Assembly: GCF_037038585.1 (NCBI RefSeq)
Contig: NC_092525.1
Coordinates: 25,564,867-25,628,866, forward strand
DNA length: 64,000 bases
DNA from: Patagioenas fasciata
Taxonomy: Eukaryota; Chordata; Aves; Columbiformes; Columbidae
Reading direction: 5' to 3'
A program made the translations under genes and the position numbers. Below the pieces are notes generated by a model that saw only the letters and a list, made by a program, of their open reading frames with translations, had not been told where the DNA came from and did not search any database. Below are positions 1-64,000 of the stretch, piece after piece (positions within the stretch are counted from its first letter, which is position 1; the number at the start of each line of letters is the position of its first letter).

Positions 1-774
1 AGGTAATAATTAGTAATGTGCATGATCTTGTGATTACCAATAAATGAGAATCCATCTTTCTTTAGGAAAGTAGCTAAAATCTAAAATATGTAGACCAGCA
101 TTAAAATCAAAGTTTCTGACTGTCGCGTTAAAGACTCATTCTGACAACGTAAATACATTGAATTTAAATCAATCAATATGCTCTTATACATTACCAGACA
201 ATTTTGCTTTTCTGTAATTTGACCACAATAAATTGTTACTACAAAGTAGACCTCACACATCATTTTGCAAGATGGGATCGTGTAATAGCCTATTGACACA
301 CTAGGCTGTATGGTAAAATAGTGGCATGATGCTGTTGGCGTTCATGAACGCTGTTCATTTAGCATTTTGAAGTTAAACACACATTCCTGGTTGGTTTGTT
401 TGTTTTAACATAAGAGGGTTTTGTCTTTAAAGACAGTATTTGACTTGAGGCAAACTAATACTTTTTTCTATCGGATTGTAATTACTTATTCTGATAGCCC
501 TTCAAATACTTCATAAAGGAATAAATCAATGGTAGTTACATACAAGCCTAGGATCTAGCATGAGAAGAAACTGCATGTAAAGAAGCATGCATACTGGATA
601 ATAAAAACATTCTGTGACCCTGGCAGCTTTCCGACAAGCGACAGAAGCGTATTTTGTTTGGGGTTTCCCCTCAGTGCATGTTATCATCCGGAGATGGTAT
701 TGTACCTCTTCTACTCTTCCTCCTACTGTAGCCGTAGAGGAGAGAAAGGTACTGCCCTTCTGCGAGGCAGCAGT
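1..774. other. KCNT2 intron 1 (part); no other feature seen
   Basis: On the minus strand this lies downstream of the KCNT2 exon 1 donor, so it should be intron 1 of that gene. It is AT-rich. I see no exon, recognisable repeat or RNA gene. The open frames here are short and unrelated to known domains. Confidence 0.6.
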
Positions 775-1950
<1,176 letters not shown>

Positions 1951-4900
1951 ACAATAGCACTTGGCTGGGACAGTCCCCGAGCACCAGGTCAGCCCCAGCT
2001 CCTCCTTTGGGGGTGTTACAGTGGCTCCCTCGCAAGTCTGTCTCCTCTAACCAGCAACCTCCTCGTCTACCGCTTCCTCAGAAGCGCTTTCCTGTAAGCC
2101 CCGAAATTTGAAAAAATTAGGTGTCTTATCTTTGCGAGCTATAGGTGGCCCCTGTGCAGAGCCCGTATTAATGGCAGCAAGTCATCTGAGCTTACTCGGG
2201 ACTTTCTTCCCTTTGCTTCTTGCTCGGCTTCAGTCAATCAGGCACAGGTTTTTAGTGCCGCCTCTTCTGAGCTCCCAGGTGCAAACGGGAACGCCCTTGG
2301 TCAAGTTCCACTCAATTAACTGGGCGTCGTAAATATCAGGAGTGGTGGCTTAGACTCCGTAAAAACCTCAGAAAAGTTGGATTTTTCCAATGGTTGGAAT
2401 TTGTAGGCGATACCTGGAAGTGGGAGACACTGATGATTTGCTTGAATTCACTGTCACCAAACTGAAATAGTGAATAATTGTTTTTTGGATTTGGTGTTAA
2501 AGGTCCACTGTAATATAGTGGACTAACTGTCATATTTAGTATCTAATGCCACAGTTCTGGCAAACATAAATATTACATTTTTGCAGCCTGTCACAATTTG
2601 TCTTCCTGGGTTAGGTCATCACCTAAACTATTCAGTCATAGCATTCCTTTCCTAAAATGAAGTCATGCACAGTCTTAACACTGGTGCCATTTTTAAGTGT
2701 GGACGGGGTTTTTGGATTTTGCTGGATCAGGGACTAAGTGATAAACAAGGAGTGATTTTCTAAATGTGATTCCTATACCACGTATTTAATTAGGTGCTTG
2801 CTTTGATGCTGTGCATTGAAGAGTGAACCTTTTATTTTCCTTTGTTGGATTTCTGTGTAGAAGGTAAGCTAGTGAAAAGCTGATGTGGCACATACAGTAT
2901 CAGCTGAAGTATGGAAGCCTGAAGTGTATCACATAATAATGTGCCCTGCTGAGAATCCATCTCTGAGCTTCATGCTGTGATGCAAGGATTTCTACGGGTA
3001 ACCAACAGGTAATCCAATTCAAGACTCAGATTCTCTCTGCTGTTGTTACAGACAATGCATCTTTACTTGCTTCTTTAGTAGAAAGCTCTGAAGCGTAGCT
3101 TCTCTGATTGCTGTTTCTTTAAAGAATGCAATCTTGTATCCCAAGTCCTGTAAAATGCTGGGGTCACTGTGGTATCATGCTTACCCTTTTTCACAGCTTG
3201 CTACATTCAGCATTTACAATGGGCTTCTCAGAAAGGCTTGTTAGATGAAGCAAAACAGATGCATGTATGTGGCAAGAGTTCAAAGGTAGCTCTTCGCTGT
3301 GCCTGATATGGGAAATAAATAAAATAGTGAATTACCCTGCTGCCATATTCTTGCCAGTTTTACAGTGCTCTGTTCTGAGGTCAGAGCTCTCTGAAAGTCT
3401 AATTAAAAAAAAAAAAAATCAGCATCTTCCTTTATTTTCTCTGTGCAGCCATTTTTATTCTTCTTCAGCAGCTTCAGTTGAACAGGCTGTCTCTTCTAAC
3501 AAAACATTGTTTCTCTGCCTGGGTATCTTTTCATCTTGAAAAAACTTAAGGTGGGGTGGAGTCTGTATGTATAGGCTAACTGTAGTCCTTTTCTGAAGCC
3601 TATAAACCTCAGATTGTTTGGAAATTAATGATGTTTCTACTGTGTCTTGTAACAGTCTCAGTATTTTTTCACCTTAATTGATTAATTTAACATTTGTTTT
3701 AATACTTGAGGAGCTGAGCAGCAGTAGAAGCTTTTGCAGTTTTTCTACCACAGAAAAGCATTTCAGAATGGTGATAGCTGACTGGTAAACCATCAATCTG
3801 GTAAACAGTTGAGCTGAGGTAATAAAAAGCAAGCTCATAACTGAGACTATAGTCATGCAACCTATATAGAAGCTTAATTTGTGTTCCTAAGTAATATAAA
3901 CTCTGCAATATAAAATTAGCCATTTGTGAAGCCTGGTCACTCTGAAAAGCTCTAAGTATATAAAATTGGACAGAGATGAGATTTTAGTTAGCTAAATCTC
4001 ACATTTTGATTAGCAGCTCAGAACACCTAGGAAATTTGTCTTCAAGCTGAGGAGATGCTTTATCATCTGCTCAGAGGCAGGTGCTGTTCTCTGTGAACTG
4101 TGATACCAGGTCACTGTGCTCAAGCCAGGCATTCCTTCTGCTGTGTTTGTGTTAAAGAAAAGCTGGGAGCCATGAGCAGTTCTTGCAAAGAACAAATGTA
4201 GGTTTGTACTCTCTGAGAAGTGTCAGAAGCATCTGTGGTCCTGACTTGGGGCCTAAAAATACACTTTTAATACCTTTTTTCTTTTTTTTTTTTTTTTTTT
4301 AAACTGACTGGTAACAGGTGGGTAACTCTTTCCAAGTACTTGACCCTGAATTTGGGGGTGAGGGAGGAGAGTTAAGAACTGTGTTACTGGGCTTGTTGCT
4401 ATTGACTGCATATAAATCTTGGATCATAGTGAGGTACAGAGAGAAGAAAAAAAAACTATGTTTCTTTCTTAGGTTACTTACATTTTTGATGGCATATAAG
4501 TAAAACAGTCTGGCACAATGCAAATGGCTTCTGGACTTTCTGAGCAGTTGCAGTGTATATGGAGGTATAAATAGGCTATTAATCCTGTTCTTAATTCAAA
4601 AAGTTCTGCCCCTTTATCTAAATCTGAATTATGAATTTACTGTAATAATAATAAATCAGATAATGGGGTTGGTTTTTTATATTTTCCTCAAAAAGCTTGT
4701 AAGGTTTGCTTTATTATTGATCAGTTTTATTATTGACACTCACTGGGACATTCTTTACTCTTGGTATTGATACCTAAGATTATTCAAGTAAATCAAAGCC
4801 AAAACTGACTGCAAGGAATTGGAGAAGAATCTGGCCCATGACAAAGTGGTGAATTTCACCCTCTTCGTGTGTTGCTGGTCCCTCTGCACTGTGGTGTTGA

Positions 4901-7900
4901 AATAGTCCTGCCAGGCACAGTTCTTATGCCTGTTCCCTCCATTGCTTTTCAGCTATATACCATGCCTCAGGGACCTGTCTTCCCAGCTGAAAAGCTTCTC
5001 ACTGAACTATTGTTTTTATTCTCCTAAATAATACTATGAGATTGTGGTTGAGGTAGGAAAGAACACTGGTAAAGTTAAACTTTTAAAACAAAATGCAAAG
5101 AGGGATGAGGCATTTATGAAACAAATGCACACTAAACCCTTTTAAACAGTTCTGTAATGTAACTTGTACTTACTGTCCTTTCAAGAAAGATAGTCTAATA
5201 TTATCTGAATGGGATTCACTTAACTGTCTGAGCAGACACACACAAGACACTTACTGTAAGGAGCAGTTTAGGCTGCAGTGAAAAACTGTAAGCAGAAATG
5301 CCTGCTTTGCAGTTTACTTGCTTTCTGCTATTTGTCTGTTGGTGCTAGTAAAGGCTTAGGCAGGATGAAAAACTGATTGACTGAAAAATAAAAGAATAAA
5401 ACTCAAGCTAGTTTTGAGGCTTTTTCACAGGTGCTCACTATCCTGTTTTTTAACCCATAATTAAGGAGTATCTGCATGTTTATGTCAGTAATGAGAACTT
5501 GCAGATCTCTCACATTTCTGCAAGTTGATCAGTTCTCAGTTAAGTCTGTGTGATTTGGGGTTTAAGCCTAGAACTGGGGACTAGGGTACTGACAGCATTG
5601 GAAAGCACACAAGGCAGTTCTGCAACTTTGCCAGCTGAATAGAATATTTAGGGACTCAGCATTCACAGTTCACCGTTTAGTAGACTGTACTTACACAATA
5701 TGTGATTAACTTTAGCTGCAATTTCATTTCCGAAATAGACTGCAAAGGTAGAGTCTTCTGTAGAAAAAAGCGGAGTGACATTACCTGTTAAAATGTGCCT
5801 AGATTAAATTCTGAAATGAAGAGTCCTTGCTGATAGATATTGTTTATCTCAGAAAACAGACATTCAGCATTGAAAAAGGTATACTTCTCAGTTAGACAAA
5901 CTTTTTTTTTTTTTTTTTTTTTCCTAAGAAAACTGTTAGTTTCTTCTACCTTGATGCAAAGGAATTGCCACTGCAATGCTACTTTTGTCTTCCACATCCT
6001 TTTCTCAAAAAAAACATGCTAGTGAGTTAGGTCAACATGAGCATATTGGGTTTATACCTTTTTGTTTGTTTGTTAGCTTAAATGTCCATTTGTTTCAGCT
6101 TACCTGATTCTTGGCTGTATAGGGATGAGGCCCATTTTTGTTTCATTCTGAATCTTACAGTACAGTCACGGGGGGTCTGAGTATTACCATAGCATAAATA
6201 ATAATTATGTTGTCCAGTAGCTTCTGCAGAAAGAAATGCCCTCTTTGCTAGGTAGCTGGGTCGTCTACTCTAGTAGTAACAGGAATAGTTGATGATAATT
6301 TTAGTTGTCCTTTAAGAAAGCACAGCCATTGAGGGAATATTACTAATACAAAATGAAACTTTTAAAATGAACAAACAAAAAAACACACACGAAAAAAACC
6401 CAAACAGAACACCACAACTGGTATTCATAATTTTCTACAAGCAGCAGCACACGCTCCAGACTGCTCTGTGTGGTTTTTTTACCAAAATAAGTATTTATTT
6501 CTAAACAAATCTTGCTATTCTTACATACCTTTAAATCTTTAATGGCCGTATTTACTTTTTATTGTAAAAATGCATTTTGGTTTTGTATATCTCTTCATTT
6601 TACTGTCTGATATGCCTTCCAGAGTACAATACTGCAATGTCTGGAATTATTTAAACTTCAGGGCAAAATGTTCTTGGAGTTCTCTTATTTTTCGACTTGG
6701 TGCCTATTTTTTAAACAGCCTCACAGTAGCAGACTGTTCTGCTGGCATGAAAGGTTTAATAGTGATTCAGAAACAATAACAGACTGAAATAGCCCGAAGT
6801 GGGAACAGAGTGTTAGGGTCACTGTAAAGCTGCAAATCTGGGGCAGAAGGAGAAATGTGAGGAATTTCCAATTTGATAATGCCTCTGAAAGGATTAAAAA
6901 AATTCGGAGGTGACTTGGGGTTTTTTTGTCATGTGTCTGATTAAACCGAAACCTTGGTAGGTAAAGGGCATGTTTTCCATAGCCTGGTGAGCGTGACTCT
7001 GTACTGCAAGCACGATCCTTCTAAGGCTGTTTCAGACACGGAGCACACAGCATGACCTGATCTTTGTATTCTTATATGCAAAACCATCATAGCTCAGATC
7101 CAAAGAGGAACAGCATCCACTTCAGGGCTACCTGTGGTCCTGGTGCATCACAGTCCTCTGACATCTCTGTTGACCTGGAAAGAAATAGCGGCACTGCAGC
7201 AAGGGAGAGAGCTGGTGAGAAATGGTGATAACCTCTGAGCTGCCTTCCAGTACATCTCCCCTTGGCTGTGAGTAGGAGGACTTCGTTCTGTATAGGAGAG
7301 CTGCTCTTTTTTTTTTTTTTTTTTTTTTTATTTTAGACTAAGAACACCTTTTCAAGTAATTTTCACTTTGCTTTTGAGTACAAAGCACCAAGACAGGAGA
7401 ATGACATGGTACTTAAGAGTAACCAGAAGTGTGGTAGAAAATACTTTTAGAATTGGACAAGATATGTCTCCTGTCATTGCTGCAAATCTGTCCCTGAATA
7501 CATTATCTAATTTGCATTAGAAGAAGCTGAAGGAGTATTCAAAGAATTCCTAATGTTGTTTTTCTGTTTGCAAGGTTGCTCACATGGCACATCCTTGGTA
7601 AAATGGCCTAAACAAAAACAGCTGTCATGATGGGAATGTGAGTTCAAGCATCCAAAAGTGCCTGAGAGTGCATATGCCACAGCTGAGTACATTAAAGGAG
7701 ATGACGACCATAAACCAAATTAAACAGTAACCAGGGAGATACAGAGCGAATTTTGAAAGAAGGCTGGTGCCAGTTTGGAAAGAAGGGAAAAATGAAACTT
7801 TGTAACTATGGGGAGAACAGTGGGAACAGAGCAAGTGTTCAAAACCAGAGGAGTTGGGTTTGACACTGTTATATGTTTACCCACTGGCATGAAAAGCTGT

Positions 7901-10900
7901 GTCTGGGCCAGGCAGAGCATCCTCCCTGACCATGCCAGTGCAGGGTCTCACACCCGGGTGTATGTGTGACCTCGTGTGGTCCTTTCTCCCTGTGTTGACA
8001 GGGTGCAAGGCATAGCACCGGTACACATAAAGCACCCATATCTCCTACAGAAGGTGTGTGAGAGGGGGACTGTGTGCGTAACCATGGGTGGGCAGATGCA
8101 CAATTCTGTGTGCTTGGTTAGAACTCTGAGGGATTGGTAAAGAAAGGCCATTTAGAAATTTGTTAGGTGCTCATTAGCCTTTTGTTTCTTAACAGTGTTT
8201 TCTCTGTTGTACTGACTATACTGAATCTGAATGTATATTTCACTGATTGCCAGTTAATCATGTGCTATTAACAAATCAATAAACCGTTTTGATTGTGATT
8301 CAGTTTAAACTAAGTGAACAGTGCAGTTTCTCCCTGTCACACTGTTAGGTTGTAATCATAGTTATTACGTGTTGTGTAATGGCATTGTGAGTTAGAGAAG
8401 TTGCCTGCCAGTGGGAGAACAGACAACTGTTGACAAGGAAAAGAATCTCACTATTAATATAGTGGGATAGACCCTTTCATTAAGTTTTTTGGGCAAAACA
8501 ATGACTGGTTCTAGAATTTGGTGTGCTGTTACAATATCATTTAACTCAAGTGTGACGGCAAGCGTGCTGTTAGAACATGCTGAACTTATACTGGTCAGAG
8601 ATGCTATTTCAGCAGTGACTAAGGTCCTATTACCAGTCATAACTAGTTCCCTACTAGAAGACACTGACTTCCTTAAAAATGTGTCTTCATAACACAAAAT
8701 GGCTTCCAAACGCTGTTCCCAAAGTTATTCAGGTTTGAACAAACACTGAACTTCTATGTCAAAGCCCCTGCATTGAGTAGGGAATGAATAAAGTCTTGAG
8801 TAACCCCATGACTGACACTTCTTTGTGCAGCTGCCTTTGGTTGCATACCTGCTTAGATGTTCTACATTTCTTATAAAGAGGAGGTAAGAGTACTCCAGGG
8901 ATGACGTTTTTCTGTCTGCCCTAGATGTCCTGAGGCATGGCTTGCCTATGCATTTTGTTTTGTTAGAGGCTGGAGGTGGCAAAGGAAGTCAGACATTATT
9001 AAAGACATTAGCTTCGAATCTATTGATAGCCCATGGAAGAGATGAGGAAGGGAAGAAAGATTAAGTTATTGATTTTATTTCAGTTTGGTTAGGGTACATT
9101 TAATCGATGACTCAGGAAGATCACAAATATAAGACTGGAAAGGACCGAGTCTGGTCCCTTGCTTTGTGATCAAAGGTGATTTCTTTGTATCAGCCTACAT
9201 TATGCCTGCATAAAGATTACTTCAAAGCCTTACTCCTTAGGTGAGTCTTCTAATTTTCAGCTTAAATTTATTGATAGGATGTTTATACCTGTCTGCTCTT
9301 GTGTGCTGGTGTTATCTTTTAGCTTAAATAGTTTTAACATTGCCTGTATTCATAGACAGCAGCCAGGAAATTTATGGTACATTTTCAGTTTGGTTCCCAT
9401 TTTGGTTTAGTTGTAGCTGAAAGTATCTCTGACTGTTTCAAGCCTGTAATTGTTTGGCAAGTGCTTTAGTAACCCAGAAGCAGTTTAATAAAATCAGAAC
9501 TACTTTGAGCTTCATAGCATCAGAACATAAAACATTTAAAATTGTAGAAATTATAAGACACGTGCCTGCAGCATGGATTTTTACAGCTAATTGGTTTGAG
9601 CCACCGTTTCTGGGTTGGAATCTTGAGTGTCACCTAGCTCACTGCCTCAGTGTTTTTCCCCACTCTGAGCTTCCCACAGGGGTACAGGAATTGGAAAGCA
9701 GCAGCATCTCTGCTTCCTTTGAAAAGCAGTTAGTACCACCACTGTGACAGGGAAGGTTAAACTGCCCTAACTTCCTCATCACTGCAAGGAAACTAGCTTT
9801 TGCACCCACCAGCCCACTGGTACAGAGCTTGTAAATGCAGGCTAGGACAGTGATGAAGGAAGATTGATGCAGGGAAGCAGGACTATCATGGTGTGGTTAG
9901 AGCACTGTTGTCTGCAGCACCATGGGGTTCTCCACACAGAAGAAAAGTAATTAAAGATTTGGTCGGTGAAGTTCTGTGCGCAGCTGTTTCTTAGAACGCA
10001 GGCAGGTGCAAAAAATACCTTTCTACTGATTAGGTGTGCACCACTAACTGCAAAATGGATGCAGTCCCATCATCACAGGGTCATGGAGCAGAGTGAGAGT
10101 TTGTTCTCCACATATGAGTCACCTGGCAAGAGCAAGGGGGAGGGAAAGGAAGAGCTGTTATGCTGTCTGGAAGACTCCTGGGAGGTGAAACAGCTGAATG
10201 CCAGTTTTCACGAAGACCAGCCCTTTGAATTGGTAACTGAAAACACAGCCCAGGTTAAAAGAAAAAAAAAAATCCAGCTGCATTTTGAGAAGAAATAAAA
10301 CCTTTAAACTGCTACGGAATTCAGGTTTTATTTGAGATCTCTTCTCTCAACACACTCTTTCTTGTCCTATATCAGTAGGTTGACTAAGCCAGTAATTTTA
10401 AGGGTATGTTATGTGGTCTTTTGGGTGCATATACAAGATAGGCCTGGGTACACTCTGTGGCAGTCAGACATCACCACTATGGGGTATCTGGTCTGCAGCT
10501 GGTTTGTGTCTGTCTCCTGAGAGCACTTTGTACTCTTACATTTTTTTCCCTGACTCTCGGTATCAAATAATTGTCTTCATATGATCCACATTTCCACTGG
10601 AGTACACTTCTTATAAAGCCAAGACATTCAATGAAAATATTAATAAGCCTGCTACTTACATGAATACATGAGGAGGTCCTCTGTTAGTCCAGTTTGACAT
10701 ATAGTTCTTTTAGAACAATCTTTATTGTTTTTCTTTGGACAGGTCATTATCCATATTATAATTCATTTACATCTTCTCCATCTTATCATTTCTCATGTGA
10801 TACTGAAGCGTTTCAACATCATTTGGGTGTATATTTCCTTTGCTCTAGGTAGTTGGTTATCTTATGCAAGAACCAGTGAGTTAGTAGGTCAGTTTGTATT

Positions 10901-11299
10901 TTTGTCTGATTTTTATTTCAATTATTTTCAACATAGATCTGGAATGGTATGTATATAGTAGAAAAGTTCAGTTTTGCACACGTTTAATGTGAATTCCTGT
11001 TTTTCAGCTGAGCATGTCAGGCACAGGGAACCACAAAATAACTTCTTTTGGATACCAAAAAATATAAGCTTATCTTAGTATGGAAGGGGATAGTATGAAA
11101 AAAATGAGGTATGATGTACAAACAAGCAAACTGCAGGGAAGGACTCTGCCAACCAAAATCGCCAGACATTTATTTATTTATTCATTCATTCAGCAAAGTT
11201 TGGAGAGGAAAAAAAACAAGGGAGAAAAAAAAAAAAGGCAAGAACAACAAAACTTGTGTGTTGCAAGAGGATTAGGGGAAGTGACTGCTGAAATCAGGG
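1951..11299. other. Intergenic DNA between KCNT2 and CFH; nothing recognised
   Basis: About 9.3 kb with no exon-like open frame flanked by splice sites and no sushi or channel motif. There are several poly-T tracts (4270-4300, 5902-5922, 7310-7330) and a purine-rich patch near 11200-11240. Enhancers for either gene could lie here but cannot be read from the sequence. Confidence 0.55.
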
Positions 11300-11425
11300 T
11301 ATAAATGCTTTGCAAGGTCAGTCCTGGAGCAGACAGTGAGTAAAATAGAAGTGGAAATAACACAAAGTAATCAAAAAAGTAGGCTACGATCCTATATGTG
11401 TTTGTTGAGTTTCTGAATGTCCAGG
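11300..11425 (+). promoter_or_regulatory. CFH core promoter (TATA box) and 5'UTR
   Basis: A TATAAA motif sits at 11300-11305. Transcription would be expected 25-30 bp downstream, near 11330, leaving a 5'UTR of about 95 nt before the ATG at 11426. I see no other ATG in that interval in a good context. The start site is inferred from TATA spacing. Confidence 0.65.
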
Positions 11426-11486
11426 ATGTCATTCTTGGGTTATTTATTTCTGCTTTTATGTTGGATGTACTGTGCTGCCGAAAGAG
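11426..11486 (+). CDS. CFH: CFH exon 1: signal peptide
   Basis: The ATG at 11426 opens [20 protein letters not shown], a classical signal peptide with a hydrophobic core at residues 4-16 and small residues (C-A-A) near the likely cleavage site. The exon ends in phase 1 before GTAAGC, as the human signal-peptide exon does, and the split codon with exon 2 gives Ala just before the first SCR cysteine. A TATA box lies 121-126 bp upstream. It is too short to stand out as an open frame alone. Confidence 0.9.
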
Positions 11487-14400
11487 GTAAGCTTTCATGT
11501 TGGAAAAAGGAAAAAAAAAAAGTTTCTTAAAATGTAGGTAAAGGTGGTTACTAAAAAAATATGTAGATAAAATGTTTGCATTGTAGCCTATTTTACTGAA
11601 CTTATGACAACAATTATTAAAATTTCTTCTGGCAGTATTTACCATATTTAATATTTTGTATCCTGTCATAGGTATTATTTCACCTGTTTATTTGGATAAC
11701 AACTGCTGTTATTTGTCTGTTGCATAAGTTTTTTAATAGTTACTATTCTTTTAAACTAGAGCCAAACAACTAATTTCTTATTAATAATGTTTGTTAATTA
11801 TTCTAACATCTAAAACCTGTAAACAGCTGGTAGATTAAAATAGAAAATATTAAATAATTGTGCATTTCTTTCTGTCTGGAATAACCTGTGAGATAACCTG
11901 AGAAAGAGCAATGATTACTAAAGTGACTGAAAAGCTTACAAAATATCTGTTGGAGGACAGACTGGTTTTAATCCATGAAATGAGATAAATGTTTACAGGT
12001 ATGATTTAGTACATGTTTAAAGAGGTAGATAGTATTCTGGATATCTTTTCAGAAGCCTCTGGTATTTTCTGCTTCTCTGTTCAGTTTATTTTTCTTGATA
12101 TTGTGTTCATATTTTTTAAGGTATGTTTAGTAATGTAATTCTTTTGCTTTCTGTCTGGGTTTCTTTACATAGACTGTTGTGGAAAGGGTGCTGTGTGTTT
12201 TTGAGCTAGTCTGTCTTTTCTCAGTTCCGGTTGTTTTTAATTTCTGGTGAAGATTATGAAGATCTTATTAGTCAAAAGAATCAGATGGATTTTACTTTGA
12301 AAAATTGAAAAATTTGGACTTTAATGAAATGTATTATCATTTTTATTTCTACTTATAGTAAATACTGCTCCAAAGCAACTAATAAAGTCTAATTTGTTTG
12401 CAAAGTAGTCTAGAAAAGTCCTGGAGTTTGAAAAGAAAGTTTGCCTGAAGTTGCACTTCCTTTTCAAAATGGATTGCAAAGGAATGTGAATGTAGCAATA
12501 TTTGATTTATCCAGGACAACTATTACCATGGGTCATGCAGGGTTCTTAGTTCAAGCTTCATCTTGAAAGCCTATGTGAGTTGCTAAAGAGCTGTTTTTTT
12601 TGCACAAGGGCTGAAAAATACTTCTACCTGAATTCATAGTTTGTGCTTGACTTTGTGGAAGTTGCTACCAGCATAATAATGACAAGAAAGCAGCTTCAGC
12701 TATTTCTAACTGAGGTCAAGTCATGTATAAATAGTAAATGATTAATTCCAGCTCTTCCAGTCTCTCGCTAAAGGATTTGAAGGTATGCATTTAGTGGATG
12801 CTTTCTAATGTCAAAATAAACCCCTCCCAATTTTGCTAAGTCCACATGGTGAGTGCATGATGTGATTTATATAGTTTTGAAGTACATCTTGTCAGCGGAT
12901 TTATTCTTCTGAAGCTACTGTATTAACTGCATTGTAAAAAAATGATTAGCTGCAGTCAGAAATACACACACATGCTGTCGCACTTGATGGGAACACATAG
13001 TTCAACATCAGGGCAGGGATGGTAAAGAGCAATCAGAGAGCTGAAATAAAAGCCAGAAAGAAGCATGTCTTAGTAACAATTAAGAGACTGTCAGGAGATG
13101 ATATTTTGTGCTTTTTTCATTATTATTATTGTAAATGAGGAGGAGTTGAGAGACCTCATTCTGCACACAGACAATAAAAATATAATACAACTCGGAAGTA
13201 AGATGTAAGGGAGTATAGAGCAGAGTAAGGAGAACAGAGAAGAGCAGCTCTCTCTGTACTAAATAGTCTATTTTAAAAATCGTAGAATTCAGAGCCCAGT
13301 TTTTCATCTTGCAAACTGAAAGCACTAATTTTAAGAAACTCTAATTAATAATAGGTAGAATTAGAAAAATGCATTTTCTCACCATAAAAAAAGAACTTTT
13401 GGGAGGATAAACTAAATATTTTCAGCATGTTTGAAAGACAGAACTAGCTAGAGGAGCCTTGTGCATTTCACTTATTCATGCATTTTGTAAATATTTTGTT
13501 AAAAAGTGAATGTGTCTTAACATTACTAAGTCCCTACTACGTTTTTTGATAGTAGGGTAGTACCCTCTAGTGGACAAACCCGATAATTTTTACTTAGATA
13601 TTTGTAGGAGGAAACATACTTACTAGAGCAATTGGAAAAAAAACTTGAACATGTGGGCATACCCTTCCTTCAGCACCTCAACAGTATCATCAAAGCTTGT
13701 CTGCTTCTTCTGGCTACTTAAGACAGCCAAAATAAAGTTTTTAGATCTCAGAGCTAACATTCTTTTCTTTAGATTTTCAAAATGCCATCACCACAGAACA
13801 CTTAAAATTATACAGGATTTGTTTTGGTTTGTTTTTTCTTGTAACAACTATTTTTCATTATTTTTAAACATTTTTCTAAACTTAATTCTCCAGTTTGGTA
13901 GATATTCCACTGGCTGAAATAAAAACATCGAGTGTTCAAGCTACATCTTCGTACAACCAAAGTACAATTCACTTTCCACACCTTGATGTGCAATAGTGAA
14001 TATATAATCTGCTCACTTTGTACTAGCAATCACAGCTACTTTATCTGTGTTTGTGATCTTTGCAGTTTAGTTCAGCAAACTGTGACTCCACATCCTCCTC
14101 ATAATGATCCTAAATATTTTTCCCATAGTCCCACTTTCAGGCAGCACCTGGACAACTCCTAGGAAAGCTCTGATGAGAGTATTGCTGCCTTCTCAAACTC
14201 GTGACCTTACGCCTAAACTGGTGAGAGGACTTCTGTGTCAGCTCTCTACTGAGTAATGAATCTACTCACCAAGAGATTTCCTTCCTTTGTGGACAATTCT
14301 TCTCCCATTGATTTTCTGTACAGAGGTTTCATTTATTTTCCAAGACTTCATTTCTCAGAGGTTGTTTTATTTATTCTCGATGAATTCTCACTTTTCATGT

Positions 14401-17400
14401 TCACATGTAAAACAGACTTTATTGCATCTAATTAGATGACTGTTCAGACTCTGTTACTCTGGGTAAAACTTCAACCTTTAAAATAAGTACATTTCAGTCA
14501 CCCAAGCACAGAGAGTTAGTCACTGAAATTCAATAAACCAAAAGTTTCTTAAGAAAGCTGATTTAGTCTTTCATTAACAGCTACCCAACACTTGTTTCTT
14601 TCCTCTTTAATCTGCTTTGTCTTGTTCTCAAACTGTTGAGGAACTTCTTAATAAAATTAATTCAGTCTCATTTCTTGTAATTCATATGGGCTTGGCTGTA
14701 CATTTCATGGACACTGAAGAAGGCCCAGGAAGGAGCTTTTGGGGGAGAACTAGTGAGCTAGTGAGAAATATCAGACAGCACCATCCACCCCCTAAACTGA
14801 GTCAAAATGCTTTGAAGTTAGTGAAAGTCAAAATGAATACCCAAAATTAATTAAATTATGTAATAAGTAACTTGCCATAAGAAGTAATCTCATGGACAGG
14901 AGTAAATAAATTTTAGAATATCAGGTGATCTCAACCTAGAGAGAAAGTTTAGGCAATGTGAAGGTGAGGGGAGATTTGACAGAACTTGGTCAAGTGATAC
15001 ATAAAGTTAATGTCAGTAAGGATGACAGTGGCTACAGAGGAAAATAGTTTGAAAGGAAACTCCACAGAGTGCACAGTGTTGTTTTCTGTGGTAGTGGAAG
15101 GATGGGCATGGAGGAACTCCTGCAGATGGAAGAGATGTCTGTGGCTAGTACCAGGGCAGTAATCTCATCTCAGCCTTTCTAACTAAAATCTACTTCATGA
15201 ATTACAGATGTCCTGTATGGTTTCTTGGCATTTGCTTGACTATTGTTATGTCCTCCTAAATGCCTACTCATATTCCTACAAAATGTGGCTTCTTGGCAGT
15301 TTCCTATTTTGTGATGATTAAGTAGAAAACGTGCTTGTTTGATTGCAAATATCCCCAGAATTTCTTGCTGCATTTTCTATTGTAAAATTATTTTGGCATT
15401 TGTAGCATGTGCTTCAGTCACCAATATTTTTGTTTACAATTTTTAGCTTGCGAAGAACCTCCTCCTAGGCGGACTAAAGAAGAGCCTACTGAAAGATGGG
15501 ACAAACCTCCCTATCCACATGGTACTCAAGTAACATATAGATGTCGGCCTGGATATATGAAACTTGGACGAATTGTGTTTGAATGTGCTGATGGAGCATG
15601 GAAGCAACAGGTCCAAGGGGCAGAATGCAGAAGTAAGTACTTAGGCAAAGTTTGTGTAGGGATTTGACCTGACAGATCACATTCCTTGCCAGTGATGTCA
15701 ATGTGAAATTGCCATTGTATCTTTACGTAACATTACTTATTTCATCATCCTTTAAAATACCATCCTAAAAAGCTTGCATGCATAAGGAAAAATTTTTGGA
15801 AGTTCCTTTTCTCCAGATCAAAGGATTATTTTTTTATTTTCTTTACAGGAGACTGTCTTTTTCTAGGCCAGCCTTATTCACCTGAATTATGTTACATTAC
15901 TAAGTTATTAGGAGCTTGCTTCCAAAATTTAGAAAAAGTCTAATGCAGATGAAAGTTACAGTCTAAACAGAATAAAGCACTAACCCAGTTTTTGAATGCT
16001 AGTCAAGAGACAGTATTTTCTTCCTTTCAGTTTATTCAACTAGTTATATGAAAGATATAATTTCTTGGAAGTGGGAAGCTATTTTTCCCTGCCTTCTCTT
16101 TTAATCTGTGAAGGAAAATTCATGATTAGGATGCTATTTATTAGCTCTAGTAAACTGTGTTAAGAGTTCAGAAGTATCTCACACTCTCAGATAGAATTTA
16201 TTAGTGAAGAAACTGAATTTTATTATTTTTAGTCAGCAGATACTTCTTTTCTGTAAAAAATGAGTTTTAAACACAAACTTTAGACACACAAGCTTTTCTT
16301 CTCGCATATCTAACATGCGAAGTTTTTACTAGTAGACTATGTTTGGTTTGATAACATAAAATTTAAGTCCCAGGTGTCAGTTGAACAGACATGAATACAA
16401 ATAATGAGTAAAAATAAATTAATAAAATTGTAACTGGTTTCTTATACATTTTTTATTTAGTCACCTTCTCAGTTTTCATATGTATCTGTATAACTACTCA
16501 GTGAACACAGATCTTTCAACATATGCAATATTTTGTGTTGCTATTTAGTAACATTTTAGTAAATACTGCCACCCAATGAATAGACACTGAGACTGGCAAG
16601 GTGCAGGTGAAGGAGAAAAGGGATGCTCTGCCACAGGTTAACCATTCATGTTCCCTTTGCAGGACAGGCCACACTATGCATTTTATTTTGCAGTCTATAT
16701 TATGATATCAAAAGTGGATGAATGAGAGGGATGGTGTGTTTCGTCTTTACTGTTCTACTGGGAATCCAGGGCAAGTAGCTAGGGCCAGACCATAAGAAAT
16801 GTCCTGTGGGAAACTTTGTGCAGAAAGGACTGAGGACCAAAAGACTTCTGGAGCCTTAGTTAATTCCTCTTTACTCATCAGAATCTCCAACAGATTGAAG
16901 AAATTTAATTTTCAATCATAAATAGATTCTGCAGGGGAAGCTTTGGACCATTTTACGTCACAAGTGATATGAAAAGCTGAAGTTACATCCTGCCATTGCA
17001 TTTGTTATTAAAATGTAAGGTGAGCTTAACTTTTTTAAAGGGAGGAGGAAGATTATTCAAGCTAACGCTAACCATTTTTGAATTTTTGAAAAGCCCTTAC
17101 TTACTGCTAATTACTAGAAAAAGTGCTATCTTTTACACTTTCACATTTGTATATATGGTGTAAGTAATGCTTTTTCTTCTTCTTCGTCTCTCTCTCTCTT
17201 TTTTTTTTTTTTGTTTTTAAAACCAGATAGGCCCTGTGGACATCCTGGAGATACTGAGTTTGGTTCCTTTGAACTTATCAGTGGAACTGCATTTGTATTT
17301 GGTGCCAGAGTTGAATACAGATGTAATGATGGGTAATACTTATTTAATTCAGTATATGAGGGTAAACATAAGGTGTTAATGTTAAGATAAGTGTCAGTTA

Positions 17401-20400
17401 TTGATTTATTGTCTGTAATGCAGCTGCAACTTACTAATATTTAATGATTGGTTATTGTTTAATGTAAATTTCTATAATTACAGTAATACTAAACATAACT
17501 CTTTCTCATGGCTGGTGCTATTGGAATTACTGAACTCATGCACCTGGAGCTGTCATCTGAAGTGTCCAAAATATATAAGACTGTAGCTAACCTGAAATCG
17601 TGGTGGTCTGCGTAGAAAGCAAAAAGAGTGATCTGTTTGTAAAGCTGCCTCATGACTCCACTGAGCAGTTGAGATGGAGATACAGCTTTGTATACTGGAA
17701 TCAGTGCTTTCAGTAAGCAGCCATGATGCAGTTACATTAGCAAAGTCATTAGGTGATACAACAGAGTCTCCTATTCAGAACCGCAACTCATTAATCCTGC
17801 TCAGGTTTTTTTGATTTTTTTTTTTGTTTTGTGTTTTTTTGTTGTTGTTGTTTTTTTTTGCATTATGAAGTAAAATGTGTTGTAAAAAATGTTTGAAGGA
17901 AGACATTTCTGGTAAAATCACTAACATGTCCTCACTGAGCAGCTGGAAAACATTCTTCCTCCTTCCTCCTCTATTCATCTTCTCCAATGAAAACTGCAGC
18001 AAGACAAATACATAGTATTGTGCTTATTTAAGTATGCCTATGGATTCCTTCCTCTTGAAACATAAATCAGCTATAGCATGCTATGATGATTTAGCTATGT
18101 GTTTGCAGTCTCACAGATTTCTTCCTACAATTTAAATAAACAAAATAGGGAAGAAGTAGGCCAAAAAACCACTTTTTTTGTCATGTTTTGGTTAGTCTGT
18201 GCAAGAACATATGAAACCTACTTCCTTTGCTTCAAAACCAGCAGCACTGCTGTTTCTGTCACATAATGAGACTGTATTCTAGCATTATTTACTTTTTATT
18301 CTGTAAGATACCGGATGGTCAGCCAAAGAAATTACCGGGAATGTCAGGCTGATGGATGGAGCAATGACATCCCTCACTGTGAAGGTAAATGGAGATAGAC
18401 ATTTAATTCTTTTTTAAACTGTCTTTTTATCTGTCTGATACTATCTAGAACAAATGTGTGATCTCTATACTAGTATTAATTCACAATTAAAAATTTATGA
18501 GTTCAAATTATGTAGCTGTGAAACTCGTACAGTGACTGCTCAGCCTTTTTAGTCCAAGGAGCACTGAAGCATTTGTTAAACAGCATTCACAAATTGGACT
18601 CTTGTCAAGCCTTGCCTAAAGGCCCTGGTAGAGTAGCTGTCTGCAAAACATGGTTACAAAACACAGCTGGAGTGAGACATTTTGAATGTTTGTGAAAGCA
18701 TGTGTGTATTTAGCTGATTTCCTCCTCCACTCTTGTGAATATCCTAGCCATTAAAATTTCATTATAAGTTCTTCTCTCTATTAGCATACTTTAGAAAAAC
18801 TTCAGTAGGTAAGAATGAAAGCAAGAGAGACCCAGACCTCAAGAGTTAGTAGACTGGATGGCTTAGATGATACTTCCCTGATTTTTGGAAAAATTTCACC
18901 ACTTCCAAACATGTCCGATTATGAAAATAAGTTTTGTTTCTTCTCAAAGATACTTTTTAATTGGTATATTTTAGCATATCTTTGCAGTGGTGAAATTTCT
19001 CTTTAGGTGAAGCATCTACTGTCAGGAAAGAGTACTCAAATCACAAATTAAAGTAGATATCTGTCTCTTGTCTAGAGTGTTTTGTCTATGTTTTGACATT
19101 CCCTTGGTCTTGGATATTTCACATTTAGCTTAGTGGATTCTGAGTGTCCTCAATTTTAGGCATACAGGCCTTTGCACAGTATAGAGCAATGGTTTCCAAC
19201 ATTTTTTGTCACATGTCACCAAGATACAGAGATTTCAAAGTCCTTATAAGATTTTTCTTCCATGATTGAGGGGCTTTCATTAGGCTGAAATGTGATTGGC
19301 TATGAAAGAAGGTATTTATATAATGTCCTAATTGTGAGGAAACTAGAAGATAGAATGTGAGCTCATAGAAAAGGCAGATGGCTTGTAAAATGGAGAATGT
19401 TGTCAGAGAGAAGTGGGAGCTATAGCAGGCAAAACACCAGCTGCTTTCATATATGTTCAGTGATATCTATGTGAATATTTAAGAATGAGCTTTGATAGTC
19501 AGTTACCCCTGAATAAAAAATATCTGATTACATACATGAATTCTTCCTTTTTCTGCAGTTGCAAAGTTAGGAGATACAAGAGATCTAAGTTCATGGCTGA
19601 CATTGTGTTTGTTTACTTTAGTAATATAATTGTTCTGATATCCTTAACTAGGATTTTTAATTAGTAACTCAACTGTGGTAGTCAGTTTATAACTCAACAC
19701 TTTTCCAGATATTTATCTATAGCAAATTCCGTTTCGTATAGCTCTACAGTAAATTAACCTATTTTGACAAAGTTTAATGGCCCTATGTGTCAGTCAAGGC
19801 TCATCTAAGACCCATAGAATTCATAGGATCATAGGATGATTTAGACTAGGTGAGACTCAGGAGGTCATCTGGTTCAAGTGGGTGCTTTGCCTTTTGCCTT
19901 CAAGGGCAGAGAATTATGAGAGCTGGTCTACAAGCTTCCTCCTATGTCAGTCTGTCTTTTTGCTTAGGGTTTTGCATTGAATCACAGAATCACAGAATGT
20001 TAGGGATTGAAAGGGATCTCAAAAATCATCTAGTCCAGTCACCCTGCCAGAGCAGGAACACCTAGATGAGGTTACACAGGAAGGCATCCAGGCAGAGAAG
20101 GAGACTCCACAACCGCCCTGGGCAGCCTGTTCCAGTGTTCTGTCACCCTTACTGAGAAGAAGTTCCTTCTCATATTTAAGTGGAACCTTCTGTGTTACAG
20201 TTTGTACCCATTGTTCTTTGTCCTATCATTGGTTGTCACAGAGAAGAGCCTGGCTCCATCCTCATGACACACACCCTTTACATATTCATAAACATTAATG
20301 AGGTCATTGTGTTTGTTGCAAGTGGTATACAAATACATAAGAAGAGTCTATGCTTTTAAAATGTGTAAGGAAATTACAGAGAGTTTTCTGTATTTTTAAC

Positions 20401-23400
20401 TTTTTTGTGTGTCAATTTATTTTACAGAATAAACCTCAAAAATGACTGCTTTTTCCTTTCCTTTTGTGATGTTTTGTTTTATCTTACTTTTCAGTGGCAA
20501 AGTGTTTACCTGTGCAAGCACCAGAAAATGGAAGAATAATTACGACTGGTGCATTTGAGCTAGGCCGAGAATATTCCTTTGGCCAGGTTGTGAGTTTTGA
20601 ATGTAATGCAAAATACAGGCTTGTTGGATCTAAAGAAATAATTTGCTCTTCTAATGGAAAATGGAATAGTGATGTGCCTCATTGCCAAGGTAAAAAGGAC
20701 ACTATTTATTATCTGTAATTTCAAGTTTTATTCTCACAGACTTCTAAGGACTGGTTACCATATGGGAAGCTACAAAGCTTTCACTTTAATCCACAGCAAT
20801 TAAGCATAGTTTGTCTGTAAACAATCTCCATTGCATATATGCAGAAAAAGTAGGATAAGAAGGAAAAATCAGAGAATATTGGGTGCTAATATAGTCATAA
20901 TGGACCATCTGTTTGTTCCACATTTTGTCTACAAGCTGTATGTTTTGCCAGGCTGCAGTCAATTTCTTTGAAACTAGCTTCAGTATGTCACTATAAAATT
21001 CACTTCAGTGTTGATTTAACCAAAGTAATTACAATTTTGAATCTATGTGAACCATGTTTAAAAAACAAGTATGAATTTAAATCACACATATTCTTCAGGT
21101 ATATAAAGTACAAAGAAATTATGATAGGTTTTTCTTTCTTCAGACTAATGTTTTTTGACAAGATAAACGGTTAATTCATGTTTAGTTTTTACAGAACCGC
21201 AGAATCACAGAATAGATGAGGTTGGAAGGGACCTCTGAAGGTCCATCAAAGCAGTCAGCTAAGGCAAGGAAGCTTATGGTAACAATCACTGTTAAATATT
21301 CAGTCCATCAGATTTCTTAGATTGTTAATATGTTATCTGATTGGAAAGTCAGAAGAGCTTTTAGAAGAGCTGTACATATGTCAGAATGTCAGATGCATGT
21401 ATGGATTTTTCAGAATTTCAGCACTGCATTTTGCTGCTTTGAAACCCCCATTTATTATAATTTGAACAGCATAAAGTGTGATTAAACACACGTGCTCATA
21501 GCATTTGCAGCATATAGTGAATTTTATTAAACAATGACAGTTCCACTGAGCTATATTTCATCCTAAATAGAAAGTAAGTCCAGCAAAGGAATCCAAGAGA
21601 ACTCTTTGGTGTCCTGCTCTGTGGTCTAGAAAACAAAGCCTTGAATATTTTCTGGCTTTAGGAGTGCAGTTTTTGGAAACTGCAAGATCTTAGTGGTTTT
21701 ATTGGATTTGACAAAGAATTGGGGATGCCAAGCACAGTCTAGCCTCAGTTTTCCAGGTGGTTTAATTATTTTTTTTCCTGTTGATGCTATGATTTAACTA
21801 ATTGTCTACTGGCCATGAGAGCACTTTAGGTTTGCTGAAAATTATAAGGAATGAAATAATCTGAAAAATGGAAAATCTTAAATTTTGGCTAGCCTAGCTG
21901 CTTATTTTAGACTGTCTCCTGCCTTATATACTGATTCTGAGATCCATCAAAATCCAAAGCAGAGACCTCAAATCTGTTTCATGAACCAACTTGCTATTGA
22001 TGCTGCACTACACTGTACTCTACCTGGCATACACAATCAGGTTGTTTTAGAATTCTCAAATACCTTTCAAACACTTTCTAAATTATAACATTTTCATGAA
22101 GTAAAATTAAAAAGAAACTAACATAAACAAATAAAAACAAACAACCTAAATTTTGTTCCCATAGGCTTTTATTCTCAGCAAATGAAACCAAATAAAAATA
22201 GGTAGCTTTTGTCTTTCTCAATATCAGACATTATCTGTGATGTGCCAGAAATTCCGCATGGATATGTACATTCTCCAAAGGAATCTTACAAGGAATCTGA
22301 ACAACTCCAGTTTGCCTGTGATGAAGGATACAGATACGGTGAAAGAGCAGATGTACGATGTACTGAATCAGGATGGAATCCAACTCCCTATTGCACAGGT
22401 TAGCCGCGCCTAAAGTTATTTTGCACATTTATTGTGTTTGGAAGTAACTTCAGAGATTATCAATGACAAAAGTTAGTTTATTCATAACAAAAGAAATCCA
22501 TTCACATCTGACTAATGTTTCATGAAGATCTGGAAGGATTACATGTTACAGGGACCAGATAACTGGATAAGAATTTTCCATGGAGACCAGCAGCAAAAAA
22601 AAAAATTAATTCAGTCTTTTGTTACTTCGATGTAGTTAAATAGGTTTATGAAGCAACAATTGCTCTGTTATAGTTCGTAAATGAGACTGTCACTAAAATA
22701 CTTCATGCAGCATTAGTAGCTGTTGTTATTTTCTTTTTTTATATGATTCTGAAGGGGTGGGTGGGATATAGAACATTCAGACAAATCAGAATGAAAAATC
22801 TGAATCTCTTTACCTTCAACAAAATACTAAAAAATAGTTTAGCTAAGGAATGGAAAAATCAGATGCTAGAAAGAATATTTAAGCATGCAGGAAAAGCAAC
22901 AGCAACAGAAGTATTAATACCGCGGAAATTAAAACTACAGAAGGAATCTGAAGCTTTTAATGGCATGGGAAAATTAACATTTGGACCCAACTTCTTAGAG
23001 AAGTGATATGGTTTGTTAAGTCCTATGGTCTTCACATCAAGTCTCAATACCTTTTTAAGAATTTTTAACATGACCATAACTGGTCATTGACTGTACTGGA
23101 AGACTGCGTAAACCAATGTTTGTTTGATTCCATAAGAATTGCAACATTATTAATAAAACTGGGAAAATAGTCTTAGCTTGATGACCTACTGGATACCCTT
23201 TCAGAAATGGCTGGAAATTACAGAAATATCTTTCAAATGAAAACTTAAGTTTGTAAACTGCCTTTCAATAATTCTTCTGAAATAGTAAGACGGTGTTGTA
23301 GGAAAAACAATCTGAAGTTGACATGGCCATTTCCAGAGGAGTTCAAGCAAATGTGGAGTAGTTGAAATTCAGGATAAGTAGTCCATGGAGGACCATAAGT

Positions 23401-26400
23401 GTCTAAACTGAAAATCACAATGGAATTGTAGTGCTGGATTATACATAAAGCTGAAAACTACAGCACTTCCTCTACAGCCATTGTGTCAAGAATTGTGTAC
23501 AACATAGATTTGAGGTTCACTACCCCTAAGAACCGTGGACATGAAGTAATGTGTAGACAGACCAAAGTGACACAGTGTGTGAATCCTGCAGCTGTTCATG
23601 ACCCTTAGTCTAGGATGAAGACAGCAATTTTTTTAATGTCATTAGAAGTGTAATTGCTCAACTGCATGGTGTTCAAGCTTCTCATCTGAAACTGTCTGAT
23701 AATCCCTACAAATTAGTATATTTATACTGCTGAAACTCCACCTTGCTTTCTAACTTCCAAATGCCTTCTGAGCAGTTAAGGTGACAAATCCATAGTTTCT
23801 CAGACTAGTCATGTTTGACATCAGCTCTCTGGGTCATGGGTTTTAGTTTAGTTTCACTCAACTACGGTACTTAAAGATTATAATTAAAGCTTGAAATCCT
23901 GCAAACAGAAATATGCATGTTATGACCCAGTTGCAATAGTTTGATGTAAATTTGGGGGGAATCATTGGTGCCTTGAATTGTATTAAAGAAATTGCCAAAC
24001 ACTTGAAACTGGAAAAAAAAATGTTATCAATATGACGACATTATAGGATGTTTTGTATCACCCACCTTCCTGGTACCTCTTCCAGAAGATTCCTTTAGAA
24101 ATAGAGAGTAGTCATTCTTAGTGCCCATCCAGTTCTTCACCTTGCTGCTTCAAGATTAGTGATGATATTAATTAATATGCATTGCCTACAGTTTAGCAAC
24201 ATACTGTTTTTGAGAAGTGCCAAACAGAACATTTTTGCAGACACTGATCTACTGGGCTCTGATACTTGAAGCATTTTCAGATGGTGATTCTGCATCCTAC
24301 TTGACTCGCCACTGAACGCAGGTGACTCAGCAGTACATGCAGACAGCTGATTGACCCCCCTTCACTCCACAGCAGGACCAACCCACAGTTACCTTATAGT
24401 CATCCCCTCCCAGCCCTGAGTGTGGTGGTGGTATTTTTTAAACCAGAAGTTAAAACAAGAAAAAAAAACCCAAAAGATAGGCTCTGGTTTGGAAATAATG
24501 TTTGCCTCGCTTCTCCGAGCATAAAGAGATCACGAGCTTTTTGGAATAACATTGTCATTCTTTCCCAGTTGTTGAAATACTTCCAGTGTCAGTGTAAGAC
24601 TCTAAGATTAGAGTTAATTAAGATTAATCACAGAGCCTTTGAATGATTGGTTCCTAGTTTAGTAATTTTTTTCATTTAGGACCTGCTAGTGAAACTGCCC
24701 TGCTTTGGGACAGTGTGAGAGCTGTGAGTGAGCCCAACATAGGTCATTTTGAGCTCAAGCTGTGGAATGACCTGCTGGAAAAGATCATTCAAATTCAGTT
24801 TGATCACCTCTGGTTCTTGGTTCAGCCATTCTCTTTGTAGTTAAGTTTTAATCTTCTAATTAGCATGACATCAGTAACAGCAGTCACTCTCCTCTTACAG
24901 AACCATAGGTTTCTAAGAGTGGGAGAGAAATGTAACCTTTTCTTTGCCCTAAGAAACATCTTTTTAACAATTTTATGCAGTTATGGTCAATACACCACGT
25001 AAATGAGAAGTTATGCATTAAATATAAACATATTCTTCAAATTCACATCCATTTTTTCTCTTTTTATTTAGAAATTGTATGCTCTCCTCCAAGAATTCCT
25101 TATGGGAACTTTAGACCTCAAGAAAACACCTATGTAGTAGGTGATATAATCACAGTAGAGTGTAATTCTGGATATTATTTTAAAACAACTACTGGCAAAA
25201 CCACAGCTGAATGCACCAAGAATGGCTGGGTGCCTGATCCAGGTTGTGTCCGTAAGTAGCTCTCACGAATCTAGACACAACGTGTAGAGTTATTGGAAAT
25301 ATCTTAGTGAAAAAGAAGTCAAGAGAAAGAAATTAAAAATCATGAGACTTGAGAGTTGCTTATTCATTGTGTTTCTTCATGATATAAAGCTTAATTTGAT
25401 GGCTTAGAAAAATCACCTGTAAAAATAATAAATAAATCTACATTTACATTATGTTTATAAACACAAGTATTATCTATTACTGTCTTTGAAAAAATTTGTG
25501 ATAAAAAGAGTCAGCTCCTTGTCAGGAAGATTTGTGGTCCACCTGAGGAGTAGCATGCCAGTCAAGATAAGAGGGCATAGTGAGTGTTAAAATTTTCCAA
25601 AAAAGGCAAATCTAGCCAATGATTGGAAGGTGTCTTTCATCATCATTATCACAGCTCTAGATTTCTACTTGCGGTTGTATGTTGGTATATCATGGACAAT
25701 CAGTTTTATTCTACCTATTTTAACCTGTCAAATAACAAACCAAGATATTCTTGATTGTTTATGAGTTCTTTATTGGCTTAAACTTTCCATAACTACAAAA
25801 ATCGTTTTGCCCAGTAGGCACAGTATTAGCAAAGAAATAAATACATACATTTGGTCTCATGAATCAGCCTTTGGATTCCACTGAGAATATTGACTGCATT
25901 TCTGTTGCTTGTAATTTAAGTGAAGGGAAACATAGGAACTATAGGTAATGACCAAGACATCAAAAGCAGAGTGCAATTGTTCCTGTACTCCTTAGGATCC
26001 GCCAAATGTGTGGTCCTGATTCTGTCAGATTCAGAAAGCACTGAGATGATGAAATCATCTGAATTACTTGTGTCCTGAACTTTTTGTCAAGCATGTGTTG
26101 ATACTGTTGGTGTTGAATTCTATTTCAAGAGAAACCGTGTGACTACCCAGTTATTGAAAATGGCAAATTAAGTGACTCATTGGAGTACTACAGAAGCTAC
26201 TACTTTCCGATGAGGTTTGGGCAGCATGCTGATTACCGCTGCAATGATGGTTATTCAACCCCAAGTGGACGATCCTGGGTTCAAGTAGTCTGTTCTGAAA
26301 GGGGCTGGTCTCCAGAGCCAAAATGCCTCAGTAAGTACATGTCCACTTTATTGGCAGTTCTGTTATAATTATCAAAGTTCTGTGCATCAGAAATTGTGCT

Positions 26401-29400
26401 GATGGAGCACAAGGTGGAACAAAGAACAGTTTGTTAAAGTAGACCTGCTTCAGTTGACCCCTGGAACTGCACTCAGACTCTCATAATATCAGCAGAGCTT
26501 GAACTGTCAGCTGGTGACACTCCGCAGTATGTAAGGCTGAAATGATACTTTTGGATTTTGGAGTTCCTATATGCCTAAAACTATCCATGATATTAAGAAA
26601 CACATAGGAAAAGTTTATTTTCTCTAGCTTCTGGGTCCTGCGCATACATCTTCTTTCATGTGCACACACAGCCGCACATACAAACAGAGAGTTTCCACTC
26701 TGTGTAGATAGGTTCTTCCTTCCTTGGCTTGGGTACTTCAACTAGAGGTTCCTCTCTGACGCCCATTGCCTGGTCCATTTGGATAACCTTTGGAGCTGAG
26801 AAGGTGGCACGCACTCTTGCAATAGGTCAGATACACTGACTTCAGGTTTAAACTAGAAAACAGATCTAAAGCAGTGAGCTGAGGCCTCCTCTGCTAACAC
26901 ACATGTGCATTCACAGTGAAGTTCCTACCTACTGGTAGGGCTTGGCAAGTTCAAACAAGAGGTTGTTCTTTCCCTGCTGCCCTCAGTGGAGTGGTGCTCA
27001 GTGCAGGAAATGAGTGGAGTCTGGCTCAGAGGAATTTCTTCAGGCATCTTCCTCGTGGCTGGACACCTGGGGCACAGGGTGCTGAAGAGCCTACACGCTT
27101 GGGTGCTGCTAAAATCTCATTTGCACAGAGATATTAACACCTCCTGGAGGCAAATGCTGAAAATCACTCAGGGCAGACATCAACACTCTGGAGACAGAGC
27201 AGACGAACAAGAGCTGGTGTACGTGATGCTAGATGCACTGAAGTTAGCCAGCCTTGCTTATGCATTCTAGGTAGGTGATATTGTTTACTAGACCACTTCT
27301 TAGCACTTTATGTAGTGACTTGCACTCCTGTTCATGTGATTTGTTAATCTAAGGGCAGTGAAACAAAACATGCTTTCATTCAGATTTGAACACAAAGGTT
27401 TTTTGGATTAGAAGGGTACAGAAAGATGCCAGGAGGTTCTATTTTAGTAACTGTCTTTCTAAGAATTAATTTTCCTCAGTTCTTGCTGTACTTATTACTG
27501 TAGTTAAATGTACTTACCTTCCTTCTTCAGAAAACTGTCATATCAGACACGTGGAAAATGGTTACTTCTCACATAGCAGGAAGTACGTTTACAAGGAAGG
27601 TGAAAGAGTTAAATATGTCTGCAATGATGACTATTATACTGAACGTGAAGATGGGGAAGTCACATGCACAAAGAATGACTGGTCACCTCCTCCAAGATGT
27701 ATCCGTAAAAGTGAGTGTGCTTGCATTTTGCTGAGGTTTATAGCTAAACCCAGTAAATCCATCATCACGTCACCTACATGCAAGGCTGTGATTCTCTCAC
27801 CTGGCTGATGCAGCTCTCACGTCTCTGCGTGCTGCTGAGGTCATTCGCTACACAAACGTGCAGAATGTAACCCTGTAAAACGTGCACACGTGGCTCGATC
27901 GGATCTCCTAGAACGTAAGCTCTGGTCTTCAGTAGTGAACTCTTGTTGTTACATAGGTGTGCAGTAATATAATAAACAGTGATCATTCCGCTGGCACAGC
28001 CTATCTGTAATGTCTTGTCTTCTTTCATCCTCTCTCTGTCTCATGTGATCCCTGTTTCTCTTGCTTCCTTTCCAGCTGGCATCATGCTGGACGAGGAGAG
28101 GCAAGGGAAGGTTACCTCTCCTAACTCTGTTTTCAGCTTTTGTTCCTGACTCGTATTGAGCCTGACGTTGCTAGAACGTCTCACAAGGAACTTTAAATAC
28201 ATTAAGTAATGATTTCATGTGGACAAGATAAATCATTCAACCTAACTTTTCTCAGATTATAAAAATATTTTTTTAGGAAGCAATCCCATCCTGACACAGA
28301 CACCGACCGCAGAATGCTTTGGACCACAACCCACTGAGATTTGGACGTAGCAATGAGCAGGCAAAATAGAATTTTATGATTCCTAGTGTTAGGCAATCAT
28401 AAACATTATTTTTGTGTGTTTATACCAGTAATGTAAAATTTAAGCTTTTGAAGCTGTTGCACATATGTATTATTAACTCTGCTCCCAACATTCAAACACA
28501 TCCCCTAATGTTCCTCAAAGTCTTTTTTGTGTGTGTGTGTCTTTATTTACTTGACCCTCTAATGTGCAAATATTGTTGTTTGTTGTAGTGTTAGTTTCTT
28601 AAGTTATTCTGTGAAGGAGTTTATTAGGAAAGAATTTAGCATACTGTAGAAGTTTTTATTCAGGATACAAGACCAGAATATCCAATCAATATGACTGTTT
28701 TCCATCTATTTAGGCTGGCTTAAACAATGTATTCTAAGTGATGTGACATCAGTTACAACATTGCTTCTGTCTGCACAACTGTTTTAGTGTGCAAGAAGGG
28801 GTCCTTTGGTACACACCTGCTTCAGTCCTGCACCGCGTGCACTCTGAATGGTTTCTGTTTGGTAGAACAGAGGTGGTACCTGCACACTGTGGTGATTTCT
28901 GGTGTGCCCCACCTTGCCAGATGGACAGAGGATCCTCTTTATGCATGCCCAACATGAATTTCATTTCTAGTGAAGACCAGGTTTGGACACACAATCTTGG
29001 AAGCTTACAGGATTGCTGCAAATCAAACCTTTGTCCATCCCTGTTTGTGCTGCATGAGTTTGTAACTGTGAAATTTGGCTTTTCATGTTCCACTTGTCCC
29101 CCAGGAAGAGAGCTCAATGTAGAAACAAAACTTCATGTGCTCCTAAAAGTGTTCTAAATCCTATGGCTGTTTCTTTTGTCCCCCTTCTTCTGTGTATTAT
29201 AAGCATGCAGTTTAGCAGTGTTTTACTTGGAAAAAATTCTGTCTATCTCTTTCAGAACAATGCCAGAGTATCTCTTTTGACAATGGTTATTTCACCTCGC
29301 GAAAGGAAACATTTCGTTTACAGGAGAAGGTCACCTACAGTTGTCTTACTGGCTTTGTAACGCCAGAAGGACAAGAAAGAGGAGTGATACGGTGTGAAGA

Positions 29401-32400
29401 GAATGGTTGGACTCCACCTCCAAAGTGCATCAGTGAGTAGCATAAATGTTTCAGAGCTCCCTATCGTTGCTGGCTCAGACGTGATGACCTGTGTTCTCAG
29501 ATTTTTGTCATCTAGATTGGTAGCTTTTTTATTAGGCAAAGAAAGACTAAAATAGAGGACTGATCCTCCAGAGATTAACCTTTCTGGGGCTCCAAAAAAT
29601 AAAGCGAGAAAACATAAAGGAAGTTAGTAAGGCAGGAAAATATCTACTGTCTCCTAGGTGAGTTTTGGTTTTGGACTTCTAGCACAAATTAGATGATAAT
29701 CACTGACCTCTCCGCTGATTCCTACCTGATACAAGGTATATATCAGCCCAATATACTCCTAATTCTTCCTCCTTTCACACTTGTGAGGGAAGATTTGCGA
29801 AGAAATGCCTGTGAACCAAGGGATTCTGCCAAGAACTTTCTTTAAACGTGAACAAATTAGAGAAAAAAGGGAATAATTTTTTGGAAAGATGTTATCACTA
29901 TGCATAAAAAGCACTATGCGTACGTCTGCCCTGGTGTTAAAAAGTACATTTGTTAAAAACACCAGAGTGCTTTTTCCTGCAAATGCCTCAATATTGTTGT
30001 TGTCTTTTTCTTCTTAAACGTTCCTTCCTCTCCTGAACAGGGATATAGGATAGTAAAAGAAGAGACTTAATCTTCCATTGTTATGATACCAGGGCTCATA
30101 ATATTGACCAACTTCAGCTGAGATATATATATACACACACATATAGATATATATATACACACACATATAGATATATATATACACACACATATAGATATAT
30201 ATATAACTTATCCTTTTGTTTCAGGATTTTGCACTTTTTTTGTCTGACCTCCTTACAAATGACCATGGGAAACAGGGGTACAAACTGTTTGCTGTGACAC
30301 TAATAATAATAATATGTAGTATAAGGAAAGGAATGAAATCTGAGGGAGAAACATTTATGCTAGATATTAGCTCTATAAACGTTTCTGAAGAATAATGCAA
30401 TAGATATAATATTCATATGCTACATATGATGGTCTTCATTCATATTCTGGCAATGCAGAATTTTTGATATTTCAAAAATACTGAGTAGATCAATAGACTA
30501 GCACATACTAAAGCACCTACAGAAATGATGGTTCCAGAGGAAAATGGTTCTGGATCACAAAATGCTCTAACTTTGTTTTATTCTACAGAATCATGTCAAA
30601 CACCTCATTTGGACATTTTGAATTACCATGCAAATAGAACTAATTTCATACCTGAAGACACAATTGAGTATGCATGTTTGGAGGGATATCAAACTGCAGA
30701 TAATATGCCAATTGGTACCTCGAGGTGTGACATAAATGGCGAGTGGAGTCCAACACCCCAGTGCTTTGGTGAATATTGTTGTGTTTACTAATCAGTGTTA
30801 ACTCTGTATACACTTTGTGAAGCTTTTTCTTTAAGGCTTTCTTTAGTTTTCTTCTGATCATTAGTATTTCATGTACTTTATAAGAGTGTACACTTGATGT
30901 TAAAATATTTTCTCTTTGTAGCAATAGAATGTAACATGCTGACATTGCCCAATGGAGATTTTTCTCCCAAGAAGGGTAAATACCGCAATGGAGATGTTGT
31001 GAAATTTACCTGTGCAAACAGTTATGTGAGAGTGGGACCTGCCTCTACTCAGTGCTATTACTTTGGATGGTTTCCATCCCCACCAGTATGTAAAGGTAAT
31101 TCTTTTTTTAGCTTTATTGTAGTAGAAACATATGAAAATGCCTCGGTCCTGAAGACTTCCGTGGGCACCTTCTATAAGCCAGTCCTGCTCCCAAGAAAAA
31201 TTATCCAGTCTTCATCTATAGAAGGGCAGAAACTGGCCCTCTTTGCATGATTTCATAGTGTTTTGCTATTTTATGTGAAAGGTTCTGAACAGTTGAACTT
31301 ACAGTGTTGAACCTCTTCTTAGCTTTAATTATGCCCATTGGAGTTCTGCAAATAACTGAAAGTGAGCTGCTAAATGGCTTGTGCAAAATTTCACTCAGGT
31401 TATTGACTATAACATATGGAAACTATTTATTATTCAAAAAGGCATAAATAATTTGCAAGATGACAGCCAGGAGAGATTAATGTAATTCCTCTCTTACTGT
31501 ATTGTAAATGTCCTAGGTTTGCTACTGCCTAATGTTGACACCCGGCAGATACTGTACTCTATGTTCCTTTTTATGATCACTTGATATTATGGGTGGGGAA
31601 TAAATAAAATTGGAGATGACACAGAGCTGGACTCAAGCAAAAGAAATTCAGTGATATTCCTCAGCTTCATCTGGTAGGATGAACAAACTCACGCAGAAGG
31701 GAAGCTACTTGCCTCTATTCTTCTCACCTTTTTAAGGACAGAGCACAATTTATTGGCATCTGAAAAGAGTTTATTTTACTGGTGCTATGCCCTTTCATGA
31801 CACAGCTCAAGAGGATGAAGGGATCTCGTATTCCTTACCTTACCTCCCCACAGTTTTCTTGTCGACTTCTGTGATCTTATCCTTCTTTTTGCTCATTCTC
31901 TTTTACATTTCAAACCAGGTATATTTCATATAGTTGGCTCTTTAGCTCAGGAACATTTTAAGCTCCCTTAACAGAAGTTTCATTCGCTACATCAGAAGTT
32001 AATTTCTTTAATATACAGTACATATCACGTGCTGGTTGATTTTTATAACACAAGTTATTATTGCAGAATTTTCACCTTAAAAAAAAAAAGAAAGAATATT
32101 GAACTTTTCATCTATGTAACTTTTTTTTTCTCTTAAAACTGGGTTGGTTTTATAGCACACTTCTTTTATCATAGCAGGAAATTGACAGTGCATGGAGGTA
32201 AGAGATTAGAGTGAACCAGCGCCATACATATCTGTTTGTGACTTCCAGGCCAACGTGAATCCAGATATTCAAAGGCAATAAACCAATGACCTGTATAACC
32301 TGTTCTACGGATATTTCTTACCTTTAAACAACAAATTTGATTTCTTTTGTGTTGCACTTAACAAATAACTGTGCTAAAAGGACTGAGTTCAGAGTATAAA

Positions 32401-35400
32401 CGTGATCTCTTGATTTCAGTGAATGCCAGAGGCTGTGGACCTCCACCTGAGATTGCCAATGGAAGTATCGCTGATGGCTCTGTGGAATGGTATCGGCATG
32501 GGGATAGAAAGCAATATGAATGCAATGTCGACTTCAAATTGGTTGGATCAAAGGAAATAGAATGTGTTGATGGACAATGGTCATCTCCTCCCTCTTGCAT
32601 TGGTAACCTATATAACTCTTGTTTTTGAGAAGTCTATAATTCTCTGTAGGCTAATACTTCACAGCTGTTTTCACAATTTCATATTTGCAGGTAGAACATG
32701 TTATGTTCAAAATCATTTTACAGATTAAAAGTAACCAGACGCTATTTGTAAAGCCCAAACTTTATTAGTAGTATAATTAAAATCTCAACAATCCAGCCAC
32801 AGTTTTTGTGGGTCCAAATCAAATTATTATAGAAAGAGAAAGAAAATTAATATGTAATATATAAATAATAATCATAAGTACATAAATGCACAGAATATCT
32901 AAATAATACAAATCATTTATAATATATAATTACAATTGTTATACACAGACTTTCTCTTACCACTTTTTCCGGTGTTATTCTCACCCTTCCACTGTCTCTT
33001 TGGATCCTAAAGTCAATGGCTTCAGTCTCTGGTGTTTTGGAGGGAAGCTGCTGCACCTTATCAATACCTCAAGTAATTGACTGGGAGGAATAAGATATTG
33101 ATGATGATGATTTCCTCTTCTCCTTACAGGATCTGCTTGGGGCAATTTTTAGGTTTGCCCTTTTTACACTTGTCTACAACTTCTGAATTAGATATATTAA
33201 GTGTGTTTTAAATATGTTAGATACTTGTTCTTTGTCTTTGTGTTACCCCTAAAACCAGTTGTCATCAGATCCAGGTCTAAGCTGGTCTTTTGACTCACCA
33301 AATGCACATATAGTTACTTTTATTTAAGTTCTTTCAGCTATTCATATGTGACTCCAGTATTATTGTGGAATACTTCTCTTTTTCAACAGAAGACAAAACG
33401 CCATGTGGATCACCTTCCTCTATTCCAAACGTTGTTCTTCAGCAGGAAGACCAGACCCAGTTTTCACATGGTGATGAAGTGATTTGTGGATGTAAACAGG
33501 GCTCTGGCCATTCTAACACTATGAGAATAAAATGTCGTAGTGGAGAATGGAAGCCTTTACCTCTTTGTGCTGGTAATCTATTTCCATAATACTTCAAATA
33601 AGAGTGTAACATAGTTCCGCTCAAAATTTCAAGGACTTCAACAATCAAACCAGGACAATATGTAGGCAGAGATACTAAGTTTCACGCATATTAACTAAGT
33701 TATTTTTACTTATTCCTCTTTTAAACGTGAACATGTCCTTCATCCTGGACAGACTCTACACCTACAACTTTGTAAATGTTCTGAGTAGGTTTGGGGAAAG
33801 AAAAGGACAGTTGCACAGTGGGTAGAATAAAGTATGGGGATACATCTTTGGTGTATAGTGGCTTTTATCCATTTTCCAGTGTTCCTTGTCCCTTCAGAAG
33901 CCTTGGGACATACCTGCAATAAAGTAGTGTGCCTGTTGCTTTAATTACTTCTGGGTTTATGTCTCTGTATGCTATTTGGCTTTTTAAAAATCCTGCTGGG
34001 AATAAGCCTAGCACACTGTGGCTAATAATAAAAGCAATATTAGTATTATTAGTATTATAGTATAGTATTAGTATTATCCCATCCTCACTATTTCGTGTGG
34101 ATTAGTCCTTTCCATTTCTCATCAGTAGTTTTCTCTTTTTTCTCATCTTCTCATTTAGTTTTGCAATCCATAAATTGAATTAATGTCTTTTAAAAAGATC
34201 TACAACAAAGCCTTTTCCGAAGAAAAAGGAAAAGATTACATTGAAGTCAATAATTGAAGAAAAAAGAGATAGTGGACAAGAAGGAGTGTTGTCTGGGAAA
34301 AATTATTCCAGAACTTCACTTAAGAGAACACAGGTTATGATATAGCTAATTCTTGGTTGCCTGTTTCTTCAGAAATGTTTTTGTACTCATCAGTGATTTG
34401 AGAGACTGTACCTTCACTTAGAATTATATTGAGGATTGAGTCTGGCACAAAACACAGTCTGCTCAGCTTTCAGAAGTAGCTTGTGTTCTGTCTCTCAGAG
34501 TCACCAGTCAGGGACACAAGATCTGGTTATGACTTGGACGTACTTCCACAGGAGAATGATACCTGGTACATGTTTGGTGTTCAGTAGTACTTCCCTTATG
34601 CTCCTGTTTCTACAAGCAAAAGAAAGTTTATTTTCTTGCTCATCTTACTACCTTTTATAGGTTTATGGAAGAAAGAAATGGTTCTTTTTTATAATATTTA
34701 CTGCATACAGCAAAAGGGATCCTGTCAAATTAAAAATAATTGCTTTGTGAGTGCAAACAATGTCTGTTTTAGATAGTGGGGGGAAAAAAATCATTCTGTG
34801 GTCTATGAATCTCATGAGTTACTTCAAACTACAGTAAACAAAAAAACCACTTGGACATACATTAGGAAATTGAAGACCTCTTCATCAGTGACTGTGCATT
34901 TACATGTTACCTGACCTAAATCCATTTTTTAGCTTTTTTTTTTTTTCTTTTTTTTCAGATCCGTCTCCTCGGTGTGAACTTCCAGCAAATGTTGACCTAA
35001 TACTCAATGGTCGTCTTGCCAAGCCGAAAAAGCAGGCTAAATTCCTTAGAGTTATACATTATGTATGTAAATCATCTGACAAAAGCATTAAACAGGCTAC
35101 TTGTGTGTCTGGAAAATGGTCACCAGAGATTGAATGTACAGGTATGGTTTTGGATTTGCATACAATTTCTTCTTTTTATGTAGGAAATATAAGTGCTCTG
35201 TTAAAGCTTCTTAGCGTTGTTGTGTCACTAATCTGAAATAGAAATGTTTACATGCTTATATATGCTTACTTGATTCTATGCTAAAATATAGTCATGAATA
35301 ATTATGGCAATAATTTGAAGTTATATAGGCTTAGAGACACACTATTTTAGTGAGGCAGATTTGTAATCTCTTCTCTGACAACTGGAACAGTTATCACTGT

Positions 35401-38400
35401 CATTTCTGATGTGAGAAAAGATGCAATGATAAATTTAAGCTCAGTTCTTCAAAAGGGCTTTATGCTGGTGCAAATGAGTGTAGCACGGAGCTCAAGCTCC
35501 AGCCGAAGTTCCTTTATTTCCTGTAAACATTCAAAACTTTTCTATTCCTGACTTTTCTTTTTTTTTTTTCTTTTTCTTCTTTTTTCTTCCAGTTACTTCC
35601 TAGTGAAACAACAGAGTTGGGCATCTCAAAAGCACAGACATAGATGAGACTGCCCTTATCTAATAGACACCAGAGGTCAGATGCCTGCAGGGACTGCCTT
35701 TCTGAATAGCAGAGCAGGATGTTGCCTGTAGAAGGCATTGACTGTAGAACAATCATTGCGTCATTGCCTGTTTTGAGTAGGCCAGGTTCATGGGAAACGG
35801 TGCATGGAAGTGGGAGAAGTGTACGGAGTGGCATCAGTCAAGGGAGCATTCCCTTTCAAAGCCTGGTGTCCCTACCTTCCCAGTTTTCTGGAACCACTAG
35901 AAGCAAGAAACCAAACTCATGAGGTCTCCTTCTTCCTAGATCTACCTCTTTCCCTCACTTTTTCTTTCATCTGGCAGGAGAAGCCCTTTGTTGCTTTAGA
36001 AGGAAAATTTAAGTTTGTTTCTTTGATAATGATAATAATTAAAGCTTTAGATGATAGCTACTGAAAATTATCACCAGTATTGTCTTGGTTGTTATTGTTG
36101 TAATCTGTGATGAACTGTTACATTTTATGTTATGTTCTACTATAACATGACTATGTGTCCTCAGCTGAGGAGAGCACATGCCCACCTCCACCTCAGGTGC
36201 CTGGTGCTCAACAGATAACAGCCAGAAGAAATTACAAGAACGGGACTAAAACAGCTTTTTCATGTCTGAAGAGTTTCCAGCTCATTGGTGCAAATGAAAT
36301 AACATGTATAGATGGCAAATGGCAGTCACCACCTCACTGTGTGGGTTAGTAGTGGATTTTTTATCCTATTTATTTTGTTATTCATTTCAGTGTTTGTTAT
36401 GCATTTGCAGTCATCATTAGCAGGAGGATGATATTATTTATGTTAAGATTATCATGAACAGGTAACTGCAGAAAATAAATAGAATGTAAGTTGCTAAAGA
36501 AAGTGCAGTTAACCAACTGATGGACAGTAAGTCTTCTTATTTACAAAGACTTATCTAAGATAGCATAGAAAACTTTCAAGAACTGTGTGTTTATTTGTTT
36601 AGTATGTTGCAGAATGGAGTGTCAGTTTTGACTGAGGACATTCAATAGCATCCTGTTGAAAAAAAAAAAAAAATCCCAAAACAAAACCATTAATTTATTG
36701 TGTAGTTGTGGTAGTAGCATTTTTTAAATTCCTTTTTTTTTTTTTTTTTTTTTTAATGGCTTCATCCTAGGCAGGAGTATAAATGATATGGCATAACTCA
36801 GGCCATCTACTCTGAGAAATGGTGAGGAACCTGTAGTCCAGTTGCTAAAACATTAGCAGTGCAACAGATATCTAGTTCATTGAGAGATAGAATAAAGTAT
36901 TTTCAGAAATAAATAGGAGATAAATGAGAACAGGAGAAATGAGGTGCCAGCTGGTGACTGATGTGCACAACATCCCAACCGTGTCTGTGCTTTTGAGCTG
37001 CAAAATTCTGATGCCACATCATTACCCTTCTTTTGCATTGCCTGTGAATCTTCATCAAGTGCCAGACATAGGGAAAAATAACAAAAACAACAACAACAAA
37101 ACTGCTCAAGCTGTTCATTAAACAGCTTTACTGAAATAAAACTCCCAGTCCCAGTTACTAAACAGGAACTTTGACTGTAACTAGATATTTTGCATTGTGG
37201 AATTTAGTGCAAACATATGCTTGAACTCGAAATTGTGTCAACTAATAAAACCTCATTTACTAATTAACTAAAAATGCATATAAGATGTAATTTAAGTCCA
37301 CCCACTCAACAGCACTGTAGGAGAAGGCGGCATTGGACAGCCCTAACTCAGGAGGCCTTCATAGAGATTTATTCCGTTGTCTGTATTGGGAAGTACATTT
37401 CAATGCTTTCTAAGTTCTGTTCTCTATTTTAACATCTCATCACAAACCCCCTCAGGACATGGGTACAGCTTCATTACTGGTGGGAAGATGTAATAGCTAA
37501 CATTCTAGAAACTCACTTTCAGTATCCCAAAGCAAGATAATATCCCTTCTGTTTCTCTGCCCATGAAGTTTCCCCCATTCTTCATACTAAGCTGTAACTG
37601 TATCTCCTTGATATGACCTGGAAACTGGCTTTAATCTGTTTCACAGGAAAATTAAACATCCCCATGTAGGAGAGAAAGGAGAGAGAAGTTTTGCTTTGTG
37701 TATCTTCATCTTCATTTCAAGCTATTTTATTTAGGCTTGGTTTATTTTTTTTTTCTTTTCAGTTTTAGACAACTTTTGTCATTGGAATATTAATTGGTTT
37801 ACATTATTGTTCATCTGTTCTTTCTGTATTTTATAGAAAGACCGTGTTTGCCACCAGAACCTGTAGACTGTGCTGATGTTCCCAGAATGGAAAATCAAAA
37901 CTTAAAAATTAAAAAACAAGGGAAAACAATTTATCTGGCTGGTGCTAGACTGAAGTATGTTTCTCGTTCTGGATATAAGTTAGATGGACCATTGGAGATT
38001 ACCTGTTCTATGGGAAACTGGACTACAGCTCCTACATGCTTGGGTAATATCAAACCATACTTTTTTTTTTCTTTAATACATTTAGCAATGAAGTTGAAAC
38101 AATTTTAAACTGGAAGTTGACTGATAAGAGCCAGGATCTCCATATTTTGCTGTGGAATCTAATCATCCTTTGTGGATGTCTTCAGAGCAATCCTGATTGG
38201 ATGCAAGGCGGACTTTTTGAATGCAGTTTAGTTTTTAAATATTCCTTTGTATTCTTGCAGTCTTTGCTCAGTTCATATCTCTGCCAACTAAGTCCTGGGC
38301 ACATCCTCATAATTCAAGGATCTGTTTCCTATGGAGTCCACTAGTGTCCAGGAGTTGCTTTGGCGCTTTAGTTGTGGAAACCACTTAAGTGTAGGAAGTG

Positions 38401-41400
38401 ACACAAGCCTTTATTAACATTTCCTGGCACAGTTAGAAACAGGATCTAGGTATGTGAGTGACTGAAGTCCACGTCTGTTTAGGGGAATTACTTATTTCAT
38501 CTTCTGTATGCTACCTTTTATATAAAATCCACTGTCAGTGGATGACTATGCTGATGTTGTAACAGAAAGAGCTCTCCAAGGCATCTCTTTGGTGGAAACA
38601 ATACATTCATTTTATGTGTATCGCATTAGCACAAGCATCAACTTTCTGTGTCTTTTCAGAACGGCCATGTGGAAGTATTCCAAAAGTTGCCAACGCTCAA
38701 ATTGAAGGGAGAAACAAGGAAAGTTATGAGCCTGGTGAAACAATTCGCTATGAGTGTGATGAAGGGTTCCTTATTGTTGGTACACCAGAAATTATTTGCA
38801 GAGAAGGAAATTGGACAGCACCACCGTTCTGTGAAGGTATAGGTTTTACTTCTAAGTAGTCTATAATCCTTTTTAATCTTTAATGTTGTGAATTAAAATA
38901 ACATCAACACAGGCATGCAGATGAGACAGACCAATAGAGCCAGCAGGTGATTTGTTTTGAACGGGCTCTTGCAAGGCCTATTTTTCTGGCTCCTGAGAAA
39001 TAACAAGCAGGGAAGACGAGGAAAGAAACCATTTCCCCCGTGGGCTGAAGTTGGTAGCTGGAACTTAGCTCACTGCTCAAATCAAGCAGAAACAGGTTTA
39101 TGGGGGAATGGATGCTGGCTGCAAAGAAGGAGATAACTGGTAGGGTAATGTATCTTATTTTCACATCACTAAGAATGTCAGTTCCTGAAAGTTACCTTCA
39201 CATAGTCAAAAAACCCTTTCACTCTCCAGCCCTTTGGCACACAAGGCTGTATAGCACCTATCTGTGCCTTCGGCTGATCTCTGCGACTCCTTTTCTCTTT
39301 TCAGTCACTATAGGCAAAAATAATAGTGACTGGTGAAGAGCTGCAGAATAAAGACCATAACGTTATCTTCCTTTTCCTCTCTAGAAAATTATCCACATTA
39401 GGCAAACAATTTCTGCTCCTCAGGCATAATGGTGCTCTGAAATGCAAAATTTTGTGATTGATAGATTGCTGCACTACTGTTCTTAAAAGCACCTCTCTTT
39501 TCAGATGTTACCTGTGGAGCTGCACCTGAAATTCCCAATGCTTATATTACAAGCACTCAACAGGAGGGGTATCTGCCTGGTGCCAGAGTGCAGTATGAAT
39601 GTGAAAGCAATTTTCAGATGATGGATATAAATTATGTCACTTGTACAAATGGACAATGGTCACAAGCACCAACCTGCAGAGGTAGGAATCTCTGCCTTCA
39701 TCTTGCCTTTTAGCATAGAGGGGACTGCTTACCTAAATACTCTAAAGACTTTACCTATTTTAACCCTCTTTTCTTCGTGTACCTGCAAACATGACCGCAC
39801 AGTGTCTCTTCTCAGATGTGACGTGTGAACCTCCTCCAGAAATTGCTGGTGGTAAAATTGAAGGTGTTAAAAAGTCAAGGTATTTGCCTGGAGAGAGTGC
39901 TCGCTATCAGTGCTGGCGAGGCTTTCAGATGACGGGATCTTCCAGTGTAACGTGTCAGACCGGGAACTGGACAGAGCTGCCAAAGTGCAAAGGTACCGTT
40001 TCTCTTTCTCTTCATACAGTTGCCTGTCAGTGAGACTGTCTTGAAGCTGAGTCAGTGGCATTTACTTCTCCAAATTTCATTCTCAATACTGTGCACAAAT
40101 GCAGGATATCTGGCACACTCAGGAAAAGGCATTTTCCCAGGTTTCTCTTCAGATGAATTTACGAGCTGCATGACCCAGGTGGCTCCACAGGAGAGGGCCC
40201 CATCTGGAAAACCACCCCCAGGCTGAGAACAGTTGCTGGCCAGGTGTAATTTTGAGACTTCTTAGAATCTGCTTTCTGTGCCTGCCTGATGAGAAGAGAG
40301 AGAGGAATGTTGCTGTCTGTATTGGACAATCAAGCCCACGGCTTCCCTGCTAGTTGACATCCGGTTGATGCAGATGCTGCATTGCTATATCGTATGTCGT
40401 GGAGTCAAATCAACTGTTAAATGAACTGGGGGTAGAATTTGAAGTGTGAGCCAATCCCTAAGTACTGTGTTGGTGCCTCCTAGGCTTTCATGAGCGTACT
40501 GAAAATGTCACCTCTTTTCAGGTATTTGCTTCTCTCTCTGCTTTCCTCTGGGTCTCTCAGAGGAGTGCCAGCATACTGCCTGGTAGTATTTGTGGTCAGG
40601 CCTCCATTGCAATTGAACTCGGCTGACTTGATCTCTGATTGTGAACTTTCTTCCAGGTGAAGGGGGGAAGTGTGGCCCACCTCCAGTTATTGAAAATGGA
40701 GACCTTCTTTCCTTCCCCATGCAAGAATATTCCCAAGGTACAACTCTGGAATACAAATGCCCAAGTCTCTATCTCCTGGAAGGATCTCAGTATATCACGT
40801 GCACTGATGGGCAGTGGACAAGTCCCCCGGTTTGCCTAGGTGGGTTGAAGCTGTGTGGCCAAAGGCGGTGTGACTGCTCCGCTTTTCTGCTTCTCAGATC
40901 CTGAGGCTATCGCTTGTGCAGCAGCACGGGTGCCGGGGTGTGATGGCGGCCAGAAGGAAGTTGGTCTTGAGGTTAGCTTGTGTAGTCCCTTTTGCCGCCT
41001 GCTGTCTCTCATTGGGTTCAGGAGGAGAGGAGCTGGTCGGAACCCGTTTTTGCGAGGGAATCACCACCACTGTGAGGGCTCTCGAGTGCTCCCGAGCTGG
41101 GGACACTGCTCCGGTCAGTGGCTGTGAGCACGGAGGGTGGGCGTGAGTGTGTGGTGGTGCTGGGAAATCCTGGGGTGCATCCGTGACATGACCAGGAGGA
41201 AACACATTTAGAGAAATGCTGGGCAGAGCAAAGGAATGGTCTAAAAGAAGACATGGGGTAGTTCATTGGTGCCTTGTGATTTCCCCCTCCCGTGCTTTGA
41301 ACTTGCCTTGAGTGACTGTCAGAGTGAAAAGGCTTCTCCGTAGCTCTGCCAGGGGTCTCAGCTGTGGTCTTTTCTCTCTTTAGCTTGGGTGCAAATGTCT

Positions 41401-42317
41401 TTCCTGTTGTGGCTAATAGATGCAGAGAGCAAATAGCTGGAAGCATTTTGTGACACAAAGAACTTGTGTAGGCTGTAGGGGAAAAAAGTTACCCATGATG
41501 CATGTGTATGAAGTGATGACACTCTTCTCTTGCCTTTTCCAAGTGGCCTGTACAGCATCTGAAGATGACATGAGCAACAACAATATTGAACTGAAATGGG
41601 TCAGAGGAAAAAAGCTGTATTCAACATCGGGGGACTTTATTGAATTTAAGTGTAGAAGAGGATATGTGAAGGACCCAGCATCTTCTCCCTTCAGAGTGCA
41701 GTGTGTGGAGGGGATGTTAGAATATCCACGGTGCAAGCCAGGAAGTAAGTCATCTGCACTCCAGCCACAGCTCAGCTGCTGCGTTGTTGGTGAAGCCCAG
41801 GGGAAAGTCTTTAGCTTTTCTGGGGAGGAGCTGGATGTAGGAGCCTGAACTGGAAACACTGCTGGGAAAAGGGCGCTCAGGAGGTTTCAGCCTGTGCCAG
41901 CAGCTTCAGGGCATCAGCTGTCCTGTGGGAGGTGAACAGGCAAATAATGGAAGTTCTTTTTCCAGGGAACTGTACATTGAATAAGAATACTATGGAAGGG
42001 AACCATATTCAGCTACGGTCATCAAACTTGTCGAGCAAGTCCACCTATCGCTCTGGGGATTATATTGACTTTGAATGCAAATGGTGGTACCAGAAAGTTT
42101 CACGTACTGAGTCATTTCGAGCAGAGTGCCTGGACGGAATGATTCAGTATCCTACATGTGAATGTAAGTGCTCGGGGCCGAGGACACGAGGGGCTGTAAG
42201 AGGCAGCTTTGCTGAAACTGCCTGTCCTCTGCTCCGAGGAACCACTGTGGTGTGCCACACTTGGTCTTCACACCTTTCCCCCTTTTTTCTCTTTATGTTG
42301 CAGATACGTTTGGATAA
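11426..42317 (+). CDS. CFH: Complement factor H, full gene (24 coding exons, 21 SCR domains)
   Basis: Factor H is a secreted plasma glycoprotein that restrains the alternative complement pathway. It binds C3b, acts as cofactor for factor I, speeds decay of the C3 convertase and recognises host polyanions. Joining the 24 exons listed below gives 3951 bp, exactly 1316 codons plus TAA, against 1231 residues in human. Each SCR carries the Cys-Cys-Trp-Cys framework (one exception in SCR15). Each SCR has its own exon except SCR2, which is split over exons 3 and 4 of 106 and 77 bp, as in human. Exons 2-22 align in order with human SCR1-20; exon 23 adds an extra SCR. Junctions are phase 1 throughout, except inside SCR2. 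Exons 11-24 are repeated inverted at 52-64 kb. The gene could be transcribed and spliced as drawn; I see no inactivating change. Confidence 0.95.
11487..15446 (+). other. CFH intron 1
   Basis: About 4 kb of AT-rich intron with no recognised exon or repeat family. A perfect 8-bp inverted repeat (CCCTACTA at 13532-13539, TAGTAGGG at 13550-13557, 10-nt loop) is the only compact structure I noticed. Confidence 0.7.
15447..15632 (+). CDS. CFH: CFH exon 2: SCR1
   Basis: 186 bp, phase 1 at both ends, with TTTTAG acceptor and GTAAGT donor. The translated SCR has four cysteines in the usual spacing and the signature [11 protein letters not shown], very close to human SCR1 (YKCRPGYRSLG), plus the EPPPRR motif after the first cysteine. 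SCR1 begins the C3b-binding and factor I cofactor region. Confidence 0.95.
15633..17226 (+). other. CFH intron 2
   Basis: About 1.6 kb, AT-rich, ending in a long pyrimidine tract (TCTCTCTCTCTT then poly-T) before the exon 3 acceptor. Nothing else recognised. Confidence 0.7.
17227..17332 (+). CDS. CFH: CFH exon 3: SCR2, first half
   Basis: 106 bp, the same length as human exon 3. It encodes [14 protein letters not shown] and runs to RCNDG, where the frame is interrupted after the second base of a Gly codon (GG|GTAATA). The split-SCR arrangement is diagnostic of factor H SCR2. Confidence 0.94.
17333..18307 (+). other. CFH intron 3
   Basis: About 1 kb interrupting SCR2 in phase 2. It holds T-rich low-complexity sequence near 17805-17860 and no recognised element. 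Confidence 0.7.
18308..18384 (+). CDS. CFH: CFH exon 4: SCR2, second half
   Basis: 77 bp, the same length as human exon 4. It completes SCR2 with [17 protein letters not shown] and NDIPHCE, matching the human YRECDTDGW and NDIPICE motifs. It ends in phase 1 before GTAAAT. Confidence 0.94.
19811..19890 (-). mobile_element. CR1 LINE 3'-terminal fragment
   Basis: Contains the degenerate CR1 3'-end signature in reverse orientation (TAGAATTCATAGGATCATAG followed by an AGGTCATCTGGTTCAAG-like core). Short, old and truncated. It may extend to about 19960, but similarity fades. Confidence 0.55.
19981..20305 (-). mobile_element. CR1 LINE 3' fragment
   Basis: Begins ATCACAGAATCACAGAATGT, the reverse complement of the CR1 3' repeat, and continues through the conserved CR1 blocks CATCTAGTCCAG, CCTGGGCAGCCTGTTCCAGT, AGAAGTTCCTTCTCA and CATAAACATTAATGAGGTC. 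About 325 bp of a 5'-truncated copy. This family is abundant in birds and other sauropsids and is the main clue to the host. Confidence 0.92.
20495..20689 (+). CDS. CFH: CFH exon 5: SCR3
   Basis: 195 bp, phase 1 to phase 1. Encodes [15 protein letters not shown], nearly identical to human SCR3 (KCLPVTAPENGKI), followed by [13 protein letters not shown]. Four cysteines and the conserved Trp are present. It belongs to the C3b and factor I regulatory region. Confidence 0.95.
20690..22227 (+). other. CFH intron 5
   Basis: About 1.5 kb, AT-rich, with one small CR1 terminal fragment (21193-21265). Nothing else recognised. Confidence 0.7.
21193..21265 (-). mobile_element. CR1 LINE terminal fragment
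   Basis: Contains CAGAATCACAGAATAGATGA and GGTTGGAAGGGACCTCTGAA, the classic reverse-complement CR1 3' end. About 70 bp only. Confidence 0.8.
22228..22398 (+). CDS. CFH: CFH exon 6: SCR4
   Basis: 171 bp, the shortest single-exon SCR. It encodes [12 protein letters not shown], then [20 protein letters not shown], matching the human SCR4 block with ERGDAVCTESGW. It closes the N-terminal SCR1-4 regulatory region. Confidence 0.95.
22399..25071 (+). other. CFH intron 6
   Basis: About 2.7 kb, AT-rich, with no recognised exon, RNA or repeat family. Confidence 0.65.
25072..25251 (+). CDS. CFH: CFH exon 7: SCR5
   Basis: 180 bp, phase 1 to phase 1. Encodes [17 protein letters not shown] and [16 protein letters not shown], corresponding to human SCR5 (NTAKCTSTGWIPAPRC). 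All four cysteines are present. Confidence 0.94.
25252..26129 (+). other. CFH intron 7
   Basis: About 0.9 kb of AT-rich sequence with nothing recognised. Confidence 0.65.
26130..26330 (+). CDS. CFH: CFH exon 8: SCR6
   Basis: 201 bp. Encodes [13 protein letters not shown] and, later, STPSGRSW and [10 protein letters not shown], matching human SCR6 (KPCDYPDIKHGGL, TPSGSYW, DGWSPAVPCL). SCR6-8 form one of the host-surface and heparin-binding regions in mammals. Confidence 0.95.
26331..27530 (+). other. CFH intron 8
   Basis: About 1.2 kb. A locally GC-richer patch near 26900-27270 carries a 94-codon open frame with no recognisable domain; I treat it as chance. Confidence 0.6.
27531..27710 (+). 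CDS. CFH: CFH exon 9: SCR7
   Basis: 180 bp. Encodes [19 protein letters not shown] and [13 protein letters not shown], aligned with human SCR7 (ENGYNQNYGRKFV, ENGWSPTPRCIR). Two phase-1 donors are possible. I place the end before GTGAGT at 27711 rather than at the internal GTAAAA, because that gives the human-like IR-basic linker before SCR8. The equivalent human domain carries the Y402H polymorphic site. Confidence 0.92.
27711..29255 (+). other. CFH intron 9
   Basis: About 1.5 kb, with a short GT run near 28530. No recognised gene or mobile element. Confidence 0.65.
29256..29432 (+). CDS. CFH: CFH exon 10: SCR8
   Basis: 177 bp, phase 1 to phase 1. Encodes [17 protein letters not shown] and [11 protein letters not shown] with four cysteines, in the position of human SCR8 (KSSIDIENGFISESQ). 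It is the last exon lying wholly outside the part of the inverted repeat visible in this window. Confidence 0.94.
29433..30588 (+). other. CFH intron 10
   Basis: About 1.2 kb. It holds a 24-bp minisatellite (30122-30206). From about 30275 rightward the sequence is also present, inverted, at the right end of the window. Confidence 0.7.
30122..30206. repeat. 24-bp AT/AC minisatellite
   Basis: Three exact head-to-tail 24-bp units starting at 30122, 30146 and 30170, each an alternating AT run followed by an (AC)n run, then a partial fourth unit. All alternating purine-pyrimidine, so it could adopt Z-DNA or cruciform structure. It is in CFH intron 10; its counterpart in the other arm would be beyond 64000. 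Confidence 0.9.
30589..30768 (+). CDS. CFH: CFH exon 11: SCR9
   Basis: 180 bp, phase 1 to phase 1. Encodes [17 protein letters not shown] and later [18 protein letters not shown]. Four cysteines are present; the NRT triplet is a possible N-glycosylation site. It corresponds in order to human SCR9. Confidence 0.94.
30922..31095 (+). CDS. CFH: CFH exon 12: SCR10
   Basis: 174 bp. Encodes [19 protein letters not shown] and [13 protein letters not shown], matching human SCR10 (VGPNSVQCYHFG). It lies only 153 bp after exon 11, a very short intron. Confidence 0.95.
31096..32419 (+). other. CFH intron 12
   Basis: About 1.3 kb, AT-rich, nothing recognised. The mate interval lies in the right arm at about 61855-63179. 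Confidence 0.65.
32420..32602 (+). CDS. CFH: CFH exon 13: SCR11
   Basis: 183 bp. Encodes [16 protein letters not shown] and [15 protein letters not shown], matching human SCR11 (CGPPPELLNGN, IQCVDGEWTTLPVC). NGS is a possible glycosylation site. The inverted copy differs by one residue (Ala to Thr just before NGS). Confidence 0.95.
32603..33389 (+). other. CFH intron 13
   Basis: About 0.8 kb, very AT-rich at 32820-32945. Nothing recognised. Confidence 0.65.
33390..33572 (+). CDS. CFH: CFH exon 14: SCR12
   Basis: 183 bp. Encodes [16 protein letters not shown] and [14 protein letters not shown]. All four cysteines are present, though the second sits in an unusual [10 protein letters not shown] context where most SCRs have a Tyr-x-Cys motif. 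Position corresponds to human SCR12. The copy in the other arm has the same protein sequence. Confidence 0.92.
33573..34958 (+). other. CFH intron 14
   Basis: About 1.4 kb with an irregular ATTAGT/ATAGT microsatellite at about 34035-34078 and a poly-T tract just before the exon 15 acceptor. Otherwise unremarkable. Confidence 0.65.
34959..35141 (+). CDS. CFH: CFH exon 15: SCR13
   Basis: 183 bp. Encodes [18 protein letters not shown] and [14 protein letters not shown], corresponding to human SCR13 (NGRWDPEVNC). It is Lys-rich ([15 protein letters not shown]), like the basic human SCR13. The inverted copy differs by Asn to Tyr and Pro to Leu in the NGRLAKPKK segment. Confidence 0.93.
35142..36164 (+). 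other. CFH intron 15
   Basis: About 1 kb, with a pyrimidine-rich tract near 35550-35590. Nothing else recognised. Confidence 0.65.
36165..36344 (+). CDS. CFH: CFH exon 16: SCR14
   Basis: 180 bp. Encodes [18 protein letters not shown] and [16 protein letters not shown], closely matching human SCR14 (LCPPPPQIPNSHNMT, EITCKDGRWQSIPLC). NGT is a possible glycosylation site. Confidence 0.95.
36345..37836 (+). other. CFH intron 16
   Basis: About 1.5 kb with poly-A and poly-T tracts (36660-36675, 36726-36755) and an (AAC)n run near 37080-37100 whose length differs from the other arm by one triplet. Confidence 0.65.
37837..38043 (+). CDS. CFH: CFH exon 17: SCR15, with altered cysteine framework
   Basis: 207 bp, the longest SCR exon here. 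Encodes [18 protein letters not shown] and later [17 protein letters not shown]. The second framework cysteine is replaced: the expected Tyr-x-Cys reads KYVSRSGYK, with Ser encoded by TCT, one base from TGT. An extra cysteine appears eight residues after the first (PVDC). So the domain still has four cysteines but not in the standard pattern. NWT is a possible glycosylation site. Both arms share this; the other arm differs by Asn to His. Confidence 0.9.
38044..38659 (+). other. CFH intron 17
   Basis: About 0.6 kb with a poly-T stretch right after the donor, one base different in length from the other arm. Nothing else recognised. Confidence 0.65.
38660..38836 (+). CDS. CFH: CFH exon 18: SCR16
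   Basis: 177 bp. Encodes [31 protein letters not shown] and NWTAPPFCE. Standard four cysteines; NWT is a possible glycosylation site. Equivalent by order to human SCR16. Confidence 0.93.
38837..39504 (+). other. CFH intron 18
   Basis: About 0.7 kb; nothing recognised. Confidence 0.65.
39505..39681 (+). CDS. CFH: CFH exon 19: SCR17
   Basis: 177 bp with no internal ATG near its start, so it is easy to miss. From the TTTTCAG acceptor the frame reads [44 protein letters not shown]. Four cysteines and the conserved Trp are present, phase 1 at both ends. The inverted copy differs by Thr to Ala and Gln to Arg in the [10 protein letters not shown] segment. Confidence 0.93.
39816..39992 (+). CDS. 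CFH: CFH exon 20: SCR18
   Basis: 177 bp, only 134 bp after exon 19. Encodes [26 protein letters not shown] and [11 protein letters not shown], matching human SCR18 (YPSGERVRYQC, NGNWTEPPQCK). NWT is a possible glycosylation site. Protein identical in the other arm. Confidence 0.95.
39993..40656 (+). other. CFH intron 20
   Basis: About 0.7 kb; nothing recognised. Confidence 0.65.
40657..40839 (+). CDS. CFH: CFH exon 21: SCR19
   Basis: 183 bp, the same length as the human exon. Encodes [18 protein letters not shown] and [16 protein letters not shown], strongly matching human SCR19 (GKCGPPPPIDNGDITSFP). In mammals SCR19 binds the C3d part of C3b and works with SCR20 in surface recognition. Protein identical in the other arm. 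Confidence 0.96.
   Translation: MKGGSVAHLQLLKMETFFPSPCKNIPKVQLWNTNAQVSISWKDLSISRALMGSGQVPRFA
40840..41543 (+). other. CFH intron 21, with a GC-rich segment
   Basis: About 0.7 kb. The stretch 40900-41170 is richer in GC and CpG than the neighbouring introns. It contains an open frame whose start resembles a signal peptide ([22 protein letters not shown] at 40943). No phase-compatible consensus donor joins it to exon 22, so I do not call an exon. Confidence 0.5.
41544..41744 (+). CDS. CFH: CFH exon 22: SCR20
   Basis: 201 bp. Encodes [30 protein letters not shown] and [12 protein letters not shown], clearly equivalent to human SCR20 (LRWTAKQKLYSRTGE, VEFVCKRGYR, DGKLEYPTCAKR). The Trp and the basic patch used by mammals for sialic acid and C3d binding are kept. 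Unlike human, the frame does not stop here but continues in phase 1 to exon 23. The inverted copy differs by Ala to Val and Met to Leu. Confidence 0.96.
41966..42163 (+). CDS. CFH: CFH exon 23: extra C-terminal SCR21
   Basis: 198 bp, 221 bp after exon 22. It is built like SCR20: [32 protein letters not shown] and [10 protein letters not shown] mirror the SCR20 blocks [14 protein letters not shown] and EGMLEYPRC. It therefore looks like a diverged tandem duplicate of the SCR20 exon. Four cysteines are kept. NCT and NLS are possible glycosylation sites. Human CFH has no equivalent. Most of it is deleted in the inverted copy. Confidence 0.9.
42304..42317 (+). CDS. CFH: CFH exon 24: terminal codons and stop
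   Basis: After the TTGCAG acceptor the frame adds Tyr-Thr-Phe-Gly and stops at TAA (42315-42317), finishing a protein of 1316 residues. The phase fits both exon 23 and exon 22, so skipping exon 23 would also give an in-frame end. Confidence 0.82.
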
Positions 42318-42640
42318 ATGGAAATGGAATGAAGGAGTCCAGCTGAGGAAATGGATGATCCCTCAAACGACATAGTGATCTGAGCTCAGTTTTTGCTGAC
42401 ATTTCCTGTTTTGCTGTGCTTCGTTTGTAGCTTAGCCAATGCTCTGTCTTGGAATTAGTTATTTTTTTCTTTTCATGATTCAGTGATTGTGTTTACATTT
42501 TATCCATCCAAATGGTTGTGCTTACATTTTATCCATTCTCTATTGATCTCAATTTTATTGTTATTAAGAATTGTGTCCTGTAATAGGCTGGTCTCACTGG
42601 CATACTGAGACAAGAATTAAAGCCTGCAGGCGATTTGATT
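42318..42640 (+). terminator. CFH 3'UTR and polyadenylation signal
   Basis: An ATTAAA hexamer at 42616-42621 is followed by GT/T-rich sequence near 42655-42680, so cleavage is expected about 42635. The 3'UTR includes a two-unit 29-bp repeat. The other arm has the same ATTAAA in a diverged context. Confidence 0.7.
42487..42540 (+). repeat. 29-bp tandem repeat in CFH 3'UTR (2 units)
   Basis: Two adjacent units starting TTGTGTTTACATTTTATCC (42487) and TTGTGCTTACATTTTATCC (42516). The matching place in the right arm (51862-51950) has about three to four units, so this is a variable-number repeat. Near-identity between the arms is lost here. Confidence 0.8.
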
Positions 42641-43695
42641 ATCGGCAAGTAGAATGTGTTTGGTCTTGTCTGCTCCTAGCTTCATTTCCTTGTGCTTGCC
42701 TGGAAACTCTCCTGGGGTCATGGCGGAGGTGAGTGTCCTGATTGCCTGATCAGGATAATCGAGTGGCATCTCCTTTAAAGATGTGGCTAGAGCAATCTCT
42801 AGATAGCTCTAGATGTGATCTAGAGCAATCTCTAGATCGGAGACCCAGTTCCTTTGGGGGACTTGAGCCTCCCTGCCATTTGTTAGAAGGGCAAAATGAT
42901 GGAATGCAAGTAACTTGGATTTCTGGATGGAGGCAGGGATGGCTTCTTGGTCCACATCCTGGAATGGGACCTGCCATCCTTATATTTTCCAGGAGAGTTT
43001 GTGATGGTGTCTTGATGCACCCTGGCCCTTATTGATTTTTTGGTAATTCATCCGATGATAACATATTGCAGCTGATTTATGGGAGCAGCTAACACATTTG
43101 TGTATCATTGGTGTCTTGCTGGGCAGGGGAAGGTTGAGTGGTTTTGCTGCCTCCTACCTATTGGGCTTTGTAAATGTTAAGCAGTTTCTTTTATTGCTCT
43201 TCACTTTACTAAGAGTTCTTTAAAATCCAGTGTGGGCAACACACCTGGCACTGCAGCAAAGCGGTCATTTTGCATTGGCCTTTGGTGCCTTCATCATGGA
43301 GAGGTTTGGTCTTTTTTTTCTTTAATCTCATCTATTTCTGCTATGGTTATGAAAATCAACTGAACCAGAATGCTTTATTTGTATGGTTAAAGGAGCCTAT
43401 CTCAATATTCATGTGGGGTATAAATATGGATTGATTTTTCTCTGAGTAAATGAGGCAAGAAATACTTACTCTGTTGTTGCTTTTGCTGGATGATAAGGAA
43501 GAATTCAAAACAGCTAACCGTTGCTTTGGCAGCCTCATAACCAGATAACTGGACATATTTATCTTAGAATAAGATGTGAAAAGAACAAATGCAAGCTGGC
43601 TTACTGCACACAGGCAGGTCTTTTGTTACAAGCACCCGGAGAAGAGTCCAGTTCAACTCAAAACCAGATAAATCAACACTGAATGACCTCTAGAT
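42641..43695. other. CFH 3' flank and start of spacer
   Basis: Up to about 42970 this aligns, with many differences, to the right arm. It includes a local repeat at 42788-42838, where AGAGCAATCTCTAGAT occurs twice around further CTCTAGAT copies, absent from the right arm. From 42970 to 43695 I recognise nothing. Confidence 0.6.
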
Positions 43696-44712
43696 CAGTG
43701 GCTGCAAATGGGGTGCATGCACCCCAAGGAGTTTGGAAGATAATCCATTGGGGTGTGGGAAGAAAATATTAGAAACTCTATTTATATTTAGTTTTGTCAA
43801 GAAAAAAAAAGGATACTAAATTTTGCTGGTATTGAATATTCAGATTTGACAGTAGCAATTTTACTTGGCCTGTATGTCAGAGGGTTCCATGTCACATATG
43901 GTACCAACATGTCCCAAGGGAGAGTGGGTGCTCCACAGTGCAGAGGTGTTCACAGAAGTACCCTCACTCCTTCGTTCACTTTCAGCTTATTGCAATGCAT
44001 TGCAGTTTTTGTGTGCCCAGTCAAGGGCATTTGTGGGTTATACTAAGTTTTTACTAAAGTAAACCTCACAAAATGGACAATTCGCTAAAATAGATTCCTT
44101 GCAAAAAACTGCAGACAGAAGATAACACACAAGAGAACAAGACGAAAACAGGAGGGCTGACACCTCTACTCCCTCTGTAATTATTATAATAATATGAGCT
44201 CCTCATCAGCCACATTATGAGGTAAAAATGGTGTCTAATTGTACTTGACAGGAAGTGAATAAAAAAAATTGAAATCGTAAGGAAGCCTATTTGAAATATG
44301 GATTTAAATCTGCTATGGTTAACAATGAACCTTGCCCTTAGTATATTGTGCCTTAAGATATTAGCTAATGCTAGCAAGACATTTATAAAATAACCATCTA
44401 GAACATGAAGACAAACCTCTTCAATTTTTTTCAGTGATGCTTTAAGTCACGTCATACTCAATCCAGTATTTTACAAAATTTCACTAAACTTAATGATAAA
44501 TGTTTAAAAGCCTCTTTCAAGGCTTCTCTCTTGATAGCAAAAGACAGAAAGCCACATACCATCAGGGAAGCACTTGTTCCTCCTGCCACATTAAAAATTA
44601 TTGAAATAATACATGGAAGCCAGTGTAAAGTAAAATACATTCTCTTGTCAGAAAATATTGTTGGAAGATGCATAGAAAACACTGCTGAAGATCTGAAGAA
44701 CCAGGTATTATA
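43696..44712 (+). mobile_element. hAT-type DNA transposon relic (ZBED5/SCAND3-like transposase)
   Basis: The left end begins CAGTGGCTGCAAATGGGGTG, resembling hAT/Charlie termini (CAGTGGTTCTCAAAGTGGGG type). Decayed transposase follows. A BED-finger region is recognisable at about 44285-44400 (AYLKYGF, then in another frame LSILCLKILANASK). A downstream block at 44520-44712 reads IAKDRKPHTIREALVPPA and ends TAEDLKNQVL, matching the IAK-KPHTIAE-L-PAA and MAEDIK-QL motifs of domesticated ZBED5/SCAND3-type hAT proteins. Frameshifts and stops make it non-functional, and the catalytic part and right terminus are missing. Confidence 0.7.
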
Positions 44713-45752
44713 ACAAATTATGCAACAGCAGAGAGAGAGGGTATGTTTTTAAAGGTCCACTTAAACTGAGTTTAAGTGTCACACTGCTTTTCCACCTGTG
44801 ACTTCAGGTGGAGAGCCAGGTAAGTAAAGGCAAACACACTTCCTTACATCACTTTCTGTTGACAGTGGTCATGTTATTCTGTAACCTGCAGTATTCAAAG
44901 ATCATGTTTGTGTAGGCTGACACACGGCAGACCACATAGCCCGCCTTTGATCTGTCTACTTGGAGCCTGAATCAAGGGAGCAAACAGGCCTTTGAGTGCA
45001 AGATGGTTTCTGTGTCTAGGAATTCATTGCATTTGCTCCCCTTGGCATTTTTGTCAGAGGAGCAGTTGTTCCCTTTAGCTAACCGGACTGTGGGAGGAAG
45101 GTAGTGTATTTAATGTTAATTTTGAAAATAAAATGTGAGGTTTTTTTCAAAACCCGTGTTGCTAAGTCTGGTTCCTATGATGGGAAAATAGTGCCAGTGC
45201 TTTTGATGCGACACAATAAACTACTGTAGTGCATTTATTTTTTGGACTCATTTTAGCTGTCTAACATCATCTGCCATCTACTGTTGCCAGCAGAGACAGC
45301 CTCCCTGGCTATAGCCAGAGCCCAGAATTGGAGGTCTGGTGAGAATACAAGCGTAGCAAACTGTATGCAATATCAGTAACAGGATGAGAAGAAATGTTGA
45401 CAGTATATGAACAAAAACAATATTAGCCAATATGATGAACACAGTGCTAGTGATAATAAAGTGATAAACTGAATACAGAGGTCAACTAAATCACCTGTAC
45501 TGCACACTCCAAGTGAAAAAAATCCAAGTGACATGAATGCAAAGATTCCTTTTAGCATTTCCTGTACAGCTGCACTGAAGGCACCTTGATGGGAATACCT
45601 ACACTTTTATAGTGAGTCCTGCTGTCCTGGTCGAAGCGCAGAGCACTGCCCCACTGCCACCTCACTGCAGCTCAAGTTCATTGTGAGGCATTTCAGGGAT
45701 CCAGCTGCTACTCCATGCTCTTGAAAATACCTGTGACAGCACATCAGAAAAT
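44713..45752. other. Spacer sequence; nothing recognised
   Basis: About 1 kb with no exon-like frame. It may include more of the hAT element or its flank, but no right terminus could be identified. Confidence 0.5.
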
Positions 45753-46958
45753 AGAGGTTAGTGCAAAAGTAATTGCAATTTTTGCATTGTTTAAATTTGC
45801 CATTTGATATTAGAATACATTCTGAAATACATGTGCTTTTATTATATATAATTTTAATGCACTTTTCTCACTTCATGTTTTTTTTGCTACTGACTTATTA
45901 CTTGCTGTTTATTTTATTTTAGACTATGAAAATGATGTTACAGAAAAAGCAAATTCAAGCAATTTTCTTATTCAAGTTGAAAATGGGTCGTAAAGCAGTG
46001 GAGACAACTTGCTACAACAACACCATTTTTGGCCCAGGAACTGCTAATGAACGTACCGTGCAGTGTACGTTTCAAGAAGTTTCACAAAAGAAACGATAGC
46101 CTTGAAGATGAGGAGGGTAGAGGCCAGCCACTGGAAGTTGACAATGACCAATGGAGAACAATCATCGAAGCTGATGCTCTTACAACTACATGGAAAATTG
46201 CCAAAGAACTCAACATTGACCATTCTATGGTCATTCAGCATTTGAAGGAAATTGGAACAGTGGAAAAAGCTCAAGAAGTTGGTGCCTCATGATCTGACCC
46301 AAAATTTTTTAAAAAAATCTTATTCTGCATGACAACAACAAACCGTTTCTCAATTGGATAGTGATGTGTGATGAAAAGTGGATTTTATAAGACAAGTGGC
46401 AATGACCAGCTCAATGGTCAGACTGAGAAGAACCTCCAAAGCACTTCCTAAAGCCAAATTTGCACCAAAAAATGTCACGGTCACCGTTTGGTGGGCTGCT
46501 GCTGGTCTGATCCACTGAATCCCAGTGAAAACATTGCACTGAAAACTGCAATGCCTGCAGTCAAAACTGGTCAACAGAAAGGGCCCAATTCATGTCCATG
46601 GCAACGCCCAGCTCCACGTTTTACAACCAACACTTCATATGTGGAACGCATTAGGCTATGAAGCTTTGCATCATTCACCTCTCATCAACCGACTACCAGT
46701 TCTTCAGGCATCTCAACAACTTTTTTCAGGGAAAAACACCTTCACAAATAGAAGGGTGCAGAAAATACTTCCCAAGAGTTTGTTGAATCGCAAAGCATGT
46801 ATTTTTATGCTACAGGAATAAACAAACTTATTGCTCCTTGGCAAAAATGTGTTGATGGTAATGGTTCCTGTTTTGATTGATAAAGATGTGCTTGAGCCTA
46901 GTTAGAATGATTTAAAATTAATGGTCCAAAAACCACATTTACTTTTATACCAACCTAA
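45753..46958 (+). mobile_element. Hsmar1-type mariner transposon, nearly full length, inactive
   Basis: Terminal inverted repeats are visible: left GGTTAGTGCAAAAGTAATTG (from 45756), right CCACATTTACTTTTATACCA ending CAACCTAA at 46958, beside a TA dinucleotide (46959-46960). Between them lies a decayed mariner transposase on the plus strand starting near 45926. It has FLFKLKMGRKAVET-like N-terminal motifs over several frames, EVDNDQWRTIIEADALTTTW, a DEKW block (46370-46382), VTVWWAAAG, and a C-terminal INKLIAPWQKCVDG match. Frameshifts and stops break the frame. It resembles the transposase domain of human SETMAR; Galluhop is a related chicken family. At 1.2 kb it is slightly shorter than an intact Hsmar1. 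Confidence 0.9.
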
Positions 46959-46960
46959 TA

Positions 46961-49900
46961 ATATCCCTGCTAACACTATGTTAAAGAAAAATAAATGTAA
47001 AAGTCAAAGACGGTCAGTACTGTTTTTTTCTTTCCCTCCGTCCCTCCTTGCCTGTAGCTAAATGATACAATTGAATTACTGTATTTGTTTCTGCCCTTAA
47101 CCTTTCTGGTAAATAAGAATGCATTGTTTTTTGTTTTGTTGTTGTTGTTCTCTTCTCACTGAGAAAATAGTGTTGCGGTGAGCAGTTGCCCTATCACAAG
47201 TGAATTGAAAGTTCAGTCATTGACTTTATTCAGTGGCACAGTTCAGTATTTATCTTGTGTGTGCCTGTGTGTGAGAAATGAACAAGGAAGTCAATACTTT
47301 TGTATGAAAAGTAAAATTAAGCAAAATGGTAATTTTATGGCTTTGTTCAGATTACTGAGAAATATCAGTTTTAGGATGTAGGATTTCAGGAAGAGTTTGT
47401 TTTCCAAAAGCAATTAATTTTTGTCTAAATACCCAATGAGGACATGGTGCTGGCTACAGTGGCCCTCATGCAGCTCTTGGCTTGGCTACAGACAGTGTGA
47501 CCTTTGCAAAATATGTGGGATCTGTGCTTTTGTTTCCAATTTATAATATGCATAAAATGTATTTCTGCCCAAGAGAGGTTGTCTGTTATTAGTAAATGAC
47601 AGTGTGTTGCTTTATTTTTATCTCATAGGAACAAGAAATAATGCTTTGTTACAGTTGTGCAGACAGTTGTGCAAGCAGAAGTCAAGCAGAGACTTGCCGC
47701 TACTGCTGGTAATCTGAGTCAGTCTAAATTACAGCAGCAAGTGGGCTCATGTATTACACAGATTAACATATTTGCAATCAACTAACTGATATGAGCAGCC
47801 GAAGTGTTACAAATGGCTCAGTCACACAAACAAAGGCTATGCTCATTCACATGTGCTTTCTGCTTATTTTCAGAAATGTCATGTGAAAGGTTCCCAGGAT
47901 ACTCATGTGTCACTAGGAGAAAAGGCAGGAACAGTTACAAACCTAGATATTGGTGAAACCCATGTTTTGTTGTTAGCAGATGACTAGTAATTACCTGTGA
48001 AGTAGGGAAGAAGTGGACACCCCTACCTGAATTGATAACTGGAATTGAGAATTGGTATTTCAAAGAAGATTTTTTTTTTTTTTCTTTCAGCCATAGGTCA
48101 AAATATATGACTGTATTTTTTTTTTTTTAGGTTATAAGATGTAGTGCTGTTATCTAAGACATTAGTACAGTACCTAGAAAGCTAAAGTATTTACTTCTGA
48201 AAAAAAACAGGGTGTTATCAGTTATAACAAGATCTGAGCCTTGCTAAGTCACAGAGAATAATTTGTAGGCATGGGAACTGGGCAGAAGCACTAGAACGCA
48301 AAGGTAATTTACCTTCCAGTTTTATAAACGGCCTATGTGTTATCATCACTTAAAAGAATGGATCCTGTCTGCAATTGCTAGCCTAAAGATCAGGAAATCT
48401 TTTCAGTTTTAGGTCAGTCTGCTCACATGACAAAGGTAAGAGTGACTTGGAGTTTTAGGCCTTTTGAAGCCTGCACAATTAGTTGAGTCTTGCTTTAACA
48501 TGTATCTTGAGACTGCTGGATGAAGTGTCCTTTAGCTGAATGTTGCTCATTTTAAGCTAAAAGGATTGTGTAATGCAACATGCAAGTGTGGAACCAATTG
48601 CCTCTAGGACTGCCCTGAGTAGCGATAAGATTCTGTACATAATGCCTTTTACTTTTCTTGCTGGCATGCTGGCTGTATTCCAGCACCCAGACTTGCGCAA
48701 CTCTGTAATAAAGCGGTATCTCGTCTCTGTATGCTCAATTTGGCTTATATGTATGCACACTGGATAAAGAACACTGGTTTTGGGACAACATATAACCAGT
48801 TTTATTTAATGAAAAAAACAAAACAAAACCACTTCATTTTATGTAAACACTAATGCATCTAGTAACATTTAGTGCACTAAAACACTTTGTGCCTTTTCAG
48901 CTTTTCTTGTAAATGTGTCTTAAAATATTCTTTCACTTTGTGATCTGGAGGAGCTATCAGCACACCTTGTATGGGAACATACCGGCAATAGACTCCCACC
49001 TCTCTGCTCGTGCTGCACTCACACTGAGATGTCAAAGCTGAATGATATTAAATGTGGATATGGCACGTGAATCCAGAAAACAGTCCCACTGTGTTTAAAG
49101 GGTATTCTGGGTAGACAATGGTTCACAACCTTGAGGTGTTTATCCCATCATCATGCTCAGAAATTTCGCTTGCTTCCTCCTGAATCTCAAAGAACGAACT
49201 GCAATCTTCTTTTCTGGTCCTCGATGTGTATGAAAGTATTTCTACCTCAAAACTAAAGGAGAAGAAGAAAAGAAATATTTTAGATTCCAGTTCTGATCAG
49301 AAGAGAACTAACGAAATGCTCTTCTTTTCAACATGAATGAAATGCAACTAAAGCAATCTAAATGTACCACGTTCGCGACCAAGTATGAACAGCAGTAGCA
49401 TCTGCAGTGCTAGAAGGCATCTATCTGTATATATCAACAAAATTATTCCAGTGATACTGGATATATACTTGTATATTTCAAACATACTTGAAAAATACTG
49501 ATAAACATTTAATTTACCTGCTCTGGTCCTGGATAAAATAAGCAAGTCAAGGTGATTGCACAGTAAAGAGCTCCTTGCTGGCATTACTGAGTCTGTCAGC
49601 CAGCAAAACAATAATCAAGAAAATACCAGATACTCCACAAAATTATCAGATGCAAAAGCCTTTCCTCATTCATCCTGATCATAAAAAAATACAGCAACTA
49701 TTTAGATATAAACTTGAGACTGAGTTATGCCAATTTTCTTGAAAACAGATGATGTGCTTCCCCCATCTGGGAAATGGGGAGTGCCACCTCCTTTTGGTAA
49801 TGGAAATAAATTTCACTATCATCTTCTCCTTGAAAGAATACACACTGGCTTCAATAGTAGAACATGGATTTCTAGATTTCTGTGAAATTAAGGAAAATAA

Positions 49901-50859
49901 TATGTTCAGATAAAATGCTGGCCAAAGGAGAGACCTACTAGTTAGGTATTTGAGCATGTGTATTCTGTAAGCTGAGATGCAAACAGAAATACAAATATAA
50001 TAGAAGAAGAAAGACACAAAAAAAAAATACTTACATATTTAACATAAAGTGCTTTACTCTTGCAGCCCCCAAAAATCTCAAATCACAGAGGGAGAAGGTA
50101 TGTATAACAATTTTATATGAAGAGCAGCTCTGTACCCTGATCACTGTTTATACTGAGCAAGCATTCAGAGGCAGAGCTTCGCAAGCTGTTGCTTCACAAG
50201 ACAAATAATAAAGATTGATGTTTTTTTTAAAAAAAAAGTCATTACCAACAATGAATAAATGTTATTAAATCCATACTTTTTTAAAAATCAAGCCATTAAT
50301 ATTTCAGTCTGTTATCAAAACAACTCAACCTGCCTTCATTTATTAAAAGATATAATCAAAAATTATTACATCTTACCTGTTTTTTCCTGAGAAGGAAGGA
50401 ATTCTATTATATTATGCACTAAAGTACAAATACTGAGATTGAGAGACAGGAATTGCTTGCATTATTGTTTGATAATCTAATTCTTAATTCTGTTACTACA
50501 GAAGAAGTCATATCTTAACTGTGTGGTGGGGTTTTTTTGGGTTTTTTTTGTGTTGGTTTTGTGTGTGCGTTTTGTTGTTGTTTTTAAACCTCTGCTGATT
50601 TGACATGCTTTGTCACTAGATAGAGAGAGAAAAAAACTAATCTAGAACAAATTTCAAAGAATTCTAATGCTCTTGCTTACTATGGGGCCCAAAGGTGCTT
50701 CCCCCGACCATGACAGCCCCAGCACAGCATTGGCTAGGGCAGTGCCACAGCGCAGCAGCTCTCAAGGAGCATGGCCAAACCTCAGAGCTCTGTTAGACCC
50801 CAGCATACACATAATGCTGGGCATTCATCTGTGAGCAGAGGACAGGATAGGGTTACAGA
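46961..50859. other. Spacer between the arms; no gene recognised
   Basis: About 3.9 kb of AT-rich DNA with T-rich low-complexity stretches (48069-48083, 48114-48130, 50525-50585). No splice-flanked coding exon and no repeat family identified. Confidence 0.5.
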
Positions 50860-51440
50860 AATGAAGACATCATATTGTTGATGAACACCGAGGCAAAGAA
50901 TATATCAAGTACTTCAGCTTCATGTGGGGTGGCTATCACTAAATCACCTAGCTCATTCAGTGACAGGCCACATTTTTCATCTTGGTTATTTTAGCACTAG
51001 TGTAGTCATACGATATCTTCTGGTGATCCTCGATGTCCCTTGCCAGTGTTACTCCAGGTGAGTTTCAACACTATCCATACACACCAAGGCCCTCCCATGG
51101 ACAGTTTACCTTGTAGCCTCTATTTACAACAGTCTCCTGTACAGGAACTTCTTTTCAGCTTCAGACATCTATCCGATTAGTCAAGCCAGAGTACTGACAA
51201 ATGTGCTTTCCTTCTGAGCACCAGAATCAGATATTATTCTGCTTGGAAGACTCTCTCCTTCAAGATCTATAAGTGTTTCTGGACTCCTCCATGACTCCTA
51301 AGCAATCCCACCTGCTCATTTTCTAAATAAGCAAAATCTACCACTTGCTTTTGTCTCTCCCCTCTGTATCATAAAGTCCATTAATACATGGTCAACTGCA
51401 CCCAAGTTTGCCATGAATTACCACAACCCCAGACAGTTCT
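50860..51440 (-). mobile_element. Old CR1-like LINE fragment (5' region)
   Basis: Read on the minus strand, this resembles the CR1 region ahead of the reverse transcriptase. It includes a GCTGAAGTACTTGATATATT-TTTGCCTCGGTGTT block (CR1: GCTGAGGTACTTAATGCCTT-TTTGCCTCAGTCTT type) and earlier matches around the TTCATGGCA and AGGAGACTGTTG motifs. Strongly diverged, with no reading frame. It abuts the inner end of the right arm. Confidence 0.45.
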
Positions 51441-51784
51441 GCCTTGTTTGTGGACATCAAATGAAGATGTGGGCAGCACAGACTGGCCGTTTCAGGATGT
51501 GGACCAAGAAATCATCCCCTCCATCCAAAAATCTCAATTATTTGCATCCCAATATCTTGCCCTTCCAGAAAAGGGCAGGGAGGCTCAATTCTCCCATAGG
51601 AACAGGGTCTCCGATCTAGATACTTTCTTGAGTCTTTTAAAGGAGATGCCACGCACTTGCTCATCCTGATCAGGCAGTAAGGACACTCACCTACGCCATG
51701 ACCCCAGGGGAGTTTTCAGGCAGGAACAAAGATTAAGCTAGGAGTAGACAAGACCAAACACACTCTACTTGCTGAGAAGCTGGG

Positions 51785-51790
51785 TTTAAT
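51785..51790 (-). terminator. Polyadenylation signal of the inverted CFH-like gene
   Basis: TTTAAT on the + strand is ATTAAA on the minus strand, conserved in position with the signal of the plus-strand gene although flanking sequence differs. The minus-strand 3'UTR would span about 51765-52117. Confidence 0.65.
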
Positions 51791-51861
51791 TCTTGTCTCA
51801 GCAGGCCAGCCTATTTCAGGACACAATTGTTAAAAAAACACCAGTGAGATAAATACAGAAT

Positions 51862-51950
51862 GGATAAAATGTAAGCACAACCATTTGAATGGATAAAATG
51901 TAAATACATTATAAACATGGATAAAATGCAGATGAAATGTAAACACAATC
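51862..51950 (-). repeat. Expanded 28-29-bp tandem repeat in 3'UTR of inverted copy
   Basis: GGATAAAATG begins units at 51862, 51891 and 51919, with a degenerate fourth (AGATGAAATGTAAACACAATC-like, written here only in part: GATGAAATGTAAACAC) at about 51931. The left arm has two units. Marks the inner boundary of near-identity. Confidence 0.8.
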
Positions 51951-52059
51951 ACTGAATCATGAAAAGAAAAAAATAACTAATTCCAAGACAGAGCATGGGC
52001 TAAGCTACAAACAAAGCACAGCAAAACAGGAAATGTCAGCAAAAACTGAGCTCAGATCA

Positions 52060-52298
52060 CTACGTCGTTTGAGGGATCATCCATTTCCTCAGCTGGACTC
52101 CTTCATTCCATTTCCATTTATCCAAACGTATCTGCAACATAAAGAGAAAAAAGGGGGAAAGGTGTGAAGACCAAGTGTGGCACACCACAGTGGTTCCTCG
52201 GAGCAGAGGACAAGCAGTTTCAGCAAAGCTTGACAAGTTTGGTGACCGTAGCTGAATATGGTTCCCTTCCATAGTATTCTTATTCAATATACAGTTCC
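52060..52298 (-). pseudogene. Inverted copy, broken exon 23 (SCR21 remnant)
   Basis: The acceptor is intact and the exon starts at 52298 with [17 protein letters not shown]. The frame runs only to the deletion junction at 52228-52230, where a 171-bp loss has removed the last three SCR cysteines, the exon end and its GT donor. Without splicing the frame reads on through former intron and exon 24 sequence in another frame to a stop at 52060, ending WMIPQTT. The junction retains one copy of AGC that is present at both ends of the missing segment in the left arm (42034-42036, 42205-42207). Confidence 0.9.
52118..52131 (-). CDS. Inverted copy, exon 24 equivalent
   Basis: Acceptor and the TAA stop are conserved. 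Because the exon 23 donor is lost, it could be joined directly to exon 22 in phase 1. That would give Asn-Thr-Phe-Gly and stop after the SCR20 CKPG end. Confidence 0.6.
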
Positions 52299-55200
52299 CT
52301 GGAAAAAGAACTTCCATTATTTGCCTGTTCACCTCCCACAGGACAGCTGATGCCCTGAAGCTGCTGGCACAGGCTGAAACCTCCTGAGCGCCCTTTTCCC
52401 AGCAGTGTTTCCAGTTCAGGCTCCTACACCCTGCTCCTCCCCAGAAAAGCTAAAGACTTTCCCCTGGGCTTCACCAACAACGCAGCAGCTGAGCTGTGGC
52501 TGGAGTGCAGATGACTTACTTCCTGGCTTGCACCGTGGATATTCTAACAACCCCTCCACACACTGCACTCTGAAGGGAGAAGATGCTGGGTCCTTCACAT
52601 ATCCTCTTCTACACTTAAATTCAATAAAGTCCCCCGATGTTGAATACAGCTTTTTTCCTCTGACCCATTTCAGCTCAATATTGTTGTTGCTCATGTCATC
52701 TTCAGATACTGTACAGGCCACTTGGAAAAGGCAAGAGAAGAGTGTCATCACTTCATACACATGCATCATGGGTAACTTTTTTCCCCTACAGCCTACACAA
52801 GTTCTTTGTGTCACAAAATGCTTCCAGCTATTTGCTCTCTGCATCTATTAGCCACAACAGGAAAGACATTTGCACCCAAGCTAAAGAGAGAAAAGACCAC
52901 AGCTGAGACCCCTGGCAGAGCTACGGAGAAGCCTTTTCACTCTGACAGTCACTCAAGGCAAGTTCAAAGCACGGGAGGGGGAAATCACAAGGCACCAATG
53001 AACTACCCCATGTCTTCTTTTAGACCATTCCTTTGCTCTGCCCAGCATTTCTCTAAATGTGTTTCCTCCTGGTCATGTCACGGATGCACCCCAGGATTTC
53101 CCAGCACCACCACACACTCACGCCCACCCTCCGTGCTCACAGCCACTGACCGGAGCAGTGTCCCCAGCTCGGGAGCACTCGAGAGCCCTCACAGTGGTGG
53201 TGATTCCCTCGCAAAAACGGGTTCCGACCAGCTCCTCTCCTCCTGAACCCAATGAGAGACAGCAGGCGGCAAAAGGGACTACACAAGCTAACCTCAAGAC
53301 CAACTTCCTTCTGGCCGCCATCACACCCCGGCACCCGTGCTGCTGCACAAGCGATAGCCTCAGGATCTGAGAAGCAGAAAAGCGGAGCAGTCACACCGCC
53401 TTTGGCCACACAGCTTCAACCCACCTAGGCAAACCGGGGGACTTGTCCACTGCCCATCAGTGCACGTGATATACTGAGATCCTTCCAGGAGATAGAGACT
53501 TGGGCATTTGTATTCCAGAGTTGTACCTTGGGAATATTCTTGCATGGGGAAGGAAAGAAGGTCTCCATTTTCAATAACTGGAGGTGGGCCACACTTCCCC
53601 CCTTCACCTGGAAGAAAGTTCACAATCAGAGATCAAGTCAGCCGAGTTCAATTGCAATGGAGGCCTGACCACAAATACTACCAGGCAGTATGCTGGCACT
53701 CCTCTGAGAGACCCAGAGGAAAGCAGAGAGAGAAGCAAATACCTGAAAAGAGGTGACATTTTCAGTATGCTCATGAAAGCCTAGGAGGCACCAACACAGT
53801 ACTTAGGGATTGGCTCACACTTCAAATTCTACCCCCAGTTCATTTAACAGTTGATTTGACTCCACGACATACGATATAGCAATGCAGCATCTGCATCAAC
53901 CGGATGTCAACTAGCAGGGAAGCCGTGGGCTTGATTGTCCAATACAGACAGCAACATTCCTCTCTCTCTTCTCATCAGGCAGGCACAGAAAGCAGATTCT
54001 AAGAAGTCTCAAAATTACACCTGGCCAGCAACTGTTCTCAGCCTGGGGGTGGTTTTCCAGATGGGGCCCTCTCCTGTGGAGCCACCTGGGTCATGCAGCT
54101 GGTAAATTCATCTGAAGAGAAACCTGGGAAAATGCCTTTTCCTGAGTGTGCCAGATATCCTGCATTTGTGCACAGTATTGAGAATGAAATTTGGAGAAGT
54201 AAATGCCACTGACTCAGCTTCAAGACAGTCTCACTGACAGGCAACTGTATGAAGAGAAAGAGAAACGGTACCTTTGCACTTTGGCAGCTCTGTCCAGTTC
54301 CCGGTCTGACACGTTACACTGGAAGATCCCGTCATCTGAAAGCCTCGCCAGCACTGATAGCGAGCACTCTCTCCAGGCAAATACCTTGACTTTTTAACAC
54401 CTTCAATTTTACCACCAGCAATTTCTGGAGGAGGTTCACACGTCACATCTGAGAAGAGACACTGTGCGGTCATGTTTGCAGGTACACGAAGAAAAGAGGG
54501 TTAAAATAGGTAAAGTCTTTAGAGTATTTAGGTAAGCAGTCCCCTCTATGCTAAAAGGCAAGATGAAGGCAGAGATTCCTACCTCTGCAGGTTGGTGCTT
54601 GTGACCATTGTCCATTTGTACAAGTGACATAATTTATATCCATCATCTGAAAATTGCTTTCACATTCATACTGCACTCTGGCACCAGGCAGATACCCCTC
54701 CCGTTGAGTGCTTGCAATATAAGCATTGGGAATTTCAGGTGCAGCTCCACAGGTAACATCTGAAAAGAGAGGTGCTTTTAAGAACAGTAGTGCAGCAATC
54801 TATCAATCACAAAATTTTGCATTTCAGAGCACCATTATGCCTGAGGAGCAGAAATTGTTTGCCTAATGTGGATAATTTTCTAGAGAGGAAAAGGAAGATA
54901 ACGTTATGGTCTTTATTCTGCAGCTCTTCACCAGTCACTATTATTTTTGCCTATAGTGACTGAAAAGAGAAAAGGAGTCGCAGAGATCAGCCGAAGGCAC
55001 AGATAGGTGCTATACAGCCTTGTGTGCCAAAGGGCTGGAGAGTGAAAGGGTTTTTTGACTATGTGAAGGTAACTTTCAGGAACTGACATTCTTAGTGATG
55101 TGAAAATAAGATACATTACCCTACCAGTTATCTCCTTCTTTGCAGCCAGCATCCATTCCCCCATAAACCTGTTTCTGCTTGATTTGAGCAGTGAGCTAAG

Positions 55201-58200
55201 TTCCAGCTACCAACTTCAGCCCACGGGGGAAATGGTTTCTTTCCTCGTCTTCCCTGCTTGTTATTTCTCAGGAGCCAGAAAAATAGGCCTTGCAAGAGCC
55301 CGTTCAAAACAAATCACCTGCTGGCTCTATTGGTCTGTCTCATCTGCATGCCTGTGTTGATGTTATTTTAATTCACAACATTAAAGATTAAAAAGGATTA
55401 TAGACTACTTAGAAGTAAAACCTATACCTTCACAGAACGGTGGTGCTGTCCAATTTCCTTCTCTGCAAATAATTTCTGGTGTACCAACAATAAGGAACCC
55501 TTCATCACACTCATAGCGAATTGTTTCACCAGGCTCATAACTTTCCTTGTTTCTCCCTTCAATTTGAGCGTTGGCAACTTTTGGAATACTTCCACATGGC
55601 CGTTCTGAAAAGACACAGAAAGTTGATGCTTGTGCTAATGCGATACACATAAAATGAATGTATTGTTTCCACCAAAGAGATGCCTTGGAGAGCTCTTTCT
55701 GTTACAACATCAGCATAGTCATCCACTGACAGTGGATTTTATATAAAAGGTAGCATACAGAAGATGAAATAAGTAATTCCCCTAAACAGACGTGGACTTC
55801 AGTCACTCACATACCTAGATCCTGTTTCTAACTGTGCCAGGAAATGTTAATAAAGGCTTGTGTCACTTCCTACACTTAAGTGGTTTCCACAACTAAAGCG
55901 CCAAAGCAACTCCTAGACACTAGTGGACTCCATAGGAAACAGATCCTTGAATTATGAGGATGTGCCCAGGACTTAGTTGGCAGAGATATGAACTGAGCAA
56001 AGACTGCAAGAATACAAAGGAATATTTAAAAACTAAACTGCATTCAAAAAGTCCGCCTTGCATCCAATCAGGATTGCTCTGAAGACATCCACAAAGGATG
56101 ATTAGATTCCACAGCAAAATATGGAGATCCTGGCTCTTATCAGTCAACTTCCAGTTTAAAATTGTTTCAACTTCATTGCTAAATGTATTAAAAAAAAAAA
56201 AAAAGTATCGTTTGATATTACCCAAGCATGTAGGAGCTGTAGTCCAGTTTCCCATTGAACAGGTAATCTCCAATGGTCCATCTAACTTATATCCAGAACG
56301 AGAAACATACTTCAGTCTAGCACCAGCCAGATAAATTGTTTTCCCTTGTTTTTTAATTTTTAAGTGTTGATTTTCCATTCTGGGAACATCAGCACAGTCT
56401 ACAGGTTCTGGTGGCAAACATGGTCTTTCTATAAAATACAGAAAGAACAGATGAACAATAATATAAACCAATTAATATTCCAATGACAAAAGTTGTCTAA
56501 AACCGAAAAGAAAAAAAAAAATAAACCAAGCCTAAATAAAATAGCTTGAAATGAAGATGAAGATACACAAAGCAAAACTTCTCTCTCCTTTCTCTCCTAC
56601 ATGGGGATGTTTAATTTTCCTGTGAAACAGATTAAAGCCAGTTTCCAGGTCATATCAAGGAGATACAGTTACAGCTTAGTATGAAGAATGGGGGAAACTT
56701 CATGGGCAGAGAAACAGAAGGGATATTATCTTGCTTTGGGATACTGAAAGTGAGTTTCTAGAATGTTAGCTATTACATTTTCCCACCAGTAATGAAGCTG
56801 TACCCATGTCCTGAGGGGGTTTGTGATGAGATGTTAAATTGAGAACAGAACTTAGAAAGCATTGAAATGTACTTCCCAATACAGACAACGGAATAAATCT
56901 CTATGAAGCCCTCCTGAGTTAGGGCTGTCCAATGCCGCCTTCTCCTACAGTGCTGTTGAGTGGGTGGACTTACATTACATCTTATATGCATTTTTAGTTA
57001 ATTAGTAAATGAGGTTTTATTAGTTGACACAATTTCGAGTTCAAGCATATGTTTGCACTAAATTCTACAATGCAAAATATCTAGTTACAGTCAAAGTTCC
57101 TGTTTAGTAACTGGGACTGGGAGTTTTATTTCAGTAAAGCTGTTTAATGAACAGCTTGAGCAGTTTTGTTGTTGTTGTTGTTTTTGTTATTTTTCCCTAT
57201 GTCTGGCACTTGATGAAGATTCACAGGCAATGCAAAAGAAGGGTAATGATGTGGCATCAGAATTTTGCAGCTCAAAAGCACAGACACGGTTGGGATGTTG
57301 TGCACATCAGTCACCAGCTGGCACCTCATTTCTCCTGTTCTCATTTATCTCCTATTTATTTCTGAAAATACTTTATTCTATCTCTCAATGAACTAGATAT
57401 CTGTTGCACTGCTAATGTTTTAGCAACTGGACTACAGGTTCCTCACCATTTCTCAGAGTAGATGGCCTGAGTTATGCCATATCATTTATACTCCTGCCTA
57501 GGATGAAGCCATTAAAAAAAAAAAAAAAAAAAAAAGGAATTTAAAAAATGCTACTACCACAACTACACAATAAATTAATGGTTTTGTTTTGGGATTTTTT
57601 TTTTTTTTTCAACAGGATGCTATTGAATGTCCTCAGTCAAAACTGAGACTCCATTCTGCAACATACTAAACAAATAAACACACAGTTCTTGAAAGTTTTC
57701 TATGCTGTCTTAGATAAGTCTTTGTAAATAAGAAGACTTACTGTCCATCAGTTGGTTAACTGCACTTTCTTTAGCAACTTACATTCTATTTATTTTCTGC
57801 AGTTACCTGTTCATGATAATCTTAACATAAATAATATCATCCTCCTGCTAATGATGACTGCAAATGCATAACAAACACTGAAATGAATAACAAAATAAAT
57901 AGGATAAAAAATCCACTACTAACCCACACAGTGAGGTGGTGACTGCCATTTGCCATCTATACATGTTATTTCATTTGCACCAATGAGCTGGAAACTCTTC
58001 AGACATGAAAAAGCTGTTTTAGTCCCGTTCTTGTAATTTCTTCTGGCTGTTATCTGTTGAGCACCAGGCACCTGAGGTGGAGGTGGGCATGTGCTCTCCT
58101 CAGCTGAGGACACATAGTCATGTTATAGTAGAACATAACATAAAATGTAACAGTTCATCACAGATTACAACAATAACAACCAAGACAATACTGGTGATAA

Positions 58201-61200
58201 TTTTCAGTAGCTATCATCTAAAGCTTTAATTATTATCATTATCAAAGAAACAAACTTAAATTTTCCTTCTAAAGCAACAAAGGGCTTCTCCTGCCAGATG
58301 AAAGAAAAAGTGAGGGAAAGAGGTAGATCTAGGAAGAAGGAGACCTCATGAGTTTGGTTTCTTGCTTCTAGTGGTTCCAGAAAACTGGGAAGGTAGGGAC
58401 ACCAGGCTTTGAAAGGGAATGCTCCCTTGACTGATGCCACTCCGTACACTTCTCCCACTTCCATGCACCGTTTCCCATGAACCTGGCCTACTCAAAACAG
58501 GCAATGACGCAATGATTGTTCTACAGTCAATGCCTTCTACAGGCAACATCCTGCTCTGCTATTCAGAAAGGCAGTCCCTGCAGGTATCTGACCTCTGGTG
58601 TCTATTAGATAAGGGCAGTCTCATCTATGTCTGTGCTTTTGAGATGCCCAACTCTGTTGTTTCACTAGGAAGTAACTGGAAGAAAAAAGAAGAAAAAGAA
58701 AAAAAAAAAAGAAAAATCAGGAATAGAAAAGTTTTGAATGTTTACAGGAAATAAAGGAACTTCGGCTGGAGCTTGAGCTCCGTGCTACACTCATTTGCAC
58801 CAGCATAAAGCCCTTTTGAAGAACTGAGCTTAAATTTATCATTGCATCTTTTCTCACATCAGAAATGACAGTGATAACTGTTCCAGTTGTCAGAGAAGAG
58901 ATTATAAATCTGCCTCACTAAAATAGTGTGTCTCTAAGCCTATATAACTTCAAATTATTGCCATAATTATTCATGACTATATTTTAGCATAGAATCAAGT
59001 AAGCATATATATAAGCATGTAAACCTTTCTATTTCAGATTAGTGACACAACAACGCTAAGAAGCTTTAACAGAGCATTTATATTTCCTACATAAAAAGAA
59101 GAAATTGTATGCAAATCCAAAACCATACCTGTACATTCAATCTCTGGTGACCATTTTCCAGAGACACAAGTAGCCTGTTTAATGCTTTTGTCAGATGATT
59201 TACATACATAATGTATAACTCTAAGGAATTTAGCCTGCTTTTTCAGCTTGGCAAGACGACCATAGAGTATTAGGTCAACATTTGCTGGAAGTTCACACCG
59301 AGGAGACGGATCTGAAAAAAAAGAAAAAAAAAAAAAAAAAGCTAAAAAATGGATTTAGGTCAGGTAACATGTACATGCAGAGTCACTGATGAAGAGGTCT
59401 TCAATTTCCTAATGTATGTCCAAGTGGTTTTTTCGTTTACTGTAGTTTGAAGTAACTCATGAGATTCATAGACCACAGAATGATTTTTTTCCCCCCACTA
59501 TCTAAAACAGACATTGTTTGCACTCACAAAGCAATTATTTTTAATTTGACAGGATCCCTTTTGCTGTATGCAGTAAATATTATAAAAAAGAACCATTTCT
59601 TTCTTCCATAAACCTATAAAAGGTAGTAAGATGAGCAAGAAAATAAACTTTCTTTTGCTTGTAGAAACAGGAGCATAAAGGAAGTACTACTGAACACCAA
59701 ACATGTACCAGGTATCATTCTCCTGTGGAAGTACATCCAAGTCATAACCAGGTCTTGTGTCCCTGACTGGTGACTCTGAGAGACAGAACACAAGCTACTT
59801 CTGAAAGCTGAGCAGACTGTGTTTTGTGCCAGACTCAATCCTCAATATAATTCTAAGTGAAGGTACAGTCTCTCAAATCACTGATGAGTACAAAAACATT
59901 TCTGAAGAAACAGGCAACCAAGAATTAGCTATATCATAACCTGTGTTCTCTTAAGTGAAGTTCTGGAATAATTTTTCCCAGACAACACTCTTTCTTGTCC
60001 ACTATCTCTTTTTTCTTCAATTATTGACTTCAATGTAATTTTTTCCTTTTTCTTCGGAAAAGGCTTTGTTGTAGATCTTTTTAAAAGACATTAATTCAAT
60101 TTATGGATTGCAAAACTAAATGAGAAGATGAGAAAAAAGAGAAAACTACTGATGAGAAATGGAAAGGACTAATCCACATGAAATAGTGAGGATGGGATAA
60201 TACTAATACTATACTATAATACTAATAATACTAATATTGCTTTTATTATTAGCCACAGTGTGCTAGGCTTATTCCCAGCAGGATTTTTAAAAAGCCAAAT
60301 AGCATACAGAGACATAAACCCAGAAGTAATTAAAGCAACAGGCACACTACTTTATTGCAGGTATGTCCCAAGGCTTCTGAAGGGACAAGGGACACTGGAA
60401 AATGGATAAAAGCCACTATACACCAAAGATGTATCCCCATACTTTATTCTACCCACTGTGCAACTGTCCTTTTCTTTCCCCAAACCTACTCAGAACATTT
60501 ACAAAGCTGTAGGTGTAGAGTCTGTCCAGGATGAAGGACATGTTCACGTTTAAAAGAGGAATAAGTAAAAATAACTTAGTTAATATGCGTGAAACTTAGT
60601 ATCTCTGCCTACATATTGTCCTGGTTTGATTGTTGAAGTCCTTGAAATTTTGAGCGGAACTATGTTACACTCTTATTTGAAGTATTATGGAAATAGATTA
60701 CCAGCACAAAGAGGTAAAGGCTTCCATTCTCCACTACGACATTTTATTCTCATAGTGTTAGAATGGCCAGAGCCCTGTTTACATCCACAAATTACTTCAT
60801 CACCATGTGAAAACTGGGTCTGGTCTTCCTGCTGAAGAACAACGTTTGGAATAGAGGAAGGTGATCCACATGGCGTTTTGTCTTCTGTTGAAAAAGAGAA
60901 GTATTCCACAATAATACTGGAGTCATATATGAATAGCTGAAAGAACTTAAATAAAAGTAACTATATGTGCATTTGGTGAGTCAAAAGACCAGCTTAGACC
61001 TGGATCTGATGACAACTGGTTTTAGGGGTAACACAAAGACAAAGAACAAGTATCTAACATATTTAACACACACTTAATATATCTAATTCAGAAGTTGTAG
61101 ACAAGTGTAAAAAGGGCAAACCTAAAAATTGCCCCAAGCAGATCCTGTAAGGAGAAGAGGAAATCATCATCATCAATATCTTATTCCTCCCAGTCAATTA

Positions 61201-63686
61201 TTTGAGGTATTGATAAGGTGCAGCAGCTTCCCTCCAAAACACCAGAGACTGAAGCCATTGACTTTAGGATCCAAAGAGACAGTGGAAGGGTGAGAATAAC
61301 ACCGGAAAAAGTGGTAAGAGAAAGTCTGTGTATAACAATTGTAATTATATATTATAAATGATTTGTATTATTTAGATATTCTGTGCATTTATGTACTTAT
61401 GATTATTATTTATATATTACATATTAATTTTCTTTCTCTTTCTATAATAATTTGATTTGGACCCACAAAAACTGTGGCTGGATTGTTGAGATTTTAATTA
61501 TACTACTAATAAAGTTTGGGCTTTACAAATAGCGTCTGGTTACTTTTAATCTGTAAAATGATTTTGAACATAACATGTTCTACCTGCAAATATGAAATTG
61601 TGAAAACAGCTGTGAAGTATTAGCCTACAGAGAATTATAGACTTCTCAAAAACAAGAGTTATATAGGTTACCAATGCAAGAGGGAGGAGATGACCATTGT
61701 CCATCAACACATTCTATTTCCTTTGATCCAACCAATTTGAAGTCGACATTGCATTCATATTGCTTTCTATCCCCATGCCGATACCATTCCACAGAGCCAT
61801 CAGCGATACTTCCATTGGTAATCTCAGGTGGAGGTCCACAGCCTCTGGCATTCACTGAAATCAAGAGATCACGTTTATACTCTGAACTCAGTCCTTTTAG
61901 CACAGTTATTTGTTAAGTGCAACACAAAAGAAATCAAATTTGTTGTTTAAAGGTAAGAAATATCCGTAGAACAGGTTATACAGGTCATTGGTTTATTGCC
62001 TTTGAATATCTGGATTCTCGTTGGCCTGGAAGTCACAAACAGATATGTATGGCACTGGTTCACTCTAATCTCTTACCTCCATGCACTGTCAATTTCCTGC
62101 TATGATAAAAGAAGTGTGTTATAAAACCAACCCAGTTTTAAGAGAAAAAAAATGTTACATAGATGAAAAGTTCAATATTCTTTCTTTTTTTTTTTTAAGG
62201 TGAAAATTCTGCAATAATAACTTGTGTTATAAAAATCAACCAGCACGTGATATGTACTGTATATTAAAGAAATTAACTTCTGATGTAGTGAATGAAACTT
62301 CTGTTAAGGGAGCTTAAAATGTTCCTGAGCTAAAGAGCCAACTATATGAAATATACCTGGTTTGAAATGTAAAAGAGAATGAGCAAAAAGAAGGATAAGA
62401 TCACAGAAGTCAACAAGAAAACTGTGGGGAGGTAAGGTAAGGAATACGAGATCCCTTCATCCTCTTGAGCTGTGTCATGAAAGGGCATAGCACCAGTAAA
62501 ATAAACTCTTTTCAGATGCCAATAAATTGTGCTCTGTCCTTAAAAAGGTGAGAAGAATAGAGGCAAGTAGCTTCCCTTCTGCGTGAGTTTGTTCATCCTA
62601 CCAGATGAAGCTGAGGAATATCACTGAATTTCTTTTGCTTGAGTCCAGCTCTGTGTCATCTCCAATTTTATTTATTCCCCACCCATAATATCAAGTGATC
62701 ATAAAAAGGAACATAGAGTACAGTATCTGCCGGGTGTCAACATTAGGCAGTAGCAAACCTAGGACATTTACAATACAGTAAGAGAGGAATTACATTAATC
62801 TCTCCTGGCTGTCATCTTGCAAATTATTTATGCCTTTTTGAATAATAAATAGTTTCCATATGTTATAGTCAATAACCTGAGTGAAATTTTGCACAAGCCA
62901 TTTAGCAGCTCACTTTCAGTTATTTGCAGAACTCCAATGGGCATAATTAAAGCTAAGAAGAGGTTCAACACTGTAAGTTCAACTGTTCAGAACCTTTCAC
63001 ATAAAATAGCAAAACACTATGAAATCATGCAAAGAGGGCCAGTTTCTGCCCTTCTATGGATGAAGACTGGATAATTTTTCTTGGGAGCAGGACTGGCTTA
63101 TAGAAGGTGCCCACGGAAGTCTTCAGGACCGAGGCATTTTCATATGTTTCTACTACAATAAAGCTAAAAAAAGAGTTACCTTTACATACTGGTGGGGATG
63201 GAAACCATCCAAAGTAATAGCACTGAGTAGAGGCAGGTCCCACTCTCACATAACTGTTTGCACAGGTAAATTTCACAACATCTCCATTGCGGTATTTACC
63301 CTTCTTGGGAGAAAAATCTCCATTGGGCAATGTCAGCATGTTACATTCTATTGCTACAAAGAGAAAATATTTTAACATCAAGTGTACACTCTTATAAAGT
63401 ACATGAAATACTAATGATCAGAAGAAAACTAAAGAAAGCCTTAAAGAAAAAGCTTCACAAAGTGTATACAGAGTTAACACTGATTAGTAAACACAACAAT
63501 ATTCACCAAAGCACTGGGGTGTTGGACTCCACTCGCCATTTATGTCACACCTCGAGGTACCAATTGGCATATTATCTGCAGTTTGATATCCCTCCAAACA
63601 TGCATACTCAATTGTGTCTTCAGGTATGAAATTAGTTCTATTTGCATGGTAATTCAAAATGTCCAAATGAGGTGTTTGACATGATT
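52118..63686 (-). CDS. CFH-like gene in inverted orientation, 3' half (exons 11-24 equivalents)
   Basis: A second factor H coding unit on the minus strand, tail to tail with CFH. Fourteen exons corresponding to CFH exons 11-24 are visible; any 5' half is beyond 64000. All exons but one keep open frames, phase-1 boundaries and GT/AG sites. By eye about ten amino-acid differences and at least three silent ones separate the copies over SCR9-SCR20 and the SCR21 remnant. Exon 23 is broken by a 171-bp deletion, so the encoded protein probably ends after SCR20. It could be a full duplicate, a factor-H-related gene with few SCRs, or a partial copy; the window cannot decide. Confidence 0.85.
52520..52720 (-). 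CDS. Inverted copy, exon 22 equivalent: SCR20
   Basis: 201 bp, open, with conserved splice sites. Differs from CFH SCR20 by Ala to Val after CT, a silent GAA/GAG, and Met to Leu (EGLLEYPRC). The basic surface-recognition residues are unchanged. The preceding intron retains the GC-rich signal-like frame (53118-53321). Confidence 0.92.
53425..53607 (-). CDS. Inverted copy, exon 21 equivalent: SCR19
   Basis: 183 bp, protein sequence identical to CFH SCR19 ([18 protein letters not shown]). Acceptor and donor conserved. Confidence 0.94.
   Translation of the reverse strand: MKGGSVAHLQLLKMETFFPSPCKNIPKVQLWNTNAQVSISWKDLSISRALMGSGQVPRFA
54272..54448 (-). CDS. Inverted copy, exon 20 equivalent: SCR18
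   Basis: 177 bp, protein identical to CFH SCR18 ([24 protein letters not shown]). Splice sites conserved. Confidence 0.94.
54583..54759 (-). CDS. Inverted copy, exon 19 equivalent: SCR17
   Basis: 177 bp, open and spliceable. Reads PNAYIASTQREGYLPG where CFH has [16 protein letters not shown], two replacements four codons apart. All four cysteines kept. Confidence 0.92.
55428..55604 (-). CDS. Inverted copy, exon 18 equivalent: SCR16
   Basis: 177 bp, protein identical to CFH SCR16 ([16 protein letters not shown]). Splice sites conserved. Confidence 0.93.
56222..56428 (-). CDS. Inverted copy, exon 17 equivalent: SCR15
   Basis: 207 bp. Shares the missing second framework cysteine and the extra PVDC cysteine with CFH SCR15. 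Differs by Asn to His (MENQHLKIK) and one silent change in the RPC proline codon. Confidence 0.9.
57924..58103 (-). CDS. Inverted copy, exon 16 equivalent: SCR14
   Basis: 180 bp, protein identical to CFH SCR14 ([14 protein letters not shown]). Splice sites conserved. Confidence 0.94.
59129..59311 (-). CDS. Inverted copy, exon 15 equivalent: SCR13
   Basis: 183 bp, open. Reads LILYGRLAKLKKQAK where CFH has [15 protein letters not shown] (Asn to Tyr, Pro to Leu), plus one silent Val codon change. Four cysteines kept. Confidence 0.92.
60702..60884 (-). CDS. Inverted copy, exon 14 equivalent: SCR12
   Basis: 183 bp, protein identical to CFH SCR12, including the unusual [10 protein letters not shown] segment. 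Splice sites conserved. Confidence 0.93.
61672..61854 (-). CDS. Inverted copy, exon 13 equivalent: SCR11
   Basis: 183 bp, open. Reads PPPEITNGSIADG where CFH has [13 protein letters not shown] (GCC to ACC). The glycosylation sequon NGS is kept. Confidence 0.94.
63180..63353 (-). CDS. Inverted copy, exon 12 equivalent: SCR10
   Basis: 174 bp, protein identical to CFH SCR10 ([19 protein letters not shown]). The 153-bp intron to exon 11 is also conserved. Confidence 0.94.
63507..63686 (-). CDS. Inverted copy, exon 11 equivalent: SCR9
   Basis: 180 bp, protein identical to CFH SCR9 ([17 protein letters not shown]). This is the outermost exon of the copy inside the window; the acceptor is intact, so the transcript should continue to an exon 10 equivalent beyond 64000. 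Confidence 0.93.
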
Positions 63687-64000
63687 CTGTAGAATAAAAC
63701 AAAGTTAGAGCATTTTGTGATCCAGAACCATTTTCCTCTGGAACCATCATTTCTGTAGGTGCTTTAGTATGTGCTAGTCTATTGATCTACTCAGTATTTT
63801 TGAAATATCAAAAATTCTGCATTGCCAGAATATGAATGAAGACCATCATATGTAGCATATGAATATTATATCTATTGCATTATTCTTCAGAAACGTTTAT
63901 AGAGCTAATATCTAGCATAAATGTTTCTCCCTCAGATTTCATTCCTTTCCTTATACTACATATTATTATTATTAGTGTCACAGCAAACAGTTTGTACCCC
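63687..64000 (-). other. Inverted copy, intron 10 equivalent (cut by window edge)
   Basis: Matches CFH intron 10 in reverse complement down to about 30275 of the left arm. The 24-bp minisatellite would lie just outside the window. Confidence 0.9.

What the first reader, a model, noticed from the sequence alone, without database searches (positions are those of the whole stretch)
30275..64000. Giant inverted repeat placing two CFH 3' halves tail to tail
Seen directly: exons 11-24 of CFH, with all introns between them, recur on the opposite strand. Paired coordinates sum to between 94275 and 94264 over 11.4 kb, meaning only 11 bp of net length change, plus one 171-bp deletion. The arms exceed 12 kb around an 8.5 kb spacer and the right arm is not finished at the window edge. 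Mammalian CFHR genes arose by same-strand duplication; an inverted, convergent CFH pair would be a different route to a factor-H family. Such palindromes are also prone to inversion, deletion and conversion.
Basis: seen in the sequence. Interest (0 to 1): 0.9.

Follow-up and report, generated by a model that had tools for sequence, protein, structure and literature searches.

The report
Inverted factor-H-related gene facing CFH
Next to the complement-control gene CFH, this animal (probably a bird) carries a mirror-image gene that shares most of CFH's body almost letter for letter but has its own start and lacks the controlling end, so it may be a factor-H competitor that arose by a different route from those of mammals.

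Summary
The inverted repeat is real, longer than the window shows, and more than two CFH halves. Past the window the right arm ends at 68956: about 17 kb at 99.4% identity, inverted, around an 8.5-kb spacer. The left copy is a complete CFH model: 24 exons, 1316 aa, 21 SCR domains. The right copy appears to have its own start: a candidate signal-peptide exon (71580-71520), a private SCR exon (70419-70240), then SCR6-SCR20, all open with intact splice sites. It lies between CFH and F13B, where human CFHR genes lie, but inverted. Three levels of divergence (hardly recognisable 5' end; 85.6% inner 3' flank, found at only these two places in the 1.45-Gb genome; 99.4% core) fit an older convergent CFHR-like gene whose body was recently overwritten from CFH by gene conversion. 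It lacks SCR1-5 and keeps SCR6-7 and SCR19-20, the layout of a factor-H competitor. Not tested: expression, protein function, read support, other species. Misassembly is unlikely (no gaps, two copies, asymmetric flanks in expected gene order). New variant of a known kind.

The parts
1099..1635 (-). Open frame whose end (MVDLDSEV...) is a KCNT-type first coding exon, KCNT2 by synteny (name recalled); left neighbour of CFH, head to head
   Evidence: frame; 32 aa match KCNT1 residues 54-85, E 2.7e-10
11426..42314 (+). CFH, 24 coding exons, 1316 aa, 21 SCR domains
   Evidence: model; residues 22-1244 align with human factor H 3-1211
21267..21510 (+). Outermost piece of the left arm, matching 68956-68713 past the window
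25565..42544 (+). Left arm core, 99.4% identical to the right arm
41966..42163 (+). Exon for the additional SCR21 of CFH; its 3' part and donor are gone in the right copy
42545..42967 (+). Inner flank, left: 85.6% identical (ungapped) to 51855-51487; two places in the genome
42968..51486 (.). Spacer, 8519 bp, not repeated in the window; holds a mariner remnant
51487..51855 (-). Inner flank, right
51855..64000 (-). Right arm core, the part inside the window (exons SCR20 to SCR9 of the right gene); it continues on the same contig to 68956 (SCR8 to SCR6), followed past the window by the private SCR exon 70419-70240, the candidate signal-peptide exon 71580-71520, and F13B exons at about 77.1-86.1 kb, all on the minus strand
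   Evidence: arm; private SCR; signal-peptide candidate; F13B

Best explanation
The locus holds CFH (plus strand) and, facing it, a factor-H-related gene (minus strand) between CFH and F13B. The right gene was already there in inverted orientation, with its own signal peptide, first SCR and a CFH-like promoter. Its body from SCR6 to the 3' end, about 17 kb with introns, was then replaced by CFH sequence through gene conversion or break-induced copying between the inverted copies, probably in more than one event. The predicted protein lacks the N-terminal regulatory domains (SCR1-5) but keeps the ligand-binding domains (SCR6-7, SCR19-20) almost identical to CFH. It most likely works as human FHRs are reported to, by competing with factor H for C3b and host surfaces. 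Shown: anatomy, open exons, two copies of the core, stepped divergence. Inferred: conversion as the process, CFH as donor, the signal-peptide exon, expression, and competitor function.
For: Core: 96 substitutions in 16752 columns, introns included. The inner flank next to it is colinear at 85.6%, JC 0.16, and a query with it finds only these two places in 1.45 Gb, so it is a paralogous flank rather than a common repeat. The core query also finds two places only. The right gene has a private phase 1-1 SCR exon in frame with SCR6 (Sushi E 1.9e-12) and a candidate signal-peptide exon with donor GTAAGT in the same phase; that 5' stretch is single-copy. Control: such a strong leader-plus-donor occurs at 2 ATGs in 264 kb on both strands, this one included. 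A 28-of-32 match lies 169 and 139 bp before the two ATGs (score 44; best of 100 shuffles 30); no other place in 264 kb has fewer than 10 mismatches. Differences are patchy (p 0.0012). SCR6-SCR20 exons are open in both copies with all splice sites. Human FHRs lack CCP1-4 homologues and compete with FH, and CFH/CFHR1 gene conversion occurs (PMC10894998, passages). At the positions aligned with human S1191 and V1197 both copies have Ser and Ile; human FHR-1 has Leu and Ala (PMC7959842, abstract and passages).
Against: No outgroup or population data, so conversion and its direction are not polarised. The outer edge (21267/68956) is sharp, with no older shoulder as at the inner edge; on that side only the 32-bp promoter stretch shows older homology. 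About 17 kb is long for one conversion event. Constraint on the right copy is not shown: 10 nonsynonymous to 7 synonymous differences, p 0.052; no coding indel among 12, p 0.115. At the looser first criterion a signal-peptide-like exon is expected about once per 10 kb of strand, and one search listed a second, weaker candidate (69196). SCR21 is broken in the right copy, so its 3' end is uncertain: 1005 aa if skipped, 1080 aa if retained. No transcripts, no reads.
Confidence: 0.68

Rival explanations
1. One recent inverted duplication: the CFH stretch from the SCR3-SCR4 intron to the 3' end was copied once in inverted orientation and landed downstream of pre-existing leader and SCR exons, with no earlier inverted relative and no conversion.
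For: Sharp outer edge and high identity up to it; only two copies of the core.
Against: The inner flank continues colinearly at 85.6%, far older than the core, and is at these two places only. Divergence along the core is uneven.
Confidence: 0.18
2. Assembly artefact: two CFH alleles falsely joined in opposite orientation.
For: Core divergence of 0.57% is within what two alleles can show (recalled); no reads could be checked.
Against: No N in the 264 kb read; core at two places only, both on a 56-Mb contig; outer flanks differ and follow the expected gene order; the inner flank at 85.6% is not allelic-like and has just two copies; the right copy joins in frame to a private SCR exon.
Confidence: 0.06
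3. The structure is real but the right copy is not a working gene: a passenger or a gene in decay.
For: SCR21 is cut and its donor lost; SCR4-5 lost; dN/dS near 0.39 rests on 17 codon differences; the core is young enough to be open by chance.
Against: 15 CFH-type SCR exons plus the private exon are open with intact splice sites; a promoter stretch shared with CFH at a similar place.
Confidence: 0.25

Closest known systems
Human CFHR genes (CFHR1-5)
   Same: Between CFH and F13B; signal peptide plus SCRs; no counterpart of regulatory SCR1-4; terminal SCRs nearly those of CFH; gene conversion with CFH is known (PMC10894998, passages).
   Different: Here the gene is on the opposite strand to CFH (the same-strand order in human is recalled), has 15 CFH-type SCRs in a row (SCR6-20) with introns at 99.4%, and its first SCR has no close counterpart in CFH (best 40% to SCR11).
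Primate sex-chromosome palindromes
   Same: Inverted arms more than 99% alike, attributed to arm-to-arm gene conversion (PMC8981503, abstract and passages).
   Different: Chromosome type not known here; arms of only about 17 kb; G+C of noncoding arm 0.389 against 0.349 in single-copy CFH introns but 0.383 in the spacer, the rise being mainly in 40001-42544, so no clear conversion signature.
Chicken CFH locus
   Same: A CFH gene.
   Different: PMC7768046 (passages) retrieved a single Cfh family member in chicken and three in the anole lizard.

Membership tests
CFH (complement factor H) | Signal peptide and SCR array colinear with human factor H | tested here: met
   Left gene residues 22-1244 align with human factor H 3-1211; a 21st SCR is additional
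CFHR (factor-H-related genes) | Located between CFH and F13B | tested here: met
CFHR (factor-H-related genes) | Own signal peptide and SCR start | tested here: inconclusive
   Private SCR exon is clear; the signal-peptide exon is a candidate by sequence only
CFHR (factor-H-related genes) | No homologues of factor H SCR1-4 | tested here: met
   No DNA homology to the CFH 5' exons beyond 68956 and no other SCR exon in 68957-77800 (this scan would miss split exons)
CFHR (factor-H-related genes) | C-terminal SCRs like factor H SCR19-20 | tested here: met
   Against the left copy SCR19 has no difference and SCR20 two amino-acid changes
CFHR (factor-H-related genes) | Same orientation as CFH (as recalled for mammals; not part of the protein family's definition) | tested here: not met
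   Minus strand, convergent
CFHR (factor-H-related genes) | Secreted protein that binds C3b/C3d and competes with factor H | not testable with these tools
   Needs expression and binding assays
Palindrome kept alike by gene conversion | Inverted arms much more alike than their paralogous flank | tested here: met
   0.0057 substitutions per aligned site in the core against JC 0.16 in the inner flank; met at the inner edge, no such shoulder at the outer edge
Palindrome kept alike by gene conversion | Concerted evolution across species | not tested
   No relatives are held for this genome

The most novel reading that the evidence does not exclude
A non-mammalian lineage, probably of birds, evolved its own factor-H competitor: an inverted gene facing CFH whose ligand-binding body is repeatedly refreshed from CFH by palindrome-type gene conversion while its 5' end stays private, so that the competitor tracks factor H's binding surfaces, including a factor-H-like Ser at the human S1191 position.
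Probability: 0.4. Interest if true: 0.75.

Novelty: new variant of a known kind. Interest (0 to 1): 0.6.

Why it matters
Human CFHR proteins matter in kidney and eye disease because they compete with factor H, and CFH and CFHR1 exchange sequence (PMC10894998, passages). The one bird that I found described, chicken, was reported with a single CFH family member (PMC7768046, passages). A second, inverted factor-H-related gene at the same locus would show that such a competitor can arise by another structural route, and would give a natural system for asking how conversion between inverted copies keeps regulator and competitor alike. Short-read assemblies might merge two such genes (inference).

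Tried and rejected
Common interspersed repeat as the source of the 85.6% inner flank: rejected, 2 of 2 candidates scored, both at this locus (that search skips simple repeats and very common words). Right arm as an altered F13B: rejected, F13B is present separately to the right. Provirus in the spacer, suspected from relatives on contig C47: the stretch tested is a mariner remnant (SETMAR, E 1.6e-21); the rest of the spacer is not identified. A clean G+C-biased conversion signal: not shown (the first comparison used 11487-30274, which contains part of the arm, so one search replaces it). RNA families at gathering score: none in the window. tRNA genes: none. A CFH piece against phage records: no match, not informative. 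Pfam on 7 window ORFs: nothing at its cut-off. Pfam does not call SCR20 or SCR21; SCR21 is accepted on its similarity to SCR20. A protein search of the whole genome for more diverged CFHR genes did not complete, so further diverged relatives in this genome are not excluded. Ten literature searches: among the rows listed I saw no title or abstract on an inverted CFH pair or a bird CFHR; listings were capped and subscription papers are mostly not held. The second try was turned back because parts past the window's end were given coordinates above 64000; they are now described in the text of the last part.
Full report
WHAT WAS CHECKED. The window has no N. It lies at 25564867-25628866 of contig C6 (56.1 Mb) in a genome of 1.45 Gb in 359 contigs. 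I fetched 50 kb to the left and 150 kb to the right (no N). Coordinates above 64000 continue the window's numbering.

EXTENT. The right arm runs to 68714 (left 25565), then 244 bp more to 68956, matching left 21510-21267 at 98%. Left 21511-25564, with the SCR4 and SCR5 exons, is missing on the right, and alignable homology then stops. The high-identity right arm is 17102 bp, 17470 with the inner flank. From left 25565 to 42490 the core has 96 substitutions in 16752 aligned columns (0.57%), 12 small indels and the 171-bp gap. A core query finds two places in the genome, both here.

LEFT GENE. A 24-exon model, 11426-42314, gives 1316 aa with GT/AG introns and no internal stop (the ends of the SCR20 and SCR21 exons were wrong by one base and corrected). 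Residues 22-1244 align with human factor H 3-1211. An additional 21st SCR (exon 41966-42163) is 37% identical to SCR20 over 65 columns. To the left, a minus-strand frame matches the start of KCNT1; I take it as KCNT2 from recalled sequence and from the gene list around CFH in PMC7768046 (Figure 7 legend).

RIGHT GENE. On the minus strand the right copy holds SCR6 to SCR20, every exon open and every splice site intact. Beyond the arm lies a further SCR exon, 70419-70240, phase 1-1, a Sushi domain at E 1.9e-12 when read with the leader; among the left gene's domains it is closest to SCR11, 40% over 58 columns. A leader-like exon, 71580-71520, ends in GTAAGT in the matching phase. One search listed one other, weaker candidate at 69196. 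As a control, the loose criterion is met 50 times in 264 kb on both strands, about once per 10 kb of strand, but the strong one (hydrophobicity at least 2.7 and donor GTAAGT) at 2 ATGs only, this one included. Leader, private SCR and SCR6-20 together give 1001 codons without a stop. SCR21 is cut by the 171-bp gap, which also removes its donor. Skipping that exon would give 1005 aa, retaining it 1080 aa. The stretch 70200-71700 is single-copy in the genome.

NEIGHBOURS. To the right, on the same strand, lie F13B exons (three joined exons best match factor XIII B chain, E 7.2e-100). Then come a 1558-codon IQ-repeat frame, which I take as ASPM, and frames with BTB and zinc-finger sequence, which I take as ZBTB41; on the plus strand an EGF-repeat frame, taken as CRB1. 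These last names are recalled; they agree with the gene list in PMC7768046.

AGE LAYERS. Three levels of divergence separate the two genes. (1) At the 5' end only a 32-bp stretch is clearly recognisable: 28 of 32 identical, 169 and 139 bp before the two ATGs, score 44 against a best of 30 in 100 shuffles, and no other place in 264 kb with fewer than 10 mismatches. (2) The inner 3' flank, 42545-42967, is 309 of 361 identical without gaps (85.6%), JC 0.16, and a query with it finds two places only. (3) The core is at 0.57%. Core differences are unevenly spread (squared gaps p 0.0012; longest identical run 1332 bp, p 0.034, whose shuffles did not exclude the 171 gapped positions; on the window part alone p 0.0057 and 0.091). 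With a recalled neutral rate near 2e-9 per site and year these would be very roughly 40 million years for the flank and 1.4 million for the core; the rate comes from no call. A single duplication does not give such layers; repeated copying between inverted paralogues does. The sharp outer edge, without an older shoulder, is the main point that does not fit neatly.

COULD IT BE AN ARTEFACT? A false join of two alleles would have to pass through an 85.6% flank on one side and end in frame with a private SCR exon on the other, and carry a 4-kb and a 171-bp deletion. The two outer flanks differ and are in the expected gene order. I consider it unlikely, but no reads were available.

FUNCTION (INFERRED). 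Human FHRs lack counterparts of CCP1-4, keep homologues of ligand-binding domains (for FH, CCP6-7 and 19-20), and can compete with FH (PMC10894998, passages). The right gene has that layout. Against the left copy it has 10 nonsynonymous and 7 synonymous differences in SCR6-SCR20. The shortage of nonsynonymous changes is borderline (p 0.052) and the absence of coding indels is not significant (p 0.115), so selection on the right copy is not shown. At the positions aligned with human S1191 and V1197 both copies have Ser and Ile. I placed these from the equal-length match of query 3-126 to chain 1088-1211 plus the 18-residue human signal peptide (recalled); the letters are, and one search lists no difference there. 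In FHR-1 these are Leu and Ala, and the Ser-to-Leu change almost abolishes sialic-acid recognition (PMC7959842, abstract). If expressed, the right protein would therefore be predicted to be an effective competitor. That is a prediction, not a result.

SPECIES. 

VERDICT. A real convergent pair of CFH and a CFHR-like gene with a recently homogenised core: a new variant of the CFHR kind, with an inverted origin. Among the rows listed by the ten literature searches named under Tried and rejected I saw no description of it.

Noticed in passing
41966-42163: CFH here has a 21st, SCR20-like terminal domain followed by a tiny last coding exon (protein ends YTFG); human factor H ends at SCR20.
   Followed up: partly
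37837-38043: SCR15 lacks the usual second cysteine (YVS instead of YxC) and has an extra cysteine near its start, in both copies.
   Followed up: no
45981-46292 and 46000-47000: Mariner (SETMAR-like) remnant in the spacer. Of the 40 matches scored (684 candidates) 38 lie on contig C47, 32 of them with the same score, spaced by hundreds of kb, as if a large unit had been amplified there.
   Followed up: partly
42490-42545: The fall in arm identity begins at a short A/T-rich tandem motif, 39 bp longer in the right copy, a possible place where copying stopped.
   Followed up: no
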